This document shows positions 1 to 64,000 of a stretch of DNA of 64,000 nt, piece after piece; position 1 is the stretch's first letter, and every line of letters begins with the position of its first letter. A program made the translations under genes and the position numbers. The stretch is taken from assembly GCF_016907515.1 (NCBI RefSeq), contig NZ_JAFBBY010000001.1, positions 1,984,001-2,048,000 on the forward strand. Direction: 5' to 3'. Below the pieces are notes generated by a model that ran no database searches, had not been told where the DNA came from, and was given only the letters and a program-made list of their open reading frames with translations. This DNA comes from Nocardioides nitrophenolicus. GTDB lineage: Bacteria; Actinomycetota; Actinomycetes; Propionibacteriales; Nocardioidaceae.

Positions 1-1469
1 ACCTCGGCTACGACGTGATCGTCGAGTCGGGCGCCGGCGACCTCGCCGACCAGCCCGACAGCGCGTTCCTCGAGGCGGGCGTGCGGGTCGGGAGCACGCA
101 GGAGGTGTGGGCCGCCGACGTCGTCGTGAAGGTCAACGCACCCTCCGACGAGGAGATCGGACGCCTGCGCCAGGGCGCGACGATCATCTCGATGATGGCG
201 CCGGGCCGCAGCCCGGAGCTGCTGGAGCGGCTGCGTGCCCAGGGTGTGACCGCGCTGGCGATGGACGCGGTGCCGCGGATCTCGCGCGCGCAGTCGATGG
301 ACGTGCTGTCCTCGATGGCGAACGTCGCGGGCTACCGGGCGGTCGTCGAGGCGGCCCACGAGTTCGGCCGGATGTTCACCGGTCAGGTCACCGCCGCGGG
401 CAAGATCCCGCCGGCCCGGGTCTTCGTGGTCGGCGCCGGTGTCGCCGGCCTGGCCGCGATCGGCGCGGCCTCGGCGATGGGTGCGATCGTGCGCGCGTTC
501 GACGTGCGTCCCGAGGTCGCCGAGCAGGTCGAGTCGATGGGCGCGCAGTTCGTCCACGTCGAGATGGAGCAGGAGGTCTCCTCCGACGGCTACGCCAAGG
601 AGATGTCCGAGGCCCAGGTCGCCGCGACCGCCGCGATGTACGACGAGGAGGCCCGAGCCGCCGACATCGTCATCACCACCGCGCTGATCCCCGGCCGCCC
701 GGCCCCGTCGCTGCTCACCGCCGAGACCGTCGCCGCGATGAGGAACGGCTCGGTCATCGTCGACATGGCCGCCGCCAACGGCGGCAACGCCGCCGGCACC
801 GTGGCCGACCAGAAGGTCGTCACCGAGAACGGCGTCACGATCCTCGGCTACACCGACCTCGCCGGCCGGCTGGCCGCGCAGACGTCGCAGCTGTACGGCA
901 CCAATGTCGTCAACCTGCTCAAGCTGCTGACCCCCGAGAAGGACGGCCTGCTGGGCCTGGACTTCGACGACGTCGTCCAGCGCGGCATCACGGTCGTCGA
1001 CGCGCGCGACGGCCAGGCCGCGTCGATCACCTGGCCGCCCCCGGCGGTCCAGGTCTCGGCCGCGCCCGCGGCCGCCCCGGCGGCTGCCGTGCCCGCCAAG
1101 GAGCCGAAGGCGCCGATGACGGCCGGCACCAAGGTCGGCCTGGTGCTGGGCGCGATCGCGCTGTTCTGGCTGGTCAACGCGCTGGCCCCGACCGACGACC
1201 TGCGTCGCCACTTCACGGTGCTGATGCTGTCCGTCGTGATCGGCTACTACGTGATCGGCAAGGTCGCCCACGCGCTGCACACGCCCCTGATGTCGGTCAC
1301 CAACGCCATCTCCGGCGTGGTCGTCGTCGGCGCACTGGTCCAGGTCGCGAGCGACGACAAGCTCGTCGTCGGCCTCTCCGCCGTGGCGATCCTGCTCGCC
1401 TCGATCAACGTCTTCGGCGGCTTCGCCGTGACCCGCCGCATGCTCGCCATGTTCAGCAAGGGAGCGTGA
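1..1469 (+). CDS. pntA: NAD(P) transhydrogenase subunit alpha, 5'-truncated by window edge
   Basis: Proton-translocating transhydrogenase alpha subunit, which passes hydride between NAD(H) and NADP(H) using the proton gradient. The frame is already open at the first base, so the true start lies upstream. The visible protein has the alanine-dehydrogenase/PNT N-terminal fold and a Rossmann dinucleotide loop ([10 protein letters not shown] near position 430). An Ala/Pro linker near 1060-1110 leads to a C-terminal membrane domain with about four helices, ending FSKGA. Domains I and IIa are therefore fused, as in the enterobacterial PntA arrangement. It is followed after 2 bp by pntB, so the two form one operon. 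NADPH supply could serve the many oxygenases further on, but no shared operator links them. Confidence 0.95.
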
Positions 1470-1471
1470 CC

Positions 1472-2896
1472 ATGGACATCATCTCCATCACCGGTGCGGC
1501 CTACATCGTCGCCGCGCTGCTGTTCATCCTCTCGCTGGCGGGCCTGTCCAAGCACGAGTCGGCCAAGAACGGCCTGACCTTCGGCATCGTCGGCATGGCC
1601 GTCGCCCTGGTCGCGACCGTCGCCGGCGTGATCGACGTCAGCGAGTACGTCGACGACCGCGCGCTGGTCATCGTCCTGATGCTGGGCGCGATCGCCATCG
1701 GCGCCGCGATCGGCCTGTGGCGCGCCCGGATCGTCGAGATGACCGGCATGCCCGAGCTGATCGCGCTGCTGCACTCGTTCGTCGGCCTCGCCGCCGTCGC
1801 GATCGGCTGGAACGGCCACATCCTCGGCTCCCACGAACCGCTGCCGAGCCTGATCAACATCCACGAGGCCGAGGTCGCGATCGGCATCTTCATCGGCGCG
1901 GTGACCTTCACCGGCTCGATCGTCGCGAACCTGAAGCTGTCGGCGAAGATCTCCTCGGCGCCGCTGATGCTGCCGGGCAAGAACTTCATCAACGTCGGCT
2001 CGCTCGTGCTGTTCGCCGTCCTCACCGCGGTCTACGTCGCGATGGACACCCACGACAGCACCGGCGCGACCATCCTGCTCGCCGTGATCACCCTGCTGGC
2101 GCTCGCGCTGGGCTGGCACCTCGTCGCCTCCATCGGCGGCGGCGACATGCCGGTCGTCGTGTCGATGCTCAACTCGTACTCCGGCTGGGCCGCGGCCGCG
2201 TCGGGCTTCCTGCTCGGCAACGACCTGCTCATCGTGACCGGCGCTCTGGTCGGCTCCTCCGGTGCCTACCTGTCGTACATCATGTGCAAGGCGATGAACC
2301 GCTCGTTCATCTCCGTGATCGCGGGCGGCTTCGGCATCGAGGCCGGCCCCGCCGACGACAAGGACTACGGCGAGCACCGCGAGATCCAGGCCGACGCCGT
2401 CGCCGAGCTCCTGTCGGGCGCGTCCTCGGTGGTCATCACCCCGGGCTACGGCATGGCCGTCGCGCAGGCGCAGTACCCCGTCGCCGACCTCACCGCGAAG
2501 CTGCGGGCCAAGGGCGTCGACGTCCGCTTCGGCATCCACCCCGTCGCGGGTCGCCTCCCGGGCCACATGAACGTGCTGCTCGCCGAGGCCAAGCTGCCCT
2601 ACGACATCGTGCTCGAGATGGACGAGATCAACGACGACTTCCCCGACACCGACGTCGTCCTGGTCATCGGCGCCAACGACACGGTCAACCCGGCCGCGTC
2701 CGAGGACCCGTCGTCCCCGATCGCCGGCATGCCGGTGCTCGAGGTCTGGAACGCCAAGGACGTCATCGTCTTCAAGCGCTCCATGGCCGCCGGGTACGCA
2801 GGCGTGCAGAACCCGCTGTTCTTCCGCGAGAACAGCCAGATGCTGTTCGGTGACGCGAAGGACCGCGTGGAGGACATCGTCCGCGCGCTCGGCTGA
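1472..2896 (+). CDS. pntB: NAD(P) transhydrogenase subunit beta
   Basis: Beta subunit (474 aa) of the membrane transhydrogenase. The N-terminal half consists of multiple membrane helices (domain II). The C-terminal third, from about residue 300, is the soluble NADP(H)-binding domain III, with the family signatures [29 protein letters not shown] and [14 protein letters not shown]. The ATG at 1472 is preceded by GGGAG about 7 bases upstream and follows the pntA stop by 2 bp, so translation is probably coupled. Length and motifs are normal for the family. A strong hairpin lies 33 bp past the stop and ends the operon. Confidence 0.96.
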
Positions 2897-2928
2897 CGCC
2901 AGCCGCACGACGCACCATCCCGCACGAC

Positions 2929-2961
2929 CTGAGGGCCCGGATCCTGGATCCGGGCCCTCAG
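2929..2961. terminator. pntAB terminator hairpin
   Basis: A perfect 16-bp inverted repeat (CTGAGGGCCCGGATCC and its complement) with a single-base loop, followed by GCTTTCT. It lies directly after pntB. The remaining 130 bases up to 3091 show nothing else recognisable. Confidence 0.85.
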
Positions 2962-3091
2962 GCTTTCTCGCCGCGGCGAACCGCCGGCTCAGCGGCCCGT
3001 CCGCCATCAGCCGCTCAGCCGTTGTGCCGATCGCAGCGACCACCCGGGGCCCGAAGGGAGGGCGGAAGCCCTCCTCACCACCATCGTTGGT

Positions 3092-4018
3092 TCAGGGCTT
3101 GCAGAGGACCTGTGGGTCACCCCATCCGGCGTAGGCGGTGGCGGTGGAGGTTCCCTTCGATGCCTCGAACTTGATCCGATAGGCGCCGGACATATCCAGT
3201 TCGGCTGTGCCCACCTGACCCAGCGGCATGCTCGCCAACGCGGTCTTGAACCCGTCTCGATAGATCGCGAACTGACCCACTACGCCCGTCGCGGAGTTGG
3301 AGGTCAGCCCGTAGTCCGTCCGGATGCGAATGCACTTTTACTCGAGATTCCACTCGGCGACCGACGGCCCGGAGGACGAGAGCTGCATCCGGTAGGCCTG
3401 GGCATACTCTCTCGCCCCGATGCTGGCTGAACCCCAACTGAAACCAGTGCAGCCACCGGTGCAGCCACCAGGGGAGTTTCCTCGCACCGAGGCGGTCAGC
3501 GTCATCTCCTTGAGCGAGTACCACTGGTACACCGTGTTGGTCACCTTGTTCGAACGCACGACCTTGGCTGGCTTCTTGATCTTGCCGTGCTTGCGCTTCG
3601 CCTTGGTCTTGGCCAGGGCCCGCCACTCGGTGACACCGCCGCTCGAAGCGACCGCCGCAATCGCATATCTGCCGTCCCCGCCCACGCGGCCGACGGCGAC
3701 GTCGACCCATGCGCCGCCGGCCACGCTGCGCTGGAGCCGAACCTTGCGGCCGTGCAACCTCCTGGTTGCCGCTCCCGTGAAGCTGACCGTGTCGCCGGCT
3801 GTCACCTCCGCTGCGGAGGCGAGTGCAAGGGTGAGCCTCTGGCCGTTGCGAACGACCTGCTGCTCGCTCCTCGAGCCGGTCGTTGCTTCCGCGGCCGAGG
3901 CGCCGGAGGGGGTGTACCCGAGCGGCAGCGCAAGAAGGCACGCTGCGGCGGCGAGGATGGTCAGGAACCTGACCGACCTCCGCTCACGACGAGATCCGGT
4001 GGGCAAGAAGCGTGACAT
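3092..4018 (-). pseudogene. Secreted protein with C-terminal NPCBM-like domain, interrupted by an in-frame TAA
   Basis: The start is ATG 4018, chosen for the strong GGAGG 6 bases upstream. A Sec signal follows (SVRFLTILAAAACLLALPLG), then an Ig-like/basic region with many Lys, then VAEWNLE and a TAA stop at 3340-3338. In the same frame beyond the stop, translation continues as KCIRIRTDYGLTSNSATG and ends with AYAGWGDPQVLC, the pattern of an NPCBM-type carbohydrate-binding domain (sugar-binding jelly roll). The stop falls where the family usually has Tyr, so a single TAC/TAT to TAA change explains it. The intact protein would be 308 codons including the internal stop. It could be a recent pseudogene, a sequencing error or a read-through gene. 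As it stands the product is 226 aa and lacks most of the domain. Confidence 0.6.
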
Positions 4019-4122
4019 GAGATCCTCCGTGTGTTGAGCCTCGAATTCGGTCAGGGAGCCGCGTTGCTTGGCTCCGGCGACACCGGATGCCTCAGGTGCG
4101 CCGGCGGCACGACGAGGGACTG

Positions 4123-5434
4123 TCAGCCGCACACTGGGTCCGGCCACCCGTCGAGGGCGACGAACCAACCTCCGCGAAAGCCGTCCGAGATCTGACATCC
4201 ACGAGTCGACTTCGCCAGGGCCGATGATCCGCCCTCCCACGTGCCGACTCGGGCGTACAAGGCGAGGGGGGGAGTTGAAGTCGGCGACGTTGTCGGTCGG
4301 TTCAGGGCGGCCGGTCAGCTCGATCTCGGTGTTCGGGCGTTCGATGCTGGTGTTGACGGCGTCAGGGGAGAGAGTCGTTTCTGAGGTGCCACCGACGACG
4401 ATGCCGCAGAAGCTTCCGTCGTCCCCGTCGCCTCCTGCCTTGGGAATGTCGTTGTATCCGTTGCACGCGGCGGACCCGAGGGGGTAGACGGCAACGATGG
4501 CGATGTCGTCGAGGACGGCGGTTCGTCCCTTGGAGGTGTTCGTAGCGGTGCTGCCGCGGGTGGATCCGGTGGAGGTGGCTGCGTACTCGCCAGGCCGGGA
4601 GTTCGTGACGTCGGCGGTGAATGGCAGGAGGGAACCGGCGATGGTCACATCGGCGGTGTAGTCGTTGTGATCGGTGACGGGGAAGGTGGCCGCGAACAAG
4701 AGCGTGGTCCCGTTGGCGAGCGCTTCGGCCGGGTTCACCGAAGGTTTGTCGCGCTCGGCGGTGGAGTTCGCTTCGATGGCGTCAGCGTCGTCGGCATTGA
4801 GGTTGAACGTGACCCTGATGTTGTCGCGGTCGGTGTACTCGGGGATCAAGTCCTCGTCTCCGAGAAACCATGTCGTGGAATCGTCGTCCAGGGAGATCGC
4901 TCCACCGGTCCAGCCGGAGAACGACTCGGGTAGCTCGTAGGCGCGCCCGTCACCTTCGTCTGACGTGTCGACTGCGCCGGCTTGGTTGGCCCAGTACTTG
5001 AGTGAATCGGCGGTGGGCCGCGCGGGCTCTCCTAGGTTGAAGTAGAAGACCTCGATGCGGCGGTAGGTGGCATCGGAGCTGGAGGCGGTTCTGCGCTCGA
5101 GCTCGGCGTACGCGCAGGCACCCGCGGTGGGAAGCGCTGTTTCGAGAAAGTTGTTGAGCAGTTCGACGTCAACGGCTGCGTAGCCGTCGCCCTCCTCCGG
5201 TTCGCCGAGAGCGGCGTTGGCGACGTCGGCACTGGTGGGGCAGCCGCCGGGAACGGGGAGCTCTGCCGTGGCTTCGGTGACGGCAGGGGTCGCACCAGTC
5301 GGTCTCGTCAGTGTCTTTGGATCGCTCGAGCCGCAGCTGGCCAGGACGGTCAAGCAGAAGCAGAGGCCTGCCACGGTGGCAGCGGCGGCTTTCGGTCGCC
5401 AGAACCTCGAGCTCGCTCTGAAGCGGTACTTCAC
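4123..5434 (-). CDS. Putative lipoprotein, probable frameshift at a C7 tract
   Basis: No family recognised. From GTG 5434 the protein has a lipoprotein signal with lipobox LASC, then an acidic, Asp/Thr-rich exported domain with several Cys (GGCPTSAD, AGACAYAEL, DDGSFCGIVVGGTS). ATG 5491 and GTG 5569 are alternative starts; none has a clear ribosome site. The frame stays open through the next gene to 3338. However, after a C7 tract at 4266-4272 it becomes Arg-rich with poor third-position GC, while the +1 frame reads LALYARVGTWEGG and ends WPDPVCG at 4123 with good third-position GC. I therefore infer a one-base slip at the C7 run and end the gene at 4123. If there is no slip, the nominal product is a chimera running into the NPCBM gene. 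Confidence 0.5.
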
Positions 5435-5676
5435 GCTGGCGACCGCTCTGACTCGTTCGCTCTGTCTCACAATTGCCCCCAGGCTCGACATCACCGCCGC
5501 GGAGACCGGGCGCAGCGCCGACCATACGAGTTTGGCCGCTTCGGCACGTGTCCTCCAATCCGCCGACACCTGACCTGACCGCGGACGTTCGGCTCACCGG
5601 CCGACACCTGTTGCACGCTGGCGCGCGCTGGCTGGTGAGGTCGTCGGCTCGAGGGTTGGGGGCGGTGCCGGGGTCT

Positions 5677-5768
5677 GGGATTCACCACGGGATGTAGGCG
5701 ATCCCTCACATCCCGTGCGGAGTTCCACTACAGATGCGGGCGTTCACCTACATCCCGTGATGAATCCC
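5677..5768. repeat. Palindromic intergenic element, family A copy 1 (92 bp)
   Basis: Terminal inverted arms of 21 bases at 5677-5697 and 5748-5768 (GGGATTCACCACGGGATGTAG and its near-complement) enclose a less perfect inner hairpin. A copy of identical length lies at 57186-57277. This copy sits just past the 3' end of the RNA-ligase gene (minus strand), so it may act as a terminator or be a REP/MITE-like unit. The stretch 5435-5676 upstream of the lipoprotein shows nothing else recognisable. Confidence 0.75.
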
Positions 5769-5779
5769 AGCCCCCGAAC

Positions 5780-6334
5780 TCACAGCAGAATCTCGGCCAG
5801 CGGCTCGTAACGGGGCGTACGGCGCGGCCCCTCACCGAGGTGGGACGCGATCACCTGGACCGACTCGAGCGGCCACGACGGGCCGGCGTAGGTGTCGAGC
5901 AGCCGGACCCAGCTGGTCATCTCGGTCGGGTGGCCGCCGGTGCGGGCCACGGTGACGTGGGGCCGGAACCGCTGGCCGTCGACCTCGATCCCACAGGCCA
6001 CGGCGGCGTTGCGGGCCCGCACCGACGCGGTCTCGAGTACGTCGGCGCCGCCGGCGACACCGGTCGCGAGCACCCGGCCCTCGGCGACGTTCGGGAAGAC
6101 CACCGCGCCGGCGAGCGAGAGCCGCACCGCCGCGAGCCCGTCGAGGGACCCGGCCAGGCGCTCGACGTAGTCGTCGACGCGGCGCTCCGCGGCCTCGGCC
6201 ATGAAGGCGAGGGTGATGTGGAGCTGCTCGGGGCGGGTCCACCGGAACGGGGCGGCGGCGCGCCGCGGGTCGAGGAAGGCGTCGAGGTGCTCGACGGCGT
6301 CGAGCGGCGGGACGACCGCGGTGAAGATCCGCAT
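5780..6334 (-). CDS. thpR: RNA 2',3'-cyclic phosphodiesterase (2'-5' RNA ligase family)
   Basis: 2H phosphoesterase of the LigT/ThpR family. It is expected to open 2',3'-cyclic phosphate RNA ends, and acts on 2'-5' linkages in vitro. The two catalytic HxTx motifs are present: HITL near residue 43 and HVTV near residue 127, in a 184-aa protein, the usual size. ATG 6334 is chosen because MRIFTAVVPP begins the family's first beta strand. It starts 5 bp after the stop of the upstream membrane protein gene, so the two are probably co-transcribed. The biological role in bacteria is poorly defined. Confidence 0.85.
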   Translation of the reverse strand: MRIFTAVVPPLDAVEHLDAFLDPRRAAAPFRWTRPEQLHITLAFMAEAAERRVDDYVERLAGSLDGLAAVRLSLAGAVVFPNVAEGRVLATGVAGGADVLETASVRARNAAVACGIEVDGQRFRPHVTVARTGGHPTEMTSWVRLLDTYAGPSWPLESVQVIASHLGEGPRRTPRYEPLAEILL

Positions 6335-6338
6335 CCCG

Positions 6339-7073
6339 CTAGACCTGGGTACCGACCAGCTGGCCGATGCCGTAGGTGACCGCCATGGCGAGCAGGCCGC
6401 CCAGCACATTGCGTACGACGGCCCGGCTCGGGGAGCCGTAGCCGAACCGGGCGCTCGCCCAGCCGGTGCCGGCCAGCGCCGCGACCACGGTCACCACCGT
6501 CACCGCCACCCGCGCGTCGGCGGCGACCAGCACGATGGTGAGCAGCGGGAGCAGGGCGCCGAGGGTGAAGGACAGCATCGACGCCAGCGCGGCGTTCCAC
6601 GGGCTGGTGAGGTCGTCGGGGTCGATGCCGAGCTCCACCTCGGCGTGGGCGCCGAGGGCGTCGTGCTCGGTGAGCTGCTGGGCGACCTGGAGCGCGAGAT
6701 CGGGGTCGAGCCCCTTGTCGACGTACAGGCCGGCGAGCTCGGCCAGCTCGTCCTCGGGGTCCTCGCGCAGCTCGCGGCGCTCCTTGGCCAGCAGCGCCTC
6801 CTCGGAGTCGCGCTGGGTGCTGACGGAGACGTACTCGCCGGCCGCCATGCTCATCGCACCGGCGGCCAGGCCGGCGATGCCGGCGACCAGGATCGCGGAG
6901 CGGTCGTTGGTCGCCCCGGCCACGCCGAGCACGATGCCGGCCGTGGAGACGATGCCGTCGTTGGCGCCGAGGACACCGGCGCGCAACCAGTTCAGCCGGT
7001 CGTTGAGGCCCTCCTGATGGGGCTCGTCCTCGTGGGGTCCGATCACCTGTTCCGTCGCGTCCGCATCGACCAC
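6339..7073 (-). CDS. VIT1/CCC1 family integral membrane protein
   Basis: This 244-aa protein belongs to the vacuolar iron transporter family, whose members move Fe(II) or Mn(II). Diagnostic stretches are LRAGVLGANDGIVSTAG in helix 1 and AGAMSMAAGEYVSVSTQRD in helix 2. A charged cytosolic segment follows (about residues 85-150, Glu-rich: ERRELREDPEDELAEL), which in the family binds metal. Three further helices complete the C-terminus. It begins 7 bp after the stop of the TetR-type mftR gene and is followed by thpR, suggesting a three-gene minus-strand transcript. Specificity for iron or manganese cannot be told from sequence. Confidence 0.88.
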   Translation of the reverse strand: MVDADATEQVIGPHEDEPHQEGLNDRLNWLRAGVLGANDGIVSTAGIVLGVAGATNDRSAILVAGIAGLAAGAMSMAAGEYVSVSTQRDSEEALLAKERRELREDPEDELAELAGLYVDKGLDPDLALQVAQQLTEHDALGAHAEVELGIDPDDLTSPWNAALASMLSFTLGALLPLLTIVLVAADARVAVTVVTVVAALAGTGWASARFGYGSPSRAVVRNVLGGLLAMAVTYGIGQLVGTQV

Positions 7074-7080
7074 GCCCCCA

Positions 7081-7713
7081 TCATCCCCGACGGGAGCCGG
7101 GTGCGCGAGGGGGTTCCGCGCTCGCCAGGTGGTCGGTCAGCACGGCCATCGTCTGGTCGAGGATCTCCTCCAGCACCGCGTCCTCGTCGCGCAGCCAGGC
7201 CTGGTACGCCGTCAGGGCCTGGGCGAGCGCCACATGGGCCACCAGCTGGGGGCGCAGGTCGCTCGCGGTAGCGCCGGTGCGCTCGGCGACGTACTCGGCG
7301 ATGACGGCACGCCAGTCGGCGTACCGCAGCACGGAGTGGGCTTCGAGCTCGGGCGTGGTGAGGATCAGCCGCATCCGGTCGCGGTGGCTGGGCCGGGCGT
7401 CCGCGGGGAAGCGGTTGAACGCCACGACCGCGCGGTGTACGGCGACCGCGAGGGGCAGGTCGCGCGGCTGGTCGGCGAGCAGCTCGCGGAAGCCCGCCAG
7501 GGTCAGGTCGAAGCGGCCCCAGGGGATGTCGTTCTTGGAGTCGAAGTAGCGGAACAGCGTGCGCCGCCCGACGCCGAGCGCGCGGGCGATGTCGTCGAGC
7601 GTCGTGGAGGCGAACCCGCGCTCGGTGAACAGCGCGAACGCCGCCTGCTCGATGGCGGCATGGCTGGTGGCGACGGGACGTCCCCGTGCCGACGTCCGCG
7701 CGGGTTCGACCAT
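7081..7713 (-). CDS. mftR: Mycofactocin system TetR-family repressor
   Basis: TetR-family regulator, 210 aa, with an N-terminal helix-turn-helix (about residues 20-65; LDDIARALGVGRRTLFRYFDSKNDI). The C-terminal ligand domain contains RPSHRDRMRLILTTPELEAHS, typical of the mycofactocin-associated subfamily (MftR). In mycobacteria MftR represses the mft promoter and responds to acyl-CoA; that role is inferred here from family and position. It is divergent from mftA across about 94 bp. ATG 7713 lacks a clear ribosome site, and an in-frame ATG at 7731 is an alternative. Confidence 0.88.
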   Translation of the reverse strand: MVEPARTSARGRPVATSHAAIEQAAFALFTERGFASTTLDDIARALGVGRRTLFRYFDSKNDIPWGRFDLTLAGFRELLADQPRDLPLAVAVHRAVVAFNRFPADARPSHRDRMRLILTTPELEAHSVLRYADWRAVIAEYVAERTGATASDLRPQLVAHVALAQALTAYQAWLRDEDAVLEEILDQTMAVLTDHLASAEPPRAPGSRRG

Positions 7714-7807
7714 GGCGTCGCAAGTTAGCACGGCGGACCCCTTCCTTTTTGACCACGAGTGCCATTAGTGTGTCCGGCACCACAGAGACCGACAGAAGGA
7801 GGCAGAG
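7714..7807. promoter_or_regulatory. mftR-mftA divergent control region
   Basis: A short intergenic region between mftR and mftA containing TTGACC (7749-7754), an AT-richer stretch and a GTGCC...GGCAC dyad (7760-7780). The sequence GAAGGAGG just before mftA is a strong ribosome site. An MftR operator is expected here, but I cannot define it from one copy. The IclR-type half-sites found in the catabolic cluster are not present. Confidence 0.4.
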
Positions 7808-7897
7808 ATGAACCCCGACCTGGAGCAGCACGACGAGCTGGTGGCCGAGGACCTGATCGAGGAGGTCTCGATCGACGGCATGTGCGGCGTCTACTGA
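7808..7897 (+). CDS. mftA: Mycofactocin precursor peptide
   Basis: A 29-residue ribosomal precursor of the redox cofactor mycofactocin. It begins MNPDLEQHDELVAEDL and ends with the diagnostic core IDGMCGVY; the terminal Val-Tyr is decarboxylated and cross-linked by MftC, then released by MftE. A strong GGAGG precedes the ATG. The stop overlaps the mftB start (ATGA), so precursor and carrier are translationally coupled. Confidence 0.97.
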   Translation: MNPDLEQHDELVAEDLIEEVSIDGMCGVY

Positions 7898-8178
7898 TGG
7901 ACGCCCTGCTGGGAGAGCCGTGGACGCTCTCGCCGTCGGTCGCCCTGCGCCCCGAGCCGTTCGGCGCGCTGGCCTACCACTTCGGCAACCGGAAGCTGAC
8001 CTTCCTCAAGCGGCCCGAGCTGGTCGCGGTCGTGCGGGGCCTCGGCGAGGCGCCCGACGTACGCACCGCGCTCGAGACCGCCGGCGTCCCGGCCTCCCAG
8101 CACGCGGCCTATGCCGCCGCCCTGCGCGGCCTCGCCGCGACCGACATGATCCGCCCGCGAACCAAGGACGCCCGATGA
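7897..8178 (+). CDS. mftB: Mycofactocin precursor-binding chaperone
   Basis: Small PqqD-like RiPP recognition element (93 aa) that binds the MftA leader and presents it to the radical SAM enzyme. The fold-typical stretch ALAYHFGNRKLTFLKRPELVAVV is visible around residues 24-48. It overlaps mftA by one base and mftC by four bases (ATGA), so expression is coupled. The order A-B-C is the standard one in actinobacteria. Confidence 0.96.
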   Translation: MDALLGEPWTLSPSVALRPEPFGALAYHFGNRKLTFLKRPELVAVVRGLGEAPDVRTALETAGVPASQHAAYAAALRGLAATDMIRPRTKDAR

Positions 8179-9422
8179 CCCTCGCCCCCGAGCGCCCCCA
8201 GACCGGCAGCCTCATCCAGCAGTTCGAGCTCGGCCTCGACGCCCCCATCTGCCTGACCTGGGAGCTCACCTACGCCTGCAACCTGGAGTGCGCCCACTGC
8301 CTGTCGTCCTCGGGCCGGCGCGACCCCCGCGAGCTCTCGACCGAGCAGTGCAAGGCCGTGATCGACGAGCTGCAGCGGATGCAGGTCTTCTACGTCAACA
8401 TCGGCGGCGGCGAGCCGACCATCCGCCCCGACTTCTGGGAGCTGCTGGAGTACGCCGTCAACCACCAGGTCGGCGTGAAGTTCTCCACCAACGGCGTGCG
8501 GATCACCCCCGAGCGGGCAGCCTTCCTGGCTTCGCCCGCGTGCAACGGCTACGTCGACGTGCAGATCTCCCTCGACGGCGCGACCGCCGAGGTCAACGAC
8601 TACGTCCGCGGTCCGGGCTCCTACGACACCGCCCTGCGGGCCCTGCGCAATCTCAAGGACGCCGGCTTCCAGGACGCCAAGATCTCCGTGGTCTGCACCC
8701 GCGAGAACATCGGCCAGCTCGACGCGTTCAAGGCCCTCGCCGACGAGTACGGCGCCACGCTGCGCCTGACCCGGCTGCGCCCCAGCGGCCGCGGCGCCGA
8801 CGTCTGGGACGAGCTGCACCCGCTGCCGGAGCAGCAGCGCGAGCTCTACGACTGGCTGATGGCGCACACCGCCGACGGCGAGCAGGTGCTCACCGGCGAC
8901 TCCTTCTTCCACCTCGCCGCTTTCGGCGAGTCCCTGCCCGGACTCAACCTGTGCGGCGCCGGTCGCGTCGTCTGCCTGATCGACCCGGTCGGCGACGTCT
9001 ACGCCTGCCCGTTCGCGATCCACGACGAGTTCCTGGCCGGCAACCTGTTGGCCGACGGTGGGTTCCAGAGGGTCTGGCGGGACTCCGCACTCTTCCGGGA
9101 CCTGCGCTCGCCGCAGACCGGCGGCGCCTGCGCGTCGTGCCAGTTCTACGACTCCTGCCGCGGCGGCTGCATGGCCGCGAAGTTCTTCACCGGGCTGCCG
9201 CTCGACGGACCGGACCCCGAGTGTGTCCAGGGGTACGGCGAGCAGGCGCTCGACCGGTTGGGCGACGACCGCGTCGTACCCGCCGCCAGCCAGGACCACT
9301 CCAAGACCAACCCCACCCGCAACCAGCCGGTGATGCTCACGCTGCTCACCCGCCCGCCGGTCTCGGCGTGTGCTGAGAGCCCGCTCGCCGGCTTCGTCCC
9401 CGACAGCCCCGCCAAGACCTGA
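8175..9422 (+). CDS. mftC: Mycofactocin radical SAM maturase
   Basis: Radical SAM/SPASM enzyme (415 aa) that decarboxylates the C-terminal Tyr of MftA and forms the Val-Tyr cross-link. The [4Fe-4S] motif CNLECAHC is at residues 35-42. GGGEPT follows, the usual SAM-binding loop. The C-terminal SPASM cysteines lie around residues 255-345 (NLCGAGRVVCLIDPVGDVYACPF and CASCQFYDSCRGGCM). A Ser/Pro/Thr-rich tail follows residue 370. It overlaps mftB by four bases. Confidence 0.97.
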   Translation: MTLAPERPQTGSLIQQFELGLDAPICLTWELTYACNLECAHCLSSSGRRDPRELSTEQCKAVIDELQRMQVFYVNIGGGEPTIRPDFWELLEYAVNHQVGVKFSTNGVRITPERAAFLASPACNGYVDVQISLDGATAEVNDYVRGPGSYDTALRALRNLKDAGFQDAKISVVCTRENIGQLDAFKALADEYGATLRLTRLRPSGRGADVWDELHPLPEQQRELYDWLMAHTADGEQVLTGDSFFHLAAFGESLPGLNLCGAGRVVCLIDPVGDVYACPFAIHDEFLAGNLLADGGFQRVWRDSALFRDLRSPQTGGACASCQFYDSCRGGCMAAKFFTGLPLDGPDPECVQGYGEQALDRLGDDRVVPAASQDHSKTNPTRNQPVMLTLLTRPPVSACAESPLAGFVPDSPAKT

Positions 9423-9435
9423 GGAAGCCCGCACC

Positions 9436-10677
9436 ATGAAGCTCGAGAACCCCTGGAAGCAGAACCCCTGGTTCGAGTCGGTCGCGGTCGCCCAGGAGCG
9501 CGCCCGCAAGCGGCTCCCCCAGCCCGTCTACGGCGCCCTGGTCGCCGGCTCCGAGCGCGGGCAGAGCGTCGCCGACAACCAGGCCGCGTTCGCCGAGCTG
9601 GGCCTGGCCCCCCACGTCGTGGGCCAGCTCCCCGAGCGCTCGCAGGCGACCACCGTCTTCGGCCAGCAGATCGGGCTGCCGGTGATCATCAGCCCGACCG
9701 GCGTCCAGGCCGTGCATCCCGACGGCGAGGTCGCCGTCGCCCGCGCCGCCGCCGCGCGCGGCACGATCATGGGCCTGTCGAACTTCGCCTCCAAGCCGGT
9801 CGAGGAGGTCACCGCGACCGGCGCCACGACGTTCTTCCAGATGTACTGGACCGGCGAGCGCGACACAATGATCCAGCGGATGACGCGGGCCCACGAGGCC
9901 GGCGCCAAGGGCCTGATCGCCACCCTGGACTGGTCGTTCTCGATGGGCCGCGACTGGGGCAGCCCCGAGATCCCCGAGAAGGTCGACCTCAAGGCGATGA
10001 TCCGGCTCGCGCCGAAGGTCGCCACCAAGGGCCGCTGGATGTGGCAGTTCGGGCAGCAGTTCCGCGAGACCGGCAAGCTGCCCGACCTCACCGCGCCCAA
10101 CCTGGCGCCTCCGGGCGGCGAGGCGCCGACCTTCTTCGGCGCCTACTACGAGTGGATGACCACACCGCCCCCGTCGTGGGACGACGTCGCGTGGATGCGG
10201 GCGACCTGGGCCGAGATCAGCGGCACGCCGTTCGTGCTCAAGGGCGTGTGCCGCGTCGACGACGCCCTGCGCGCGGTGGACGCGGGTGTCGCCGGCATCT
10301 CGGTGTCCAACCACGGCGGCAACAACCTCGACGGCACCCCGGCCGCGATCAGGATGGTCCGCCCGATCGCGCAGGCGGTCGGCGACCAGGTCGACGTCGT
10401 CATGGACGGCGGTGTGCGCCGCGGCTCCGACGTGGTCAAGGCGCTCGCCCTCGGGGCGAAGGCCGTCATGATCGGCCGCGCCTACCTGTGGGGGCTGGCC
10501 GCCAACGGGCAGGCCGGCGTGGAGAACGTCCTCGACGTCCTCTCCGGCGGCGTGGACTCCGCGCTGCGCGGGCTGGCGCTGTCGTCGACCGCGGAGCTGC
10601 GGCCCGAGCACCTGCTGGTCCCCGACGGCTTCGACCGCGCGCTCGGCGTCCCCGAGACCGCTCGGGCGGGTCGCTGA
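9436..10677 (+). CDS. mftD: Mycofactocin biosynthesis FMN-dependent deaminase
   Basis: FMN-dependent member of the alpha-hydroxy-acid dehydrogenase family (413 aa). In mycofactocin maturation it oxidatively deaminates the AHDP intermediate to give the redox-active alpha-keto amide. FMN/active-site signatures seen are PVIISPTGVQAVHPDGEVAVARAA, GISVSNHGGNNLDGTPA with the catalytic His, and VVMDGGVRRGSDVVKALALGAKAV. It starts 13 bp after mftC with GAGGA upstream and is followed 2 bp after its stop by mftE. Confidence 0.95.
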   Translation: MKLENPWKQNPWFESVAVAQERARKRLPQPVYGALVAGSERGQSVADNQAAFAELGLAPHVVGQLPERSQATTVFGQQIGLPVIISPTGVQAVHPDGEVAVARAAAARGTIMGLSNFASKPVEEVTATGATTFFQMYWTGERDTMIQRMTRAHEAGAKGLIATLDWSFSMGRDWGSPEIPEKVDLKAMIRLAPKVATKGRWMWQFGQQFRETGKLPDLTAPNLAPPGGEAPTFFGAYYEWMTTPPPSWDDVAWMRATWAEISGTPFVLKGVCRVDDALRAVDAGVAGISVSNHGGNNLDGTPAAIRMVRPIAQAVGDQVDVVMDGGVRRGSDVVKALALGAKAVMIGRAYLWGLAANGQAGVENVLDVLSGGVDSALRGLALSSTAELRPEHLLVPDGFDRALGVPETARAGR

Positions 10678-10679
10678 GC

Positions 10680-11342
10680 ATGAGCCTCGCGGCCGCCACC
10701 TCCCCGAGCCTCCCGGCCGGGCCGACCGTGCTCGTGCCGGTCGGCTCGATCGAGCAGCACGGGCCGCACCTGCCGCTCGACACCGACACGGTCATCGCGA
10801 GCGCCGTCGCGACCCGGGCCGCCGAGGAGCTGGGGCCCTCCGTGCTGGTGGCGCCGGCACTGTCGTACGGATCCAGCGGGGAGCACCAGGACTTCGCCGG
10901 CACCAGCTCGATCGGCACCGACGCACTCCACCAGGTCGTCGTCGAGCTGACCCGGTCGATGCGGACCTGGGCCGCCCGGGTGGTCCTCGTCAACGGCCAC
11001 GGCGGCAACCTGACGGCGCTGCGGGCCGCGGTCGAGCAGCTCGTCGCCGAGGGACACGACGTGTCCTGGGTGGCCTGCGCGACCGAGGACGTCGACCTGC
11101 ACGCCGGCCGCACCGAGACCTCGCTGATGCTGCACCTGGCGCCGGCCACGGTGCGGCTCGACCGGGCCGAGGCAGGCAACACCGGCAGTCTCGCCGAGCT
11201 GCTGCCGCTGATGCTGGCCGGCGGCGTGAAGGCGGTCTCCCCCAACGGCGTGCTCGGCGACCCGGCCGGCGCCACGGCCGCGGAGGGCGCGGCGGTACTG
11301 GCCGCGATGACGGTCGACGTCGTCCGGGCGGTACGCCGATGA
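10680..11342 (+). CDS. mftE: Mycofactocin precursor peptide peptidase (creatininase family)
   Basis: Creatininase-fold metallopeptidase (220 aa) that releases the modified C-terminal dipeptide from MftA. Metal-site motifs are visible: VGSIEQHGPHLPLDTDT near residue 20-35, LVNGHGGN near residue 105, and an acidic segment VDLHAGRTETS near 140. ATG 10680 follows the mftD stop by 2 bp. Its end overlaps the next gene by four bases (ATGA). Confidence 0.95.
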   Translation: MSLAAATSPSLPAGPTVLVPVGSIEQHGPHLPLDTDTVIASAVATRAAEELGPSVLVAPALSYGSSGEHQDFAGTSSIGTDALHQVVVELTRSMRTWAARVVLVNGHGGNLTALRAAVEQLVAEGHDVSWVACATEDVDLHAGRTETSLMLHLAPATVRLDRAEAGNTGSLAELLPLMLAGGVKAVSPNGVLGDPAGATAAEGAAVLAAMTVDVVRAVRR

Positions 11343-12064
11343 GCCGGGTCGTCCTCGTCACCGGCGCGGCGCGCGGGATCGGTGCGGCCACGGTCCGGGC
11401 ACTTCTCGCGCGCGGGGACCGGGTGCTCGCCGTCGACGAGCTGCCGGTGCCGGACGCCGACGGAGTGCTCGGCCAGGTCGCCGACGTCCGCGACCGGGCG
11501 GCCCTCGCGGCGGCCGTCGACCGCGCCCTCGACCGGTGGGGGCGGCTCGACGCGGCGGTCGCCGCGGCGGCTGTCATCGCCGGCGGCCGGCCGCTGTGGG
11601 AGACGCCCGAGGCCGATCTCGACCTGCTCTGGGACGTCGACGTGAAGGGCGTGTGGCACACCGCCGCCGTCGCCGTGCCCGCCATGCTGGCCGGCCCCGA
11701 CCCGGCGGGCTGCCGCTTCGTGGCGGTCGCCTCGGCGGCCGGCCACCACGGCCTGCACCATCTCGCGGCCTACAACGCCGCCAAGCACGCCGTCGTCGGC
11801 CTGGTGAAGGGCCTCGCCGCCGACCTGGTCGGCACCGGAGTCACGGCCTGCGCGGTCTCCCCCGGCTCCACCCGCACCCCGATGCTCTCCGCGACGGCCG
11901 AGCTCTACGGTCTCTCCGACGTCGAGGGCTTCGCCGAGAACCAGCTGCTGCGCCGACTCCTCGACCCGGACGAGATCGCCGCCACGATCGCGTTCTGCTG
12001 CGGTCCCGAGGCCGCCGCGCTCAACGGCTCCGTCGTCCGCGCCGACGGCGGGTTCTCGCCGTGA
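11339..12064 (+). CDS. Mycofactocin-associated SDR-family oxidoreductase
   Basis: Short-chain dehydrogenase/reductase (241 aa) with the cofactor loop TGAARGIG at residues 8-15, NAA-like segment around 85, and catalytic Tyr-x3-Lys (YNAAKH near residue 144). SDRs encoded with mycofactocin genes commonly hold NAD(H) tightly and use mycofactocin as external acceptor; this one lies inside the mft operon with overlaps on both sides. The usual insertion between the first beta strand and helix is short here. Substrate unknown, probably a secondary alcohol. Confidence 0.88.
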   Translation: MSRVVLVTGAARGIGAATVRALLARGDRVLAVDELPVPDADGVLGQVADVRDRAALAAAVDRALDRWGRLDAAVAAAAVIAGGRPLWETPEADLDLLWDVDVKGVWHTAAVAVPAMLAGPDPAGCRFVAVASAAGHHGLHHLAAYNAAKHAVVGLVKGLAADLVGTGVTACAVSPGSTRTPMLSATAELYGLSDVEGFAENQLLRRLLDPDEIAATIAFCCGPEAAALNGSVVRADGGFSP

Positions 12065-13425
12065 CCCTGCCCGACGGGTTCACCGTGCGTCTGCGCGCCG
12101 ACGTGACCCGCACCGACGACCTGCTCCTCGGCGGCTCGCCGCTGCGCGCCCTTCGCCTCACCCCTCGGGCGCGGGCCCTGCTCGACGGCGACCGGCTGCG
12201 GGTCTGTGACCAAGCAAGCGCTCTGGTGGCCCGACGACTGCTCGACGGCAACCTGGCCGACCCCGAGCTCGCCGGGCCGGGTCCGGCCGCGGACCTGCTC
12301 ACGGTCCTCGTACCGGTGCGCGACCGGGCCGAGCAGCTCGACCGTGCCCTCGCCGCCCTCACCCCCCTCACGACGATCGTCGTCGACGACGCCTCCCACG
12401 ACCCGGCGGCCGTCGCCCGGGTCGCCGCCGCCCACGGCGCCACGGTGGTGGCGCTGTCGGTCAACGTCGGTCCCGCCGGAGCCAGGAACGCCGGACTGGC
12501 GCAGGTTCGCACGCCCTACGTCGCGTTCGTGGACTCCGACGTGACGGTCGACGCCGGCACGCTCAGGCGCCTGGCCCGGCACTTCGCCGACCCCACGGTC
12601 GCACTGGTCGGCCCCCGGATCGTCGGCCGGGTCCGCACCGCCCGGCCGCGCTGGTTCCAGCGCTACGACGAGCACGCCTCCTCCCTCACCCTCGGCACCC
12701 GCGCCTGCTCGGTCCGACCGGGCGCTGCCGTCGGCTGGCTGCCGAGCGCTTGCTTGGTGGCGAGAGCCGCCGCGATCCGCCCCGGCTTCAACGACGCCAT
12801 GCGGGTCGGCGAGGACGTCGACCTGGTCTGGCGCACCGTCGCCGCGGGCGGGGTCGTCCGGTACGCACCCGAGGAGATCGCCGGCCACGACGTCCGGGCG
12901 GGCCTGGGCGGCTGGCTGGGCCGGAAGTTCGTCTACGGCACCGGCGGCGCCCCCCTCGCCGCACGCCACGGCTCCGCCGTCGCCCCGGCGGTGCTGTCCG
13001 TGCCGATGGCGCTGGCGGGAGCGGCCGCACTCACGCGCCGCCGCTGGTCAGCACCGGTCGTGGCGGTCGGCCTGGCCGTGGGGGTGGTGTCCGTGAACCG
13101 CCGGCTCCCCGCCCACCCGGGGCGTCGGCGTACGGCCGCGGGGTTGGTGGCGCGCGGGTTCGGGTGGTCGGTGCGCCAGGAGGCTGCCCTGCTGCTGCGG
13201 CACTGGTGGCCGCTCACCGCCCTCGCCCTCCCCAGCCGCACGGTGCGCCGGATGGTGCTCTCGGCCCTGGTCGTCGACGCGGTCGTGGCGCGGCGCGAGC
13301 ACCCCGGCGCGCCGTACGCCCTGGTGGCCAGGCGGCTCGACGACCTCGCCTACGGAGCGGGGCTGTGGGCCGGTGCGGTTCGGGCGCGGTCGGTCCGGGC
13401 GCTGCTCCCCCGGCGTCCCGGCTGA
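12061..13425 (+). CDS. mftF: Mycofactocin glycosyltransferase
   Basis: Family-2 glycosyltransferase (454 aa) that adds beta-1,4-glucose units to mycofactocin. The nucleotide-sugar motifs are VVDDASHDPAA near residue 105 and the DxD-type FVDSDV near residue 158; GEDVDLVWR near 250 is the acceptor-side ED motif. C-terminal hydrophobic segments (VLSVPMALAGAAAL, VVAVGLAVGVVS) suggest membrane association. The GTG start overlaps the SDR stop (GTGA). It is the last gene of the operon. No mftG (GMC oxidoreductase) is seen within this window. Confidence 0.93.
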   Translation: MTLPDGFTVRLRADVTRTDDLLLGGSPLRALRLTPRARALLDGDRLRVCDQASALVARRLLDGNLADPELAGPGPAADLLTVLVPVRDRAEQLDRALAALTPLTTIVVDDASHDPAAVARVAAAHGATVVALSVNVGPAGARNAGLAQVRTPYVAFVDSDVTVDAGTLRRLARHFADPTVALVGPRIVGRVRTARPRWFQRYDEHASSLTLGTRACSVRPGAAVGWLPSACLVARAAAIRPGFNDAMRVGEDVDLVWRTVAAGGVVRYAPEEIAGHDVRAGLGGWLGRKFVYGTGGAPLAARHGSAVAPAVLSVPMALAGAAALTRRRWSAPVVAVGLAVGVVSVNRRLPAHPGRRRTAAGLVARGFGWSVRQEAALLLRHWWPLTALALPSRTVRRMVLSALVVDAVVARREHPGAPYALVARRLDDLAYGAGLWAGAVRARSVRALLPRRPG

Positions 13426-13450
13426 TCCCACCAGCCCCGGGCGTCACACA

Positions 13451-13530
13451 CTTGACGGGCAAAACTGTCACTTGTCGGCCGTTGCAACGCCCGACAAGCG
13501 TCGGAATCGCCGGTCGACCGGCGATTCCTG
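13451..13530. repeat. Double-palindrome intergenic element, family C copy 1
   Basis: Begins CTTGACGGGC, then an inverted repeat at 13471-13498 (CTTGTCGG...CCGACAAG with one mismatch) and a 26-bp perfect palindrome at 13503-13528 centred on GGTCGACC. It lies between the convergent mftF and cupin genes. A second copy in the same orientation is at 45958-46038. It could serve as a bidirectional terminator. Confidence 0.8.
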
Positions 13531-13543
13531 CACCCCCGCGCAC

Positions 13544-13918
13544 TCACCCCGGCAACTCCACCTCCGCCAGCAGATCCGCCCGCGGCGGCACGAAGTAGTC
13601 GATGTTCACGCACGGCCCCTCGGTCGGCTCGACGTAGTGCTCGGCGCCGCGCGGGACGAGCAGGAACGACCCGGGTCCCATCTCGTGCGGCACCCCGGCG
13701 ACGTGGTAGCGGCAGCGGCCGGAGGCGATGAACACCAGCTGGTCGAAGTCCTCGTGCACGTGCGGGTTGAGGGTCATCCCCACCTCGAGCTCGTGGTGGG
13801 CGATGAGCACCTCGTCGGTGGCGAAGATCCGGCGCCGGACGCCGGGGCGGATCTCGCGCTGGGGCAGGTCGTCCCAGTTGACGACCTTGCCGAAGAGCGA
13901 GGGGTTGAGCGCGGTCAC
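13544..13918 (-). CDS. Cupin-domain protein
   Basis: Single-domain cupin (124 aa). The metal-binding motif LNPHVHEDFDQLVFIASG carries two His and one Glu/Asp ligand (about residues 51-68). The second cupin motif ends with PRGAEHYVEP, giving the third His. The GTG start is preceded by AGGAGG and overlaps the upstream aldolase stop. It is the last gene of the four-gene minus-strand operon with FAH, amidohydrolase and HpcH genes. Cupins in such pathways act as dioxygenases, isomerases or decarboxylases; sequence alone does not decide. Confidence 0.8.
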   Translation of the reverse strand: MTALNPSLFGKVVNWDDLPQREIRPGVRRRIFATDEVLIAHHELEVGMTLNPHVHEDFDQLVFIASGRCRYHVAGVPHEMGPGSFLLVPRGAEHYVEPTEGPCVNIDYFVPPRADLLAEVELPG

Positions 13919-14679
13919 GCTTCCTCCTGATGTACGACGGCCCGCAGGCCGTGGGCGAGCAGCTGCAGGTCGGAGCCGACGAGCGCGTAGGACGCGTCGC
14001 CGAGCCCGAGGCGGTCGAGGTCGGCGAGGCCGGGGGCCCAGCCGCCGAAGGCGACGTCGGCCGCCACCGCGGCACTCGCCACGGCCGCCACCGCGGCGGC
14101 GAGCTCGGCCGGCGCGGGCAGGCCGAGGCTGACGGCGAGGTCGGTCGTGCCGACGAAGGCGACGTCGAGACCCCGGACCACCTCCGCCAGGGGCTCCTCG
14201 ACCCGCGTCTCGATCTGACCGACGAGCAGCGGCGGGTCCGTGTCCTCGAGGTGCAGCACCTCGCCCAGCGGCACCGAGCCGAAGCCCGCCACCCGGTTGG
14301 CGAGGCTGACCGAGCGGGTGCCCGACGGCGCGAACCGGCAGGCCTCCCGCAGCGATCGCGCCTCGGCCGCCGAGCGCAGGGTGGAGAGCTGGAAGCCGGC
14401 GGCGCCGTTCTCCAGCAGCCGTACGACGAGCGCCGGGTCGACGCGCGGCAGCCGCACCAGTGCGGGCAGCTCGCACCGGTCGGCGTGGCGGACCAGGTCG
14501 ATCGCGTCGCGCTCGGTGAGCGTGGAGTGCTCGAGGTCGACGACCACGAGGTCCAGCCCGGCGGCACCGGCCAGTTCGACGACGTCCGGTGAGGGCAGCT
14601 TGAGGAAGGTGCCGACCTGGCGGCGCCCGTTCCTCAGTGCCTCGCGGACCCGCCGTCGCAGCTGGTGGACGGTGCTCAC
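13915..14679 (-). CDS. HpcH/HpaI-family aldolase (citrate lyase superfamily)
   Basis: Class II pyruvate aldolase of the HpcH/HpaI family (254 aa), which cleaves 2-keto-4-hydroxy acids to pyruvate and an aldehyde in meta-cleavage pathways. Family motifs: LDLVVVDLEHS (metal-ligand Glu), PALVRLPRVDPALVVRLLENGAAG, and AFVGTTDLAVSLG. Start GTG 14679 overlaps the amidohydrolase stop by four bases and the end overlaps the cupin start. With the FAH-family protein at the head of the operon it resembles the lower part of homoprotocatechuate-type degradation, but no 2-oxo-hydratase is seen. Confidence 0.85.
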   Translation of the reverse strand: MSTVHQLRRRVREALRNGRRQVGTFLKLPSPDVVELAGAAGLDLVVVDLEHSTLTERDAIDLVRHADRCELPALVRLPRVDPALVVRLLENGAAGFQLSTLRSAAEARSLREACRFAPSGTRSVSLANRVAGFGSVPLGEVLHLEDTDPPLLVGQIETRVEEPLAEVVRGLDVAFVGTTDLAVSLGLPAPAELAAAVAAVASAAVAADVAFGGWAPGLADLDRLGLGDASYALVGSDLQLLAHGLRAVVHQEEA

Positions 14680-15836
14680 GCCGCGTCGCCACCTCGCCAG
14701 GGGGTGGTCTCGACGAGGACGCCGTCGTGGACGACGGTGGTGGGCTCGAGCCGCGGCGCGACGATGCTGTTGCCGGCGGCGTCGGGGAGGGTGACCTCGC
14801 TGGTCTCGGTGAGCACGGTGACGTTGGCGCGGCCACCGACCTCGAGCCGGCCGTAGCCCTCGGACTCGAGACCGAGCACCTGCGCCGGCACCACGGTGGC
14901 GCGGCGGATGCACTCGTCGAGCGGGGCGCCGAGCGCGCGCAGCTTGGAGATGCTGGTGACCAGGTCGAAGACCGGGCCGCGCCAGTTCCGGGCGCTGGTG
15001 TCGGAACTGAGGATGTCGGGCAGGAAGCCGTCGGCGATCGCGCGGCGGGCGATCTCGAAGGACAGGTTGCTCTTGCCGTGGGCGGAGTCGAAGAGCACGC
15101 CCCGCTCGCGCGCCGCCATCACGCCGGGGAGAACGGTGCCGTCGTCGGCGAGGATGCCGTGCGGCTTGCCGGTGTAGCAGTGGGCGACGATGTCGCCGGC
15201 GCGCAGGTAGTCGAGGACGGCCGGCACCGGCTCCTCGGTCTCGCCGATGTGGACCATCAGCGGCAACCCGGCCTGCTCGGCGAGGCTGACCGACTTCTTG
15301 AGCAGCGCCTGCCAGTGGTGGCCGACGACGTCCTCGGAGAGCCGGATCTTGAAGCCGCGCACGATGTCGGGGTGGGCGGCCGCGGTCGCCAGCGCGTCGT
15401 CGACGACGAGGGTGTCGGGGTTGAGCAGCTCGCCGAAGCGGAAGTCGATCAGGCCCAGGACCGAGACGTTGAGGAAGTTGACGACCCGGATCGCGTTGCC
15501 GTCGACGACGACCTTGCGGAAGGCGTCGAACGTCGAGGCGCCCGCCGTCCCGGCGTCGGCGACCGCGACCACGCCGCGCCGCAGGTGGGCCTCGTCGGCG
15601 GGGGCACCGACCTTCGAGACGTGCTGGAAGATGTGGCTGTGCCCCTCGACCAGGCCGGGCACCACCGTGGAGCCGCCGCAGTCGACGACCTGCGCGCCGT
15701 CGGTGACGAGGTCCGGGCCGATCGCGGCGATGGTGCCGCCGCTGATCGCGACGTCGCTGACCGCGTCGAGCCCGGAGGCGGGGTCGAGGACGGTGCCGCC
15801 GCGGAGGACGAGGTCATATCGCTGCTGTTCGGACAT
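14676..15836 (-). CDS. Amidohydrolase, deacetylase/dihydroorotase-like
   Basis: Metal-dependent amidohydrolase (386 aa) of the subgroup often named amidohydrolase/deacetylase family metallohydrolase. The barrel starts PGLVEGHSHIFQHVS (HxH near residue 65). A Lys in FKIRLS (near residue 163) may be the carbamylated bridge; VHIGE, HCYTG and SSDTSARNW supply the later His and Asp ligands. ATG 15836 has AGGAGCC upstream. It is the second gene of the operon that starts at 16709. It likely hydrolyses a C-N bond in the pathway; the substrate is unknown. Confidence 0.82.
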   Translation of the reverse strand: MSEQQRYDLVLRGGTVLDPASGLDAVSDVAISGGTIAAIGPDLVTDGAQVVDCGGSTVVPGLVEGHSHIFQHVSKVGAPADEAHLRRGVVAVADAGTAGASTFDAFRKVVVDGNAIRVVNFLNVSVLGLIDFRFGELLNPDTLVVDDALATAAAHPDIVRGFKIRLSEDVVGHHWQALLKKSVSLAEQAGLPLMVHIGETEEPVPAVLDYLRAGDIVAHCYTGKPHGILADDGTVLPGVMAARERGVLFDSAHGKSNLSFEIARRAIADGFLPDILSSDTSARNWRGPVFDLVTSISKLRALGAPLDECIRRATVVPAQVLGLESEGYGRLEVGGRANVTVLTETSEVTLPDAAGNSIVAPRLEPTTVVHDGVLVETTPWRGGDAA

Positions 15837-15878
15837 GCTGCTGGCTCCTAGAGAGTCGGGTCGGGGTCGGGAGGGCGA

Positions 15879-16709
15879 TCAGGACGGATCGCCGACGGTG
15901 GTGACAAGAGGCAGCACCGGACCGACCTCGATCCGGATCCGGTCGCCCGGGGCGAGGAAGCGGCCGAGGTCCTGGCCGGTGCCGGCCGGGGTGCCGGTGA
16001 GGACGACGTCGCCCGGCTCGAGCGCGGCGTACCAGGAGATCCGGGAGACCAGGTCGGGGATGGTGAAGATCATCCCGGCGCTGGAGTCGTCCTGGCGCAG
16101 CTCGTCGTTGACCCACGTGCGCACCGGGATCGCGTCGGCGTCGGCGAGCTCGTCGGGCGTGCAGACCGAGGGCCCGAGCGGGTTGCACCCCGGGAAGCTC
16201 TTCGCCAGCGTGGGTGTCGCCGTCCGCTTCATCACGTCGCGCGCGGTCATGTCGTTGGCGGCGGTGATGCCGGCGACCGCGGGCCACACGTCGTCCGGGG
16301 CCGCGCGGTGCAGCCGGCGGCCGATGACGACGGCGATCTCGCCCTCGTAGTCGAGCTGCTCGGTCGCGCCCGCCGGGAAGGGCACCTCGGCGTCGGGCGA
16401 GAGCAGCGCCGAGGACGCCGCCAGGTAGAGGATCGGCTCGGTCGGCAGGTCCCGTCCGGCCTGGGCCGCCTTGGAGCGGTAGTTGAGCCCCACCCCCCAC
16501 ATCGCCCGCGGTCGGCCGAGCGGCGCGAGCAGCCGGGTGCCGGCGGCGGGGACGCGTCGGGTCTCGGCGCAGCCGTCGAGGCAGGCGAGCGAGCCGGTCG
16601 CCTCGACGACCGCGCCGAGGTCGGGGTACGGGCTGGCGAGGAGGGCGATCTGGTCGCCCTCGACTCGGCCGATCCCGTGTTCGGTGGTCACCGCGTGCAT
16701 GTTGGTCAT
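15879..16709 (-). CDS. Fumarylacetoacetate hydrolase family protein
   Basis: FAH-family enzyme (276 aa), typically hydrolysing, hydrating or decarboxylating ring-cleavage products. The metal triad is visible as DYEGEIAVVIGR (E-x-E region near residue 119) and NDMTARDVMKR (near residue 147), with the C-terminal GDVVLTGTPAGTG loop. It is the first gene of the four-gene minus-strand operon. No ribosome site lies before ATG 16709. TTGACA with a TAAAAG box 16 bases later would place transcription at about the ATG, suggesting a leaderless mRNA, with the operator between the two boxes. Confidence 0.88.
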   Translation of the reverse strand: MTNMHAVTTEHGIGRVEGDQIALLASPYPDLGAVVEATGSLACLDGCAETRRVPAAGTRLLAPLGRPRAMWGVGLNYRSKAAQAGRDLPTEPILYLAASSALLSPDAEVPFPAGATEQLDYEGEIAVVIGRRLHRAAPDDVWPAVAGITAANDMTARDVMKRTATPTLAKSFPGCNPLGPSVCTPDELADADAIPVRTWVNDELRQDDSSAGMIFTIPDLVSRISWYAALEPGDVVLTGTPAGTGQDLGRFLAPGDRIRIEVGPVLPLVTTVGDPS

Positions 16710-16717
16710 CTTTTATT

Positions 16718-16743
16718 GCGAGACGGCATCATGTCAAGCGATA
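16718..16743 (-). promoter_or_regulatory. IclR-type operator, FAH operon
   Basis: On the minus strand, TATCGC (16743-16738) and TCTCGC (16723-16718) lie exactly 20 bp apart, the pitch seen at all seven sites. The site overlaps the predicted promoter (TTGACA to TAAAAG) and ends 9 bp before the start codon, a position suited to repression. Confidence 0.6.
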
Positions 16744-16823
16744 CGCAGCCGAGATGGCACGAGCGCTCGCCACGCCCGGGCGAAGGCTCAGAACCCGCCT
16801 GCGGACAGGGATTCCGGGCAGCA

Positions 16824-16861
16824 CGAACACCCGGCACCGCGACGGCGGCACCGGGTGTTCG
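16824..16861. terminator. P450 gene terminator hairpin
   Basis: Inverted repeat CGAACACCCGG (16824-16834) with its exact complement at 16851-16861, inner stem GCACCG/CGGTGC-like. It is located 15 bp past the end of the minus-strand P450 gene. Confidence 0.7.
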
Positions 16862-16876
16862 ACGAACGCGACAGGA

Positions 16877-19093
16877 CTACAGGTCGAGGACCAGCTTGGG
16901 GGTGCAGGACCTGCTGACGCAGATCATCATGGAGCGGCCGGTGGCCTGCTCGGCCTCGCTGAGCACCTCGTCGCGATGGTCGGGGGCGCCCTCGAGCACC
17001 CGCGTCTCGCACGAGCCGCAGAAGCCCTTCTCGCAGTCGTAGGCGATGCCGGGCACGGCCTCCCGGATCACCTCGATCAGCCGCTTGTCGACCGGAACGT
17101 CGACAGTGACGCCGGTACGACGCAGCTCGACCTCGAAGGGCACGTTGCCCTCGGTGGAGGTGAGCCGAGCCTCCATCTCGTCGCTGGCGGCGAAGCGCTC
17201 CACGTGGAGGTCACGGCCGCGACCGAGCTCGTCGCACACCCGCTGCACCTCGGCGATCATCGCGCCCGGGCCGCAGCAGTAGATCGCGGTGCCGGCGGGC
17301 GTGGCCGCGATCGCGCCGTGCAGGTCGGGGAGGCCGTGCTCGTCCTGGGGCACCAGGTCCACCTCGATGCCGGGCAGGGCGCTCAGCTCGTCGGCGAACG
17401 CCATGGTGCCGCGCGAGCGGCCGCCGTAGAGCACCCGCGCGGGCCGGCCGCGCGTCGACAGGTCCCGCGCCATCGCCAGGATCGGCGTCACGCCGATGCC
17501 GCCGGCGATGAGCAGGTGGCCGTCGGCGTCCACGAGCGGGAAGTGGTTGCGTGGGCCGCGGACGGTGAGCTCGCGGCCGGCGACCGCGATCTCGTGCAGC
17601 TCCTCGGAGCCACCGCGCCCTTCACGCTCGCGCAGCACCGCGAACCGGTACGACGCCGGGTCGGCGCCGCACAGCGAGTACTGCCGCAGCCGGCCGGACG
17701 GCAGCCGCACCTCGAGATGGGCGCCCGGCTGCCAGCGCGGCAGCGTCCCGCCGTCGGCGGCACGCACGGTGATCGCGACGACGTCGTCGGCAACCACGTC
17801 GACGGCGTCGAGGACCACGTCGTAGGTCTCCGCGCCGTGGCTGGCGCCCTGGAACCGGTCGACCCGGTCGCCCACCCGCGGACCGGGCGTGAAGGTCGCC
17901 GGGATGACGTCCCAGCCCATGTGGTTGCCCCGCGAGGCGTAGCCGACGACGCCGGCGCGGTCGACCTTGTAGTCCGGCAGCCGGGTGAGGACCTGGTGGA
18001 TCATCTCCTGGAACATCGCCCGCGCCAGGTGCGCCCCCGGGCAGCGGTGGGTGCCGATGCCGAAGGTGAGATGGCGACTGGCGTCGCGGTCGAGGCGCAC
18101 CTCGTGGGGCTCGCTGAACACCTCGGGGTCGTGGTTGGCCGCGAACCACGGCACCAGCACCCGCTCGCCCGCCCTGACCGGGCAGCCGCCGATCTCGGTG
18201 TCGGTGGTCGTCGTACGGGACATGGCGGTGACCGAGCCGTAGCGACGCAGGAACTCGTCGGTGCCGTCGACCAGCAGGTCGGGCGCGTCGATGAGCTGCT
18301 GGCGCATCTCGGGATGCTCGTCGAGGTGGACCAGGACCGAGCCGGTGAGCGAGGTCGTGGTGTCGACGCCGCCGGTGATGGCGATGCCGATGACCGAGAA
18401 CAGCTCGGCGTCGGTGAACTCCGAGCCGTCGGCCTTGCGCTCGGCGATCAGCCGGCTGATCACGTCGTCACCCGGGTGGGCGCGGCGCTCGGCGATCAGC
18501 TCGGCGAGGCGCTTCTCCATGTAGGCCATGCCCTCGTAGGCGCGCTGGGCCCGCTCGCTGCCGGGCTCGGAGGTGAAGACGTCGTGGATCGGGCGACCGA
18601 TCCGCATCCAGTCCTCCTCGGGGAAGCCGATCCAGTCGAGGGTGACGGCACTGGGCAGCGGGTTGGTGAGCACCTCGACCAGGTCGACGCTGCCCGACTC
18701 GATGAACTCGTCGACGATCCGCGAGGCATGGCGCGCGATCATCGGGCGCAGCTCGTCGACCGCGGCGGGCGAGAGGATCAGGTCGAGCAGCCGGCGGTAC
18801 TCCACGTTGTCCGGCGGGTCCAGCTCGAGCGGCTGCTGCATGTTGCCCCCGAACGGACCGCTCGGGATCACGATGGCCGTGCCCTCCAGGTTGCCCGCCG
18901 CGCGGGTGGAAGAGAACAGCGCGTCGTTGCGCGCGACGTGGAAGACGTCGGCGTACCGGGTGAGGTAGACGTAGCCGTTCTCGTGGGCGTCGGACCGACC
19001 GACCGGGCACTTGTCGCGGAAGGCCGCGTAGTAGCCGACGATGTCGTCGCGGCATTCGGCCGAATGGTGGTCGAACTTCTCGTAGGTTGACAT
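16877..19093 (-). CDS. Self-sufficient cytochrome P450 (P450-reductase-ferredoxin fusion)
   Basis: A 738-aa fusion resembling CYP116B enzymes. Residues 1 to about 410 form the P450: I-helix GGVDTTTS (near 240) and heme-ligand loop FGIGTHRCPGAH with Cys near 350. From about 420 follows a phthalate-dioxygenase-reductase module: FMN motif RQYS near 473, NADH-binding GGIGVTP near 530 and CCGPGAM near 605. A C-terminal [2Fe-2S] domain carries CEKGFCGSC near 690 and a final Cys in MMICVSRS. Such enzymes hydroxylate or dealkylate without separate redox partners. ATG 19093 has AGAGGGA upstream. It is divergent from the alcohol dehydrogenase and shares its operator region. It may create the alcohol that the dehydrogenase oxidises (inference). 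Confidence 0.92.
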   Translation of the reverse strand: MSTYEKFDHHSAECRDDIVGYYAAFRDKCPVGRSDAHENGYVYLTRYADVFHVARNDALFSSTRAAGNLEGTAIVIPSGPFGGNMQQPLELDPPDNVEYRRLLDLILSPAAVDELRPMIARHASRIVDEFIESGSVDLVEVLTNPLPSAVTLDWIGFPEEDWMRIGRPIHDVFTSEPGSERAQRAYEGMAYMEKRLAELIAERRAHPGDDVISRLIAERKADGSEFTDAELFSVIGIAITGGVDTTTSLTGSVLVHLDEHPEMRQQLIDAPDLLVDGTDEFLRRYGSVTAMSRTTTTDTEIGGCPVRAGERVLVPWFAANHDPEVFSEPHEVRLDRDASRHLTFGIGTHRCPGAHLARAMFQEMIHQVLTRLPDYKVDRAGVVGYASRGNHMGWDVIPATFTPGPRVGDRVDRFQGASHGAETYDVVLDAVDVVADDVVAITVRAADGGTLPRWQPGAHLEVRLPSGRLRQYSLCGADPASYRFAVLREREGRGGSEELHEIAVAGRELTVRGPRNHFPLVDADGHLLIAGGIGVTPILAMARDLSTRGRPARVLYGGRSRGTMAFADELSALPGIEVDLVPQDEHGLPDLHGAIAATPAGTAIYCCGPGAMIAEVQRVCDELGRGRDLHVERFAASDEMEARLTSTEGNVPFEVELRRTGVTVDVPVDKRLIEVIREAVPGIAYDCEKGFCGSCETRVLEGAPDHRDEVLSEAEQATGRSMMICVSRSCTPKLVLDL

Positions 19094-19140
19094 ACCTGTC
19101 CCTCTGCCGTGTGAGCCAACTCTCGAGCGAGCCTAGGCCG

Positions 19141-19175
19141 TCTCGCAAGGTGAGTCAACGTCTTGCATTGCGCAA
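19141..19175. promoter_or_regulatory. IclR-type operator between P450 and alcohol dehydrogenase
   Basis: Plus-strand half-sites TCTCGC (19141-19146) and TCTTGC (19161-19166) are 20 bp apart. The second forms a dyad with GTGAGT (19150-19155) over a 5-bp spacer, and a further partial half-site GCGCAA lies at 19170. It is placed 48 bp from the P450 start and 71 bp from the dehydrogenase start, so it can serve both. Confidence 0.6.
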
Positions 19176-19236
19176 TGACCCGACGTCCTTTACGGTCGGG
19201 ACAAAGACGCGCACGGACCCGAGAAGGACACTGCAC

Positions 19237-20346
19237 ATGCGAACCAGAGGCGCCATCGTCCGCACCGCCCCCGGCCCCTACGAGGTGGTCGACCTCGACG
19301 TCGCCGACCCGGCCGAGGGGGAGGTCCAGGTCCGCCTGGCCGCCGCCGGGCTGTGCCACTCCGACGACCACATCGCGGTCGGCGACTCCCCCGTCGCGAT
19401 CTACCCCTTCGCGCTCGGCCACGAGGGCGCCGGTGTCGTCACCCAGGTGGGCCGCGGGGTCACCGGCCTCGCCGAGGGCGACCACGTGATCTTCTCGTTC
19501 CTGCCCGCCTGCGGCCGCTGCCGCTGGTGCGCCAGCGGGATGCAGAACCTGTGCGACGAGGGCGGCAAGGTGTGGATGGCGCCCGAGGTGCCGCGCGTCC
19601 ACCTCGCCGACGGCGGCGCCCCGGTCGGCCAGATGTGCGGTGTCTCCGCCTTCCTGGAGACGACCACCGTCGACGCGCGCTCCGTCGTACGCATCGACCC
19701 GGACCTGCCGCTCGACAAGGCCTGCCTGGTCGGCTGCGGCGTCGCCACCGGCTGGGGCGCGGCGGTCAACTCGGCCGCCGTCCGCCCGGGCCAGGTCGTC
19801 ATCGTGATGGGCATCGGCGGCATCGGCATCAACGCCGTCCAAGGTGCCGTCCACGCGGGCGCCACCACCGTCATCGCCGTCGACCCCGTCGACTTCAAGC
19901 GCGAGGAGGCCAAGCGCTTCGGCGCGACCCACGCCTTCGCGACGATGGACGAGGCCGCCGAGATCGCCCGCGAGCACACCAACGGCCAGGGCGCCGACGC
20001 CGCGATCGTGACCGTCGGCGTCGTCACCGGCGAGCACGTCGGCGCGGCCTTCGCCGCCATCCGCAAGGGCGGCACGGCCGTCGTCACCGGCCTCGGCGAC
20101 AACGCTGCCGTCGGCGCCCCGATCAGCCTCACCGAGCTCACGCTCTACCAGAAGCGGCTCCAGGGCTCGCTGTTCGGCCAGTGCAACCCGACCGCCGACA
20201 TCCCGGCGCTGCTCGACATGTACCGCGCCGGCGCGCTCAAGCTCGACGAGATCGTGACCCGGACCTACGCGCTCGACGAGATCGGGCAGGGGTACGCCGA
20301 CCTGCACGCCGGGCGCAACCTGCGCGGGGTCGTGCTCTTCGACTGA
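19237..20346 (+). CDS. NDMA-dependent (mycofactocin-linked) alcohol dehydrogenase
   Basis: Zinc-dependent medium-chain dehydrogenase (369 aa) of the actinobacterial NDMA-dependent subgroup, which keeps its NAD(H) bound and passes electrons to mycofactocin. Seen: catalytic-zinc residues GLCHSDDH and GHEGAGVV; structural-zinc cysteines CGRCRWCASGMQNLC; coenzyme loop GIGGIG near residue 195. The C-terminal LQGSLFGQCNPTADIP is typical of the subgroup. ATG 19237 has AGAAGGA 9 bases upstream. It lies 6 kb from the mft operon and shares the regulon operator. Likely substrate: an alcohol made by the adjacent P450 (inference). Confidence 0.92.
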   Translation: MRTRGAIVRTAPGPYEVVDLDVADPAEGEVQVRLAAAGLCHSDDHIAVGDSPVAIYPFALGHEGAGVVTQVGRGVTGLAEGDHVIFSFLPACGRCRWCASGMQNLCDEGGKVWMAPEVPRVHLADGGAPVGQMCGVSAFLETTTVDARSVVRIDPDLPLDKACLVGCGVATGWGAAVNSAAVRPGQVVIVMGIGGIGINAVQGAVHAGATTVIAVDPVDFKREEAKRFGATHAFATMDEAAEIAREHTNGQGADAAIVTVGVVTGEHVGAAFAAIRKGGTAVVTGLGDNAAVGAPISLTELTLYQKRLQGSLFGQCNPTADIPALLDMYRAGALKLDEIVTRTYALDEIGQGYADLHAGRNLRGVVLFD

Positions 20347-20370
20347 TCGCGCAGCAGACGCCCGACCCGA

Positions 20371-20406
20371 CAACGGGGCCGCATCCACCCGGATGCGGCC
20401 CCGTTG
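20371..20406. terminator. Alcohol dehydrogenase terminator
   Basis: Perfect 16-bp stem CAACGGGGCCGCATCC with complement and a 4-base loop, 24 bp past the dehydrogenase stop. It may also serve the convergent ABC importer operon. Confidence 0.85.
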
Positions 20407-20455
20407 TGGCGGGTGGCGCGGGGCGCGGGACCTGCGCCCGCCGGCCCGCCGCGGC

Positions 20456-20566
20456 ATGTAACACGCTGTCCACCCGTCTAGGCGGCGCTCGTCAGCAGAA
20501 AACGCCCTCGAAACGGCCTCAGGGCGCTGACAACCGCCAGGTAGTCGGGTGGACAGCGTGTTACAT
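20456..20566. repeat. Palindromic intergenic element, family B copy 1 (111 bp)
   Basis: 20-base perfect inverted arms, ATGTAACACGCTGTCCACCC at 20456-20475 and its complement at 20547-20566, enclose an imperfect inner stem (GGCGGC...; GCCCTC...GAGGGC-like). It lies between convergent genes. The same arm sequence recurs at 30706-30777. Confidence 0.78.
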
Positions 20567-20618
20567 CGCTGCCTGCCCGCCCCGCAGGACCGACCGCGAA
20601 CCCGGCCGGGGGCTCCCG

Positions 20619-21527
20619 CTACCGCGCCGGCGCGAACGGCTGACCGAGCGCGAGCGGCCGCCTCGACCGCGCCCCGAGGAGCGCGAGCGACACCAGCGCC
20701 AGCAGGTACGGCGTGGCCGCGAGCAGCTGCGGCGACACGGAGTACCCGATCGCGGGGAGGGCGAGCTGCAGGCCCTGGGCGACGCCGAAGACGAAGCAGG
20801 CGCCGATGACGCCGCGCAGCATCCAACCGCCGAAGATGACCGCCGCGATGACGATGTAGCCGCGGCCGGCGGTCATGCCGCTGGTGAACGAGCCGGACTG
20901 GAAGACCGACAGGTAGGCGCCGCCCAGGCCGGCGCAGAAGCCGCAGAAGAGCAGCGCCTGGCGGCGACGGGCGTTGACGTCGACGCCGGTGAGGTCGCCG
21001 GCGACCGGGTCGTCGCCGGCGGCGCGCAGCTCGAGCCCGAACCGCCGCCGGCGCACCCACCAGATCAGCAGGAGCAGGGGCAGCAGCAGGTAGACGACCC
21101 ACGGCTGGACGAAGAACGCCTTGCCGACGACCGGCAGCTCGGAGAGCAGCGGGATCCGCCACGCCGAGCCGGCGGGGATGTCGAGCACGGTCGTCGACAG
21201 GAGGTAGTTGGTCACGCCGAGCACCAGCACGTTGAGCGAGAGCCCCACGACATAGGTGTTGAGCTGCAGCCGGTGGCTGAGGTTGCCGTGCACGAAGGCG
21301 ACCACGAGCGCCGCGGCCACGCCGCAGAGCAGGCCGACGATCGGCGAGCCCGAGGCGGAGGCGCCGTACGCCGCCGCGAACGCGGAGCCGAGCATCATCC
21401 CCTCGACGGAGAGGTTGAAGGTGCCGGCCCGCTGGGCGACGTACTCCCCCAGCCCGGCGAACAGCAGCGGCACCGTCAGCGGCACCGACGCGGTCAGGAT
21501 CGTCTCGAGGTCCGTCGTCAGGTTCAT
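20619..21527 (-). CDS. ABC importer permease (BMP/nucleoside type), subunit 2
   Basis: Membrane subunit (302 aa) of an ABC importer of the BMP/nucleoside class (NupQ/YufQ-like). There are about eight hydrophobic helices. The family segment GTFNLSVEGMMLGSAFAA (about residues 32-52) and GDDPVAGDLTGVDV (near 185), the EAA-like coupling loop, are visible. It starts one base after the upstream permease stop and is the last of four genes in the minus-strand operon. Confidence 0.9.
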   Translation of the reverse strand: MNLTTDLETILTASVPLTVPLLFAGLGEYVAQRAGTFNLSVEGMMLGSAFAAAYGASASGSPIVGLLCGVAAALVVAFVHGNLSHRLQLNTYVVGLSLNVLVLGVTNYLLSTTVLDIPAGSAWRIPLLSELPVVGKAFFVQPWVVYLLLPLLLLIWWVRRRRFGLELRAAGDDPVAGDLTGVDVNARRRQALLFCGFCAGLGGAYLSVFQSGSFTSGMTAGRGYIVIAAVIFGGWMLRGVIGACFVFGVAQGLQLALPAIGYSVSPQLLAATPYLLALVSLALLGARSRRPLALGQPFAPAR

Positions 21528-21528
21528 C

Positions 21529-22713
21529 TCAGGCCTCCACGGCGCGGCGGATCCGGCGGCGCCGCAGCGCCGCGAGCAGGACGGGGGGACACAGCAGCGC
21601 GACCACGATCGCGGCGGTGATGACGTTCACGATGTCGACAGGTACGCCGTCGCCGCCGAGCAGGCCGCCGCCCGCGACCATCGCGCCGAAGACGAGCGCG
21701 AGCAGGACGCTGACACCTGCGTTGGTGCGCGCGGCGAGGGCGATGAGCAGGCCGCTCCACCCGATGGAGCTGGAGACGCCGGGGTTGAGCTGGAAGCTCT
21801 GCCCCATCAGGATCGCCGCGCCCGCGGCGCCGGCGAAGGCACCGGAGGCGGCGACGGCGAGCGAGCCGAGTCGTGGCGCGCTGATGCCGATCGTGCCCGC
21901 CACGGTGGGGTTCTGGCCGAGGATCCGGAGCCGGTAGCCGGCGTGCGCCGACGACAGGAACCACGCGACCAGGACGGCGGCGACCAGGGCCAGCACGAAC
22001 GCGAACGGCACGTCGACCCCGAGCACGTGGATCGTCGGCAGCATCGCCTTCTCCGGCACCCGCGGCGACTGCGATGCCGTGCCGGCACCGAGCGAGCCGG
22101 CGTCGCCCTTGTCGTGGAGCGGGCCGTCGCCGGAGATCAGCCCGGTCAGCAGCTGCTCGGCGAGGAACACCAGCAGCAGCGAGCTGACCACGATGTCGAC
22201 ACCGCGCGTGAACTTGAGCAGCGCGGCGAGCAGCGCCCAGGCCGCGCCGGCCAGCGCGGCGGCGACGAACCCGAGGACGATGGTCAGCGGGCCGGACGCG
22301 TCGACATGGAAGACCACGAACCCGGCGCCGATCGCGCCCAGGGTGACCTGACCCTCCTGGCCGATGTTGAACTGCCCGGCCCGCATGCAGATCACGGCGC
22401 CGACGGCGACGAGCAGCAGCGGGGCCGCGGCGGTCAGCAGGTAGCCGATCGAGATGGTGCTGCCGATGCTGCCCTCGAACAGGTTGCGCAGGATCACGCC
22501 CGGGTCGTGGCCGGTGGCCCAGCCCAGCAGCAGGCCGACGCTGATGCCGAGCGCGAGGAACACCAGGAAGGCGAGCACCTGCTCGGCGGCCGGACGGGCA
22601 CCCGACCGGAGCGAGCCGAGCAAGCGCTCCGTCGCGGCATCGGCACCGGTGGGTGACGGCGGGACGGGCGGGCCGCCCTGCGTCGCGGTCGGCTCGGAGA
22701 CCTCGGTGCTCAT
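21529..22713 (-). CDS. ABC importer permease (BMP/nucleoside type), subunit 1
   Basis: Partner permease (394 aa; NupP/YufP-like). A hydrophilic Thr/Pro-rich N-terminal extension of about 40 residues precedes the helices. Family motifs include MRAGQFNIGQEGQVTLGAI and the coupling loop ILGQNPTVAGTIGIS. ATG 22713 overlaps the ATPase stop by four bases. Confidence 0.9.
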   Translation of the reverse strand: MSTEVSEPTATQGGPPVPPSPTGADAATERLLGSLRSGARPAAEQVLAFLVFLALGISVGLLLGWATGHDPGVILRNLFEGSIGSTISIGYLLTAAAPLLLVAVGAVICMRAGQFNIGQEGQVTLGAIGAGFVVFHVDASGPLTIVLGFVAAALAGAAWALLAALLKFTRGVDIVVSSLLLVFLAEQLLTGLISGDGPLHDKGDAGSLGAGTASQSPRVPEKAMLPTIHVLGVDVPFAFVLALVAAVLVAWFLSSAHAGYRLRILGQNPTVAGTIGISAPRLGSLAVAASGAFAGAAGAAILMGQSFQLNPGVSSSIGWSGLLIALAARTNAGVSVLLALVFGAMVAGGGLLGGDGVPVDIVNVITAAIVVALLCPPVLLAALRRRRIRRAVEA

Positions 22714-24290
22714 GCGGACACTCCTCCCATCAGCAGGCCGAGCCGTTCCGGGTCGGCCTCGGCGCGGGACAGCTCCCCCTGGATCCGCCCCCGGTAGATC
22801 ACGGCGATGCGGTCGGACAGCTGCAGGATCTCGTTCAGGTCCGAGGAGATGAGCAGGACGGCGACCCCCGAGGCCGCCGCCTCCCGCATCCGCTGGTGCA
22901 GGTCGGCGACCGCACCGACGTCCAGTCCCCGGGTGGGCTGGGCGAGCACCAGCACCGACGGCGCCGCGGAGAGCTCCCGGGCCAGCACCACCTTCTGCTG
23001 GTTGCCGCCCGAGAGCGAGCGCATCGGCTGGTCGACCGACGCGACCGCGATGTCGTACTCCTCGACCAAGCGCTCGGCCAGACCGCGCAGCCGACGACGC
23101 GAGACCACGCCCGCCCGCGAGAGCGAGCGCAGTCCGGCCAGGGCCAGGTTGTCGGCGACCGACATGTCGAGGATGCAGCCCGACGTCTTCCGGTCCTCCG
23201 GTACGACGCCCACGCCGGCCTTGCGGGTCGAGCCCGGCCGCCCGACGGGGATCCGCCGCCCGTGCACGCGGAGCTCGCCGCCCTGCAGGGACAGCGACCC
23301 CGCGAGCAGCCCGGACAGCCACTGCTGGCCGTTGCCCTCGACCCCGGCCAGGCCCACGATCTCCCCGGCGCGCAGCTCCAGGTCGAGCTCGTCCAGACCG
23401 GGCGGGGCGCCGTCGTACGACGGGGTGCGGGCGCCCACGATGCTGAGGACCGGCGGCGCGTCGGCGAGCGGCGCAGACACCGGCGCCTCCTCGACCCGCA
23501 CCGGGGCGGCGCCGATCGCGGCGGCGACGTCGGTCGTACCGGGCAGGTCGCGGCCGATCATGTGGCGGGCCAGGTCGGCCACGGGCGTCTCCGCGGGGAT
23601 CACCCGGGAGACGACGCGGCCGCCCCGCATCACCGTGGCCCGGTTCGCCACCGCGGTGATCTCGGCCAGGTTGTGGCTGATCAGGATGACCGAGCAGTCA
23701 CCCTGCTCGACCAGCCCGCGCAGCATGGTGAACAGCGAGCGCGACTCCTGCCGGGTCAGCACGGCCGTCGGCTCGTCGAGCACGAGGAGCCGCGGCTGGT
23801 CGATCAGGCAGGTGACCAGCTCGACCCGCTGCTGCTCGCCGACGCTCAGGTCGCCGACCATCGCGCGGGGCGAGACCTCGAGGCCGAACCGCTCGCTGAC
23901 CGCCTGGATCTGGGCCATGGTGCGGACCCGGTCGACCGGACCGCCGCCGCTGAGCACGACGTTCTCCCAGACCGACAGCGTGGGAATGAGGCTGTAGTGC
24001 TGGTGCACCATCCGGACGCCGAGATCGCGGGCCGCGTTGGGATCGCGGATCGTGGCCGGAGTCCCCGCCAGGCTGACCTCGCCGCGGTCGGCGCGGACCA
24101 GCCCGAGCAGGATGTTCATCAGCGTGGACTTGCCGGCGCCGTTCTGGCCGAGCAGCCCGTGGATCTCCCCCGGCGCGACCTCGAGGTCGACGTCGAGGCA
24201 GGCCGGGACCCCGTTGAAGTGCTTGGTGATGCCGGCCATGCGGAGCGCCGGCGCCACCGCCTCCACCTCCGGTCCAGAACGAGCAGTCAT
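22710..24290 (-). CDS. ABC importer ATPase with two ABC domains (BMP/nucleoside type)
   Basis: 526-aa tandem ATPase of the NupO/YufO type. The first domain has Walker A GQNGAGKST, signature LSVGEQQRVEL and Walker B LLVLDEPTA. The second has the degenerate Walker A GVEGNGQQ usual for this class and signature LSGGNQQKVVLAREL. An unusual low-complexity Ala/Pro insert separates the domains (about residues 255-285). It begins 7 bp after the stop of the binding-protein gene. Confidence 0.92.
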   Translation of the reverse strand: MTARSGPEVEAVAPALRMAGITKHFNGVPACLDVDLEVAPGEIHGLLGQNGAGKSTLMNILLGLVRADRGEVSLAGTPATIRDPNAARDLGVRMVHQHYSLIPTLSVWENVVLSGGGPVDRVRTMAQIQAVSERFGLEVSPRAMVGDLSVGEQQRVELVTCLIDQPRLLVLDEPTAVLTRQESRSLFTMLRGLVEQGDCSVILISHNLAEITAVANRATVMRGGRVVSRVIPAETPVADLARHMIGRDLPGTTDVAAAIGAAPVRVEEAPVSAPLADAPPVLSIVGARTPSYDGAPPGLDELDLELRAGEIVGLAGVEGNGQQWLSGLLAGSLSLQGGELRVHGRRIPVGRPGSTRKAGVGVVPEDRKTSGCILDMSVADNLALAGLRSLSRAGVVSRRRLRGLAERLVEEYDIAVASVDQPMRSLSGGNQQKVVLARELSAAPSVLVLAQPTRGLDVGAVADLHQRMREAAASGVAVLLISSDLNEILQLSDRIAVIYRGRIQGELSRAEADPERLGLLMGGVSA

Positions 24291-24297
24291 CGCCGGG

Positions 24298-25449
24298 TCA
24301 GGACGCGCCGGCCAGGCCGAACAGGTCGATCTTGCCGCCGTTGACGTCGGCGAGCGCCTGGTCGATGGCCTGGCTCATCGGGTCCTTGCCGTCGCCGGCG
24401 CCGTCGCACGCGTGCACCGCGGGGACGGGGTCGACGCCCAGCCGCCAGTTGCGGGTCACGCCCAGCTCGAGCTTGCCGTCGGCGAAGAGGTCGAGCATCG
24501 GGGCCAGGTAGTAGCCGGGGGCGAAGACCACCTCGCCGATGAAGTCGCCGTCGGTCGAGTCGCAGAAGGTCTTCGGGGAGCCGAGCACCGGGATGCCGGA
24601 CTCCTTGGCCTTCTTGGCGACCGCGATCGTCGGGGCGCCGAAGTACGGGTAGACGGCCCCGATGCCCTGCGAGACCTGGGCGTTGAAGCCCTCGACCGCC
24701 TTGCCGACGTCGATCTGGTCGCCGGTATAGGTCTCCACGACCTCGGCGTCCGGGACCTGCGCCTGCACGCCGGCCTTGAACACCTTGCCGATGGTGGTGT
24801 TGAACGGCGCCGCGATCCCCGAGAGGAAGCCGGTCTTCTTGATGTCGTTGGCCTTCATGTACGCACCCATCGCGACCCCGGCGACGTAGGCGTAGTCGAG
24901 GCCGACGTCGTAGGACTGGGTGAAGGTGGCGTCCTGCTCCGGTGAGCCGTAGCCACCCTGCAGGTAGAAGAAGGTGTCCTTGCACAGCGGGTTGGACGCG
25001 GCGGTGACGGCCTGGGCGAGCTGCGCGTCGCCGATCACGATCAGGTCGACCCGCTGGCGGCACAGGTTCTCCGCGGCGGTGACCGCCTGGGTGAGCGGGA
25101 CCAGGCCCTGCACCGTGTACTTCCAGTCGTGCTGCTCGGCGGCGTAGGCGACCGCGTCCGCGGTGCTCTGGTAGTAGGTGCCGTCGTTGGTGTCACCCGA
25201 GGTGATGACGCCGATCGACACCTTGCCGTCGCCGTTCATGTCCGGCTGGCCCTTCGGGATGCTGCCCTCGCCCAGCCACTGCTCCGCGGTGGCGGTACCG
25301 GGCTCACCCACGGTCGCGCCGCGGGCGACCGCGAACGGGTCGGGGCCGTCGAAGCCCTTCTTCTTGGGCTCGTCGCTCGACGAGCCACAGCCTGCGGTCG
25401 CAAGCATCGCGACCGCGATGCAGGCTGCTGAGAACTTCTGGATTCGCAT
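24298..25449 (-). CDS. BMP-family substrate-binding lipoprotein of ABC importer
   Basis: Extracytoplasmic binding protein (383 aa). ATG 25449 has GGCGGAGAAAC upstream. A short signal ends with the lipobox ATAGC. The body contains SIGVITSGDTNDGTYYQ, AENLCRQRVDLIVIGDAQLAQAV and IGAVYPYFGAPTIA, matching the BMP/PnrA family, which commonly binds purine nucleosides or other heterocycles. It heads the minus-strand importer operon, divergent from the aldehyde dehydrogenase across an IclR-type operator. A heterocyclic substrate is likely, but its identity is unknown. Confidence 0.9.
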   Translation of the reverse strand: MRIQKFSAACIAVAMLATAGCGSSSDEPKKKGFDGPDPFAVARGATVGEPGTATAEQWLGEGSIPKGQPDMNGDGKVSIGVITSGDTNDGTYYQSTADAVAYAAEQHDWKYTVQGLVPLTQAVTAAENLCRQRVDLIVIGDAQLAQAVTAASNPLCKDTFFYLQGGYGSPEQDATFTQSYDVGLDYAYVAGVAMGAYMKANDIKKTGFLSGIAAPFNTTIGKVFKAGVQAQVPDAEVVETYTGDQIDVGKAVEGFNAQVSQGIGAVYPYFGAPTIAVAKKAKESGIPVLGSPKTFCDSTDGDFIGEVVFAPGYYLAPMLDLFADGKLELGVTRNWRLGVDPVPAVHACDGAGDGKDPMSQAIDQALADVNGGKIDLFGLAGAS

Positions 25450-25549
25450 GTTTCTCCGCCCTCGATCCATCCGAGTAGTGCGTGACTTGCGGGTCGTTCC
25501 GACCTAGGTCCGAGTGCCTGTCGGCCGAGCCCCGGGACTGCGCCAGCAT

Positions 25550-25586
25550 GCACCAGCCCGTCTCGCAATGCAACACATCATCTTGA
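25550..25586. promoter_or_regulatory. IclR-type operator between ABC importer and aldehyde dehydrogenase
   Basis: Two dyads with 5-bp spacers at a 20-bp pitch: GCACCA/TCTCGC (25550-25566) and GCAACA/TCTTGA (25570-25586). It serves divergent genes. Confidence 0.62.
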
Positions 25587-25591
25587 CTAAT

Positions 25592-27094
25592 GTGAACGGC
25601 GGGCCGGACGATCAGGTCGTGAGCATCGATGGGAAGACCCCCGCGACGGCCGCTCCGAGCGGCGACCACCTCGGCACCTTCATCGGCGGCAGCTGGCTCG
25701 AACGCGAGTCCTCCTTCGACTCCGTCGACCCCGCCACCGGCGAGGCGTTCGGGCAGATCTCGGCCAGCGAGGTCGCCGATGTCGACCGGGCGGTCGCCGC
25801 CGCCCGCGCGGCCGCACGCGACTGGGCCCGCACCTCACCCTCCGAACGCGGGGCGATCCTCGGCCGCTGGGCCGGACTGGTGTTCCAGAACCAGGACCGG
25901 CTCGCCGCCCTCGAGGCCCGCGACGTCGGCAAGCCGCTCTCCGGCGGCCTCCTCAACGTCCAGATCGCCGGCTCGATCCTGCAGTTCACCGCCGGCGCGG
26001 CCGACAAGCTGACCGGCGCCACCCTGCCCACCCGGTCACCCGACTACTTCGGCTTCACCCGCCGCGAGCCGCACGGCGTCTGCGCGATCGTGCTGCCCTG
26101 GAACGTCCCCGCGGTCCTGGGCGCGGCGAACCTGGCCCCCGCCCTGGCCGCCGGGAACACCGTCGTGCTGAAGCCGTCGGAGGTCGCGCCGCTCGTCATC
26201 CACGCGCTGGTCGAGCTCGGCGAGGAGGCCGGCCTCCCGCCCGGCGTGCTCAACGTCCTCACCGGCGTGGGCGCCGAGCTCGGCGCCACCCTGGTCGGCC
26301 ATCCCGGCGTCGACCACATCAGCTTCGTCGGCTCGGTGGCCACCGGCCGCCTCGTCATGCAGGCCGCCGCCCAGAACCTGACGCCGCTCAAGGTGGAGCT
26401 CGGCGGCAAGTCGCCGAACCTGGTGTTCGCGGACGCGGACCTGGACGTCGCCGTCCCCGCGATCGTGCGGTCGATCACCGAGAACGCCGGCCAGAACTGC
26501 AACGCCGGCTCCCGCCTGCTGGTGCACGCCGACGTCGCCGACGACGTGCGCTCGCGGGTCGTCGCCGCGATGGCCGAGGTCCGCATCGGTGCCTGGCACG
26601 AGGACCTCGACATGGGCCCGCTGGTCAACGCCGTCCAGCACGCCCGGGTCAGCGGCCTGGTCTCCTCCGCCCTCGGCGACGGCGTCGAGCTGCTCCTCGG
26701 CGGCGGGCGCCCGTCGGGCCACGCGGACGGCAGCTTCCTCGCCCCCACGGTGCTGTCCGTCACCGACCGCACCGCGCCCATCGTCGGCCAGGAGATCTTC
26801 GGCCCCGTCCTGACCGTCGAGACCTTCACCGACGACGCGGACGCCCTCGCTCTCGCCAACGGCACCGACTTCGGCCTGCTCGCCTGCATCTGGACCGGCG
26901 ACGTCTCCCGCGCGCTGCGGATGGCCGGGGAGATCGGCGCCGGACAGGTCTCGGTCAACCAGTTCTCCGACGCCGGCGTGATCGGGATGCCGTTCAACAT
27001 GGCCAAGCAGAGCGGGTTCTCGTCGGGAAACGGGTACCGGGGGATGTACGAGTTCACCCGCGAGAAGGCGGTCGCGGTCAAGCTGTTGGGCTGA
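25592..27094 (+). CDS. NAD(P)-dependent aldehyde dehydrogenase
   Basis: ALDH superfamily enzyme of about 500 aa that oxidises an aldehyde to its acid. Visible: PWNVPAVLGAANLAPALAAG, LKPSEVAP, GSVATGR, VELGGKSPNLVFADADLD with the general-base Glu, NAGQNCNAGSR with catalytic Cys, and EIFGPVLTV. The start is uncertain: ATG 25568 and TTG 25583 lie inside the operator, GTG 25592 is just beyond it (used here; possibly leaderless), and GTG 25619 is also possible. No candidate has a good ribosome site. It is the natural next step after the alcohol dehydrogenase 5 kb away; both are under the same operator type. Confidence 0.9.
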   Translation: MNGGPDDQVVSIDGKTPATAAPSGDHLGTFIGGSWLERESSFDSVDPATGEAFGQISASEVADVDRAVAAARAAARDWARTSPSERGAILGRWAGLVFQNQDRLAALEARDVGKPLSGGLLNVQIAGSILQFTAGAADKLTGATLPTRSPDYFGFTRREPHGVCAIVLPWNVPAVLGAANLAPALAAGNTVVLKPSEVAPLVIHALVELGEEAGLPPGVLNVLTGVGAELGATLVGHPGVDHISFVGSVATGRLVMQAAAQNLTPLKVELGGKSPNLVFADADLDVAVPAIVRSITENAGQNCNAGSRLLVHADVADDVRSRVVAAMAEVRIGAWHEDLDMGPLVNAVQHARVSGLVSSALGDGVELLLGGGRPSGHADGSFLAPTVLSVTDRTAPIVGQEIFGPVLTVETFTDDADALALANGTDFGLLACIWTGDVSRALRMAGEIGAGQVSVNQFSDAGVIGMPFNMAKQSGFSSGNGYRGMYEFTREKAVAVKLLG

Positions 27095-27112
27095 CGGACC
27101 GCCATCCCGCGG

Positions 27113-27157
27113 AACGGCGGGGATCGGACGAGCCTGGCTCATCCGATCCCCGCCGTT
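27113..27157. terminator. Bidirectional terminator
   Basis: 16-bp perfect inverted repeat AACGGCGGGGATCGGA (27113-27128) with complement at 27142-27157, between the convergent aldehyde dehydrogenase and the ABC binding-protein gene. Confidence 0.85.
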
Positions 27158-27176
27158 GCCGTCGGCCCTGGGGCGC

Positions 27177-28181
27177 CTACTTCGTCTCGACGAACGACGG
27201 CACGAAGTCCTCCGGCGCCGGCGGGTCGTCGAGCCGGCCCTGGTCGACCAGGATGGCGCCCATCCGCTCGAGCGCGTCGGTGTCGACCTTGGCCTCGTAG
27301 ATGTTCTCGGGCAGTGTCTCGAGCACGGCGGCATCCTGCTTGCACTGGGCGGAGGCGATGGCGAAGCGCTCGTCATCGTTGGCCGGATCGTTGAACGCGG
27401 CGTTGGTCTCGATGAGGGCGTCCTGGAAGGCCGTGAGCTCCTTCTCCTTGTCCTTCGCCTCCTTGCCGGTCGCGACGTACCCGGCGAAGACCAGGCCCTC
27501 GCCCTCGCCGACGGCGACATAGGGGTCACCGAGGCTGACCAGGCCGAGCTTGGGATCGACGTTCTGGGCGGGGACCTGGGCGGCCGCGACCTTGCCGGAG
27601 GCGACCGCGGAAGCCAGCTCGTTGAACGGCAGGGCGACGAACTTGACGGTGCCGGGGTCGCCGCCGTTGAGCTTCATCCACTGGCTCGAGATGATCTGGT
27701 TGATCCCGCCGACCTCGTTGACGCCGATGGTCTTGCCCTCGAGGTCGGCCGCCTTCGCGACGCCGCCGTCCTTCGCGACGACCATGGCGTTGGCGGCGTC
27801 GGCCTCGTTGGTGGTGGTCTCGTACGCCGTGGCGATCCACTTGAGGTCGAGGCCCTGGTCGATGGCGAGCATGGTGGAGAACGGGTTGGCGAAGGCCAGG
27901 TCGATGTCGCCGCTCTGCAGGGCGGTGAGGGCGGCGGCGCCGCCGGTCGACTTGACCAGCTCCACCTCGACGCCGTGGTCGGCGAACAGGCCCTTCTCCT
28001 GGGCCCAGTAGACGACCTCGTTGCACAGGCCGAGGGTGGTCACCCGCAGCGTGCCTCCACCGGCGTCGCCGCCGTCGTCGTCCGAGGAGCCACAGGCCGA
28101 CAGGGTGGCGGCGCCGGCGATGCCGAGGACGGCGACGACGGAGAGCCGTCGGCGCAGGGAGGATGACGGACGAGCACTCAT
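27177..28181 (-). CDS. ABC importer substrate-binding lipoprotein (NitT/TauT, NMT1/THI5-like)
   Basis: 334-aa binding protein with lipobox LSACGSS near residue 30, then an NMT1/SsuA-like fold (LCNEVVYWAQEKGLFADHGVEVELV; ALQSGDIDLAFANPFSTMLA). This class binds sulfonates, nitrate, pyrimidine-like or aromatic acids. It is the last gene of the permease-permease-ATPase-binding protein operon, an inverted gene order for this family. Substrate unknown. Confidence 0.9.
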   Translation of the reverse strand: MSARPSSSLRRRLSVVAVLGIAGAATLSACGSSDDDGGDAGGGTLRVTTLGLCNEVVYWAQEKGLFADHGVEVELVKSTGGAAALTALQSGDIDLAFANPFSTMLAIDQGLDLKWIATAYETTTNEADAANAMVVAKDGGVAKAADLEGKTIGVNEVGGINQIISSQWMKLNGGDPGTVKFVALPFNELASAVASGKVAAAQVPAQNVDPKLGLVSLGDPYVAVGEGEGLVFAGYVATGKEAKDKEKELTAFQDALIETNAAFNDPANDDERFAIASAQCKQDAAVLETLPENIYEAKVDTDALERMGAILVDQGRLDDPPAPEDFVPSFVETK

Positions 28182-28191
28182 GGCGCGCCTT

Positions 28192-28968
28192 TCAGTGAGA
28201 GGGGGTGTCGGGCCGCATCACGAGGCGGAACACCTCGCTGCGGAGCTTGGCGAAGCGGGCGTCCAGCTTCGTCTCGACCTGGTCCCGCGGGCGGGGGAGG
28301 TCGACGGTGAGGTCGGCGACGATCCGGCCCGGATTCGCCGCCAGTACGACGATCCGGTCGGCCATGTAGACCGACTCGTCGATGTCGTGGGTCACGAAAG
28401 CCACGGTGACGTCGTACTCGTGCCGGACCCGCAGGACGAGGTCCTCGAGGTCGGCCCGGGTCTGGGCGTCGACCGCGGCGAACGGCTCGTCCATCAGCAT
28501 CACGGTCGGCTCGGTGACCAGGGCGCGGGCGATGGCGACCCGCTGCTGCATGCCGCCGGACATCTCCCAGGGATACATCTCCCCCTTGCCGTCGAGACCG
28601 ACCGACGCGAGCGCGTGCTCGACGCGGGAGCGCTGCTCGCTCTTGCTCAGCCGCGCGGCGTTGAGCGCGGTGGTGAGATTGCGGCGCACGCTCATCCAGG
28701 GGAACAGCGAGCGGCTGTAGTCCTGGAAGACGACGGACAGCCCGGCCGGCGGACCGGTGACCGGCTCGTCTCCGAGCCGGATCTCGCCGCTGCTGGGGCG
28801 GAGCAGCCCGGCCATCATCATGAGCAAGGTCGACTTGCCGCAGCCGGAGGGCCCGACGATGCTGACGAACTCCCGCGCGTGCACGGTCAGCGAGGTCTCG
28901 GTGAGCACCTCCTTGGCCGCGTCGCCACGGCCGTAGGACTTGCGGACTCGGTCCACGACGACGTTCAT
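28192..28968 (-). CDS. ABC importer ATPase (NitT/TauT family)
   Basis: 258-aa ATPase with Walker A GPSGCGKST, Q-loop VVFQDYSRSLFPW, signature SGGMQQRVAIARAL, Walker B VMLMDEPFAAVDAQTR and switch His in AFVTHDIDE. Gene spacing shows it works with the two flanking permeases and the binding protein. Confidence 0.94.
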   Translation of the reverse strand: MNVVVDRVRKSYGRGDAAKEVLTETSLTVHAREFVSIVGPSGCGKSTLLMMMAGLLRPSSGEIRLGDEPVTGPPAGLSVVFQDYSRSLFPWMSVRRNLTTALNAARLSKSEQRSRVEHALASVGLDGKGEMYPWEMSGGMQQRVAIARALVTEPTVMLMDEPFAAVDAQTRADLEDLVLRVRHEYDVTVAFVTHDIDESVYMADRIVVLAANPGRIVADLTVDLPRPRDQVETKLDARFAKLRSEVFRLVMRPDTPSH

Positions 28969-28989
28969 CGGTTCACTCCCTGTCGGTGG

Positions 28990-29805
28990 TCACAGCGCGT
29001 CGAGGCCGGTACGACGCTGCCAGCGCAGCAGTCGCGTCTCGACCTTGCCGAAGGCCAGGTTGAGGACGATCCCGATCAGGCCGATCAGGACGAAGGCCGA
29101 CCACATGTCGAGGTAGCGGAAGCTCGACTGGGCGACCACGATCTGGAAGCCGAGGCCCTCGGTGGTGGCGTACAGCTCGGAGATCACCATCAGGATCAGC
29201 CCGATGCCGAGGCTCACCCGCAGCCCGGCGAGGATCTGCGGGGCCGCGGCCGGGATGATCACGCGGCGATACAGCGTCCAGCGCGAGACGCGCATGCTCC
29301 GGGCGCTGCGCAGCCACATCGGGTCGACGCCGGCGACGCCGTCGGCGGTGTTGATCATGACCACCCACACGCTGCCGAGGAAGATCAGGAAGACGTTCAT
29401 GCTGCTGGCCACGCCGAAGATCTGCACCGCGACCGGAAGCAGCACGGTGTTGGGGATCGCGGCGAAGAACCGCACCACCGGGCCGTACATCTGCGCGATC
29501 ACGCGGCTGCGCCCGAGCACGACGCCGGCGGCGATCCCGACCACGACGGCCAGCCCCCAGCCGCGCGCGAAGCGGTACAGGCTGGTCGTGACCTCGCTCC
29601 AGAACAGGTCGGAGAGGAAGAGCTGAGACGCCGGCCCGCCGAGCCAGACATCGCCGAAGTTCCCGAGGATCCGCGAGATCGGCGGCACGAAGAGCGACTC
29701 ACTGGTCCGTCCGTAGATCTCCCACAGCGCCAGCACGAGGGCCAGCAGCCACAGACTCCCCGCGCTCGCGGCGGTACGCCGGAGGGCGGCCCGGGTCCTA
29801 GTCAT
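28990..29805 (-). CDS. ABC importer permease (NitT/TauT family), second
   Basis: 271-aa inner-membrane permease with about six helices and the EAA coupling loop (DPMWLRSARSMRVSRWTLYRRVIIPAAAP, split here for length at residue 190 onward). It overlaps the first permease gene by eight bases. Two different permeases imply a heterodimeric channel, whereas many SsuC-type systems use one. Confidence 0.92.
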   Translation of the reverse strand: MTRTRAALRRTAASAGSLWLLALVLALWEIYGRTSESLFVPPISRILGNFGDVWLGGPASQLFLSDLFWSEVTTSLYRFARGWGLAVVVGIAAGVVLGRSRVIAQMYGPVVRFFAAIPNTVLLPVAVQIFGVASSMNVFLIFLGSVWVVMINTADGVAGVDPMWLRSARSMRVSRWTLYRRVIIPAAAPQILAGLRVSLGIGLILMVISELYATTEGLGFQIVVAQSSFRYLDMWSAFVLIGLIGIVLNLAFGKVETRLLRWQRRTGLDAL

Positions 29806-30565
29806 GGTGCACCCACCTCACCAGCCGGCGCTCGGCCCGGACCAGCCCGGAGAACAGCAACGCACCGGCGGTGCCGAGCAGCAGGACGCCCGCGTACACG
29901 ACCTCCGGACGCGAGGCCTGCGTGTACTGGACGAGCACCGTGCCGACGCCGTACCGCGCGCCGAGGAGCTCGGTGGAGATGACGACGACCAGCGCGATGC
30001 CGACGGCGACCCGGACCCCGGTGAGGATCGAGGGCAGCGCGCTCGGGAGGGTGACCAGCGCCTGTTGGCGCCACCATCCCCAACGCAGCGAGCGGGCCAC
30101 GTCGCGGCGCATCGGCTCGGTGGTGGCGACGCCGTAGATGGTGTTGATCAGGATCGGCCAGACCACGGCGTACAACCCGATGGAGACCTTCATCTCCATG
30201 CCGAGCCCGAAGATCAGCACGCCGATCGGGATCAGGGCGGTGGCCGGCACCGAGCGGAAGGTGTTGACCACGACCATCGTCGGGCGCTGCAGGAAGGCGA
30301 AGCTGCTCGCCACCAGGCCGACCGCCACCGCGACCAGCGAGCCGACCAGCACCGTGATCGCCGTGGCCAGGGCGCTGTCGAGGGCCCCGGCGAGGAAGTC
30401 GTGGTCGCTGAGGATCGTGGGCAGCGCGCCGAGCACCGACCACGGGCCGGGCAGTGACGAGCGGGGCACGACGTCGACGGAGCCGAGCAGCTGCCACAGG
30501 AGCAGCAGGCTCACCACCCCGGCCACGCCGAGGACGCCACGGACGGCGGCTTGGTCGCTCTGCAT
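29798..30565 (-). CDS. ABC importer permease (NitT/TauT family), first
   Basis: 255-aa permease, first gene of the importer operon. About six helices, coupling loop MRRDVARSLRWGWWRQQ, and the conserved LPSALPSILTGVRVA after it. The operator at 30657 lies 92 bp upstream. Confidence 0.92.
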   Translation of the reverse strand: MQSDQAAVRGVLGVAGVVSLLLLWQLLGSVDVVPRSSLPGPWSVLGALPTILSDHDFLAGALDSALATAITVLVGSLVAVAVGLVASSFAFLQRPTMVVVNTFRSVPATALIPIGVLIFGLGMEMKVSIGLYAVVWPILINTIYGVATTEPMRRDVARSLRWGWWRQQALVTLPSALPSILTGVRVAVGIALVVVISTELLGARYGVGTVLVQYTQASRPEVVYAGVLLLGTAGALLFSGLVRAERRLVRWVHHD

Positions 30566-30600
30566 CGGACCCCCTGGCGAGGACGGCGAGATCTCCGGGA

Positions 30601-30693
30601 CGTGACCGGGGTCACGTTGCGACGAACCTAGAGCGCCCAGCAGAGCGTGTCAACATGCAATCCGACATCTCGCATAGCAATATGCGTTCGGAT
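30601..30693. promoter_or_regulatory. IclR-type operator and promoter region of NitT/TauT importer
   Basis: Contains GCAATC/TCTCGC over a 5-bp spacer (30657-30673) and GCAATA (30677-30682), 20 bp after the first half-site. A separate perfect dyad, CGTGACC/GGTCACG with a 2-bp spacer (30601-30616), lies closer to the gene, and CGCATA/TATGCG (30671-30686) overlaps the operator. The -35/-10 boxes could not be fixed with confidence. Confidence 0.55.
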
Positions 30694-30705
30694 CGCTGCC
30701 CAGCG

Positions 30706-30777
30706 CTGTAACACGCTGTCCACGGGCCGAAATCAGCTGTGACACGCCGTCCCAGCGACGTGGACGGCGTGTTGCAG
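30706..30777. repeat. Palindromic intergenic element, family B copy 2 (72 bp)
   Basis: Arms CTGTAACACGCTGTCCACG (30706-30724) and the near-complement at 30759-30777 (two differences), with a third arm-like copy (TGTGACACGCCGTCCCA) between them. It lies 6 bp past the 3' end of the minus-strand amidohydrolase, so it may terminate that long operon. Confidence 0.75.
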
Positions 30778-30783
30778 CTCGGA

Positions 30784-32265
30784 TCAGTGGCAGGCTCCCC
30801 CGCCGCCGCCGACCGCGGCCTCGACCTGCTCCAGCACCGGGCGCACCTCCTCGAACCGCGCCAGCCGGGCCGGGAGGGTGGTCCAGATCCGCTCGGCGAT
30901 GGAGCGGGCCTCGGCGCGGATCGCGTCCTCGTCGATGCCCGGGAAGCGGCGGTCCACGAGCACGCCCTCGCCGGCGACGTAGACGCTGCGCACGGCGGCG
31001 CCGAGCTCGGCGTACGCGAGCTGGTGGCGCAGCTGCTCGGCGGGCGCCGGCCAGACGTGGTCGGTGTCGATCACGGTGAGGTCGGCGGCGGCGCCGACGG
31101 CCAGGCGGCCGACGGGGGCGCCCAGGGCGGCCGCGCCGTGGTTCCAGCACATGCCCAGGCCGTCGTTCGCCGTCGGCCAGGTCTCCGGCGGACCCTGGAC
31201 GCGGTGCAGGATCGTGGAGAGCTTCAGGGTCTCGAACATGTTCTGGGTGTCATTGCTCGACGCGCCGTCGGAGCCGATCGCGACCTTCGCGCCGGCCGCG
31301 AGCAGCGCCGGCACCGGCGCTACGCCCGCGCCCAGCTTGAGGTTGCTCGCCGGGTTGTGGACGGCGACCGCGTCGGTCTGCGCGAACAGCTCGATCTCCT
31401 CGGGGCTCAGCCAGATCGCGTGCGCGAAGGATGCCCAGTCCTGCAGGGCGTCGAGCTTGGCGAGGAACTCCACCGTGGAGACGCCGTAGCGCTGCTGCGC
31501 CATCCGCACCTGCGACTGCGCGGAGAGCAGGTGCGTCTGCATCCGTACGCCGCGCGTGCGCGCCGTCTCCACGCTCGCCTCGAACAGCTCGGTCGAGCAC
31601 CGCGGCAGCGACGACGGCCCGAGCAGCGGCTGCAGCAGCGGCGAGCGCCCCTGCCAGCGGTCCACGAAGCGGTTGGCCGCCGCGAGGACCACGTCAGGCG
31701 CGGCGACGGGCGGCTTGCGCAGGTCGGCGCCGCCGGGGACGAGGTCGACCGGGATGGACGAGAAGAAGTCGAGGTCGGAGTACTGGATCGCCACGTTGGC
31801 GCGCATCCCGAGATCGGCGTACGCCCGCATGATCGCGTCCATGCCGTCGTCGACCCACTCGTTGTCGGAGCGGGCGCAGTCGAGCACGGAGGTGGCACCG
31901 CTGCGGACCATCTCGATCGCGCCCACCATCGCCGACACGTAGAGGTCGCGCGGAGAGAGTCGCGCCCCCGCGCCGCCGTACGACGCGACCACCATCCATG
32001 CGTCGAGGGGCAGCGCGTCGCACAGGCCCTTCTCGATGGTCTGGTTGGAATGGGTGTGCGCGTTGACCAGGCCCGGGATGAGCAGGTCTCCGCCGAGGTC
32101 GGTCGACTCGACCGCACCGGCCGCCGCGCCCACGCGGGCGAGCAAGCGCTCGGCCGCGCCGGGGCCGAGGTCGGCGATCACGCCGTCCACGATCACCACG
32201 TCGCCGAGCTCACCGCCGTGCTCGAGGTCCAGCAGCCGAGCGTTGCGCAGCAGCCGTGTCGTCAT
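30784..32265 (-). CDS. Amidohydrolase, chlorohydrolase/deaminase (SsnA/TrzA-like) family
   Basis: 493-aa metal-dependent hydrolase. PGLVNAHTHSNQT (HxH near residue 68), QTHLLSAQS (His near 245), FAHAIWL (His near 285) and the late IGSDGASSND (Asp near 325) are the cytosine-deaminase/chlorohydrolase pattern, which deaminates heterocycles or removes substituents. It is the last gene of the operon starting at 39195 and overlaps the thiamine-diphosphate gene by four bases. The C-terminus ends in a Gly run plus ACH, which is unusual. Confidence 0.87.
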   Translation of the reverse strand: MTTRLLRNARLLDLEHGGELGDVVIVDGVIADLGPGAAERLLARVGAAAGAVESTDLGGDLLIPGLVNAHTHSNQTIEKGLCDALPLDAWMVVASYGGAGARLSPRDLYVSAMVGAIEMVRSGATSVLDCARSDNEWVDDGMDAIMRAYADLGMRANVAIQYSDLDFFSSIPVDLVPGGADLRKPPVAAPDVVLAAANRFVDRWQGRSPLLQPLLGPSSLPRCSTELFEASVETARTRGVRMQTHLLSAQSQVRMAQQRYGVSTVEFLAKLDALQDWASFAHAIWLSPEEIELFAQTDAVAVHNPASNLKLGAGVAPVPALLAAGAKVAIGSDGASSNDTQNMFETLKLSTILHRVQGPPETWPTANDGLGMCWNHGAAALGAPVGRLAVGAAADLTVIDTDHVWPAPAEQLRHQLAYAELGAAVRSVYVAGEGVLVDRRFPGIDEDAIRAEARSIAERIWTTLPARLARFEEVRPVLEQVEAAVGGGGGACH

Positions 32266-32861
32266 CCTTCTCCACCCTTCGATCGTTCCCAGTTCGCCAG
32301 TGCCGTACGGAACTGCTGCTGCGCCTCTGCTCCCGAGACCTCCCCCGGCCCGCCGTACGGCGACGGCTCGGTGTCGACCTCGACGACGACCACGCCCGGG
32401 CCGGTGGCCGTGAGCAGCTCGTCGATGACACCCCGCAGCTCGGCCGGGTCGGTGTCGCGGGCGACGGTCCGCGCGAACGGCCAGCCGGCGCCGCGCGCGA
32501 TGGCCGCCAGGTCGGCGAGCGCGCCGGCCGCCAGCGGCTGGCCGCCGCCCGTCTCGTAGCGGCCGTTGTTGAAGACCACGACCCGCAGATTCGCGGGCGC
32601 GGCGTCGGCGATGGCGAGCAGCGAGCCGAGGTTCATCACCAGGTCGCCGTCGCCCTCGAGCAGCAGCAGCCCCAGGTCCGGCCGCGCCAGCGCGGCGCCG
32701 AGCGCGAGGCCGGGCGCCGCGCCCATCGGGTCGGACGCGTAGAAGGTCGGGTTCGGTCCGCCGTGCTCGCGCCAGGCGCGCCCGGCGCTGCCGAGGCTCG
32801 CCACGACGACGTGGTCGGGAGCCGCGGCGGCCACCGCCGCGGCCACGTCGGCGCGCTTCAC
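32262..32861 (-). CDS. Thiamine-diphosphate enzyme, PP-domain subunit
   Basis: 199-aa protein with only the C-terminal ThDP-binding domain: GDGDLVMNLGSLLAI through VVFNNGRYETGGGQPLA gives the GDG...NN motif (about residues 68-105). Size and split form resemble the beta subunit of sulfopyruvate or phosphonopyruvate decarboxylase (ComE-like). The GTG start overlaps the partner stop (GTGA). Expected to decarboxylate a 2-oxo acid together with the upstream subunit. Confidence 0.85.
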   Translation of the reverse strand: MKRADVAAAVAAAAPDHVVVASLGSAGRAWREHGGPNPTFYASDPMGAAPGLALGAALARPDLGLLLLEGDGDLVMNLGSLLAIADAAPANLRVVVFNNGRYETGGGQPLAAGALADLAAIARGAGWPFARTVARDTDPAELRGVIDELLTATGPGVVVVEVDTEPSPYGGPGEVSGAEAQQQFRTALANWERSKGGEG

Positions 32862-33382
32862 GGCCGCTCCCCGAGCAGCGCCGCCTTCGAGCAGAGCAGC
32901 ACGACCGGCCGCCGCTGCAGCCAGGCCTGCTCGCTGGCGCGCTCGAACAGCCAGTCGTCGTCCGGTCCGTCGACGTGGTGGACGCTCAGCCCGGCCGCGG
33001 CGGCCACGCCGGCGGTCACCTGGCCCTTGTACGCCTGGTAGTAGAAGCCGTCCTCGGCCCCGCCCCGCGCGGCCGCGACCACCACGAGCGGCAGCTCGTG
33101 GTGGTGCGCGAACGCGGCCAGCACGTTGGCCGACAGCAGGACGCCGGCGTTCTGGCACAGCACCGCTGAGCGCAACCCCATCAGCGCGGCACCGCCGGCG
33201 ATCGCGACGGCGTCGTCCTCACGGGTCACGCGTACGTCGACCAGGGCCGGGTCCGCGACCACTTCGCCGATCAGCGGGCTCAGCCAGCTGTCGGGCAGGT
33301 ACGCCGCCAGGCCCACTCCGCCCGCCTTGAGCCGGTCGACGATGGCCGCGCCTCGCGCGGTCGCGATGTCGACGTCAGTCAT
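32858..33382 (-). CDS. Thiamine-diphosphate enzyme, PYR-domain subunit
   Basis: 174-aa protein equal to the N-terminal pyrimidine-binding domain of ThDP decarboxylases. VTREDDAVAIAGGAALMG supplies the conserved Glu that activates ThDP, followed by VLCQNAGVLLSANVLAAFAHHHELPLVVV-type sequence, here around residues 70-98, typical of ComD-like subunits. It overlaps the molybdenum hydroxylase gene by eight bases. Confidence 0.85.
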   Translation of the reverse strand: MTDVDIATARGAAIVDRLKAGGVGLAAYLPDSWLSPLIGEVVADPALVDVRVTREDDAVAIAGGAALMGLRSAVLCQNAGVLLSANVLAAFAHHHELPLVVVAAARGGAEDGFYYQAYKGQVTAGVAAAAGLSVHHVDGPDDDWLFERASEQAWLQRRPVVLLCSKAALLGERP

Positions 33383-36300
33383 CGAACTCCTCCTCATCGA
33401 GCAACCGCTTGGTCGCCTGTCGGGCCAGGCCGACAGCAGCGTCGAGCTTCCATCGGTTCCCGGGCAGTGGATGGGCCTCCCAGGAGAGGTCCTGGTCGAG
33501 CACGGCGGCCACCGCGTCGGGCGTCGGCAGGGTGCCGGCGAGCGCCCGCCCGAGCCGCGGCGGCTGCCAGGGCTTGGGGGCGAGACCGCCGAAGACATAG
33601 CGCGCGGTCGTCCAGCGGCCGTCGGCCCCGGGTTGCGCGCACGCGGCCAGCGAGACGAGCGCGAAGTCGCCGTCCCACTGCTGCACCTTGACGAAGACAC
33701 CCCGTCCGGTGAGCGCGGACGCCGGCAGCAGCACCGCCTCCACCAGCTCGCCAGGCGCCAGGTCCAGCTCCCCAGGACCCGCGTAGAGACGGGGGATCGA
33801 GACCTCGCGGCTGCCCGACGGCCCGGTGACCACGACCGTCGCCGACAGCGCGTCGAAGACGGTCGCCAGGTCGGAGGGCGTGACCGCCTGACAGCGGTGG
33901 GCGCCGATGGCGGCGTGGTGCAGCCGGTGGTCGCCGTCGACGGCGTAGCAGGGACAGCTCACCCCACCGCGCTGGTAGCAGTCGAAGCCGTTGCGGAAGA
34001 ACCAGCAGCGCTTCTCCTGGCCGAGGTTCCCGGCGACCGTGGCGACCTCGCGGATCTGCGCGGACGCGATCGTCCCGACCGCGGAGGCGATCATCGGCAC
34101 CCGGCCCTCGGCCCACGTGGCGAGCTCGGTCAGCGTCACCGCGGCGCCGATCCGCCAGTCTCCACCAGGGGCCTGCGTGATCTCGCGCATCGCGGCCACG
34201 CCGCGGGTCCCGACCAGAACGGTCGGGAACAGCAGTCCCTGGTCGCGCTGCACCAGCACGTCGGTACCGCCGCCGATCGCCGTCGCGTCGGGCGCGGCCA
34301 GCTCGGCCACGGCCTCCGCGACCGTCTCCGGGAGGGCGACCCGCTCCACCGGCCGCGGGTTACGACGACGCGCGAAGCGAGTCCCCCAGCGGTCCAGCAG
34401 CAGGTGGATGCCGTAGGGGTAGAGGGCGCGGAACAGCCCGATCTGCCAGCGGCCCGGCCGCCGGGCCAGGTGGTGCCTCCGCGCTGGCCGGCCCTGGCGC
34501 TCACGCAGTGCCGACAGCACGACGTCGGGCGTCAGCGGCAGCTCCCGGAACCGGATGCCGGTCGCGTCGTACACCGCGTTGAGCAGGGCCGGCGCCGCGG
34601 GGATCAGCGCGATCTCACCGACGCTCTTCGCATCGAACGGCCCCGCCGGCTCCGGGCCCTCGACCAGCCCGACGTCGATCGAGGGGACCGTCGTTGCTCG
34701 CGGCAGCGGATAGTGGACGTAGCCGCCGTTGACCAGCCGGCCGCCCTCGTAGTGGAGCTTCTCCCCCAGCGCGGCACCCAGGCCCTGCACCGCGCCGCCG
34801 ATGATCTGGCCCTCGACCAGCGCGGGGTTGATCGCCCGGCCGATGTCGTGGACGGCGGCATAGCCGAGCACGCTGATCACGCCGGTGTCCGGGTCGACCT
34901 CGACCTCGACCGCGTGCGCGGCGTAGGCATAGGTCGCCGAGATGTTGGGGCGCTCGATCCCGGTCCAGTAGGGCTGCATCCTCGGCTCGACGTACTCGGT
35001 GTCGATCCGCAGCGAGCCGTCGACCAGGCTCTCGATCGGGATGCCGTCGGTGGCCGAGACGACCTGCCCGTCGCGCAGCGTCACCTGGTCGGTCCCGAGC
35101 TTGGCCGCGCCGAGCTCGCACAGCCGCGCGGCCATCGCCTCCGCGCTCTGGCGGACGGCATGCCCGCCCATGTGCGTGCCGCGCGAGGACCAGGCGCCCA
35201 TGTCGGGCGGGGTCTCGTCCCAGTCGGCCATGATCACGCCGACCCGGTCCATCGGTACGCCGAGCACGTCGGCCGCGATCTGCCCCAGGATGGTGCGCTG
35301 GCCGGTGCCGGCGTCCGCGCCGCCGAAGCGGACCACGACCTCGCCGGTGCCGCGCACCTCGATGCCCGCGGCGCTGGTGTTGCCGCCGGGATAGGCGTAG
35401 GAGCCGCTGGCGTGCATGCCCGACGAGACGCCCACGCCCCGGTAGGGACGGCGGTCCGGGCCGCGCTTGGCGTCCCAGCCGATCCGGTCGCGGACCTCGG
35501 CGAGGCACTCGCGCAGCCGGTTGGAGCCGACCCGCGAGCCGGAGAGCTGGATGGTGTCGGGCAGACCGGAGTTGGCGATCCGGAAGTCGATCGGGTCCTG
35601 GCCGCACTGCTCGGCGAGCTCGTCCATCAGTGTCTCGAGCCCGATCGCGGTCTGCGGCTGGCCGTAGCCGCGGAACTGGCCGCCGGGCACGAGGTTGGTG
35701 TCGACCAGGCGGGCGTCCCAGCGGACCGCGTCGGGGCGGTACATCGAGCCGAGCTGCTTGATGCCGGCCCGCATCACCGACGGGCCGTAGTGGTTGTAGG
35801 CGCCGTTGTCGACGTCGATCCGTGCGTCGAGGAAGCACAGCCGCCCGTCGGCGTCGGCGGCCGCGGTGAGCTCGGTGGTGAAGGCGTGACGCGGCTTGGT
35901 GAACGAGAACTCCTCGGCGCGGGTCAGCTCGAGCAGCACCGGCCGACCGCACTTCATCGACAGCGCGGCGGCGAGCGCCTCGTGCTCGGAGATCTTCGAC
36001 TTGGAGCCGAATCCCCCGCCCACGGCGACGTCGCGGCACACGACCTGGTCGAGCTCGAGCCCGAACAGCCCGGCCAGCTCGTGGACGACGAAGTGCGGGG
36101 CCTGGCTGGAGGTCCACAGCTCCAGGCGCTCGTCGTGCCACCAGGCGATGGTGGTGTTGGGCTCCATGCAGACATGGGTGACGCGCGGGTAGTGGAAGGT
36201 GCCGCTCGCGGTGAACGCCGCGTTCGCCTCGGCGAGGTCGACGTCACCCCAGTGCTCGGCGGTCGCGACCGCGACATTGGGCCCGTCGGCGCGGTCGTGG

Positions 36301-36722
36301 AGCAGCGGCGCGCCGGGGGCGAGCGCATCGGGGACGGTGAGCACGGCCTTGCGCCGGCGATAGCGGACCTTGATGGCGCGGATCGCCTCGTCCGCCGCCT
36401 CCGCGGTCTCGGCGGCGACGGCGGCGACCTCGTGGCCGACGTACAGGACCCGGTCGACGGCCAGCGGTGGCCGGTCGGAGTAGGGGCCGCCGCTGTGCTC
36501 GTAGAGCCGGCCGGCGGGGAAGTCGGCGGCGGTGACGACGGCGTGGACGCCGGGCACGCGCAGCGCCGCGGAGACGTCGAGACGCTTGATGTCCGCGTGC
36601 GGCAGCGGGGAGCGGAGGACGCGCGCGACCAGGGTGCCCTCGGGTGGCCGGTCGGCGGCGTACCGCGCGGTCCCGGAGGTCTTCTCGGCCCAGTCGAGCG
36701 GGCGGGTCGACCGGCCGATCAT
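33375..36722 (-). CDS. Molybdenum hydroxylase, fused molybdopterin and FAD subunits
   Basis: 1115-aa xanthine dehydrogenase-family protein in which the large molybdopterin subunit (residues 1 to about 740) is followed by the FAD subunit (about 790-1115). Mo-site motifs: VGGGFGSK, QFRGYGQPQ, and active-site Glu in KSVGEIALIP near 702. FAD part: AIGGGTDVLVQRD near 815 and TVAGNLGQEKRC near 900. A Cys-rich insert at about 905-945 (C-x9-C-x7-C-x-C, then a later Cys) resembles the 4Fe-4S loop of 4-hydroxybenzoyl-CoA reductase beta. Such enzymes hydroxylate N-heteroaromatic rings or reduce aromatic CoA esters. It overlaps its [2Fe-2S] subunit gene by four bases. The order Mo-FAD in one chain is unusual. 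Confidence 0.9.
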   Translation of the reverse strand: MIGRSTRPLDWAEKTSGTARYAADRPPEGTLVARVLRSPLPHADIKRLDVSAALRVPGVHAVVTAADFPAGRLYEHSGGPYSDRPPLAVDRVLYVGHEVAAVAAETAEAADEAIRAIKVRYRRRKAVLTVPDALAPGAPLLHDRADGPNVAVATAEHWGDVDLAEANAAFTASGTFHYPRVTHVCMEPNTTIAWWHDERLELWTSSQAPHFVVHELAGLFGLELDQVVCRDVAVGGGFGSKSKISEHEALAAALSMKCGRPVLLELTRAEEFSFTKPRHAFTTELTAAADADGRLCFLDARIDVDNGAYNHYGPSVMRAGIKQLGSMYRPDAVRWDARLVDTNLVPGGQFRGYGQPQTAIGLETLMDELAEQCGQDPIDFRIANSGLPDTIQLSGSRVGSNRLRECLAEVRDRIGWDAKRGPDRRPYRGVGVSSGMHASGSYAYPGGNTSAAGIEVRGTGEVVVRFGGADAGTGQRTILGQIAADVLGVPMDRVGVIMADWDETPPDMGAWSSRGTHMGGHAVRQSAEAMAARLCELGAAKLGTDQVTLRDGQVVSATDGIPIESLVDGSLRIDTEYVEPRMQPYWTGIERPNISATYAYAAHAVEVEVDPDTGVISVLGYAAVHDIGRAINPALVEGQIIGGAVQGLGAALGEKLHYEGGRLVNGGYVHYPLPRATTVPSIDVGLVEGPEPAGPFDAKSVGEIALIPAAPALLNAVYDATGIRFRELPLTPDVVLSALRERQGRPARRHHLARRPGRWQIGLFRALYPYGIHLLLDRWGTRFARRRNPRPVERVALPETVAEAVAELAAPDATAIGGGTDVLVQRDQGLLFPTVLVGTRGVAAMREITQAPGGDWRIGAAVTLTELATWAEGRVPMIASAVGTIASAQIREVATVAGNLGQEKRCWFFRNGFDCYQRGGVSCPCYAVDGDHRLHHAAIGAHRCQAVTPSDLATVFDALSATVVVTGPSGSREVSIPRLYAGPGELDLAPGELVEAVLLPASALTGRGVFVKVQQWDGDFALVSLAACAQPGADGRWTTARYVFGGLAPKPWQPPRLGRALAGTLPTPDAVAAVLDQDLSWEAHPLPGNRWKLDAAVGLARQATKRLLDEEEFDD

Positions 36723-37183
36723 CGGGCGTCCCGCCGGCTCTCGGCGACGGCGCAGACCGCGTCGACGATCTGGCGATATCCCGTGCAGCGGCAGACATTG
36801 CCCGACATCGCGCGCACGATGTCGGCGCGGTCGCGGTCGACGGACTCACGGAGCACCGCCTCGGCTCGGACCACCTGACCGGGTGTGCAGAAGCCGCACT
36901 GGAAGGCGGCATGGTCCGCGAACGCGGCGCGCAGGTCGGCAGCCTCGTCGCCGAGACCGGCCGCGGTGGTCACCTCGTCGGTCACCAGCGCGGCCGGCGT
37001 GGTGCAGGACATCACGGCGCGGTCGCCGACCAGCACGGTGCAGGCGCCGCACTCACCGCGACCGCACGCCTGCTTCGCCGAGAAGTTCCCCGCACCGCGC
37101 AGGACCTCCAGCAGGGAAGCGCCCGGGGCGCCGGCCGGGACGACGTCGCCGTCGACCCGGAGCCCGGCGCCGAGGTCAGCCAT
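36719..37183 (-). CDS. Molybdenum hydroxylase [2Fe-2S] subunit
   Basis: 154-aa small subunit with two [2Fe-2S] sites: plant-ferredoxin type CGRGECGACTV plus a later Cys (near residues 40-60), and the CGFCTPG...CRCTGY helical site (near 97-135). It overlaps the catalytic gene (ATGA) and the isochorismatase gene. Together with the fused large protein it makes a two-polypeptide hydroxylase. Confidence 0.95.
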   Translation of the reverse strand: MADLGAGLRVDGDVVPAGAPGASLLEVLRGAGNFSAKQACGRGECGACTVLVGDRAVMSCTTPAALVTDEVTTAAGLGDEAADLRAAFADHAAFQCGFCTPGQVVRAEAVLRESVDRDRADIVRAMSGNVCRCTGYRQIVDAVCAVAESRRDAR

Positions 37184-37811
37184 CGAGGGCGGCGGTCAAC
37201 CCGGGCAGATCGGTGACGACGCCGTGGAAGCGCTCGATGCTCGCCAGGGTCGCGGCATGAGCGGCGTCGTCGGAGTCGGCGACGCACTCGGCCGGGACGA
37301 CGACGTCGAAGTCCCGGGCGTAGGCGTCGCGGATCGTCGAGTCCACGCAGAAGCTGGTGGTCGTACCGGTGACCACGAGCACCTGCACGTCCTTCATCCG
37401 CAGCTCGACCTCGAGCGTGGTCTGGAAGAAGGCGCTCGAGCGGTGCTTGACCACGACCTCGTCGCGGTCCTCCTTGATCGCCTTCATCTCGTCGAGCAGC
37501 TCGGCGTCCCAGGTGCCGCGGCGGCACAGCTCGAGCTTGACCCCCCGGCGCTCCAGGTGGGACGGGATCCGGCGGCGCGCGCGGAGCACGTCGTCGTCGT
37601 AGTGGACCTGCTGGGTGAACCAGACGGGGATGTCGAGCCGGTGCGCCAGGTCGATCGTCCGCTGCACGGCGGGGATGATCGCCTGCGGGCTCTTCACGGC
37701 GTCCGCGCCGAACGCCTGGCCCCGCGACCCCTCGGGGTGACAGAAGCCGTTCTGCATGTCGACCACGAGCAGGCCCACGTCCCGCGGGTCGAGCTTCACG
37801 CTAAGCGGCAT
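37176..37811 (-). CDS. Isochorismatase-family cysteine hydrolase (amidase-like)
   Basis: 211-aa cysteine hydrolase with the triad Asp18 (LLVVDMQNGF), Lys near 120 (VVVKHRSSAFFQT) and Cys near 155 (TTTSFCVDSTIRDAYARDF, preceded by the cis-peptide region VTG). Relatives include N-carbamoylsarcosine amidase, RutB and maleamate amidase. Next to a hydantoinase-like gene it plausibly hydrolyses the ring-opened N-carbamoyl or amide product (inference). It overlaps neighbours on both sides. Confidence 0.88.
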   Translation of the reverse strand: MPLSVKLDPRDVGLLVVDMQNGFCHPEGSRGQAFGADAVKSPQAIIPAVQRTIDLAHRLDIPVWFTQQVHYDDDVLRARRRIPSHLERRGVKLELCRRGTWDAELLDEMKAIKEDRDEVVVKHRSSAFFQTTLEVELRMKDVQVLVVTGTTTSFCVDSTIRDAYARDFDVVVPAECVADSDDAAHAATLASIERFHGVVTDLPGLTAALDG

Positions 37812-39195
37812 GCCAGTTCCTCTCCTTGTCCTTGTCGGGTTCGGGCTTCGCGACCACCTGGCCGCTGCCCGGCTGCGCCAGCACCTCGCCGTCGCGGTAG
37901 ATCACGTCGCCGCGGCGCATGGTCAGCGTCGGCCAGCCGCGCAGCGGCACGCCCTCGAAGGCGCTGACGAACTCGCTCTGCGTGACGTCGGGACCGACGA
38001 CCTTCTCGGTCTCCAGGTCGACGATCACCAGGTCGGCGTCGGCGCCGACCTGGATCGCGCCCTTGGTCGGCGCCAGGCCGAACAGCCGGGCGGGGTTGTA
38101 GGCCATCGTCTCGGCGACCTTCTCGATCGCGATCCGGCCCTTGAGCACGCCCTCGGTGAGGACGACGGGCAGCATCGTGGCGAGGCCCGCGAAGCCGGGC
38201 GCCTCCTCCCAGATGCCCTTGCCGGACTTGGGGATCGGGACGTGGTCGGAGCCGATGGTCGAGATCCAGCCCTCGCGCAGGCCCCGCCACAGCTCGGCCT
38301 GGTGCTCGCTGTTGCGCAGTGCCGGCGCGACCTTGCCGACGCCGGAGCCGGCCAGGCGCTGGTCGTCGGCGGTGAGCGCGAGGTAGTGGGGGCAGGTCTC
38401 CAGGACGACGACTCGGCCCTTGCGCCGCGACTCGGCCGCCGCGTCGACGGCCATGCCGACCGTCGTGTGCGGCACGTAGAGCGGGCACTCCTGCAGGTCG
38501 GCGAGCCAGATCGCGCGCAGCAGGTCCTGCTCCTCGACGAAGTCGGGCCGCGACGCGCTGTAGGCCGCCAGGTCGTCGCCGCCGGACTCCTTCACCTTGG
38601 CGGTCAGGTGGCAGACCAGGGAGTCGTCCTCGCAGTGGACCATGCACCAGCCGTAGGGGCCGAGGTCGCGGATCTTCTCCATCGCGGCGTAGAGCACGGC
38701 GTCGTTGACCGACACCAGGCCGATCGGGTTCCCGGGCTCGTAGCCGCCCATGTAGAACTTGAAGCTCGTCACGCCGAACTCCTCGGCGTACCGGGGGATC
38801 TCCTCCACCTGCTCCATCGTCGAGATGATGAAGTGGAACTGGGTGTCCACCAGCATGCGCGTCTTCGCGGTCTCGAGCTCGGCCGGGAAGGTGTCGAGGA
38901 AGGTCGACGGCGAGCGGCGGTACTGCAGCACCGTCGTCACCCCGCCCACCGCGGCGCACGCCGTCTCGGACGCGAAGATCTCCGACAGCGGCCGGCCGCC
39001 GCCGAGGTGGACGTGCGGGTCGACGATGCCCGGCAGCACGTACCTGCCCTGGGCGTCGATCCGCTCGTCGGCCTCCGGGAGCACGCTCTCGTCGGCTAGG
39101 GCGACGATGCGACCGTCCTTGACGGCGATCGCCGCGTCGATGACGCCGCTGGGGCTGACGATCCGCCCGTTCGCGACGATGGTGTCCACGCGCAT
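37801..39195 (-). CDS. Dihydropyrimidinase/hydantoinase-like amidohydrolase
   Basis: 464-aa cyclic amidohydrolase. Metal-site residues are complete: DPHVHLGG (HxH near residue 61), Lys in TSFKFYMGG near 147, His in MVHCEDD near 182, His in VPHTT near 238 and Asp in IGSDHVP near 318. ATG 39195 has GGAGG 6 bases upstream; the in-frame extension to 39390 is Arg/Pro-rich and rejected. It is the first gene of a seven-gene overlapping operon ending at 30784. Ring-opening of a cyclic imide/ureide-like intermediate is inferred. Confidence 0.9.
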   Translation of the reverse strand: MRVDTIVANGRIVSPSGVIDAAIAVKDGRIVALADESVLPEADERIDAQGRYVLPGIVDPHVHLGGGRPLSEIFASETACAAVGGVTTVLQYRRSPSTFLDTFPAELETAKTRMLVDTQFHFIISTMEQVEEIPRYAEEFGVTSFKFYMGGYEPGNPIGLVSVNDAVLYAAMEKIRDLGPYGWCMVHCEDDSLVCHLTAKVKESGGDDLAAYSASRPDFVEEQDLLRAIWLADLQECPLYVPHTTVGMAVDAAAESRRKGRVVVLETCPHYLALTADDQRLAGSGVGKVAPALRNSEHQAELWRGLREGWISTIGSDHVPIPKSGKGIWEEAPGFAGLATMLPVVLTEGVLKGRIAIEKVAETMAYNPARLFGLAPTKGAIQVGADADLVIVDLETEKVVGPDVTQSEFVSAFEGVPLRGWPTLTMRRGDVIYRDGEVLAQPGSGQVVAKPEPDKDKERNWHAA

Positions 39196-39401
39196 CTGGC
39201 CTCCAGTTCCCGCTCCTCGGGGAGCGAAATCTCGCCTTGCCGACGCACCGGCCTGGGCCACGGATCGTGGCGAAGAGCATCGGGTGGCTGTCGGCCGCAC
39301 ACCCGGCGCACAGTGCGTCGAGGCTTGAATCGGACTCTCCGGACTGGAGAGCGATACCGTCCCTCCGGATGGTAGTGACCCGGGACACACGCGTCAAGCA
39401 T

Positions 39402-39427
39402 GCAAGATGACGTCTTGCGATGCGATA
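39402..39427 (-). promoter_or_regulatory. IclR-type operator, hydantoinase operon
   Basis: Perfect dyad GCAAGA/TCTTGC with a 5-bp spacer (39402-39418) and a third half-site GCGATA at 39422-39427, 20 bp from the first. It lies about 207 bp before the start codon. The 206-bp leader also contains a CTCTCC/GGAGAG dyad (39335-39351). Confidence 0.65.
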
Positions 39428-39431
39428 TCGC

Positions 39432-40562
39432 TCAGTGCCGGTGGCCGGGCTCGAGCAGCGCCTCGTAGAGCCGCTGGAAGTGCGCCAGGTCGGCGAGGTC
39501 GACGACATCGCGACGCGGATCGGATGCCGATCGTACGCTCTGCGGCCCCACCCGCACCGTCGGAATCCCGTGCTCGCGCAGGACCACCCCGTCGGTCGAG
39601 CCGGTCCACCGCGCGACCGGCGCGGGCGGGGTACCGAAGACGTCCTCCCACGCGTGCCGCGCCGCGCGTACGACGGGTGCCCGCTCGGGCGTCGCCTGGG
39701 CGTCGTGCAGCCACTCCACGTCCACCGCGGTCCGGCAGCCGGCGAGCGGGCCGTCGGCGAGCAGGGCGTGCAGGCAGGCGGTCAGCTCGGTGCCGAGCCG
39801 GGTGTCGCGCTCCCCGGGCACGGTCACGACGTACAGGTCGACGAGCAGGTCGGCCGGCAGCAGGTCCGGCTTGTCGGGCATCCCGGCCCGCACCGCGCCG
39901 ACCCCGACCTGGGGACCGACCTGGCCCACGGGCGCGCGGCTCGCGAGATAGCGCTCGCGCCACACGGCGATCGCGTCGAGCACCAGCCCGGCATGGCGCC
40001 CGATGCCGCCGGTGGGCGTCGCGGACTCGGGTGCGAGGGCGGCGCCGGGGCGGCCGGAGACCCGCACCTCGACGTACGCCGCGCCGGGCTCCTCCCAGAG
40101 CAGGCCGGGCGGGCCGCCCTTGGCCACGATCGCGGCGGGCGGCAGCGCCGGCAGGTCGGCCAGGAAGGCGCGCACGCCCTCGGCGCGGCCTCCTCGGCGA
40201 TGGGTGCCGCTGCCCGCGAGCAGCAGGGTGCCGTGGCGAGCCTGCGCGAAGGCGGCCAGGGCGGCCGCGGCCGGCGCCCGGGCGACACCGAGGCCGAAGC
40301 CCTCGGCGACGCCGTCGCCCACCTCGAGCACGCCGACCGGATCGTCGAGCGAGGTGTCGAGGTGGGAGTAGAGCAACGGCCCCGGGCCGCAGCGGGCGAC
40401 CAGGTTGGCGCCGTCGGCGCCGTACGGCTGCACGGTCCACTCGATCGCGGGCCACTGCTCCGCACACCACGCGGCGAGCGCCTGCGCGGCGCGGCGCTCC
40501 CGGCCGCGCGGCGCAGGCGTCGCGTCGAGCACCCGGAGGAGCTCGACCAGCTGGTCGCTCAG
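39432..40562 (-). CDS. M20-fold protein lacking most metal ligands
   Basis: 376 aa, overall layout of M20 peptidases/amidases: first metal motif LLYSHLDTS near residue 67, a dimerisation lid in the middle, and the late TDGVVLREHGIPTVRVGP. The second motif, normally G-x-D-x-K-G, reads GVARAPAAAA. The catalytic Glu-Glu is replaced by GTHRRGGRAEG, and the terminal HxPxE-like His motif is absent. It is probably not a standard zinc hydrolase. The start is unclear: CTG 40562 overlaps the dioxygenase stop (CTGA), GTG 40532 is the alternative. It is the last gene of the Rieske operon. Confidence 0.65.
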   Translation of the reverse strand: MSDQLVELLRVLDATPAPRGRERRAAQALAAWCAEQWPAIEWTVQPYGADGANLVARCGPGPLLYSHLDTSLDDPVGVLEVGDGVAEGFGLGVARAPAAAALAAFAQARHGTLLLAGSGTHRRGGRAEGVRAFLADLPALPPAAIVAKGGPPGLLWEEPGAAYVEVRVSGRPGAALAPESATPTGGIGRHAGLVLDAIAVWRERYLASRAPVGQVGPQVGVGAVRAGMPDKPDLLPADLLVDLYVVTVPGERDTRLGTELTACLHALLADGPLAGCRTAVDVEWLHDAQATPERAPVVRAARHAWEDVFGTPPAPVARWTGSTDGVVLREHGIPTVRVGPQSVRSASDPRRDVVDLADLAHFQRLYEALLEPGHRH

Positions 40563-41767
40563 AAACGGCCCCAGTCGTCGGATGCCGGCCGCCAGACGTC
40601 GATGTTGCGCGGGTCGGCGGGCATCTTGCGGGCGCGGTGCGTCTCGTGCTCCTCGGGCGTGAAGACCCGGTGGCTGTCGCACAGCTCGAAGCGCGGCCCG
40701 AACCTCGTGTCGTGCAGGTAGAACGCGATGGACGTCGACGCCGAGTGGTTGACGATGTCGGAGGCGATCGGCGCGCCCTTGTAGAGCGCGCGGGCGCGCA
40801 TCCGCATGACGTGGTCGAGGCTCTTCATCGCGAAGCAGAGGTGGGCGACGTAGTGCTCGTCGTTCTTCTGGATCGCCAGGCTGTGGTGGTAGCGGTCCTC
40901 GCAGCGCAGGAAGGTCGCCGAGCCGACGATGTGGTCGGACGGGATGAAGCCCAGCACCTTGATGTAGAAGTCCAGCATCTCCTCGTACTTGGTGGTCGCG
41001 AGGAAGGGGTGGACCAGGTCGAGCGGGCGGATCTCGAGGTGCGGCGGCTCGGCGTACTCCTGGAAGCCGATGAACAGCTCGACGAGGAGACCCTCCGGGT
41101 CGGCGAGGGCGAAGCCGTCGTCGCACAGCTCCTGCTGGCGCTTCTGCAGGGCGAGGATCTCGTGGCCCGCCGCGATCGCGCGCTGCTTGATCTCCTCGAG
41201 CACCTCCGCGCTCTCGACGCTGAAGCCGATCGCGGTGGTCCAGCCGTCGGTGCGCTCGGGGGCGCTGATCAGCTCGATCGCGTGGTGCTCGATGTCGGCC
41301 CGGAGGTAGGCGTACTCGTCGGTGCGCTGCTCCAGCTGGAGACCCACGTGGTACTCCAGGAAGTCGATGGTGGCCTGCATGTCGGGCACCTCGATCCGGG
41401 CGTACTCCATGCCGAACGGACCGTGCGGACGCTGGTTCACGCGTCCCTCCCTTCCCGCGTCGGCCTCCGGCCCCGCGAACTCGTAGGCGACGATCGCCTG
41501 GTCGGCGATCACCGGCCGCCACTTCTCGCGCACGAAGGTCTCGTGCGACTCACTGGTGAGGTAGGCGAGCAGCTCCTGCTCGTCGGGGAACTCGACCGAC
41601 ATCGCGTGGGTGTAGGTCTGGTCGCGGCTGCTCAGGTTCTCGCCCATCGACCAGTGGCGCATCGCCGGATAGCGCTCGGGGAAGGTCTCCAGCTCGGCGA
41701 GGATCGAGCGACGGGTCCCCTCGGGGACCTCGTCGGCGAACCGGAACATCAGGGTGTGTCGGATCAT
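40559..41767 (-). CDS. Dabb domain fused to extradiol-type (VOC) dioxygenase
   Basis: One continuous 402-aa frame. Residues 1 to about 100 (MIRHTLMFRFADEVPE...) form a stress-responsive A/B-barrel (Dabb) domain. From about 115 follows a two-module VOC protein like type I extradiol dioxygenases, with Fe ligands His near 252 (DLVHPFLAT), His near 307 (VAHLCF) and Glu near 359 (RFELCD). A strong GGGAGGGA before an in-frame GTG at 41440 means a separate 293-aa dioxygenase could also start there. It probably cleaves a catechol-like ring made by the adjacent Rieske system. Confidence 0.82.
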   Translation of the reverse strand: MIRHTLMFRFADEVPEGTRRSILAELETFPERYPAMRHWSMGENLSSRDQTYTHAMSVEFPDEQELLAYLTSESHETFVREKWRPVIADQAIVAYEFAGPEADAGREGRVNQRPHGPFGMEYARIEVPDMQATIDFLEYHVGLQLEQRTDEYAYLRADIEHHAIELISAPERTDGWTTAIGFSVESAEVLEEIKQRAIAAGHEILALQKRQQELCDDGFALADPEGLLVELFIGFQEYAEPPHLEIRPLDLVHPFLATTKYEEMLDFYIKVLGFIPSDHIVGSATFLRCEDRYHHSLAIQKNDEHYVAHLCFAMKSLDHVMRMRARALYKGAPIASDIVNHSASTSIAFYLHDTRFGPRFELCDSHRVFTPEEHETHRARKMPADPRNIDVWRPASDDWGRF

Positions 41768-41781
41768 CTGCGTCTCTCCGC

Positions 41782-42306
41782 TCAGAGGATGAAGCTCAGC
41801 CGAGCACCGACCGGCAGCGACTCGTGACCGAGGATCGACCGGCGCAGGCGGTACCTGAGCCCCGCCTCGGTGGGGACGACGACGTGCTCGTACCAGCCGA
41901 CGTACTGGTCGAACTGGCCGTCGCGCGCCCGGTGGACCACGAAGGACGCACGGATCCGCAGCGTGCCCTCCTCCTCGCCGGCGAACAACCGGACGTTGGA
42001 GACCAGGCGGTGGGTGCGGGAGTGCGGGTTCTCGGCGTGGGCCTTGCGCGACTTGAGCCGCTTGACCCGGGCCTTGATCAGGTCGTAGTCGTCGTCGACG
42101 AAGGAGCCGCCGGCGTGGAGCGACCAGCCCCGGTAGTCGGTGGTCGGGATCTCGTAGCGCGCGCCCTCCTCGAACAGCTCGAACCACGCGTCGTAGTCCC
42201 AGGCGTCCAGGATGTCGGCCTCGGCGTAGAGGAAGTCCTCGACCTCGCCGCGGGTGACCACCCGTCCCGCCACCTCGATCGCGCCGCGCACGTCGGCCTG
42301 CGTCAT
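41782..42306 (-). CDS. Rieske non-heme oxygenase, beta subunit
   Basis: 174-aa small subunit of the ring-hydroxylating dioxygenase SnoaL-like fold (EVEDFLYAEADILDAWDYDAW; HRLVSNVRL). It has a structural role in the alpha3beta3 hexamer. It overlaps the alpha-subunit stop by four bases. Confidence 0.93.
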   Translation of the reverse strand: MTQADVRGAIEVAGRVVTRGEVEDFLYAEADILDAWDYDAWFELFEEGARYEIPTTDYRGWSLHAGGSFVDDDYDLIKARVKRLKSRKAHAENPHSRTHRLVSNVRLFAGEEEGTLRIRASFVVHRARDGQFDQYVGWYEHVVVPTEAGLRYRLRRSILGHESLPVGARLSFIL

Positions 42307-43646
42307 GCCAGCTCCCTTCCCTCGAGGAAGCGCTCCGGCCGTTCGCCGGACACCTCCAGGCCGCCGCCGACGGCCCGCTCCCAGTGTCGCCAGAAGCCCC
42401 GCATCGCGCCCTCGTCGATGGAGCGGCCCTGGACGCCCTTCACCTCGTCGCGCATCCCGCGCGACATGTCGCTGTAGTCGAGCTCGCCGGCGCCCCTGGT
42501 CGCCTCGATGCCGCGCTGGACGGCCTCGTAGGCCTCGATGTCGTCGGGCGTCGCCAGGCCGCCGGGACCGACGAAGCTGACGACGGTCTTCATCCGCAGC
42601 GCTCGGGACTCCTCGTGCTCCTCGCGGGGCACCAGCTGCCAGGCGCGGACGTCGGTGTGACCCGGCGCGACCGGCTCGAGCTGGCGGATCGAGAGTCCCT
42701 CGATGTCGAAGAGCAGCAGGTTGGGGAAGACGAACAGGATGTGGCTCTCGTCGGCGACGTAGTGCGCCCGCTTCTCGCCCAGCCGCTCGCGCATCTCGGC
42801 GAGGTGCTCCTCGGTGCGGACCTTCTCGGCCTCGCCGAAGCGCGGCTCCCACACCATGCTGATCCGTCCGCCGTGGCCGGTGAGCACGAGCAGGGAGTGC
42901 CCGTTGCCGAGGTTGTAGGCGTACTGGTCGTCGTCGGTGACCGCGAAGCCGGACTCGCGCAGGTAGCCGACGAAGGTGTTGTGGGTCGGCGAGAAGTGGT
43001 AGCCGTCCATGGCGTTCTCGACGGCGAGCTTCCAGTTGCCGCGGACGCTGTAGAGCTGGACGCCGGGCAGCGTGGTGACTCCGCTCGCGTGCTGCTGCTC
43101 GATCATCGTCATGTAGTCGGCGGCGTCGCCGAGATGCTCCAGCAGCGGCGGCACGTCGGGGTTGAACGAGATGAAGACATAGCCCTCGTGGGTCTCCAGG
43201 CGCGGGACCGAGCGCAGCATCATGCTGCTCTGCAGCGCCTCGATGTCCTCGTAGGCGCCGTTGTCGGGGATCGCCGCCACGGTGCCGTCGTTGTTGAACG
43301 TCCAGGCGTGGTAGAAGCACTGGAAGCGCTTCTGGGAGCCCTCGGTCTCGCGACACAGCACGGTGCCGCGGTGCGGGCAGGAGTTCAGCCAGGCCCGCAC
43401 CTCCCCGTCCGCGTCGCGGCAGAAGATCAGCGGCCGGCCGGCGATGGTGCGCACCTTGAAGTCGTTGACCTCGGGGATCTCGGTCTCGTGTCCGAGGTAG
43501 AGCCAGGTCCGCAGCCAGATGTCGACCCGCTCGCGGGCGAACAGCTCCGGCGAGCGGTAGGCCTCCCGGTTGACGCGGAAGGTCAGCCGCTCCCAGTCCT
43601 CCACGAGCATCGGCTCCGCCACTCGCTCGGACACTTCGCTTGGCAT
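42303..43646 (-). CDS. Rieske non-heme oxygenase, alpha (catalytic) subunit
   Basis: 447-aa catalytic subunit. Rieske ligands CPHRG (near residue 89) and CFYHAW (near 110); mononuclear-iron motif ENAMDGYHFSPTH near 210-222 with the bridging Asp and two His; third carboxylate expected near 365. ATG 43646 has GAAGGAG 8 bases upstream, ruling out the longer open frame. First gene of a minus-strand operon with the beta subunit, the Dabb-VOC dioxygenase and the M20-like gene. Electron donors are encoded divergently (ferredoxin and reductase). The substrate is an aromatic ring, not identifiable further. Confidence 0.94.
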   Translation of the reverse strand: MPSEVSERVAEPMLVEDWERLTFRVNREAYRSPELFARERVDIWLRTWLYLGHETEIPEVNDFKVRTIAGRPLIFCRDADGEVRAWLNSCPHRGTVLCRETEGSQKRFQCFYHAWTFNNDGTVAAIPDNGAYEDIEALQSSMMLRSVPRLETHEGYVFISFNPDVPPLLEHLGDAADYMTMIEQQHASGVTTLPGVQLYSVRGNWKLAVENAMDGYHFSPTHNTFVGYLRESGFAVTDDDQYAYNLGNGHSLLVLTGHGGRISMVWEPRFGEAEKVRTEEHLAEMRERLGEKRAHYVADESHILFVFPNLLLFDIEGLSIRQLEPVAPGHTDVRAWQLVPREEHEESRALRMKTVVSFVGPGGLATPDDIEAYEAVQRGIEATRGAGELDYSDMSRGMRDEVKGVQGRSIDEGAMRGFWRHWERAVGGGLEVSGERPERFLEGRELA

Positions 43647-43680
43647 CTCGGTCGCTCCTTCGCCCTGGTCACTGAGTGCT

Positions 43681-43720
43681 ATCGCGAGATGCCATCTCGC
43701 GATGCGACATAGCCTCACCC
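43681..43720 (-). promoter_or_regulatory. IclR-type operator, Rieske operon
   Basis: The best site in the window: GCGAGA/TCTCGC over a 5-bp spacer (43684-43700), inside a perfect 23-bp palindrome (43681-43703). A second dyad, GCGACA/TCACCC, begins at 43704, again 20 bp later. It lies 35 bp before the alpha-subunit start. Confidence 0.7.
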
Positions 43721-43799
43721 ACCCCGAGTGGGCTGTCAAGAGGTCGGATGAATCCGTCCGACGGGTTGACGGAGGCACCCCTCGGGGTTCATTGTCCTG

Positions 43800-43825
43800 T
43801 CTTGTAATAAGAGACGCTGTCTCGG
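43800..43825 (+). promoter_or_regulatory. IclR-type operator, ferredoxin-reductase-iclR genes
   Basis: TCTTGT (43800-43805) and TCTCGG (43820-43825) at a 20-bp pitch; the second forms a GAGA-N5-TCTC dyad. It ends 25 bp before the ferredoxin GTG. Confidence 0.55.
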
Positions 43826-43850
43826 ACTGCATATACGGATTGGAGCCGCC

Positions 43851-44150
43851 GTGCCCTACGTGATCACCGCTTCCTGTCTCGACGTGATGGACCGGTCGTG
43901 CGTGGAGGAGTGTCCCGTCGACTGCATCTACGAGGGCGACCGGATGCTCTACATCCAGCCCGACGAGTGCGTGGAGTGCGGGCGCTGCGAGCCGGTCTGC
44001 CCCCAGATCTCGATCTACCACCACGAGGACCTGCCCGAGGACCGCAAGGACTACGAGCGGATCAACGCGGAGTTCTTCACCGACCTCGGCTCGCCCGGCG
44101 GCGCCCGCAAGGTGGGTCGCACCGGCGCCGACCACCCCGACGTCGCATGA
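43851..44150 (+). CDS. 7Fe-type ferredoxin
   Basis: 99-aa bacterial ferredoxin with SCVEECPVDCIYEGDRMLYI and CVECGRCEPVCPQ, the two cluster motifs of the [3Fe-4S]/[4Fe-4S] actinobacterial type. The GTG start has TTGGAG 7 bases upstream. It overlaps the reductase gene (ATGA). It most likely carries electrons to the Rieske oxygenase encoded divergently, since no other donor is present in that operon. Confidence 0.93.
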   Translation: MPYVITASCLDVMDRSCVEECPVDCIYEGDRMLYIQPDECVECGRCEPVCPQISIYHHEDLPEDRKDYERINAEFFTDLGSPGGARKVGRTGADHPDVA

Positions 44151-45127
44151 GCGGCGCGACGACGTACGACGTCGACCTGCTCGTCGTCGGCGCCGGGCCG
44201 ACCGGCCTCTACGCCACCTACTACGCCGGCTTCCGCGACCTGCGGGTCGCGCTGCTCGACGCGCTGCCCGAGGTCGGCGGCCAGGTGGCCGCGCTCTACC
44301 CGGAGAAGGCGCTCTACGACGTCGCCGGGTTTCCGGCCGTCCGCGGCCAGGAGCTGGTCGACGCACTGCACGAGCAGGCCCGCTCGGCCGACCCGCTGCT
44401 GCTGCTCGGCCGCACCGCGGTCGGCCTCGAGGAGCACGAGGACGGCGTCGAGGTCCGCACCGACACCGGCGACACCATTCGCGCGGGCGCGGTGCTCATC
44501 ACCGCCGGCATCGGCAGCTTCACCCCGCGCGAGCTGCCCGTCGGCTCGGAGTACCTCGACCGCGGGCTGCGCTACTTCGTGCCCCGGCTCGCCGAGCTCG
44601 CCGGCCAGGACGTGCTCGTCGTCGGCGGCGGCGACTCCGCCCTGGACTGGGCGCTGGGCCTGGAGCCGATCGCGCGCAGCGTGACGCTCGTCCACCGTCG
44701 ACCGCAGTTCCGTGCGCACGAGCGCAGCGTGGCACAGCTCGCCGCGTCCACGGTCGAGGTGCTGACGCCGTACGAGGTCGCGAAGGTGTCCGGCGCCGAG
44801 GCCGTCGAGGAGGTGGTCGTCGAGAGCACCGCAGGCGATCGTCGTACGCTCGAGGTGCAGGCTGTCGTCGCGGCGCTCGGCTTCATCGCCGACCTCGGCC
44901 CGATCGACGGGTGGGGGCTCGAGCAGCATCGCCGCCACATCCTCGTCGACCGGACCATGCGGACCAACCGGCAGCGGGTCTTCGCGGCCGGCGACCTGGC
45001 CCACTACGACGGCAAGGTCAAGCTGATCTCGATCGGCTTCGGCGAGGCCGCCCTCGCCGTGAACCACATCACGGCGCTGGTCCGGCCCGGATCGGCGCTC
45101 ACGCCCGGACACTCGTCAGACCTCTGA
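44147..45127 (+). CDS. Ferredoxin-NADP+ reductase, thioredoxin-reductase-like type
   Basis: 326-aa flavoprotein with FAD loop VVGAGPTGLYATYYAG, NADP loop VVGGGDSALDWAL (near residue 158) and FAD-closing motif VFAAGDLAHYDGKVKLI. It lacks the redox CxxC of thioredoxin reductase, fitting the TrxR-like FNR class. Coupled to the ferredoxin gene by a four-base overlap; together they form the NADPH-to-oxygenase chain. Confidence 0.92.
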   Translation: MSGATTYDVDLLVVGAGPTGLYATYYAGFRDLRVALLDALPEVGGQVAALYPEKALYDVAGFPAVRGQELVDALHEQARSADPLLLLGRTAVGLEEHEDGVEVRTDTGDTIRAGAVLITAGIGSFTPRELPVGSEYLDRGLRYFVPRLAELAGQDVLVVGGGDSALDWALGLEPIARSVTLVHRRPQFRAHERSVAQLAASTVEVLTPYEVAKVSGAEAVEEVVVESTAGDRRTLEVQAVVAALGFIADLGPIDGWGLEQHRRHILVDRTMRTNRQRVFAAGDLAHYDGKVKLISIGFGEAALAVNHITALVRPGSALTPGHSSDL

Positions 45128-45183
45128 CCTGGCCCGCACCCGTGCGATACTCCGTCGAGCCCGCGCCCCGAATCCGAGGTCAC

Positions 45184-45948
45184 ATGAGCACCAGCAAGAG
45201 CCCGAAGGCCGAGTCGAACGAGACCGCGCCCACCATCCAGACGGTGGAGCGTGCCGCGGTCGTGCTCGGCTCCTTCACGGTCGCCAAGCCCTACCTGAGC
45301 CTCAACGAGATCACCGCGTCGCTCGGCACCAGCAAGGCCACGGCCCACCGCTACACCAAGGCGCTGCGGGCCGCCCACCTGCTCCGGTACGACGAGCGCA
45401 CTGCTCTCTACTCCCTCGGCCCCCAGGTGCTGACCCTCGCCGCGTCGGCCCGCGCCGGCCTGCCGATCGTCGCTGCGGCCGAGCCCTACATGGAGTCGCT
45501 GCTCCACGAGGTCGACGAGACCGTCGTCCTCTCCGTGTGGGACGGCGAGACCGCCACCGTGGTCCGCTCGGTCGACAACACCGACCACATCATCCGGATC
45601 GGCGTGCGCTCCGGCGCCCGCCTCGACCTCACCGAGTCCGCGCAGGGCCGGGTGTTCTGCGCCTTCCTGCCGCCCGAGCAGGTCCCCGGGCTCAAGACGA
45701 TCCTGCGCCGCTCCCCCGACCTGGCCGCCGAGTTCGACACGATCCGCGAGCACGGCCTGTCGCTGAACTCCCCCGACATCAACGGCGTACGCACCATCGC
45801 GGCGCCGATCTTCGAGGGCGACACGATCGTGGCGGCGATGGCCATCGTCGGCACCGCCGTCACCGTGTCGGCCGACGTGGACAGTGCGATGGCGCAGGCG
45901 CTGGTCCGCACCACCCGGGCGCTGTCCGAGGGGCTCGGCGGGCACTGA
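45184..45948 (+). CDS. IclR-family transcriptional regulator
   Basis: 254 aa: N-terminal winged helix (about residues 15-80; LSLNEITASLGTSKATAHRYTKAL), then the IclR effector domain (AEPYMESLLHEVDETVVLSVWDG; ESAQGRVFCAFLP; GVRTIAAPIFEGDTIVAAMAIVG). It follows the reductase by 56 bp in the same direction, so it may be transcribed from the operator-bearing 43.8-kb promoter and control itself. It is the only transcription factor in the 13.5-47 kb cluster and the likely reader of the seven paired-dyad operators. Activator or repressor role not decided. Confidence 0.92.
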   Translation: MSTSKSPKAESNETAPTIQTVERAAVVLGSFTVAKPYLSLNEITASLGTSKATAHRYTKALRAAHLLRYDERTALYSLGPQVLTLAASARAGLPIVAAAEPYMESLLHEVDETVVLSVWDGETATVVRSVDNTDHIIRIGVRSGARLDLTESAQGRVFCAFLPPEQVPGLKTILRRSPDLAAEFDTIREHGLSLNSPDINGVRTIAAPIFEGDTIVAAMAIVGTAVTVSADVDSAMAQALVRTTRALSEGLGGH

Positions 45949-45957
45949 CTCGGCGTA

Positions 45958-46038
45958 CTTGACGGGCGTTTCTTGCGCTTGTCGGGCGTTGCAACGGCCG
46001 ACAAGTGCAGGAATCGCCGGTCGACCGGCGATTCCTGC
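45958..46038. repeat. Double-palindrome intergenic element, family C copy 2
   Basis: Same structure and orientation as copy 1: CTTGACGGGC start, 28-bp inverted repeat at 45978-46005 and a perfect 32-bp palindrome at 46007-46038. It lies between the convergent iclR and acyl-CoA dehydrogenase genes. Confidence 0.8.
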
Positions 46039-46046
46039 GCCCCAGC

Positions 46047-47192
46047 TCACAACCCCAGGTCGCGCCCGATCAGCTCCTTCATGATCTCGTTCGACCCGGC
46101 CCAGATCTTGGTGACCCGGGCGTCGCGCCAGGCCCGGGCGACCCGGTACTCGTTCATGAACCCGTAGCCACCGTGCAGCTGCACGCAGTGGTCGAGCACC
46201 TCCGACTGCACCTGCGAGGAGAACCACTTCGCCTTCGCCGCGTCGATCGCCGTGAGCGTGCCCTGGGAGTGGTTGAGGACGCACTTGTCGATGTACGCCT
46301 CGGCCGCCTCGATCCGGGTGACGAGGTCGGCGAGCAGGAACTTGTTGTGCTGGAAGGTGCCGATCGGAGCGCCGAAGGCCTGGCGCTCCTTGGCGTAGTC
46401 GATCGTCTCGAGGAGGATCTGCTTGGCGTGCGCGATGTTGGCGACCGCGCAGCCGAGCCGCTCCTGCGGGAGCTTCTGCATCATGTGGATGAAGCCCATG
46501 TTGAGCTCGCCGATGATCTCGGCGTCGGTGACCCGGACGTTCTCGAAGAACAGCTCGGCGGTGTCGGACTCCTCCATGCCGACCTTGTCGAGCTTCCGGC
46601 CGCGCGAGAAGCCCTCCATGGTGGCCTCGATGCCGAACAGGGTGATGCCCTTGGGTCCCTTCTCGGGGTCGGTGCGCACGGCGGTGACGAACAGGTCGCC
46701 GGAGTAGCCGTTGGTGATGAAGGTCTTCGAGCCGTTGATGATCCACGAGTCGCCGTCGCGCACCGCGGTGGTCTTGAGCGCGGCCAGGTCGGAGCCGCCC
46801 GACGGCTCGGTCATGCCGATGCCGAGCAGGATCTCGCCGGACGCGACGCCGGGGAGCCAGCGCTGCTTCTGCTCCTCGGTGCCGAGCTCGACGATGTACG
46901 GCGCGGTGATGTCGGCGTGGATGCCGTGACAGGTGGGGTACGCCGCACCGGCCTTGGCGAGCTCCTCCTGGAGCACGGCGTTGAACCGGTAGTCGCCGGC
47001 GTCGGCGCCGCCGTACTCCTCGGGGATGCACAGGCCGAGCAGGCCCTGCTTGCCGGCCTCGAGCCAGAACTCGCGCGGCAGCGCCTTGGCCTTGATGTGC
47101 TCCTCCGCGTGGGGCAGCACCGAGCGGTCCACGAACTCCTTGACGGATGCGCGGAATGCCTCGTGGTCCTCGTCGTAGATCTCACGCTTCAT
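46047..47192 (-). CDS. Acyl-CoA dehydrogenase
   Basis: 381-aa FAD-dependent acyl-CoA dehydrogenase. Signatures: GIGMTEPSGGSDLAALKTTA (FAD/substrate), ITNGYSGDLF, QAFGAPIGTFQHNKFLLAD, and the C-terminal QLHGGYGFMNEYRVARAWRD followed by IWAGSNEIMKELI with the expected catalytic Glu region. No regulon operator is seen upstream, so it may not belong to the IclR regulon. Chain-length specificity cannot be told. Confidence 0.93.
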   Translation of the reverse strand: MKREIYDEDHEAFRASVKEFVDRSVLPHAEEHIKAKALPREFWLEAGKQGLLGLCIPEEYGGADAGDYRFNAVLQEELAKAGAAYPTCHGIHADITAPYIVELGTEEQKQRWLPGVASGEILLGIGMTEPSGGSDLAALKTTAVRDGDSWIINGSKTFITNGYSGDLFVTAVRTDPEKGPKGITLFGIEATMEGFSRGRKLDKVGMEESDTAELFFENVRVTDAEIIGELNMGFIHMMQKLPQERLGCAVANIAHAKQILLETIDYAKERQAFGAPIGTFQHNKFLLADLVTRIEAAEAYIDKCVLNHSQGTLTAIDAAKAKWFSSQVQSEVLDHCVQLHGGYGFMNEYRVARAWRDARVTKIWAGSNEIMKELIGRDLGL

Positions 47193-47255
47193 GGCCGCGA
47201 CTCTACTCGCGGGTCACTTGGCGGGTCGTTGTCCTCGGGCACAAGAAAGCCCGCT

Positions 47256-47273
47256 CCCGGATTGGGCTCCGGG
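47256..47273. terminator. Possible weak terminator of the lipoprotein gene
   Basis: CCCGGA/TCCGGG stem with a 6-base loop, 6 bp past the minus-strand lipoprotein gene. Short and of low confidence. Confidence 0.35.
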
Positions 47274-47278
47274 CACGG

Positions 47279-47854
47279 TCAGGGGGCGGCGGAGATCAGC
47301 TCGCCGCAGCCGCAGGCGGCCTGCACCTCGGCGTACAGGTCGGTGCCCTGCTGGCCCCACAGGCCGTTGACGACGAGGGCCGTCGGGCCGGCCACCAGGG
47401 CCTGGTTGTCGTCGTAGAGGTTGTCCTGGGCGTAGGCGCGGGCCTCCTCGGCCGAGGGCATCTCGACCCAGATGATCGTCTGCAGCAGCGCCGGGAGGCC
47501 GATGTCGACGCCGTCCTGGTCGCCGTAGCAGTCGAACTGGCGGAAGTCGACCTGTCCGTCGACACCGGTCTCGTTGGGGCTCCACTTCGTGATCGCGCAC
47601 GACGGGTTGTCGCTGGTCAGGTCGGCGGTGGCGGTCTCGACGACCGCGAAGTCGAGCCGGGCGGCCGGGTCGGCCGCCACGGTGCTCGGCGTCGGCGAGG
47701 CGGGGGTCGTCTCCGTCATCGGGTCCGGCGAGCCGGTCGCGGAGGCGGGTGCCGGCGCTGCCTTCTGGTCGTCCTTCCCGTCGTCGGAGGAGCAGGCGGC
47801 GGTCGCGAGGACCAGGAGCAGGATCGCGGCAGAGCGGCCGAGGACGGAGATCAC
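47279..47854 (-). CDS. Putative lipoprotein of unknown function
   Basis: 191 aa. GTG 47854 gives a short signal (SAAILLLVLATAAC) with the lipobox TAAC, then a Pro/Ser/Thr-rich spacer. A small globular domain has four Cys (PSCAITKW, FDCYGD, ACGCGEL) and a Trp pair. ATG 47881 is an alternative start. No family recognised. The position between an acyl-CoA dehydrogenase and a divergent LuxR regulator gives no functional clue. Confidence 0.7.
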   Translation of the reverse strand: MISVLGRSAAILLLVLATAACSSDDGKDDQKAAPAPASATGSPDPMTETTPASPTPSTVAADPAARLDFAVVETATADLTSDNPSCAITKWSPNETGVDGQVDFRQFDCYGDQDGVDIGLPALLQTIIWVEMPSAEEARAYAQDNLYDDNQALVAGPTALVVNGLWGQQGTDLYAEVQAACGCGELISAAP

Positions 47855-47936
47855 GTCCCCATCCAGCCACGGCTCGGCCACCGTCCGCGTCAGGGGAGCA
47901 CCCCAATCCTCATGCGGACCGCACTACGCTTCCTCC

Positions 47937-50714
47937 GTGCCCAGCGGTCGACTCGTCGAAAGGGAGGCGAGCCTCGCCCAGGCCGGCGCCGCGCTCGACC
48001 GGCTGCGCGCCGGGTCAGGGGGCGCGCTCTGCCTGCTCGGGCCCGCGGGCGTCGGGAAGACGACGCTGCTGGACTCGGTCCTGGCCGGGGCCGGTGACCT
48101 GCGGCTGCTGCGGGCGGCGGCCGGCGAGCTCGAGACCCATGCGCCGTACGGCGTCGTCCGGCAGCTGTTCGGCCGGGCCCTGGCCGACCTCGACCCGGCC
48201 GCGATCGACGGCCTCGACGGCATCGCCCACGGCGCGGCCCGGGCCGCGGTGGACCTGGTGCTGCACCGCGGTGAGCCGGTCGCCGATCCGTCGGTGATGC
48301 TCAACAGCCTGTACTGGCTGCTCGACGGGCTCGCCGCCGACGGCCCGCTCGTGCTCGCGGTCGACGACGCGCACTGGGCCGACGAGGCCTCGCTCGTGTT
48401 CTGCCAGCATCTGCTGAGCCGGGCGGGCGAGCTGCCGGTGCTGCTCGTCGTCGCGGCCCGCGACATCCTCCCCGAGCGGCGCAGCCCGGCGCTGGCGGCG
48501 CTCGTCGCCGGGTCCGGCCGGCTCGACCTGGCGCCGCTCAGCGTGGCCGGCGTGCGGTCCTGCCTCGCCGACCTGGGCCACGCCGAGCTGAGTGACGAGA
48601 TGGCTGCGGCCTGCGCCGACGTGACCGGCGGCAACCCCTTCCTGGTCACCGCGCTCGCCGACCTGCTCGGTACGACGGACGTCCGGTCGCTGGTTCCGCT
48701 GGCCGTCGTGGACACGGTCGTGCAACGGCTCACGGCGCTCGGCACGACCGAGCAAGCGCTCGCCCGCGCGGTCGCCGTCCTCGACTCGGCGCCGCTGCGG
48801 ATCGCCGCCGACCTCGCGGACCTGTCCCCCGAGAAGGCGGGCATCGCGGCTGACCGGCTGCGGGACGCGGGGCTGTTCGCGACCGAGCGATTGCTCGGGT
48901 TCCGGCACGCCTTGCTGCGTGGCGCGGTCACCGCCGCGACCGGCGCCGCCACCCGCGACGACCTGCACCGGCGCGCCGCCCGGGCGCTCGCCGCCGAACC
49001 CGACGGACTGCATCCCGCGGCGGGACACCTGCTCGAGGCCGAGGGCGTCGGGGACCCGTGGGCGGCGGACCTGCTGCGCACCGCCGCCCGGGCGGCCCTG
49101 GCCGACGGCGCACCCCAGGCGGCGGTCGACCTGCTCCGCCGCGCGGTGGCCGAGCCGCCGCCCGCCGCCGACCTCCCGGCCCTGCTGGTCGAGCTCGGCA
49201 CCGCGGAGCTGCACGCCGGCGACCCCGCGTCGGTGGCCACCTTGGAGCGCGCGGGCCGCGGCGTGAGCGACCCCGTGCTGCGGGCGCACTGCGCGCTGGG
49301 GCTCTCCGCGGCGTACCACGTGGGCGGGTTCTACGAACGATCCGTCCCCATCCTCGAGGCCGCGCTGGCGGACCTCGGACCGGAACACGGCGACCTGACC
49401 CTCCTCGTCGAGGCCGCGCTGGTCGCGGCCGAGATCTCCGTGCCCGGCTGCTTCGAGGACGCCCGCACCCGGCTCGCCGCGCACGGCGAGCTCGCCGGCG
49501 CCACCCCCGGCGAACGGCTGCTCCTCATCCACCAGGCCTCGGTCGCCAACGCGACCCTCGCGCCGATAGCCGAGGCCGGCGCCCTGGCCCGACGCGCGAT
49601 CGGCGACGGGGCGACGCCCGAGCAGCTCGCCAGCCCGTTCGCCTGGTCGCTCGCACGGATCCACCTGGCCTGCTCCGGGGCGTACGACGAGGCGGCCGAG
49701 CTCTGCGCACAGGGTCTCGAGCTCGCCGCCCGCGAGGGCTCGGTCCCGCTGTATGCCGCCGCCTCCGTGACCCGCGGCTGGGCCCACCTGTGGGCCGGCC
49801 GCCTCGACGACAGCGGCACCGACTTCGCCGAGGCGCTGCGCCACGCCGAGGTCGTCGCCGGCGGTCAGCTGGTCCGGCTGATGGCCGCCGCCGGCCTGGC
49901 GGAGGCACTGCTCGGGCAGGGCCGGCTCGCCGAGGCGGTCGCCACCATCGAGCAGATTCCCGACGAGGTGGCCACCGACCCCAACAACGCCACGGGGATC
50001 CACCTGCTCCGCTCCCGCGGCCTGGTCCGCGCCGCGACCGGCGACCACGAGGGCGCGCTGGCCTCGCTGAGGCTGTGCAGCGAGCGGCTGATCGAGCTCG
50101 ACATGGACTCGCCCACCTGGTGCGGCTGGCGGGTCGCCGCGGTGGAGAGCCTGTGGGCGCTGGGCAGGGTCGACGAGGCGCGAGAGCTCGCGGCCACCGA
50201 GCTGGCCGTCGCGGAGCGCAAGGCAGCGGCGAGCATGCTCGGCCAGGCGCTGCGGACCGTCGGCGAGGTCGCCGCGGACGACGGGATCGCCCAGCTGGAG
50301 CGGTCGGTCGAGGTACTCACCGGGTCGCAGGCCCGGCTCCAGGAGGCCCGCTCGCGAGTCGCGCTGGGCGCCGCGCTGCGTCGTACCGGACGGCGGGTCG
50401 AGGGCCGCGAGCAGCTCCGGATCGGCCGCGAGCTGGCGCACCGTCTCGGCGCGGCCGGCCTCGCCGAGCGGGCCACCACCGAGCTCGCCCTGGCCGGCGG
50501 CCGGGCCGGGCGGATCGAGACGACCGGCGTCGCGGCGCTCACCTCGGCCGAGCGACGGGTCGTCGAGCTGGCCGCCACCGGGCTGCGCAACCGCGACATC
50601 GCCCAGCGGCTGTTCCTCAGCACCAAGACCGTCGAGGTGCACCTCTCGCGCGCCTACCGCAAGCTCGGCGTGGGACGCGACGGTCTCGCCGCCCGGCTCG
50701 CCGCGGACGCGTAG
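47937..50714 (+). CDS. Large ATP-binding LuxR-family regulator (LAL/MalT-like)
   Basis: 925 aa: N-terminal AAA/NTPase with Walker A GPAGVGKTTLL (near residue 37) and Walker B LVLAVDDAHWADE (near 138). A long helical TPR-like middle follows (about 350-840, Ala/Leu/Glu-rich). The C-terminal LuxR helix-turn-helix is LTSAERRVVELAATGLRNRD and TKTVEVHLSRAYRKLGV. GTG 47937 (PSGRLVERE after it) fits the family start. Target genes unknown; the next gene is a PadR regulator 13 bp downstream. Confidence 0.9.
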   Translation: MPSGRLVEREASLAQAGAALDRLRAGSGGALCLLGPAGVGKTTLLDSVLAGAGDLRLLRAAAGELETHAPYGVVRQLFGRALADLDPAAIDGLDGIAHGAARAAVDLVLHRGEPVADPSVMLNSLYWLLDGLAADGPLVLAVDDAHWADEASLVFCQHLLSRAGELPVLLVVAARDILPERRSPALAALVAGSGRLDLAPLSVAGVRSCLADLGHAELSDEMAAACADVTGGNPFLVTALADLLGTTDVRSLVPLAVVDTVVQRLTALGTTEQALARAVAVLDSAPLRIAADLADLSPEKAGIAADRLRDAGLFATERLLGFRHALLRGAVTAATGAATRDDLHRRAARALAAEPDGLHPAAGHLLEAEGVGDPWAADLLRTAARAALADGAPQAAVDLLRRAVAEPPPAADLPALLVELGTAELHAGDPASVATLERAGRGVSDPVLRAHCALGLSAAYHVGGFYERSVPILEAALADLGPEHGDLTLLVEAALVAAEISVPGCFEDARTRLAAHGELAGATPGERLLLIHQASVANATLAPIAEAGALARRAIGDGATPEQLASPFAWSLARIHLACSGAYDEAAELCAQGLELAAREGSVPLYAAASVTRGWAHLWAGRLDDSGTDFAEALRHAEVVAGGQLVRLMAAAGLAEALLGQGRLAEAVATIEQIPDEVATDPNNATGIHLLRSRGLVRAATGDHEGALASLRLCSERLIELDMDSPTWCGWRVAAVESLWALGRVDEARELAATELAVAERKAAASMLGQALRTVGEVAADDGIAQLERSVEVLTGSQARLQEARSRVALGAALRRTGRRVEGREQLRIGRELAHRLGAAGLAERATTELALAGGRAGRIETTGVAALTSAERRVVELAATGLRNRDIAQRLFLSTKTVEVHLSRAYRKLGVGRDGLAARLAADA

Positions 50715-50727
50715 GAGACTGGGGACC

Positions 50728-51357
50728 ATGGCCGCCCACGACACCCGGATGCTGCTCCTGGGCGCGGTCGCGCTCTTCGAGCCGGTCAACGGCTACCAGA
50801 TCCGCCGTGAGCTGCTGTCGTGGAGCGTCGACGACTGGGCCCACCTCAACCCGGGCTCGATCTACAACGGCCTGGCCACGTTGACCAAGCAGGGCTTCCT
50901 GGTGCGCCACGACCTCGACGACGGCGGCCGGGAGGTTGCGGTCTACGAGTCGACGGCGACCGGGCGCACCGAGCTCGAGCGCCTGGTGACCGCCGGCCTC
51001 GAGGAGGTCAGCGTCGTCGACCGCAAGGCGTTCAGCGCGGCCTTCGGACTGCTTCCGCTCGTCCCGCCCGAGAACGCGCTGCGGTCCCTGGTACGCCGAC
51101 GGGTCGCCCTGGAGCAGCTGGTCGCCCGGCTCGCCACCCCGCCCGAGCCCGGCGACGCCCCGCCGCACGCCCTGCGCGGCGTGGTGATGTGGCTCGATCT
51201 CGCGGTGGCCGAGCTGGCCTGGCTGCGCGAGACCATCGAGGAGCTCGAGGCGGGCCGACTCGCGCTCGACGCGACGACCTGGACGCCGCCCGCGGACGAC
51301 CCGGGCTGGCAGATGAACGCCGACCGCGAGCGGTACCGGGCGCTCCTCGGCGGCTGA
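50728..51357 (+). CDS. PadR-family transcriptional regulator
   Basis: 209 aa: N-terminal winged helix (RMLLLGAVALFEPVNGYQIRREL; SIYNGLATLTKQGFL) and a C-terminal helical dimerisation domain (Vir_act_alpha_C-like), with DPGWQMNADRERYRALLGG at the end. It probably senses a small molecule and represses a transporter. The drug-type ABC exporter 4 kb downstream is one candidate target, but this is untested. Confidence 0.88.
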   Translation: MAAHDTRMLLLGAVALFEPVNGYQIRRELLSWSVDDWAHLNPGSIYNGLATLTKQGFLVRHDLDDGGREVAVYESTATGRTELERLVTAGLEEVSVVDRKAFSAAFGLLPLVPPENALRSLVRRRVALEQLVARLATPPEPGDAPPHALRGVVMWLDLAVAELAWLRETIEELEAGRLALDATTWTPPADDPGWQMNADRERYRALLGG

Positions 51358-51410
51358 GCCCGACCGCCACCGACCACCGGCGCGGCGGGCGCTGCTAGGC
51401 TCCGAACGCC

Positions 51411-51565
51411 AGTCAAGCCACCAGTGGCCAGGGAATCCGGTGAGAGTCCGGAGCTGACGCGCAGCGGTGAGGGTGACGGGCGGAGCAGGCAGTAGCCAGC
51501 CACTGGACCCCGGTCTGGGAAGGCGCCCCGTCCGATGGATCCCGAGTCCGAAGACCTGCTGGCTT
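51411..51565 (+). ncRNA. Cobalamin riboswitch
   Basis: The core elements are in order: GCCACCAGTGG, then GGGAATCCGGTGAGAGTCC and GGAGCTGACGCGCAGCGGT, an AGCCAGCCACTGG arm, GGGAAGGCG, and the closing GAGTCCGAAGACCTGCTGGC. This is the canonical adenosyl/hydroxocobalamin riboswitch pattern. It lies in the 287-base leader of the ABC importer operon and should shut it off when B12 is plentiful. Confidence 0.92.
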
Positions 51566-51644
51566 CCGCGGACCGACCGGACCGCGCGAACCCGATGGAC
51601 AGGCCCCGCGACCCGGGCTTGCGGACCACGACGGTGAGACCCGT

Positions 51645-52685
51645 ATGCGCCACCCCACCCGTTCCTCCTCCGCCCTGCTCCTGAGCGGCGTCCTGCTGCT
51701 CGGCGCGCTGACCGGCTGCGGCTCCACCGACGCCGACGACCCGGGCGCGGCCGCGCCACCGACCTCCGACGCCGGCTACCCGGTCGGGCTCGCCAACTGT
51801 GACGTCGACGTGACCGTGACCGCGCCGATCGAGCGGGCCGTGGCCGTCAACCAGCCCGCGCTCGAGCTGCTCCTCGCGCTCGGCCTCGGCGACCGGATGG
51901 CCGGCTACGCCATCAGCGACGACAGCGTGCTGCCCGCGCTCGAGGCCGAGCGGGCGAAGGTGGAGCCGTTCGCGGCGGAGTTCCCGTCCTTCGAGTCGGT
52001 GCTCGACCGCGACCCGGACCTCCTCTACACCACCTTCGACTACACCTTCACCGACGAGGGCATCGCCGACCGCGGGCGGTTCACCGAGCTCGGCGTGCCG
52101 ACGTACCAGTCGCCGAGCGAGTGCGCCGGGCAGGAGGCCGAGGTCCAGCACCGGCTCACCCTCGACGACCAGTACGCCGAGATCACCGACATCGCGCGGC
52201 TGTTCGGCGTGCCCGACAGGGGCGCGGAGCTGGTCGCCGACCTGAGGCGCCGCGCCGAGGCGGCCCAGCCGGCCCAGCAGGCCGCGGGCACGGGCGAGAT
52301 CACCTTCGCGTGGTGGTACGCCGCCACGAAGACCCCCTACATCGCGGGCTGCTGCGGCGCACCCGGCCTGATGACCCGTGCGGTCGGGGCCACCAACGCG
52401 TTCGAGGACTCCGACCAGTACTGGCCCGAGATCGGCTGGGAGAGCCTGCTCGAGCGCGACCCGACGGTGCTCGTGCTCGCCGACCTGGGCCGCGGCGGCG
52501 ACGGCGACAGCGCCCGGGCGAAGATCGACTTCCTCGAGTCCGACCCGGTCGCCCGTCGGCTGACCGCGGTCAAGGAGAGGCGCTACATCATTCTCGACGG
52601 CACCACGATGGACCCGTCGATCCGCAACGTCGACGGCATCGAGCAGCTCGCCGCCGGCCTGCGCGACCTGGGGCTGGCGGGGTGA
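51645..52685 (+). CDS. btuF: B12-type ABC importer substrate-binding lipoprotein
   Basis: 346-aa binding protein of the BtuF/FhuD/FepB fold. Lipobox LTGCGST near residue 25, then two lobes (ERAVAVNQPALELLLALGL; SFESVLDRDPDLLY; WPEIGWESLLERDPTVLVLAD). By sequence it resembles iron-siderophore proteins too, but the cobalamin riboswitch directly upstream argues for a corrinoid. Stop overlaps the next start (GTGA). Confidence 0.85.
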   Translation: MRHPTRSSSALLLSGVLLLGALTGCGSTDADDPGAAAPPTSDAGYPVGLANCDVDVTVTAPIERAVAVNQPALELLLALGLGDRMAGYAISDDSVLPALEAERAKVEPFAAEFPSFESVLDRDPDLLYTTFDYTFTDEGIADRGRFTELGVPTYQSPSECAGQEAEVQHRLTLDDQYAEITDIARLFGVPDRGAELVADLRRRAEAAQPAQQAAGTGEITFAWWYAATKTPYIAGCCGAPGLMTRAVGATNAFEDSDQYWPEIGWESLLERDPTVLVLADLGRGGDGDSARAKIDFLESDPVARRLTAVKERRYIILDGTTMDPSIRNVDGIEQLAAGLRDLGLAG

Positions 52686-53470
52686 CCGGGGTGACCGGGG
52701 TGACCGGGGTGAGCAGCGCCGACCTGCTCGAGCGCTGGGACCGGCAGCAGGCGGCGTACATCGCCGAGCGCGAGGGCCGCTTCGCCGCGATGCTCGACGT
52801 CCTCGACCTGCAGTGCGGCGGCGAGCCGGCCGTCGTGGTCGACCTGGCGTGCGGGCCCGGCTCGCTTTCGTTCCGGGTGCTGGAGCGCTTCCCCCGGGCG
52901 CGGGTGCTCGGCGTCGACCACGACCCGGCGCTGCTGGCGCTGGCCCGTGAGGCCGGCGAGCGGTACGGCGACCGGGTGGCCTTCGTGGACGACGACCTCA
53001 CCGCCGACGGCTGGGTCGAGCGCCTGCGGGCGCACGTCGGGGACGAGCCGGTCGCGGGCGTCGTCTCGACGACGGCGCTGCACTGGCTCTCGCCCGCCCA
53101 GCTGGTCGCGGCCTACCGCGACGCCCGCGACCTGCTCGCCGACGACGGCGTCCTGCTCGACGGCGACCACTTCCGCTACGACCACCGGCAGCCGCGGCTG
53201 CGCTCCTGGGCGGCCGAGCACGACCGGCGTACCCAGGAGGCGGCGTTCGACCGGGGCGCCGAGCCGTGGGACACCTGGTGGTCGGAGCTGTCCGCCCGCG
53301 CCGGGTACGCCGAGCTGGTCGCCGAGCGCGACCGGCGCTTCGCGGACCGGCCGGCGCCGGAGGCGACCGGTGTCGGCTTCCGGCTCGCGGCGCTGGCGCA
53401 GGCCGGGTTCGCCGAGCACGGCACGGTGTGGCAGCTCTTCGACGACTTCGTCGTCTACGGGGTGGCTTGA
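52682..53470 (+). CDS. Class I SAM-dependent methyltransferase within the B12 operon
   Basis: 263 aa (or fewer) with SAM motif I VVDLACGPGSLSFRVLE (near residue 60), motif II LGVDHDPALLALARE and a later VVSTTALHWL. Four in-frame GTG codons at 52682, 52691, 52700 and 52709 arise from a tandem 9-base repeat, so the N-terminus (VTG repeated) is uncertain. It overlaps btuF and the permease gene, so it is co-expressed with B12 uptake; its substrate is unknown. Confidence 0.85.
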   Translation: MTGVTGVTGVSSADLLERWDRQQAAYIAEREGRFAAMLDVLDLQCGGEPAVVVDLACGPGSLSFRVLERFPRARVLGVDHDPALLALAREAGERYGDRVAFVDDDLTADGWVERLRAHVGDEPVAGVVSTTALHWLSPAQLVAAYRDARDLLADDGVLLDGDHFRYDHRQPRLRSWAAEHDRRTQEAAFDRGAEPWDTWWSELSARAGYAELVAERDRRFADRPAPEATGVGFRLAALAQAGFAEHGTVWQLFDDFVVYGVA

Positions 53471-54486
53471 CCTCCCGGCTCCGGCTGGCGACCGCGGTCG
53501 TCGTCGGCACCGCCCTGGTGCTGCTCTCGGTGGCGACGGCGACGATCGTGGGGCCCGCCGACCTGTCGGTGGGCGAGGTGCTCGCCGTCGTGCGCGAGCA
53601 TCTCGGCGGTCCGCCGGCGGAGCTCTCCCGCCTGCGGGCGGCGATCGTGTGGGAGCTGCGCCTGCCGCGCAGCATCCTCGCGGCGGCCTGCGGCGCGGGG
53701 CTGGCGGTGTGCGGCGCGGTGCTGCAGTCCCTGCTGCGCAACCCCCTGGCCGACCCCTTCGTCCTCGGGATCTCTTCGGGCGCCTCGACCGGCGCGGTCG
53801 TGGTGGCGGTGCTCGGCATCGGCGCGGGCGCCCTGGGCCTGACCGGGGGCGCCTTCCTCGGCGCGCTGGTGTCCTTCGCGCTCGTCGTGCTGCTCGCCTG
53901 GGCGGCCGGCTCCGGACCCGACAAGCTGATCCTGGCCGGTGTCGCCGGCACCCAGCTCTTCTCCGCGCTGACCTCGTTCATCGTGCTGACGTCCGCGGAT
54001 CCCGAGCAGACCCGCGGCGTCCTGGTCTGGCTGCTCGGCTCCCTCGGCGGGGCGCGCTGGTCCGACGCCCTCCTCGTCAGCGCGGTCGTGGCGGCGGGGA
54101 CGGTGGTCTGCATCGTGCTGGCCCGCTCCCTCGACGCGTTCGCGTTCGGGACCGACGCCGCCGGCGCCCTCGGCATCGGGGTCGGCCGCACCCGGGCGGT
54201 GCTGCTGGTCACAACAGCAGCCATCACGGCGGTCGCGGTCGCCGCGGCCGGCGCGATCGGCTTCGTCGGCCTGGTGCTGCCGCACGCCGCGCGCGCCGTC
54301 GTCGGCCCCCGGCACCGCGCCCTGATCCCGATCACTGCCCTGGCCGGCGCCGTCTTCCTGGTCTGGGCCGACACGGTCGCCCGGGTGCTCGTCGCGCCGC
54401 AGGAGCTGCCGGTCGGCGTGGTGACCGCGCTGGTCGGCGTACCGGCGTTCGCGCTCGTGCTGCGCCGCCGCGGGAGGCGCGGATGA
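53467..54486 (+). CDS. btuC: B12-type ABC importer permease (FecCD/BtuC family)
   Basis: 339-aa permease with about ten helices. Motifs: LRLPRSILAAACGAGLAVCG, NPLADPFVLGISSGAS, GAIGFVGLVLPHAARAVVGP. TTG start overlaps the methyltransferase stop (TTGA). Coupled to the ATPase gene by a four-base overlap. Confidence 0.92.
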   Translation: MTSRLRLATAVVVGTALVLLSVATATIVGPADLSVGEVLAVVREHLGGPPAELSRLRAAIVWELRLPRSILAAACGAGLAVCGAVLQSLLRNPLADPFVLGISSGASTGAVVVAVLGIGAGALGLTGGAFLGALVSFALVVLLAWAAGSGPDKLILAGVAGTQLFSALTSFIVLTSADPEQTRGVLVWLLGSLGGARWSDALLVSAVVAAGTVVCIVLARSLDAFAFGTDAAGALGIGVGRTRAVLLVTTAAITAVAVAAAGAIGFVGLVLPHAARAVVGPRHRALIPITALAGAVFLVWADTVARVLVAPQELPVGVVTALVGVPAFALVLRRRGRRG

Positions 54487-55244
54487 GCCTGCACGCGCGG
54501 GCCGTCAGCTGGCGGCGCGGGGGCCGGCTGGTCGTCGACGACGTGTCGCTGGACGTGCCCGAGAGCGCCACGGTCGGCCTGCTCGGGCCGAACGGGTCCG
54601 GGAAGTCCTCGCTGCTGCGCCTGCTCGCCGGGAGCCGGCGCCCGTCGTCCGGCGTGGTCACCCTCGACGACCTCCCGGTGCGTCAGTGGCGACGGCGCAC
54701 CCTGGCCCGCCGGGTCGCCGTCGTCGACCAGCACGCCGACACGACCGTGGCCCTCACGGTCGCCGACGTCGTGGCGCTCGGCCGGATCCCGCACCAGGGG
54801 CCGTGGCGCCCGCACGACGCCGCCGACGACGCCGCCGTGGCGGCCGCGGCCGACGCCGTCGGGATCGGCCACCTGCTCGACCGCGGCTGGGACGCGCTGT
54901 CCGGCGGCGAGCGGCAGCGCGCCCAGCTGGCGCGGGCCCTGGCCCAGGAGCCGCGCGAGCTGCTCCTCGACGAGCCCACCAACCATCTCGACGTCGCCCA
55001 CCAGCTCGAGCTGCTCACCCTGGTCCGCCGGCTGCCCGTCACCGCGGTCATCGCGCTGCACGACCTCAACCTCGCCGCCCAGTTCTGCGATCTGCTGCTC
55101 GTGCTGCGCGAAGGGCGGGTGGTGGCCGGTGGACCGCCGCTGGAGGCACTGACCCCCGAGCTGGTCGCGGAGGTGTACGACGTGCGGGCCCAGGTGGTCG
55201 CCGACGCGCACGGCACGTGGGTGCGGATCCTCGGCCGGCGCTGA
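54483..55244 (+). CDS. btuD: B12-type ABC importer ATPase
   Basis: 253 aa: Walker A GPNGSGKSS, Q-loop VVDQHADTTVALTV, signature LSGGERQRAQLARAL, Walker B LLLDEPTNHLD, switch HDLNLAAQFCD. Last gene of the riboswitch-controlled operon. Confidence 0.93.
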   Translation: MSLHARAVSWRRGGRLVVDDVSLDVPESATVGLLGPNGSGKSSLLRLLAGSRRPSSGVVTLDDLPVRQWRRRTLARRVAVVDQHADTTVALTVADVVALGRIPHQGPWRPHDAADDAAVAAAADAVGIGHLLDRGWDALSGGERQRAQLARALAQEPRELLLDEPTNHLDVAHQLELLTLVRRLPVTAVIALHDLNLAAQFCDLLLVLREGRVVAGGPPLEALTPELVAEVYDVRAQVVADAHGTWVRILGRR

Positions 55245-55329
55245 GGAATTCCCGTCGCCGATGAGTCGGCGTCGGTGGCATGGTCTGTGCTGGGGGAAGG
55301 CGGGCGGGAGCCCGCTTGACGGCGCCGTG

Positions 55330-55368
55330 TTCAATCTTGAATACTCCGCCCTATTCAACCTTGACTAC
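55330..55368 (+). promoter_or_regulatory. Paired TTCAA-NN-TTGA operator-like repeats before ABC exporter
   Basis: TTCAATCTTGAATAC (55330-55344) and TTCAACCTTGACTAC (55354-55368) form two near-identical dyads 24 bp apart, ending 12 bp before the exporter ATPase start. Likely operator of a local repressor; the PadR gene at 50.7 kb is a candidate. Confidence 0.55.
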
Positions 55369-55380
55369 CGAGGGGAACCC

Positions 55381-56390
<1,010 letters not shown>

Positions 56391-56394
<4 letters not shown>

Positions 56395-57143
56395 ACAGCT
56401 TCCTGCGCGAGTCCTGGATCGTCTTCAACCGGCAGCTGCGGATGAACCTGCGCAACCCGGCGTGGGTGATCATCGGCATGCTCCAGCCGGTGCTCTACCT
56501 GCTGCTGTTCGGCCCCCTGCTCGAGCCGGTGATCGCCCAGCTCGGCGGCAACAAGTACACCTGGTTCGTGCCCGGCATGCTCGTCCAGCTCGGCATCTTC
56601 GGCGCCTTCTTCGCCGGCTTCTCGCTCATCGGCGAGTGGCGCGAGGGTGTCATCGAGGCCGAGCGGGTCACCCCCGCCCACCGTTCCGCCCTGCTGTTCG
56701 GCCGGCTCTACCGCGACCTGCTCCAGCTCTTCGTGCAGGCCGTGATCCTGGTCGGCCTCGGCCTGATCCTCGGCATGGACGCCTCCTTCGGCGGCATCGT
56801 GGTCGGCGTCGTGCTCACCTTGATGCTCGGCGGCGCCTGCGCGGCGGCGTCCAACGCGCTCGCCCTCACCACCAAGAGCGAGGACGTGATGGCGCCGGTC
56901 ATCAACGTCGTGATGATGCCGGTGCTGCTCCTCAGCGGCATCCTGCTCCCGATGAGCTTCGGCGCCGGCTGGCTCGAGCGACTCAGCGACTTCATGCCGA
57001 TCCGCCACGTCGTCGACGCCGTCCGCGCCGCGTTCTTCGGCGACTTCGACAGCTCGATGCTCTGGGGCGTCGGCTGGACGGTCGTGCTGTTCGGGCTGGC
57101 CGTGTGGTGGGGGACCTCGGTGTTCAAGAAGGAGAACGCCTAA
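56391..57143 (+). CDS. ABC-2 exporter permease (DrrB-like)
   Basis: 250 aa, six hydrophobic helices. ABC-2 features: RNPAWVIIGMLQPVLYLLLFGPLL, GEWREGVIEAERVTP, and the late ILLPMSFGAGWLERLSDFMPIRHVVDAVR. GTG start within GTGA overlap. Drug or lipid export is inferred. Confidence 0.92.
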
Positions 57144-57185
57144 GCGTCAGGGTTGGTCGTCGACCTCGCTCGTCTGGTCGGGGTC

Positions 57186-57277
57186 GGGATTCACCACGGG
57201 ATGTAGCCGAACCCGTGGTTCTGTAGCGGAGTTCCGCTACAGAAGCGGTCATTCACCTACATCCCGTGGTGAATCCC
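57186..57277. repeat. Palindromic intergenic element, family A copy 2 (92 bp)
   Basis: Perfect 21-base inverted arms at 57186-57206 and 57257-57277 and a perfect inner hairpin CTGTAGCGGA/TCCGCTACAG (57221-57242). It lies between convergent genes (exporter permease and kinase) and probably acts as a terminator for both. Confidence 0.8.
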
Positions 57278-57298
57278 CAGCCAGCACGACCCACGTGC

Positions 57299-59173
57299 TC
57301 AGCCCGCGCCACCCGGCAACCCGGCGAGCAGCTCGTCGAGGTCCAGGATCAGCGCCGGGTCGGGCGCCTCGATGGTCGCGTCCTGGTCGATCTCGGAGAA
57401 CTCGAAGTGGTCGACGTCGGACTCGTCGATCCGCAGCACGTAGTGGGGCTCGGCCACCCGGATGCTGAGCACCTCCCGCTGGGAGCCCTCGGTCTGCTCG
57501 ATCCGGACCGCGCGCTGGCCGCCGACCGTGGTCGTGCCGAGGCTCTTCGCGGTGGCGTTCTCACGCCCGTCGCGCTCGAGCAGCTCGTCGAGGTCGCAGA
57601 AGGAGTCGATGCTGTCGGCCATCGAGTCGTCGACGACCCACTTGTCGCCGACCAGGCGCAGGACCAGGGCCGCCGTGCCGGCGCCGAGGGTGCCGTCCCA
57701 GAACTTCGCGTCGGCGCGCAGCCAGGTCGTGTCGCCGACGTGGAGGATCTCGGCGCTGCCACCCGAGCTGGTCGAGGTCAGCTTGCCCTTGCAGTCGCCA
57801 CGGGTGGTGGCGACGACGTCGACCTTCACCGTGTCGGAGCCGTCGGCGAACTCGCCGCGGATCCGCGCCGTCTCGACGACGGCCATGTCCTTCTCCGACG
57901 CGCGGACGATGTCCTTGGCCGGCTGGTCGAGGAAGGCGTCGTCGCCGCTCGGGCCGCCGTCGCGGGTCAGCAGGGCGGCGGCGACGCCGATCCCGGTCGC
58001 CAGCAGGACGGCGAGCAGGGCGAGCAGCAGCCAGGTCCGCACGCCGGGTCCGCTCCGTCGCGGCGGACCGGCCGGACCCGCCGACGCGGTCTGGACGGGA
58101 GACGCCGGCGCCGGCGGTGGTGTCGGCGGTGGCGCCGGCGGTGGTGTCGGCGGTGGTGTCGCGACGAACGGGGCCGGGTTCGCGGGCGGCGGCGGCATCG
58201 TCGTCGCCGGCGCGGGCGGAGCGGCGGCGACCGGGCGGGCGACCGGGCGGGCCACCGGGCGCACGGCGGTGGCGCCCCGCTCCTCGGGCTGCGCGGCCCC
58301 GGGCGTGACCGGGAGCCGCAGCGCGGCCTGCAGGTCCGCGCTCATCTCGGCGGCGCGCTGGTAGCGGTCCGCCGGGTCCTTGCCCATCGCGGTCCGCAGG
58401 ATCCGGTTGGTGGCGTGCACCATCGCACTGGTGCCGGCCAGCTGCGGGACCGGGTCGCGCACGTGGGCGGCGATCAGCTGGTACTCCGAGTCGCCGAGGT
58501 ACGGCGGTCGCCCGGTCAGGGTCACCCAGAGCAGGCAGCCCAGCGCGTAGAGGTCGCTGACCGCGCTGGCGCGGGCGCCGCCGTGCAGCTCCGGAGCCAT
58601 GTACGACGGCGTACCGGCCGCCGTCGAGCTGAACCGGGTCGCGTCGGCGTTCATCCGCCGGGCGATGCCGAAGTCGGCGAGATAGGCGCGCACCGAGCCG
58701 GGGCGCCGGCGTACCAGCACGTTGCCGGGCTTGATGTCGCGGTGCACCAGCCCGGCGTCGTGTGCGTCGGCGAGCCCGCTGGTGACCTGCTCGATGATCT
58801 CCAGCGCCTCCACCAGCGACGGCACGCCCTCGGTGCGGATCAGGTGACCGAGGTCGCCGCCGGAGATCAGCTGGCTGGCGATGTAGAGGTGGCCGTCCTC
58901 CTCGCCGTGGGCGTAGACCGCCACGACGTGGGCCGACTCGAGCGACGCCTGGGCCCGGGCCTCGCGGGTGAACCGCTCCCGGAACTCGGGGTCGTGCGCG
59001 AACAGCGGCGCGATGACCTTCAGCGCCACCTCGCGGCCGAGGCTCTCCTCCATCGCGCGGTACACGACACCCATGCCGCCCTGACCGAGCTGCTCGAGGA
59101 TCCGGAACCGCCCGATCCGCGCACCCACCGAGGCGGGCGCGCCCGGATCGCCGGGGCCGGGATAGGGGGACAC
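57299..59173 (-). CDS. Ser/Thr protein kinase with single membrane span and extracellular domain
   Basis: 624 aa (GTG 59173). Kinase domain about 20-285: glycine loop LGQGGMGVVY, Lys52, catalytic HRDIKPGN (near 150), DFG in LADFGIARR. A Pro/Ala-rich linker follows (300-365), then one membrane helix (TWLLLALLAVLLATGIGVAAALL). The extracellular domain (about 410-600) carries a Cys pair (GDCKGKL, FCDLDEL) and a beta-rich LppX/LprG-like pattern (VDVVATTRG; GGSAEILHVGDTTWLRAD; VLRIDESD). It may sense a lipid or cell-wall compound (inference). Confidence 0.9.
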   Translation of the reverse strand: MSPYPGPGDPGAPASVGARIGRFRILEQLGQGGMGVVYRAMEESLGREVALKVIAPLFAHDPEFRERFTREARAQASLESAHVVAVYAHGEEDGHLYIASQLISGGDLGHLIRTEGVPSLVEALEIIEQVTSGLADAHDAGLVHRDIKPGNVLVRRRPGSVRAYLADFGIARRMNADATRFSSTAAGTPSYMAPELHGGARASAVSDLYALGCLLWVTLTGRPPYLGDSEYQLIAAHVRDPVPQLAGTSAMVHATNRILRTAMGKDPADRYQRAAEMSADLQAALRLPVTPGAAQPEERGATAVRPVARPVARPVAAAPPAPATTMPPPPANPAPFVATPPPTPPPAPPPTPPPAPASPVQTASAGPAGPPRRSGPGVRTWLLLALLAVLLATGIGVAAALLTRDGGPSGDDAFLDQPAKDIVRASEKDMAVVETARIRGEFADGSDTVKVDVVATTRGDCKGKLTSTSSGGSAEILHVGDTTWLRADAKFWDGTLGAGTAALVLRLVGDKWVVDDSMADSIDSFCDLDELLERDGRENATAKSLGTTTVGGQRAVRIEQTEGSQREVLSIRVAEPHYVLRIDESDVDHFEFSEIDQDATIEAPDPALILDLDELLAGLPGGAG

Positions 59174-59441
59174 ACCGTCTGTTCTACCGGACGACGATGA
59201 CGACGAGGAGCGCGGCGCCGGTCACCGGCCCGGCCAACCCCCCAGTTGCTCCGAGAACACCGGCCGGCGCGGTACGAAGCGCCGCGGCTCCTCGTGCACG
59301 AGGTCCGCTCCCCCACGGTGCGGCCCCGTCCCCGATTCTCCCGGCCCCGGCGGGGGCGAGGCCACCAGCGGAATCGAGGACAGCGGAACCGCCGAGGTCG
59401 CTGACTAGCATCGGGTCAGCGGCTCGACAGAGGAGAAGCTC

Positions 59442-61625
59442 GTGGAGGGGACCTCACGGCCGACGCGCGCCATCGCCGCGTCCGTCGAGCGCGGCCTCCA
59501 CATCGCGATCGGCGTCGTCATCCTCGCCAAGACGACGGTGTTCGCGGCCTCGCTGACCGAGCGCGCGTCGTACGACGCCGGCGACGTCGCCCTGTCGCTG
59601 GCGGTGGTCGGGTGCGTGGGGCTGGCCGGCGTGCGCTGCGTGCTGGGCCGGCCGGGTCGCGTCGACGTCCTGCTCTGCACCCTCGCCATGGTCGCGGGTG
59701 CGCTGCTCCACCAGGGGAGCACGCCACGGGCCGGAGCGGCCGACTCGCCGATCATCCACCTGGTCGAGCCGATGCTGCTCGTACTGGCCGCCCGGCTGCC
59801 CGCCGCCACGGTCCTCGCCCTCGCCGGGCTGTACGTGCTGCTGCGCTGGGAGACCGGGGGCAGCGCGATCGCCCTGCGGTACGGCGTCCAGGAGGCCGCG
59901 TTCATCGCCGGGACCGTGCTCGCGGTGTTCGTGCTGGTCGGCCTGATGCGCCGGACGTCGGCCCGGGCCGAGGAGGCGCTGCGGGCGGAGGGGGCCCGCC
60001 AGGCCGCCGCCGGCGATCGGGCGGAGGTGGAGGCGACGGCGTTCGTCCACGACGACCTGGTGCCCGCGCTGCTGTCCGTCGCGAGCCTGCCGCGCGCGGA
60101 GCCGACCCTGGCCGCGGCCACCGCCGCCCTGGACGGGCTGACGACGCAGGCGCCCGTCCCGTCGCGCGCACCGCTGGCCGACCAGCTCCGCGCGGTGGCC
60201 GACAGCAGCGGGCTCGACGTGGTCCTGGTGGTTCGTGGCCGGCGGGCCGTCGTACCGGAGGACGTGCGGGACGCGCTGGTCGGCGCCGTCCGGGAGGCAC
60301 TGCGCAATGTCGCGCGCCACAGCGGCGGGCACCGCGCGACGATCACCCTCACCCAGCGCGCGGGCCGGGTGCGCCTCACCGTGGAGGACGACGGCGTCGG
60401 CTTCGTGGTCACGCCGGGCGTGGGGCTGCGGGTGGCCGTGACCGGTCGGGTGGAGGCCGCCGGCGGCACCGCGCGCGTCGCGAGCACCCCGGGCGCGGGC
60501 ACCGTGGTCACCCTCGACTGGCGAGCGCACCGGATCGCCCGGCTGCTCGGGCTCTCCTCCGACAACGACACCTTCGCCCGCGCGGCCGTCGGCCGCCCGG
60601 GCCGGGCCGCGCTGCGCGTGTGCGGCGTGCTGGTGGCGGGCTACGCCGCGTCCGGCCTGCTGCTCGCGTTCGACGGCGTACGCCAGCCGGCGACCTGGGC
60701 CGGTGCGGCCGCCGTGTCGGTGCTGGTGGTGCTCCTGGCCCGCCGCATCGACCGTGGACCGGTCTCGGTCGGCCCCCTCGTGCTCGGCGCCCTGGTACCG
60801 GCCGCCGTGCTCGCCACGGTCCTGCCGACGGTGTCGGTCGACGGCCTCGGCGGGCTGGAGTCGTGGATCGTCGAGTTCACGGCGCTGCCGGCGATGGTGC
60901 TGGCCTGGACCAGCTCGCTGCGCGTGGTCGCACTGCTCCTCGTCCCCAACGCGGTCGTGATCGCCTGCGTCGCCCTCCAGGCCGGGCTCCCGGCCGCCGA
61001 CCTGCCGCACCTGCTGTTCGTGCAGCCGCTCAACACCTTCTTCGTCGCCGTCATCATCGGCGTGTGCCGTCGGGCCGGCCTGGTGCTCGCCGGGATCGGG
61101 GCCACCCCCGACTGCGATCGCGCCGGCGCCACCCGCGGGCTGCTCGGCCCGCTGCTGCCCGAGGTCGAGCGGACCCTCGCCAAGCCGACCTGCATCGAGA
61201 CCGCCGCCGGGGCGGCGGTGCTGGCCCACGCCGTCCGCGACTGCCTCTATCTCCCCGGCCCCGCGCACCTCGCACTGCGCGAGGAGCTGCACCAGCTGCG
61301 CCGGACCGGCACCCACGTCGTGGTCAACCTCCACGACCCGCTGGCCGCCAGCGCCACCCTCGCGAGCGCCGTGGCGGTGCTGCGGGCCGTCGCTCCGGGG
61401 CGGGTGACGCTCTCCGGCACCGGTACGCGGGCCAGCCTGGTCGTCGTACCCGCCGTCTCGGCGGCCGCCGCGGACGCCGTCACGGCCGCCCTGCCACGCA
61501 CCTGGGTCGCGACCTTCGACCCCGACGCCACCCTGCTGGCCGGTCCGCCCGGCGAGCTGGAGGTCGCGGCCGTGGCCGGCTGCGAGGTCAGCCCTCCAGG
61601 TGACCGTCGGCCCGCGCACGGCTGA
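59442..61625 (+). CDS. Histidine-kinase-like protein with HATPase flanked by two membrane regions
   Basis: 727 aa (GTG 59442, GGAGAAG upstream). The N-terminal membrane region has about six helices (to residue 175). A HisKA_3-like helix with His near 201 (FVHDDLVPALLSVASLP) precedes the HATPase domain (about 240-370: REALRNVARHSGG, VEDDGVGFVV, STPGAGTVVTLDW). After it comes a second membrane region (about 385-540) and a soluble C-terminal domain of about 170 residues without a recognised family. The partner is the convergent NarL-type regulator, whose 3' end overlaps by 38 bp. Confidence 0.8.
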   Translation: MEGTSRPTRAIAASVERGLHIAIGVVILAKTTVFAASLTERASYDAGDVALSLAVVGCVGLAGVRCVLGRPGRVDVLLCTLAMVAGALLHQGSTPRAGAADSPIIHLVEPMLLVLAARLPAATVLALAGLYVLLRWETGGSAIALRYGVQEAAFIAGTVLAVFVLVGLMRRTSARAEEALRAEGARQAAAGDRAEVEATAFVHDDLVPALLSVASLPRAEPTLAAATAALDGLTTQAPVPSRAPLADQLRAVADSSGLDVVLVVRGRRAVVPEDVRDALVGAVREALRNVARHSGGHRATITLTQRAGRVRLTVEDDGVGFVVTPGVGLRVAVTGRVEAAGGTARVASTPGAGTVVTLDWRAHRIARLLGLSSDNDTFARAAVGRPGRAALRVCGVLVAGYAASGLLLAFDGVRQPATWAGAAAVSVLVVLLARRIDRGPVSVGPLVLGALVPAAVLATVLPTVSVDGLGGLESWIVEFTALPAMVLAWTSSLRVVALLLVPNAVVIACVALQAGLPAADLPHLLFVQPLNTFFVAVIIGVCRRAGLVLAGIGATPDCDRAGATRGLLGPLLPEVERTLAKPTCIETAAGAAVLAHAVRDCLYLPGPAHLALREELHQLRRTGTHVVVNLHDPLAASATLASAVAVLRAVAPGRVTLSGTGTRASLVVVPAVSAAAADAVTAALPRTWVATFDPDATLLAGPPGELEVAAVAGCEVSPPGDRRPAHG

Positions 61626-62238
61626 TCAGCCCGTGCACGTTGCCGGTCTCGATCCCGCCCTCGCGGTAGGCGCGGGCCGCCCGGGCGAGATGCTCGCGCA
61701 CGGTCACCTCGCCGATGCCCAGCTGCCGGGCCACCAGGCGGTACGGCAGGCCGGCACTCACCGCGCGCAGGATCTCGATCTGGCGCGGTGAGAGCCGGGC
61801 GCCGACGTCCTCGTCGGACAGCAGCATGGTCGCGAGCTGGCTCGAGCAGGCCAGCTCACCGGCGACCGCGTCCCGGATCGACTGGGCGATCGACTCCACC
61901 GGGTCGACCTTGAGGATCAGCCCGGCCGCTCCGGCGTCGATCGCCCGGCGTACCGGCACCGGCCGCTCCTCGGCCGTGAACAGCACCACGACCAGGCCGT
62001 GGTCGACCAGGGTCGCGACGGTCTCGTGGGCCGCCGGCTGGCCCGGGATCCGCATGTCGAGCAGCACCACGTCCAGGCCCCCGGACGCCCGCTCCAGGAG
62101 CTCGCGCGCCGAGCCGGCGATCGCCACCAGGCGCATGTCGGGCGCGGTCTCGGCGAAGGCCGCCCCCAGCCCCAACAGCACCACGGGGTGGTTGTCGATC
62201 GCCCCCACCCGGATCATCCGGCTCACGAGGGCGATCAT
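61588..62238 (-). CDS. NarL/FixJ-type response regulator
   Basis: 216 aa (ATG 62238; ATG 62217, MIRVGAID, is equally possible). Receiver: Asp in AIDNHPVV, phospho-acceptor in VVLLDMRIPG, Lys in ILKVDPVES. C-terminal LuxR helix-turn-helix LSPRQIEILRAVSAGLPYRLVARQLGI and TVREHLARAARAYREGG. It is convergent with, and overlaps by 38 bp, the histidine-kinase-like gene, its probable partner. Confidence 0.88.
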   Translation of the reverse strand: MIALVSRMIRVGAIDNHPVVLLGLGAAFAETAPDMRLVAIAGSARELLERASGGLDVVLLDMRIPGQPAAHETVATLVDHGLVVVLFTAEERPVPVRRAIDAGAAGLILKVDPVESIAQSIRDAVAGELACSSQLATMLLSDEDVGARLSPRQIEILRAVSAGLPYRLVARQLGIGEVTVREHLARAARAYREGGIETGNVHGLISRARADGHLEG

Positions 62239-62313
62239 CGACGGGCGCTCGCCCCGCTGTATCCGGAATCCGACGTTTTTTGCGATCTAGGCTCCGGTCC
62301 GGCTCGGACCGGT

Positions 62314-64000
62314 CTAGACCAGCACCCGATCCCGGGCGGTGGGGTCGGCCGGACCGGCGGGGTCGACGGGATCGACGGGGCCGGCCGGCTCGGAACCGCC
62401 CTCGCGGAAGCCGTGGCGCTCCCACCAACGGGCGAGCGGGGCCGGGGCCCACCAGTTCCAGCGCCCGAGGAGCTTCATGGTGGCCGGCACGAGCAGGGCA
62501 CGCACCACGGTCGCGTCGACCAGGATCGCGACCAGCATGCCGAGCCCGAGCATCTTCATGAACACCACGCCGCTGAGACTGAACGCGCCGATCACGACGG
62601 CGAGCAGGAGCGCGGCACTGGTGATGATCCGGCCGGTCTTCTGCACGCCGGTCTGCACGGCGAGGTCGTTGTCGCCGGTCGCGTCCCACTGCTCCCGGAC
62701 GCGCGACAGCAGGAACACCTCGTAGTCCATGGACAGGCCGAACAGCACCGCGAGCATCACGATCGGGTTGGTCAGGTCGAGGAAGCCCTGGGGGGTGAAG
62801 CCGAGCAGGTCGGCCAGGTGGCCGTCGCTGAAGATCCAGGTCACGACGCCGAACGACGCGGTGATCGAGAAGCCGTTCATCAGCACCGCCTTCAGCGGCA
62901 GCACCACCGAGCCGAACGCCAGGAAGAGCAGCACCAGCATCACGCCCACCACGATCACGCCCATCAGCGGCAGGTGGTCGCCCACCGATCCGGCCAGGTC
63001 GACGGTGTCGGCGGTGAGCCCGCCGACCAGGGCGTCCGCGCCGTCGGGAGCCGTCACCGCACGCAGGTCGCGCACCACCTGCTGCGAGTGCCCGGTCTGG
63101 CTGTTGCCCTCCCACGCCGCGCGCAGCAGCGTCGTGTCGCCCTCGGTCGCGACCGGACGGACGTCGACGACGCCCCCGACCTCCCCCAGGGCCCGCTCGT
63201 ACGCCGCCACACCGGCCTGGTCCTCGCCCCGCACCAGGATGTTGGCGGTCGAGCGCTCCGGGCCGAACTCGCTGTTCAACCGCTCCGAGGCCTCGTGCGA
63301 CGGGGTGTCCGACGGCAGCACCCGGTAGTCGACGCTGCCCCACTTCACGCCGAGGAAGGGCGAGGCGACCGCGAGCAGCACCACGACCACGGCGGTCGCG
63401 ACGACCACCGGACGGCGCATCACGGCACGGGCCAGCCGAGCCCACGCCCCGTGGTCGGTCTCGACCGGGGTGGGCCGCTGCAGGAACGGGATCCGCAGCG
63501 CGTCGATGCGGGTGCCGAGCAGGGCCAGCACCGCGGGCAGGACCGTCAGCGCGGCGAGCATCGCGATCAGCACCGCCGCGATGCCGCCGTACCCGATGGA
63601 CTTCAGGAAGGTCTGCGGGAAGACGAGCAGCGAGCTCATCGCGGCCGCGACCGTCAAGGCCGAGAAGGCGACCGTGCGGCCCGCGGTGGCCATGGTCCGC
63701 ACCACCGCGCCGCGGGTGTCGCCCGGATCGCGGGCGATCTCCTCACGGAAGCGGGAGACCACGAAGAGGGCGTAGTCGATCGCCAGTCCCAGCCCCAGCA
63801 GGGTGATGATGTTGGGCGCGAAGATCGACACGTCGACGAGCTGGTTGAGACCCGCGATGGTCGCCCGGGCGCCGAGCACCGCCACCAGGCCGACCAGCAG
63901 CGGCATCAGCGCCGCCACGACGCTGCGGAAGATGATGAGCGAGAGGATCAGCACGATCGGCAGCGACACCAGCTCGGCGCGCAGCAGGTCGGACTTCGTC
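62314..64000 (-). CDS. MMPL-family transporter, 5' end outside window
   Basis: RND-superfamily MMPL protein; the frame is still open at the window edge (SDLLRAELVSLPIVLIL at the end), so the N-terminus is missing. Visible: the first helix bundle, with ITLLGLGLAIDYALFVVSRFREE, a periplasmic loop, and the second bundle (VMLAVLFGLSMDYEVFLLSRVREQWDATGDN). The C-terminus is Pro/Asp-rich low complexity (GPVDPVDPAGPADPTARD). Probably exports lipids or drugs. Its start and operon are not visible. Confidence 0.92.
   Translation of the reverse strand, partial: TKSDLLRAELVSLPIVLILSLIIFRSVVAALMPLLVGLVAVLGARATIAGLNQLVDVSIFAPNIITLLGLGLAIDYALFVVSRFREEIARDPGDTRGAVVRTMATAGRTVAFSALTVAAAMSSLLVFPQTFLKSIGYGGIAAVLIAMLAALTVLPAVLALLGTRIDALRIPFLQRPTPVETDHGAWARLARAVMRRPVVVATAVVVVLLAVASPFLGVKWGSVDYRVLPSDTPSHEASERLNSEFGPERSTANILVRGEDQAGVAAYERALGEVGGVVDVRPVATEGDTTLLRAAWEGNSQTGHSQQVVRDLRAVTAPDGADALVGGLTADTVDLAGSVGDHLPLMGVIVVGVMLVLLFLAFGSVVLPLKAVLMNGFSITASFGVVTWIFSDGHLADLLGFTPQGFLDLTNPIVMLAVLFGLSMDYEVFLLSRVREQWDATGDNDLAVQTGVQKTGRIITSAALLLAVVIGAFSLSGVVFMKMLGLGMLVAILVDATVVRALLVPATMKLLGRWNWWAPAPLARWWERHGFREGGSEPAGPVDPVDPAGPADPTARDRVLV

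Follow-up and report, generated by a model that had tools for sequence, protein, structure and literature searches.

A three-box operator motif and a candidate IclR-type regulator at the lumichrome catabolic genes of Nocardioides nitrophenolicus

A 64,000-nt stretch of Nocardioides nitrophenolicus DNA (the window) carries catabolic operons, a gene for an IclR-type regulator and a short motif that recurs before the operons. The locus raises the question of whether the motif marks a single regulon and which protein would bind it. The original prediction placed the half-sites TCTYGC/GCRAGA at seven stretches, and they are present in all seven. The operator is restated here as a 26-bp three-box pattern, GCRAGA-N5-TCTYGC-N3-GCRANA, with seven sites in the window (Table 1). 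The proposed pair of same-orientation half-sites 20 bp apart holds as a layout, but GCRANA, the second direct half-site, is less strict. The perfect inverted repeats with a 5-bp spacer are there as described; exact GCRAGA-N5-TCTYGC occurs twice in the window compared with a simulated mean of 0.05.

The strict half-sites alone are not enriched, with 81 in the window and a mean of 83.6 in 40 second-order Markov simulations. An exact 20-bp direct repeat is found once, at 19141, and in none of the 40 simulations. When one mismatch is allowed in one half-site, the most frequent spacing between half-sites of the same orientation is 20 bp (8 cases), barely ahead of 24 bp (7 cases); for convergent half-sites, offset 11 (4 cases) is less frequent than offsets 6 and 34 (5 each). 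Half-site counts and the spacing spectrum were rejected as proof, since there is no enrichment and the one-mismatch spectrum is indecisive. The evidential strength lies in the entire three-box pattern, not in half-sites or spacing alone. When each site in turn is withheld and a matrix is built from the other six, the withheld site ranks first against 127,106 non-site positions of the window for six of the seven sites. Site 7, at 43800, ranks second, with one chance position above it. It is the weakest site by matrix, yet it was accepted because alignments show it conserved in all eight aligned Nocardioides genomes.

The pattern is also rare in the genome (5.8 Mb). GCRAKA-N5-TCTYGC occurs at two places, both inside the window. 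With up to 2 mismatches the 26-bp pattern has 11 matches, seven of which lie in the window, at six of the seven sites, although the window is 1.1% of the genome. The four matches outside the window score 13.9–15.2 bits and the seven sites, which are the training set, 20.9–28.0 bits. At up to 3 mismatches there are 76 genome-wide matches, fewer than the 113 of a reversed-pattern control, i.e., the background level. Chance, or a by-product of promoter composition, would account for the unenriched half-sites, the spacing spectrum and these 3-mismatch matches, but is hardly credible as the source of the recurrence in view of the genome-wide and leave-one-out results, and it is contradicted by the held-out matrix test described below.

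Table 1. Predicted operators and genes of the lum region (window positions)
Feature	Coordinates	Strand	Remarks
Site 1, predicted operator of lumV-W-X-Y	16718..16743	-	third box 16738-16743, palindrome 16718-16734
Site 1 predicted promoter			-35 16732-16737, -10 16708-16713; operator over -35 and spacer
Site 2, predicted operator common to lumU (-) and lumT (+)	19141..19175	+	26-bp core 19141-19166
Site 3, predicted operator between BMP-type transporter genes (-) and lumN (+)	25550..25586	+	best core 25561-25586
Site 4, predicted operator of SsuABC-like ABC transporter operon	30657..30682	-	
Site 5, predicted operator of lumH-I-J-K-L-M	39402..39427	-	exact palindrome and third box
Site 6, predicted operator of lumC-D-E-F	43684..43709	-	just 3' of predicted -10, about -5 to +20
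Site 7, predicted operator of lumB-lumA-iclR	43800..43825	+	just 3' of predicted -10, about -2 to +23
lumV, FAH-type	15879..16709	-	within 13544..16709
lumW, amidohydrolase	14676..15836	-	within 13544..16709
lumX, HpcH/HpaI aldolase	13915..14679	-	within 13544..16709
lumY, cupin	13544..13918	-	within 13544..16709
lumU, self-sufficient cytochrome P450	16877..19093	-	738 aa
lumT, NDMA-dependent alcohol dehydrogenase	19237..20346	+	
BMP-type transporter, four genes	20619..25449	-	presumed lumO-R equivalents, divergent from lumN
lumN, aldehyde dehydrogenase	25619..27094	+	putative GTG start 25619, predicted leaderless
SsuABC/NMT1-like ABC transporter operon	27177..30565	-	behind site 4
lumM, amidohydrolase	30784..32265	-	
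lumK and lumL, thiamin-dependent heterocycle decarboxylase	32262..33382	-	lumK 32858-33382, lumL 32262-32861
lumJ equivalent, xanthine-oxidase-like	33375..37183	-	two frames, 36719-37183 and 33375-36722
lumI, isochorismatase-like amidase	37176..37811	-	
lumH, cyclic amidase (dihydropyrimidinase/hydantoinase-like)	37801..39195	-	
lumF, M20-type metallohydrolase	39432..40562	-	start codon uncertain
lumE, Dabb and extradiol dioxygenase	40559..41767	-	402 aa
lumD, ring-hydroxylating beta subunit	41782..42306	-	
lumC, Rieske oxygenase alpha subunit	42303..43646	-	
lumB, ferredoxin	43851..44150	+	99 aa
lumA, ferredoxin reductase	44147..45127	+	326 aa; size and role as in PMC12746152
iclR, IclR-type regulator	45184..45948	+	254 aa; would bind sites 1-7; ends the putative lumB-lumA-iclR unit

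Judged by gene content, the catabolic operons of the window are those of the pathway, lumA-lumY, that degrades lumichrome, the vitamin B2 core. Genes for a P450, a cyclic amidase, a TPP decarboxylase, a xanthine-oxidase-like enzyme, a Rieske oxygenase, an extradiol dioxygenase, a pyrone hydrolase, an aldolase and a cupin protein are found together, and they are orthologous to those of Pimelobacter (Nocardioides) simplex ATCC 6946, from which the lum pathway of 25 genes, A–Y, was reconstituted in 2025 (PMC12746152). The lum names were assigned from domain content, gene order and the sizes stated in that paper. Most of the lumA-Y set lies behind the operators; lumG and lumS were not identified in the window cluster. 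The original prediction had left the catabolic pathway unnamed. The conserved leader before the BMP gene was considered as a possible RNA element; it has no Rfam match up to E = 1, and no related leader is present in loci L056–L124.

Nine transcription units can be proposed from gene spacing, and each is preceded by a site, with sites 2 and 3 common to divergent units. In the window the third box is upstream relative to the unit that would be controlled, which at the divergent sites 2 and 3 means lumT and lumN.

The sites are conserved in Nocardioides. Site 6 is present with up to 2 mismatches in all eight clusters and site 5 in seven of the eight genomes, and the distance between the palindromes of sites 6 and 7 is 123–125 bp in all eight. 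Site 3 is found in all seven genomes with contig coverage there. Site 4 is kept in the five genomes that have the transporter (5/5) and was not found in the two covered clusters that lack it. In genome G296 the P450/alcohol dehydrogenase pair is on a separate contig, and site 2 is present there. More than 2 mismatches are found for site 1 in G256, G210 (ATCC 6946) and G212, site 2 in G212, site 5 in G112, and site 7 in all genomes except G112; alignments show sites 1, 2 and 7 in these cases, and site 5 of G112 is a weaker form. A scan of 341 genomes of the family with up to 1 mismatch gives 43 matches. Eighteen are in seven of the eight IclR-positive genomes, all at lum genes, and 25 are spread over the 333 IclR-negative genomes. 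The six matches without a mismatch are all at lum genes in IclR-positive genomes.

A matrix built from the seven window sites alone was applied to 60 loci outside Nocardioides with a threshold of at least 12 bits. Of 207 windows upstream of lum-type or iclR genes, 115 contain a site, compared with none of 354 coding windows; column-permuted matrices give a mean of 4.8 and a maximum of 22 (60 permutations). G+C content is higher in the coding controls than in intergenic DNA, a bias that the permuted matrices address. The counts are not independent events: IclR served to select the loci, many of which are closely related, and one site may serve two divergent genes. The set omits upstream windows that run off contig ends and genes that are usually intra-operon (e.g., M20, isochorismatase, lumJ, transporter ATPases). 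By gene, sites precede LumC in 39/44 cases, FAH in 32/40, P450 in 6/8, ADH in 6/6, ALDH in 6/7 and IclR in 25/59. At this threshold there are none before BMP (0/11), FNR (0/26; the FNR gene usually follows a ferredoxin gene) or ssuC1/ssuC2 (0/4 windows). In other genera the BMP operon is thus unsupported as a conserved target. All five matches of at least 14 bits in 80 kb of the distant genome G544 fall in the lum region. Where loci lack lum genes, only weak matches precede iclR (10.2–10.6 bits in five Microtetraspora loci), and four of these five have stronger matches elsewhere.

The protein that would bind these sites is very probably the IclR-type regulator, and the seven sites would then form one regulon of lum genes, an extra ABC transporter and the regulator gene itself. 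The single regulon of the original prediction is sustained by the genome scan, the orthologous alignments, the held-out matrix and the co-occurrence of IclR and LumC, from which binding is inferred. The protein belongs to the IclR family, with an N-terminal HTH_IclR domain (PF09339, 34.8 bits, cut-off 22) and a C-terminal IclR_C domain (PF01614, 67.9 bits, cut-off 24). As predicted, no regulator other than IclR came up when the genes from 13.5 to 47.2 kb were scanned for domains; LuxR- and PadR-type genes lie farther out. LumY (124 aa) matches AraC_binding (the AraC ligand-binding domain) and Cupin, with no DNA-binding domain seen. The genomes with IclR are also those with LumC, 8 of 341 in the family and 2 of 396 in a phylum sample, one of these two being the genome of the window. 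LuxR-, PadR- and MftR-type genes were rejected as alternative regulators, being present in 3, 3 and 0 of 65 related loci, counts that are valid within the reach of these loci, up to 10 kb from iclR. A LuxR-type gene is also seen in four of eight Nocardioides cluster views. It is very improbable that another transcription factor occupies the sites with IclR as a bystander. Upstream of IclR in other genera, 34 of 59 windows score below 12 bits, which could be read in that way; against this are the lack of a second regulator in the domain scans of the cluster genes, the scarcity of LuxR- and PadR-type neighbours, the co-occurrence of IclR with LumC, and a three-box layout already known in the IclR family.

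The predicted promoters suggest how the protein could act. The operator lies over the predicted transcription start at lumC and lumBA-iclR, over the -35/spacer at lumU and lumV, and against the -35 at lumT, lumN, lumH and the ssu operon. These predicted registers are seen again in orthologues. The comparison took the best 26-mer per genome, which picks a false position when a genome lacks the orthologous region or has a diverged one; rows for site 1 in G296 and G112, site 2 in G296 (both directions), sites 3 and 4 in G112 and site 5 in G127, G112 and G212 were left unused, and they lower the printed means. In other genera, counting sites of at least 12 bits only, 14 of 29 third-box-left FAH sites have TTGAC at the position it has at site 1, and there are 18 TTGAC occurrences 26–33 bp before 27 third-box-left lumC operators.

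The reading we consider rather likely is that the IclR-type protein represses all lum units and is released by an effector. An IclR dimer would bind the inward palindrome GCRAGA-N5-TCTYGC, with a further subunit on the third box, a repeat of the outer box of the palindrome two helix turns away. Ligand-free protein may then block polymerase in each of the three registers, and at lumBA-iclR this would be autoregulation. A possible but somewhat unlikely arrangement is dual control, in which IclR activates lumT, lumN, lumH and the transporter, where the palindrome centre is at about -41 to -48, and represses lumC, lumBA-iclR, lumU and lumV. In four of the eight predicted promoters the operator is against or just upstream of the -35 with the third box upstream, where activators also bind, and dual-role members are mentioned in a review of the family. 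However, repressors too bind at such positions, the offset of the operator from the -35 varies, and the transporter promoter is near consensus (TTGACA-N17-TAGGTT) with no obvious need of an activator. Orientation outside the genus is not firm. FAH palindromes have a third box (at least 4/5 matches) upstream in 36/49 and downstream in 12/49 cases, and at LumC it is weak (11/60 upstream, 6/60 downstream); 12 of the 39 lumC sites have the reverse orientation by score, and two scoring methods disagree on the site that ADH and ALDH share. Repression of all units is put no higher because it overlaps with dual control and because of this conflict in orientation.

The signal that releases IclR would be lumichrome or an early product, e.g., 7-carboxylumichrome. 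An effector or substrate other than these, such as a late pyrone or another quinoxaline, is compatible with repression or dual control and appears unlikely. Sequence cannot reveal effectors, and in 10 of 65 loci the IclR gene comes with no recognizable lum gene. On the other hand, most of the lum set sits behind these operators, and ATCC 6946, which can grow on lumichrome according to PMC12746152, has both the cluster and the sites. A broader proposal is tentative: the protein may be devoted to vitamin B2 catabolism as its master regulator and may sense lumichrome or 7-carboxylumichrome, using one three-box operator in several promoter registers and possibly repressing some lum units and activating others, from Actinomycetota to Chloroflexi MAGs.

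For a recently described pathway, the analysis proposes a regulator with its operators and a signal that can be tested, and predicts a second transporter in the lum regulon. Lumichrome is a rhizosphere signal and quorum-sensing mimic as stated in PMC12746152, and if it is the effector, the IclR protein would be a ready-made lumichrome sensor. The operator motif may also mark lum genes in other genomes.

No regulator is named among the 25 lum genes in the available text of PMC12746152, and a literature search, mainly at the level of title listings, found no published regulator for them. The ATCC 6946 cluster has orthologous genes and an IclR 92% identical to that of the window, with sites 2, 3, 5 and 6 within 2 mismatches of the pattern and sites 1 and 7 visible in alignments. 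The window cluster has in addition the SsuABC/NMT1-like ABC transporter with its own operator, which was not found in the ATCC 6946 cluster. Among solved relatives, KdgR (PDB 5y6i) scores best by profile (E = 7e-27), and TtgV (2xrn, 2xro) is also an IclR-family relative (E = 1.7e-11); both are distant and differ in operator and function. Three-box operators, such as those of PcaU, PobR and HmgR, are known in the IclR family and are described for 32 orthologous groups in Suvorova and Gelfand (2021, PMC8222616). Sites in this family are often spaced by about two helix turns, and aromatic catabolism and autoregulation are typical. The sites in the window and its orthologues have this layout: an inward palindrome, a direct-repeat third half-site about 20 bp from the outer box, and alternating box directions. 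The likeness to PcaU/PobR operators that had been predicted is correct in layout, a direct half-site beside a palindrome, but does not extend to the half-site sequence or the subfamily; the protein scores 90.9 bits for PcaR/PcaU/PobR (TIGR02431), below the cut-off of 284.75, and is not a member. By eye, GCRAGA/TCTYGC is also unlike the consensuses given there for group 1 (GKTYC..GRAMC) and group 2 (TGRAACA..TGTTYCA). Known members usually regulate their own gene plus one or two operons next to it; here there are seven sites over 27 kb and nine putative units. The three-box kind of operator is already known; here its half-site differs, and the predicted regulon, which serves vitamin catabolism, was found unreported.

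The seven candidate operators (see table) carry the half-sites of the original prediction when read directly, and each has the common register GCRAGA-N5-TCTYGC-N3-GCRANA. The layout is an inward palindrome plus a third box, which has the orientation of the palindrome's outer box and is 20 bp from it. The strict half-site shows no enrichment in the window (81 vs a simulated mean of 83.6), and the half-site spacing spectrum at one mismatch has no decisive peak there. The exact palindrome is present twice in the window, against a simulated mean of 0.05. The whole genome was scanned as one contig of 5,815,017 bases, with the window at 1,984,001–2,048,000, and GCRAKA-N5-TCTYGC is found at two places, both inside the window. 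The genome scan proposed with the original prediction supports it: the 26-bp pattern has 11 matches with at most two mismatches, seven of them in the window at six of the seven sites. The four outside score 13.9–15.2 bits, under the 20.9–28.0 bits of the seven sites on which the matrix was trained. Up to three mismatches there are 76 matches in all vs 113 for the reversed-pattern control, i.e., three-mismatch matches are background. Leave-one-out matrices place six of the seven sites first against 127,106 other window positions; site 7 ranks second.

Gene identities are based on domain scans and gene starts. The cluster encodes a Rieske oxygenase with ferredoxin and reductase, an extradiol dioxygenase, a self-sufficient P450, an NDMA-dependent alcohol dehydrogenase, an aldehyde dehydrogenase, a xanthine-oxidase-like enzyme, a cyclic amidase, an isochorismatase-like amidase, amidohydrolases, a FAH-type protein, a two-subunit thiamin enzyme, an HpcH/HpaI aldolase and a cupin. 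This gene list suggested flavin catabolism. The NDMA-dependent alcohol dehydrogenase class depends on mycofactocin, and mycofactocin-type genes (TetR with MftR domain, radical SAM, FMN dehydrogenase, creatininase) are present near lumT. The lumichrome pathway is described from Pimelobacter simplex ATCC 6946 (Sinha et al. 2025, PMC12746152), and the window cluster fits lumA–lumY by gene content and by the protein sizes given in that paper; no counterpart of lumG or lumS was identified among the cluster genes of the window. The IclR of ATCC 6946 is 92% identical to that of the window. LumJ, one 140-kDa protein in that paper, corresponds in the window to two proteins, an iron-sulfur subunit and a fused subunit in which the molybdenum domains precede the FAD domain.

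Among 341 genomes of the family, IclR relatives (E ≤1e-40) are found in eight, and LumC (E ≤1e-120) in the same eight. Sites 6 and 7 are at the orthologous place in all eight (site 7 by alignment), site 3 in 7/7 testable genomes and site 5 in 7/8 with at most two mismatches. One genome (G296) has the P450/ADH pair on a separate contig, which still bears site 2. Site 4 accompanies the SsuABC-like transporter in all five genomes that have it and is missing from both covered clusters that lack the transporter. A scan of the 341 genomes at up to one mismatch gives 43 matches: 18 are in seven IclR-positive genomes, every one at lum genes, and the 333 genomes without IclR account for the other 25. 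G112, the remaining IclR-positive genome, has no match at this level and two at two mismatches. The leader of approximately 100 bp that separates site 3 from the BMP gene is, by eye, nearly invariant in seven Nocardioides genomes and conserved beyond other aligned intergenic stretches; Rfam gave no match to it, and leaders related to it were not found elsewhere.

The SsuABC/NMT1-like transporter is within the lum cluster, has its own operator and is a candidate lumichrome importer. It was not found in the lum clusters of ATCC 6946 and one other genome (G212). In Rhizohabitans (L064), SsuABC/NMT1-like genes also have a site nearby, a few hundred bases upstream and beyond the 300-bp window of the held-out test described below. 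A cobalamin riboswitch (92.8 bits) precedes a Peripla_BP_2/FecCD uptake system.

Genomes were scanned with an IclR alignment, which yielded 65 named loci; 55 of these show one or more tblastn matches to a cluster gene, and LumC-like genes are present at 49. The 60 loci outside Nocardioides and Pimelobacter were scored with a matrix trained solely on the seven sites of the window. At ≥12 bits it matches 115 of the 207 upstream windows (iclR starts account for 59 of the 207). These counts are not independent events, since IclR was the criterion for selecting the loci, some loci are closely related, and one site may serve two divergent genes. Coding windows give 0/354, and column-permuted matrices a mean of 4.8 and a maximum of 22 over 60 permutations. 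By gene, the matches are LumC 39/44, FAH 32/40, P450 6/8, ADH 6/6, ALDH 6/7, IclR 25/59 and amidohydrolase lumM 1/2; at this threshold there are none for FNR (0/26), BMP (0/11), ssuC1 (0/2) or ssuC2 (0/2). IclR and LumC occur together in two of 396 phylum-sample genomes, the window's own and G544, where all five matches ≥14 bits in 80 kb are within the lum region. Next to its lum cluster G544 has an adjacent, convergent pair of IclR homologues (61% and 52% identical), suggesting regulator duplication. Two Chloroflexi MAG contigs (L116, L120) have IclR and LumC-like genes, and L116 also has one-mismatch sites.

IclR is the candidate binder because domain scans of genes between 13.5 and 47.2 kb show no other regulator, as the original prediction held, because iclR is behind site 7, and because a layout with three boxes is a feature of IclR-family operators (PMC8222616). 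Apparently iclR, lumB and lumA form one unit. LuxR-type and PadR-type neighbours are each present in 3/65 IclR loci. A weaker hint of IclR binding may come from five Microtetraspora loci without lum genes (L091–L094, L104), where a related palindrome scoring only 10.2–10.6 bits precedes iclR by about 100 bp; at four of these loci a match of 12.4 bits is present roughly 2 kb away.

Sigma-70-like promoters were predicted at an offset common to orthologues, and the operator registers are in the table.

Candidate operators and other features in window coordinates, with operator position relative to the predicted transcription start
Feature	Position	Unit	Operator register (about)
Site 1	16718	lumV	-42 to -17
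Site 2	19141	lumU	-43 to -18
Site 2	19141	lumT	-62 to -37
Site 3	25550	lumN	-58 to -33
Site 3	25550	BMP	
Site 4	30657	SsuABC-like transporter	-64 to -39
Site 5	39402	lumH	-65 to -40
Site 6	43684	lumC	-5 to +20
Site 7	43800	lumBA-iclR	-2 to +23
iclR	45184-45948 (+)	lumBA-iclR	
Mycofactocin-type genes	7081-12064		
Leader, site 3 to BMP gene	25450-25549		
SsuABC/NMT1-like transporter	27177-30565		
LumJ	33375-37183		
Cobalamin riboswitch	51393-51577		

An operator over the transcription start is hard to square with activation, and IclR would thus repress lumC and lumBA-iclR from this position. Dual control is less likely than repression at every unit. IclR would be released by lumichrome or an early product. 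A distance of 123–125 bp separates the palindromes of site 6 and site 7 in 8/8 genomes; this is about 12 helix turns, a spacing at which the two sites might cooperate. Each third box in the window is located upstream with respect to the unit served; at the shared sites 2 and 3 this applies to lumT and lumN but not to lumU or the BMP genes. In other genera the orientation rule is not firm: 27/39 lumC and 29/33 FAH sites conform, and for the shared ADH/ALDH site the orientation is reversed between the two scoring methods. At the 27 conforming lumC sites there are 18 TTGAC occurrences, 26–33 bp ahead of the operator (6+5+3+2+2 by offset).

The main text of PMC12746152 does not contain 'IclR' and, in the sections covered, names no regulator. 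No paper on this regulator is among those listed for the control of lumichrome or riboflavin catabolism by IclR or other regulators. The original prediction of a PcaU/PobR-type operator stands for the layout, which is like the three-box operators of PcaU, PobR and HmgR (PMC8222616), but not for the half-site sequence, where these differ from GCRAGA/TCTYGC. The window regulator belongs to the IclR family but not to the PcaR/PcaU/PobR subfamily (90.9 bits vs a cut-off of 284.75). Regulator, operators and extended regulon are new candidates for the control of vitamin B2 catabolism.
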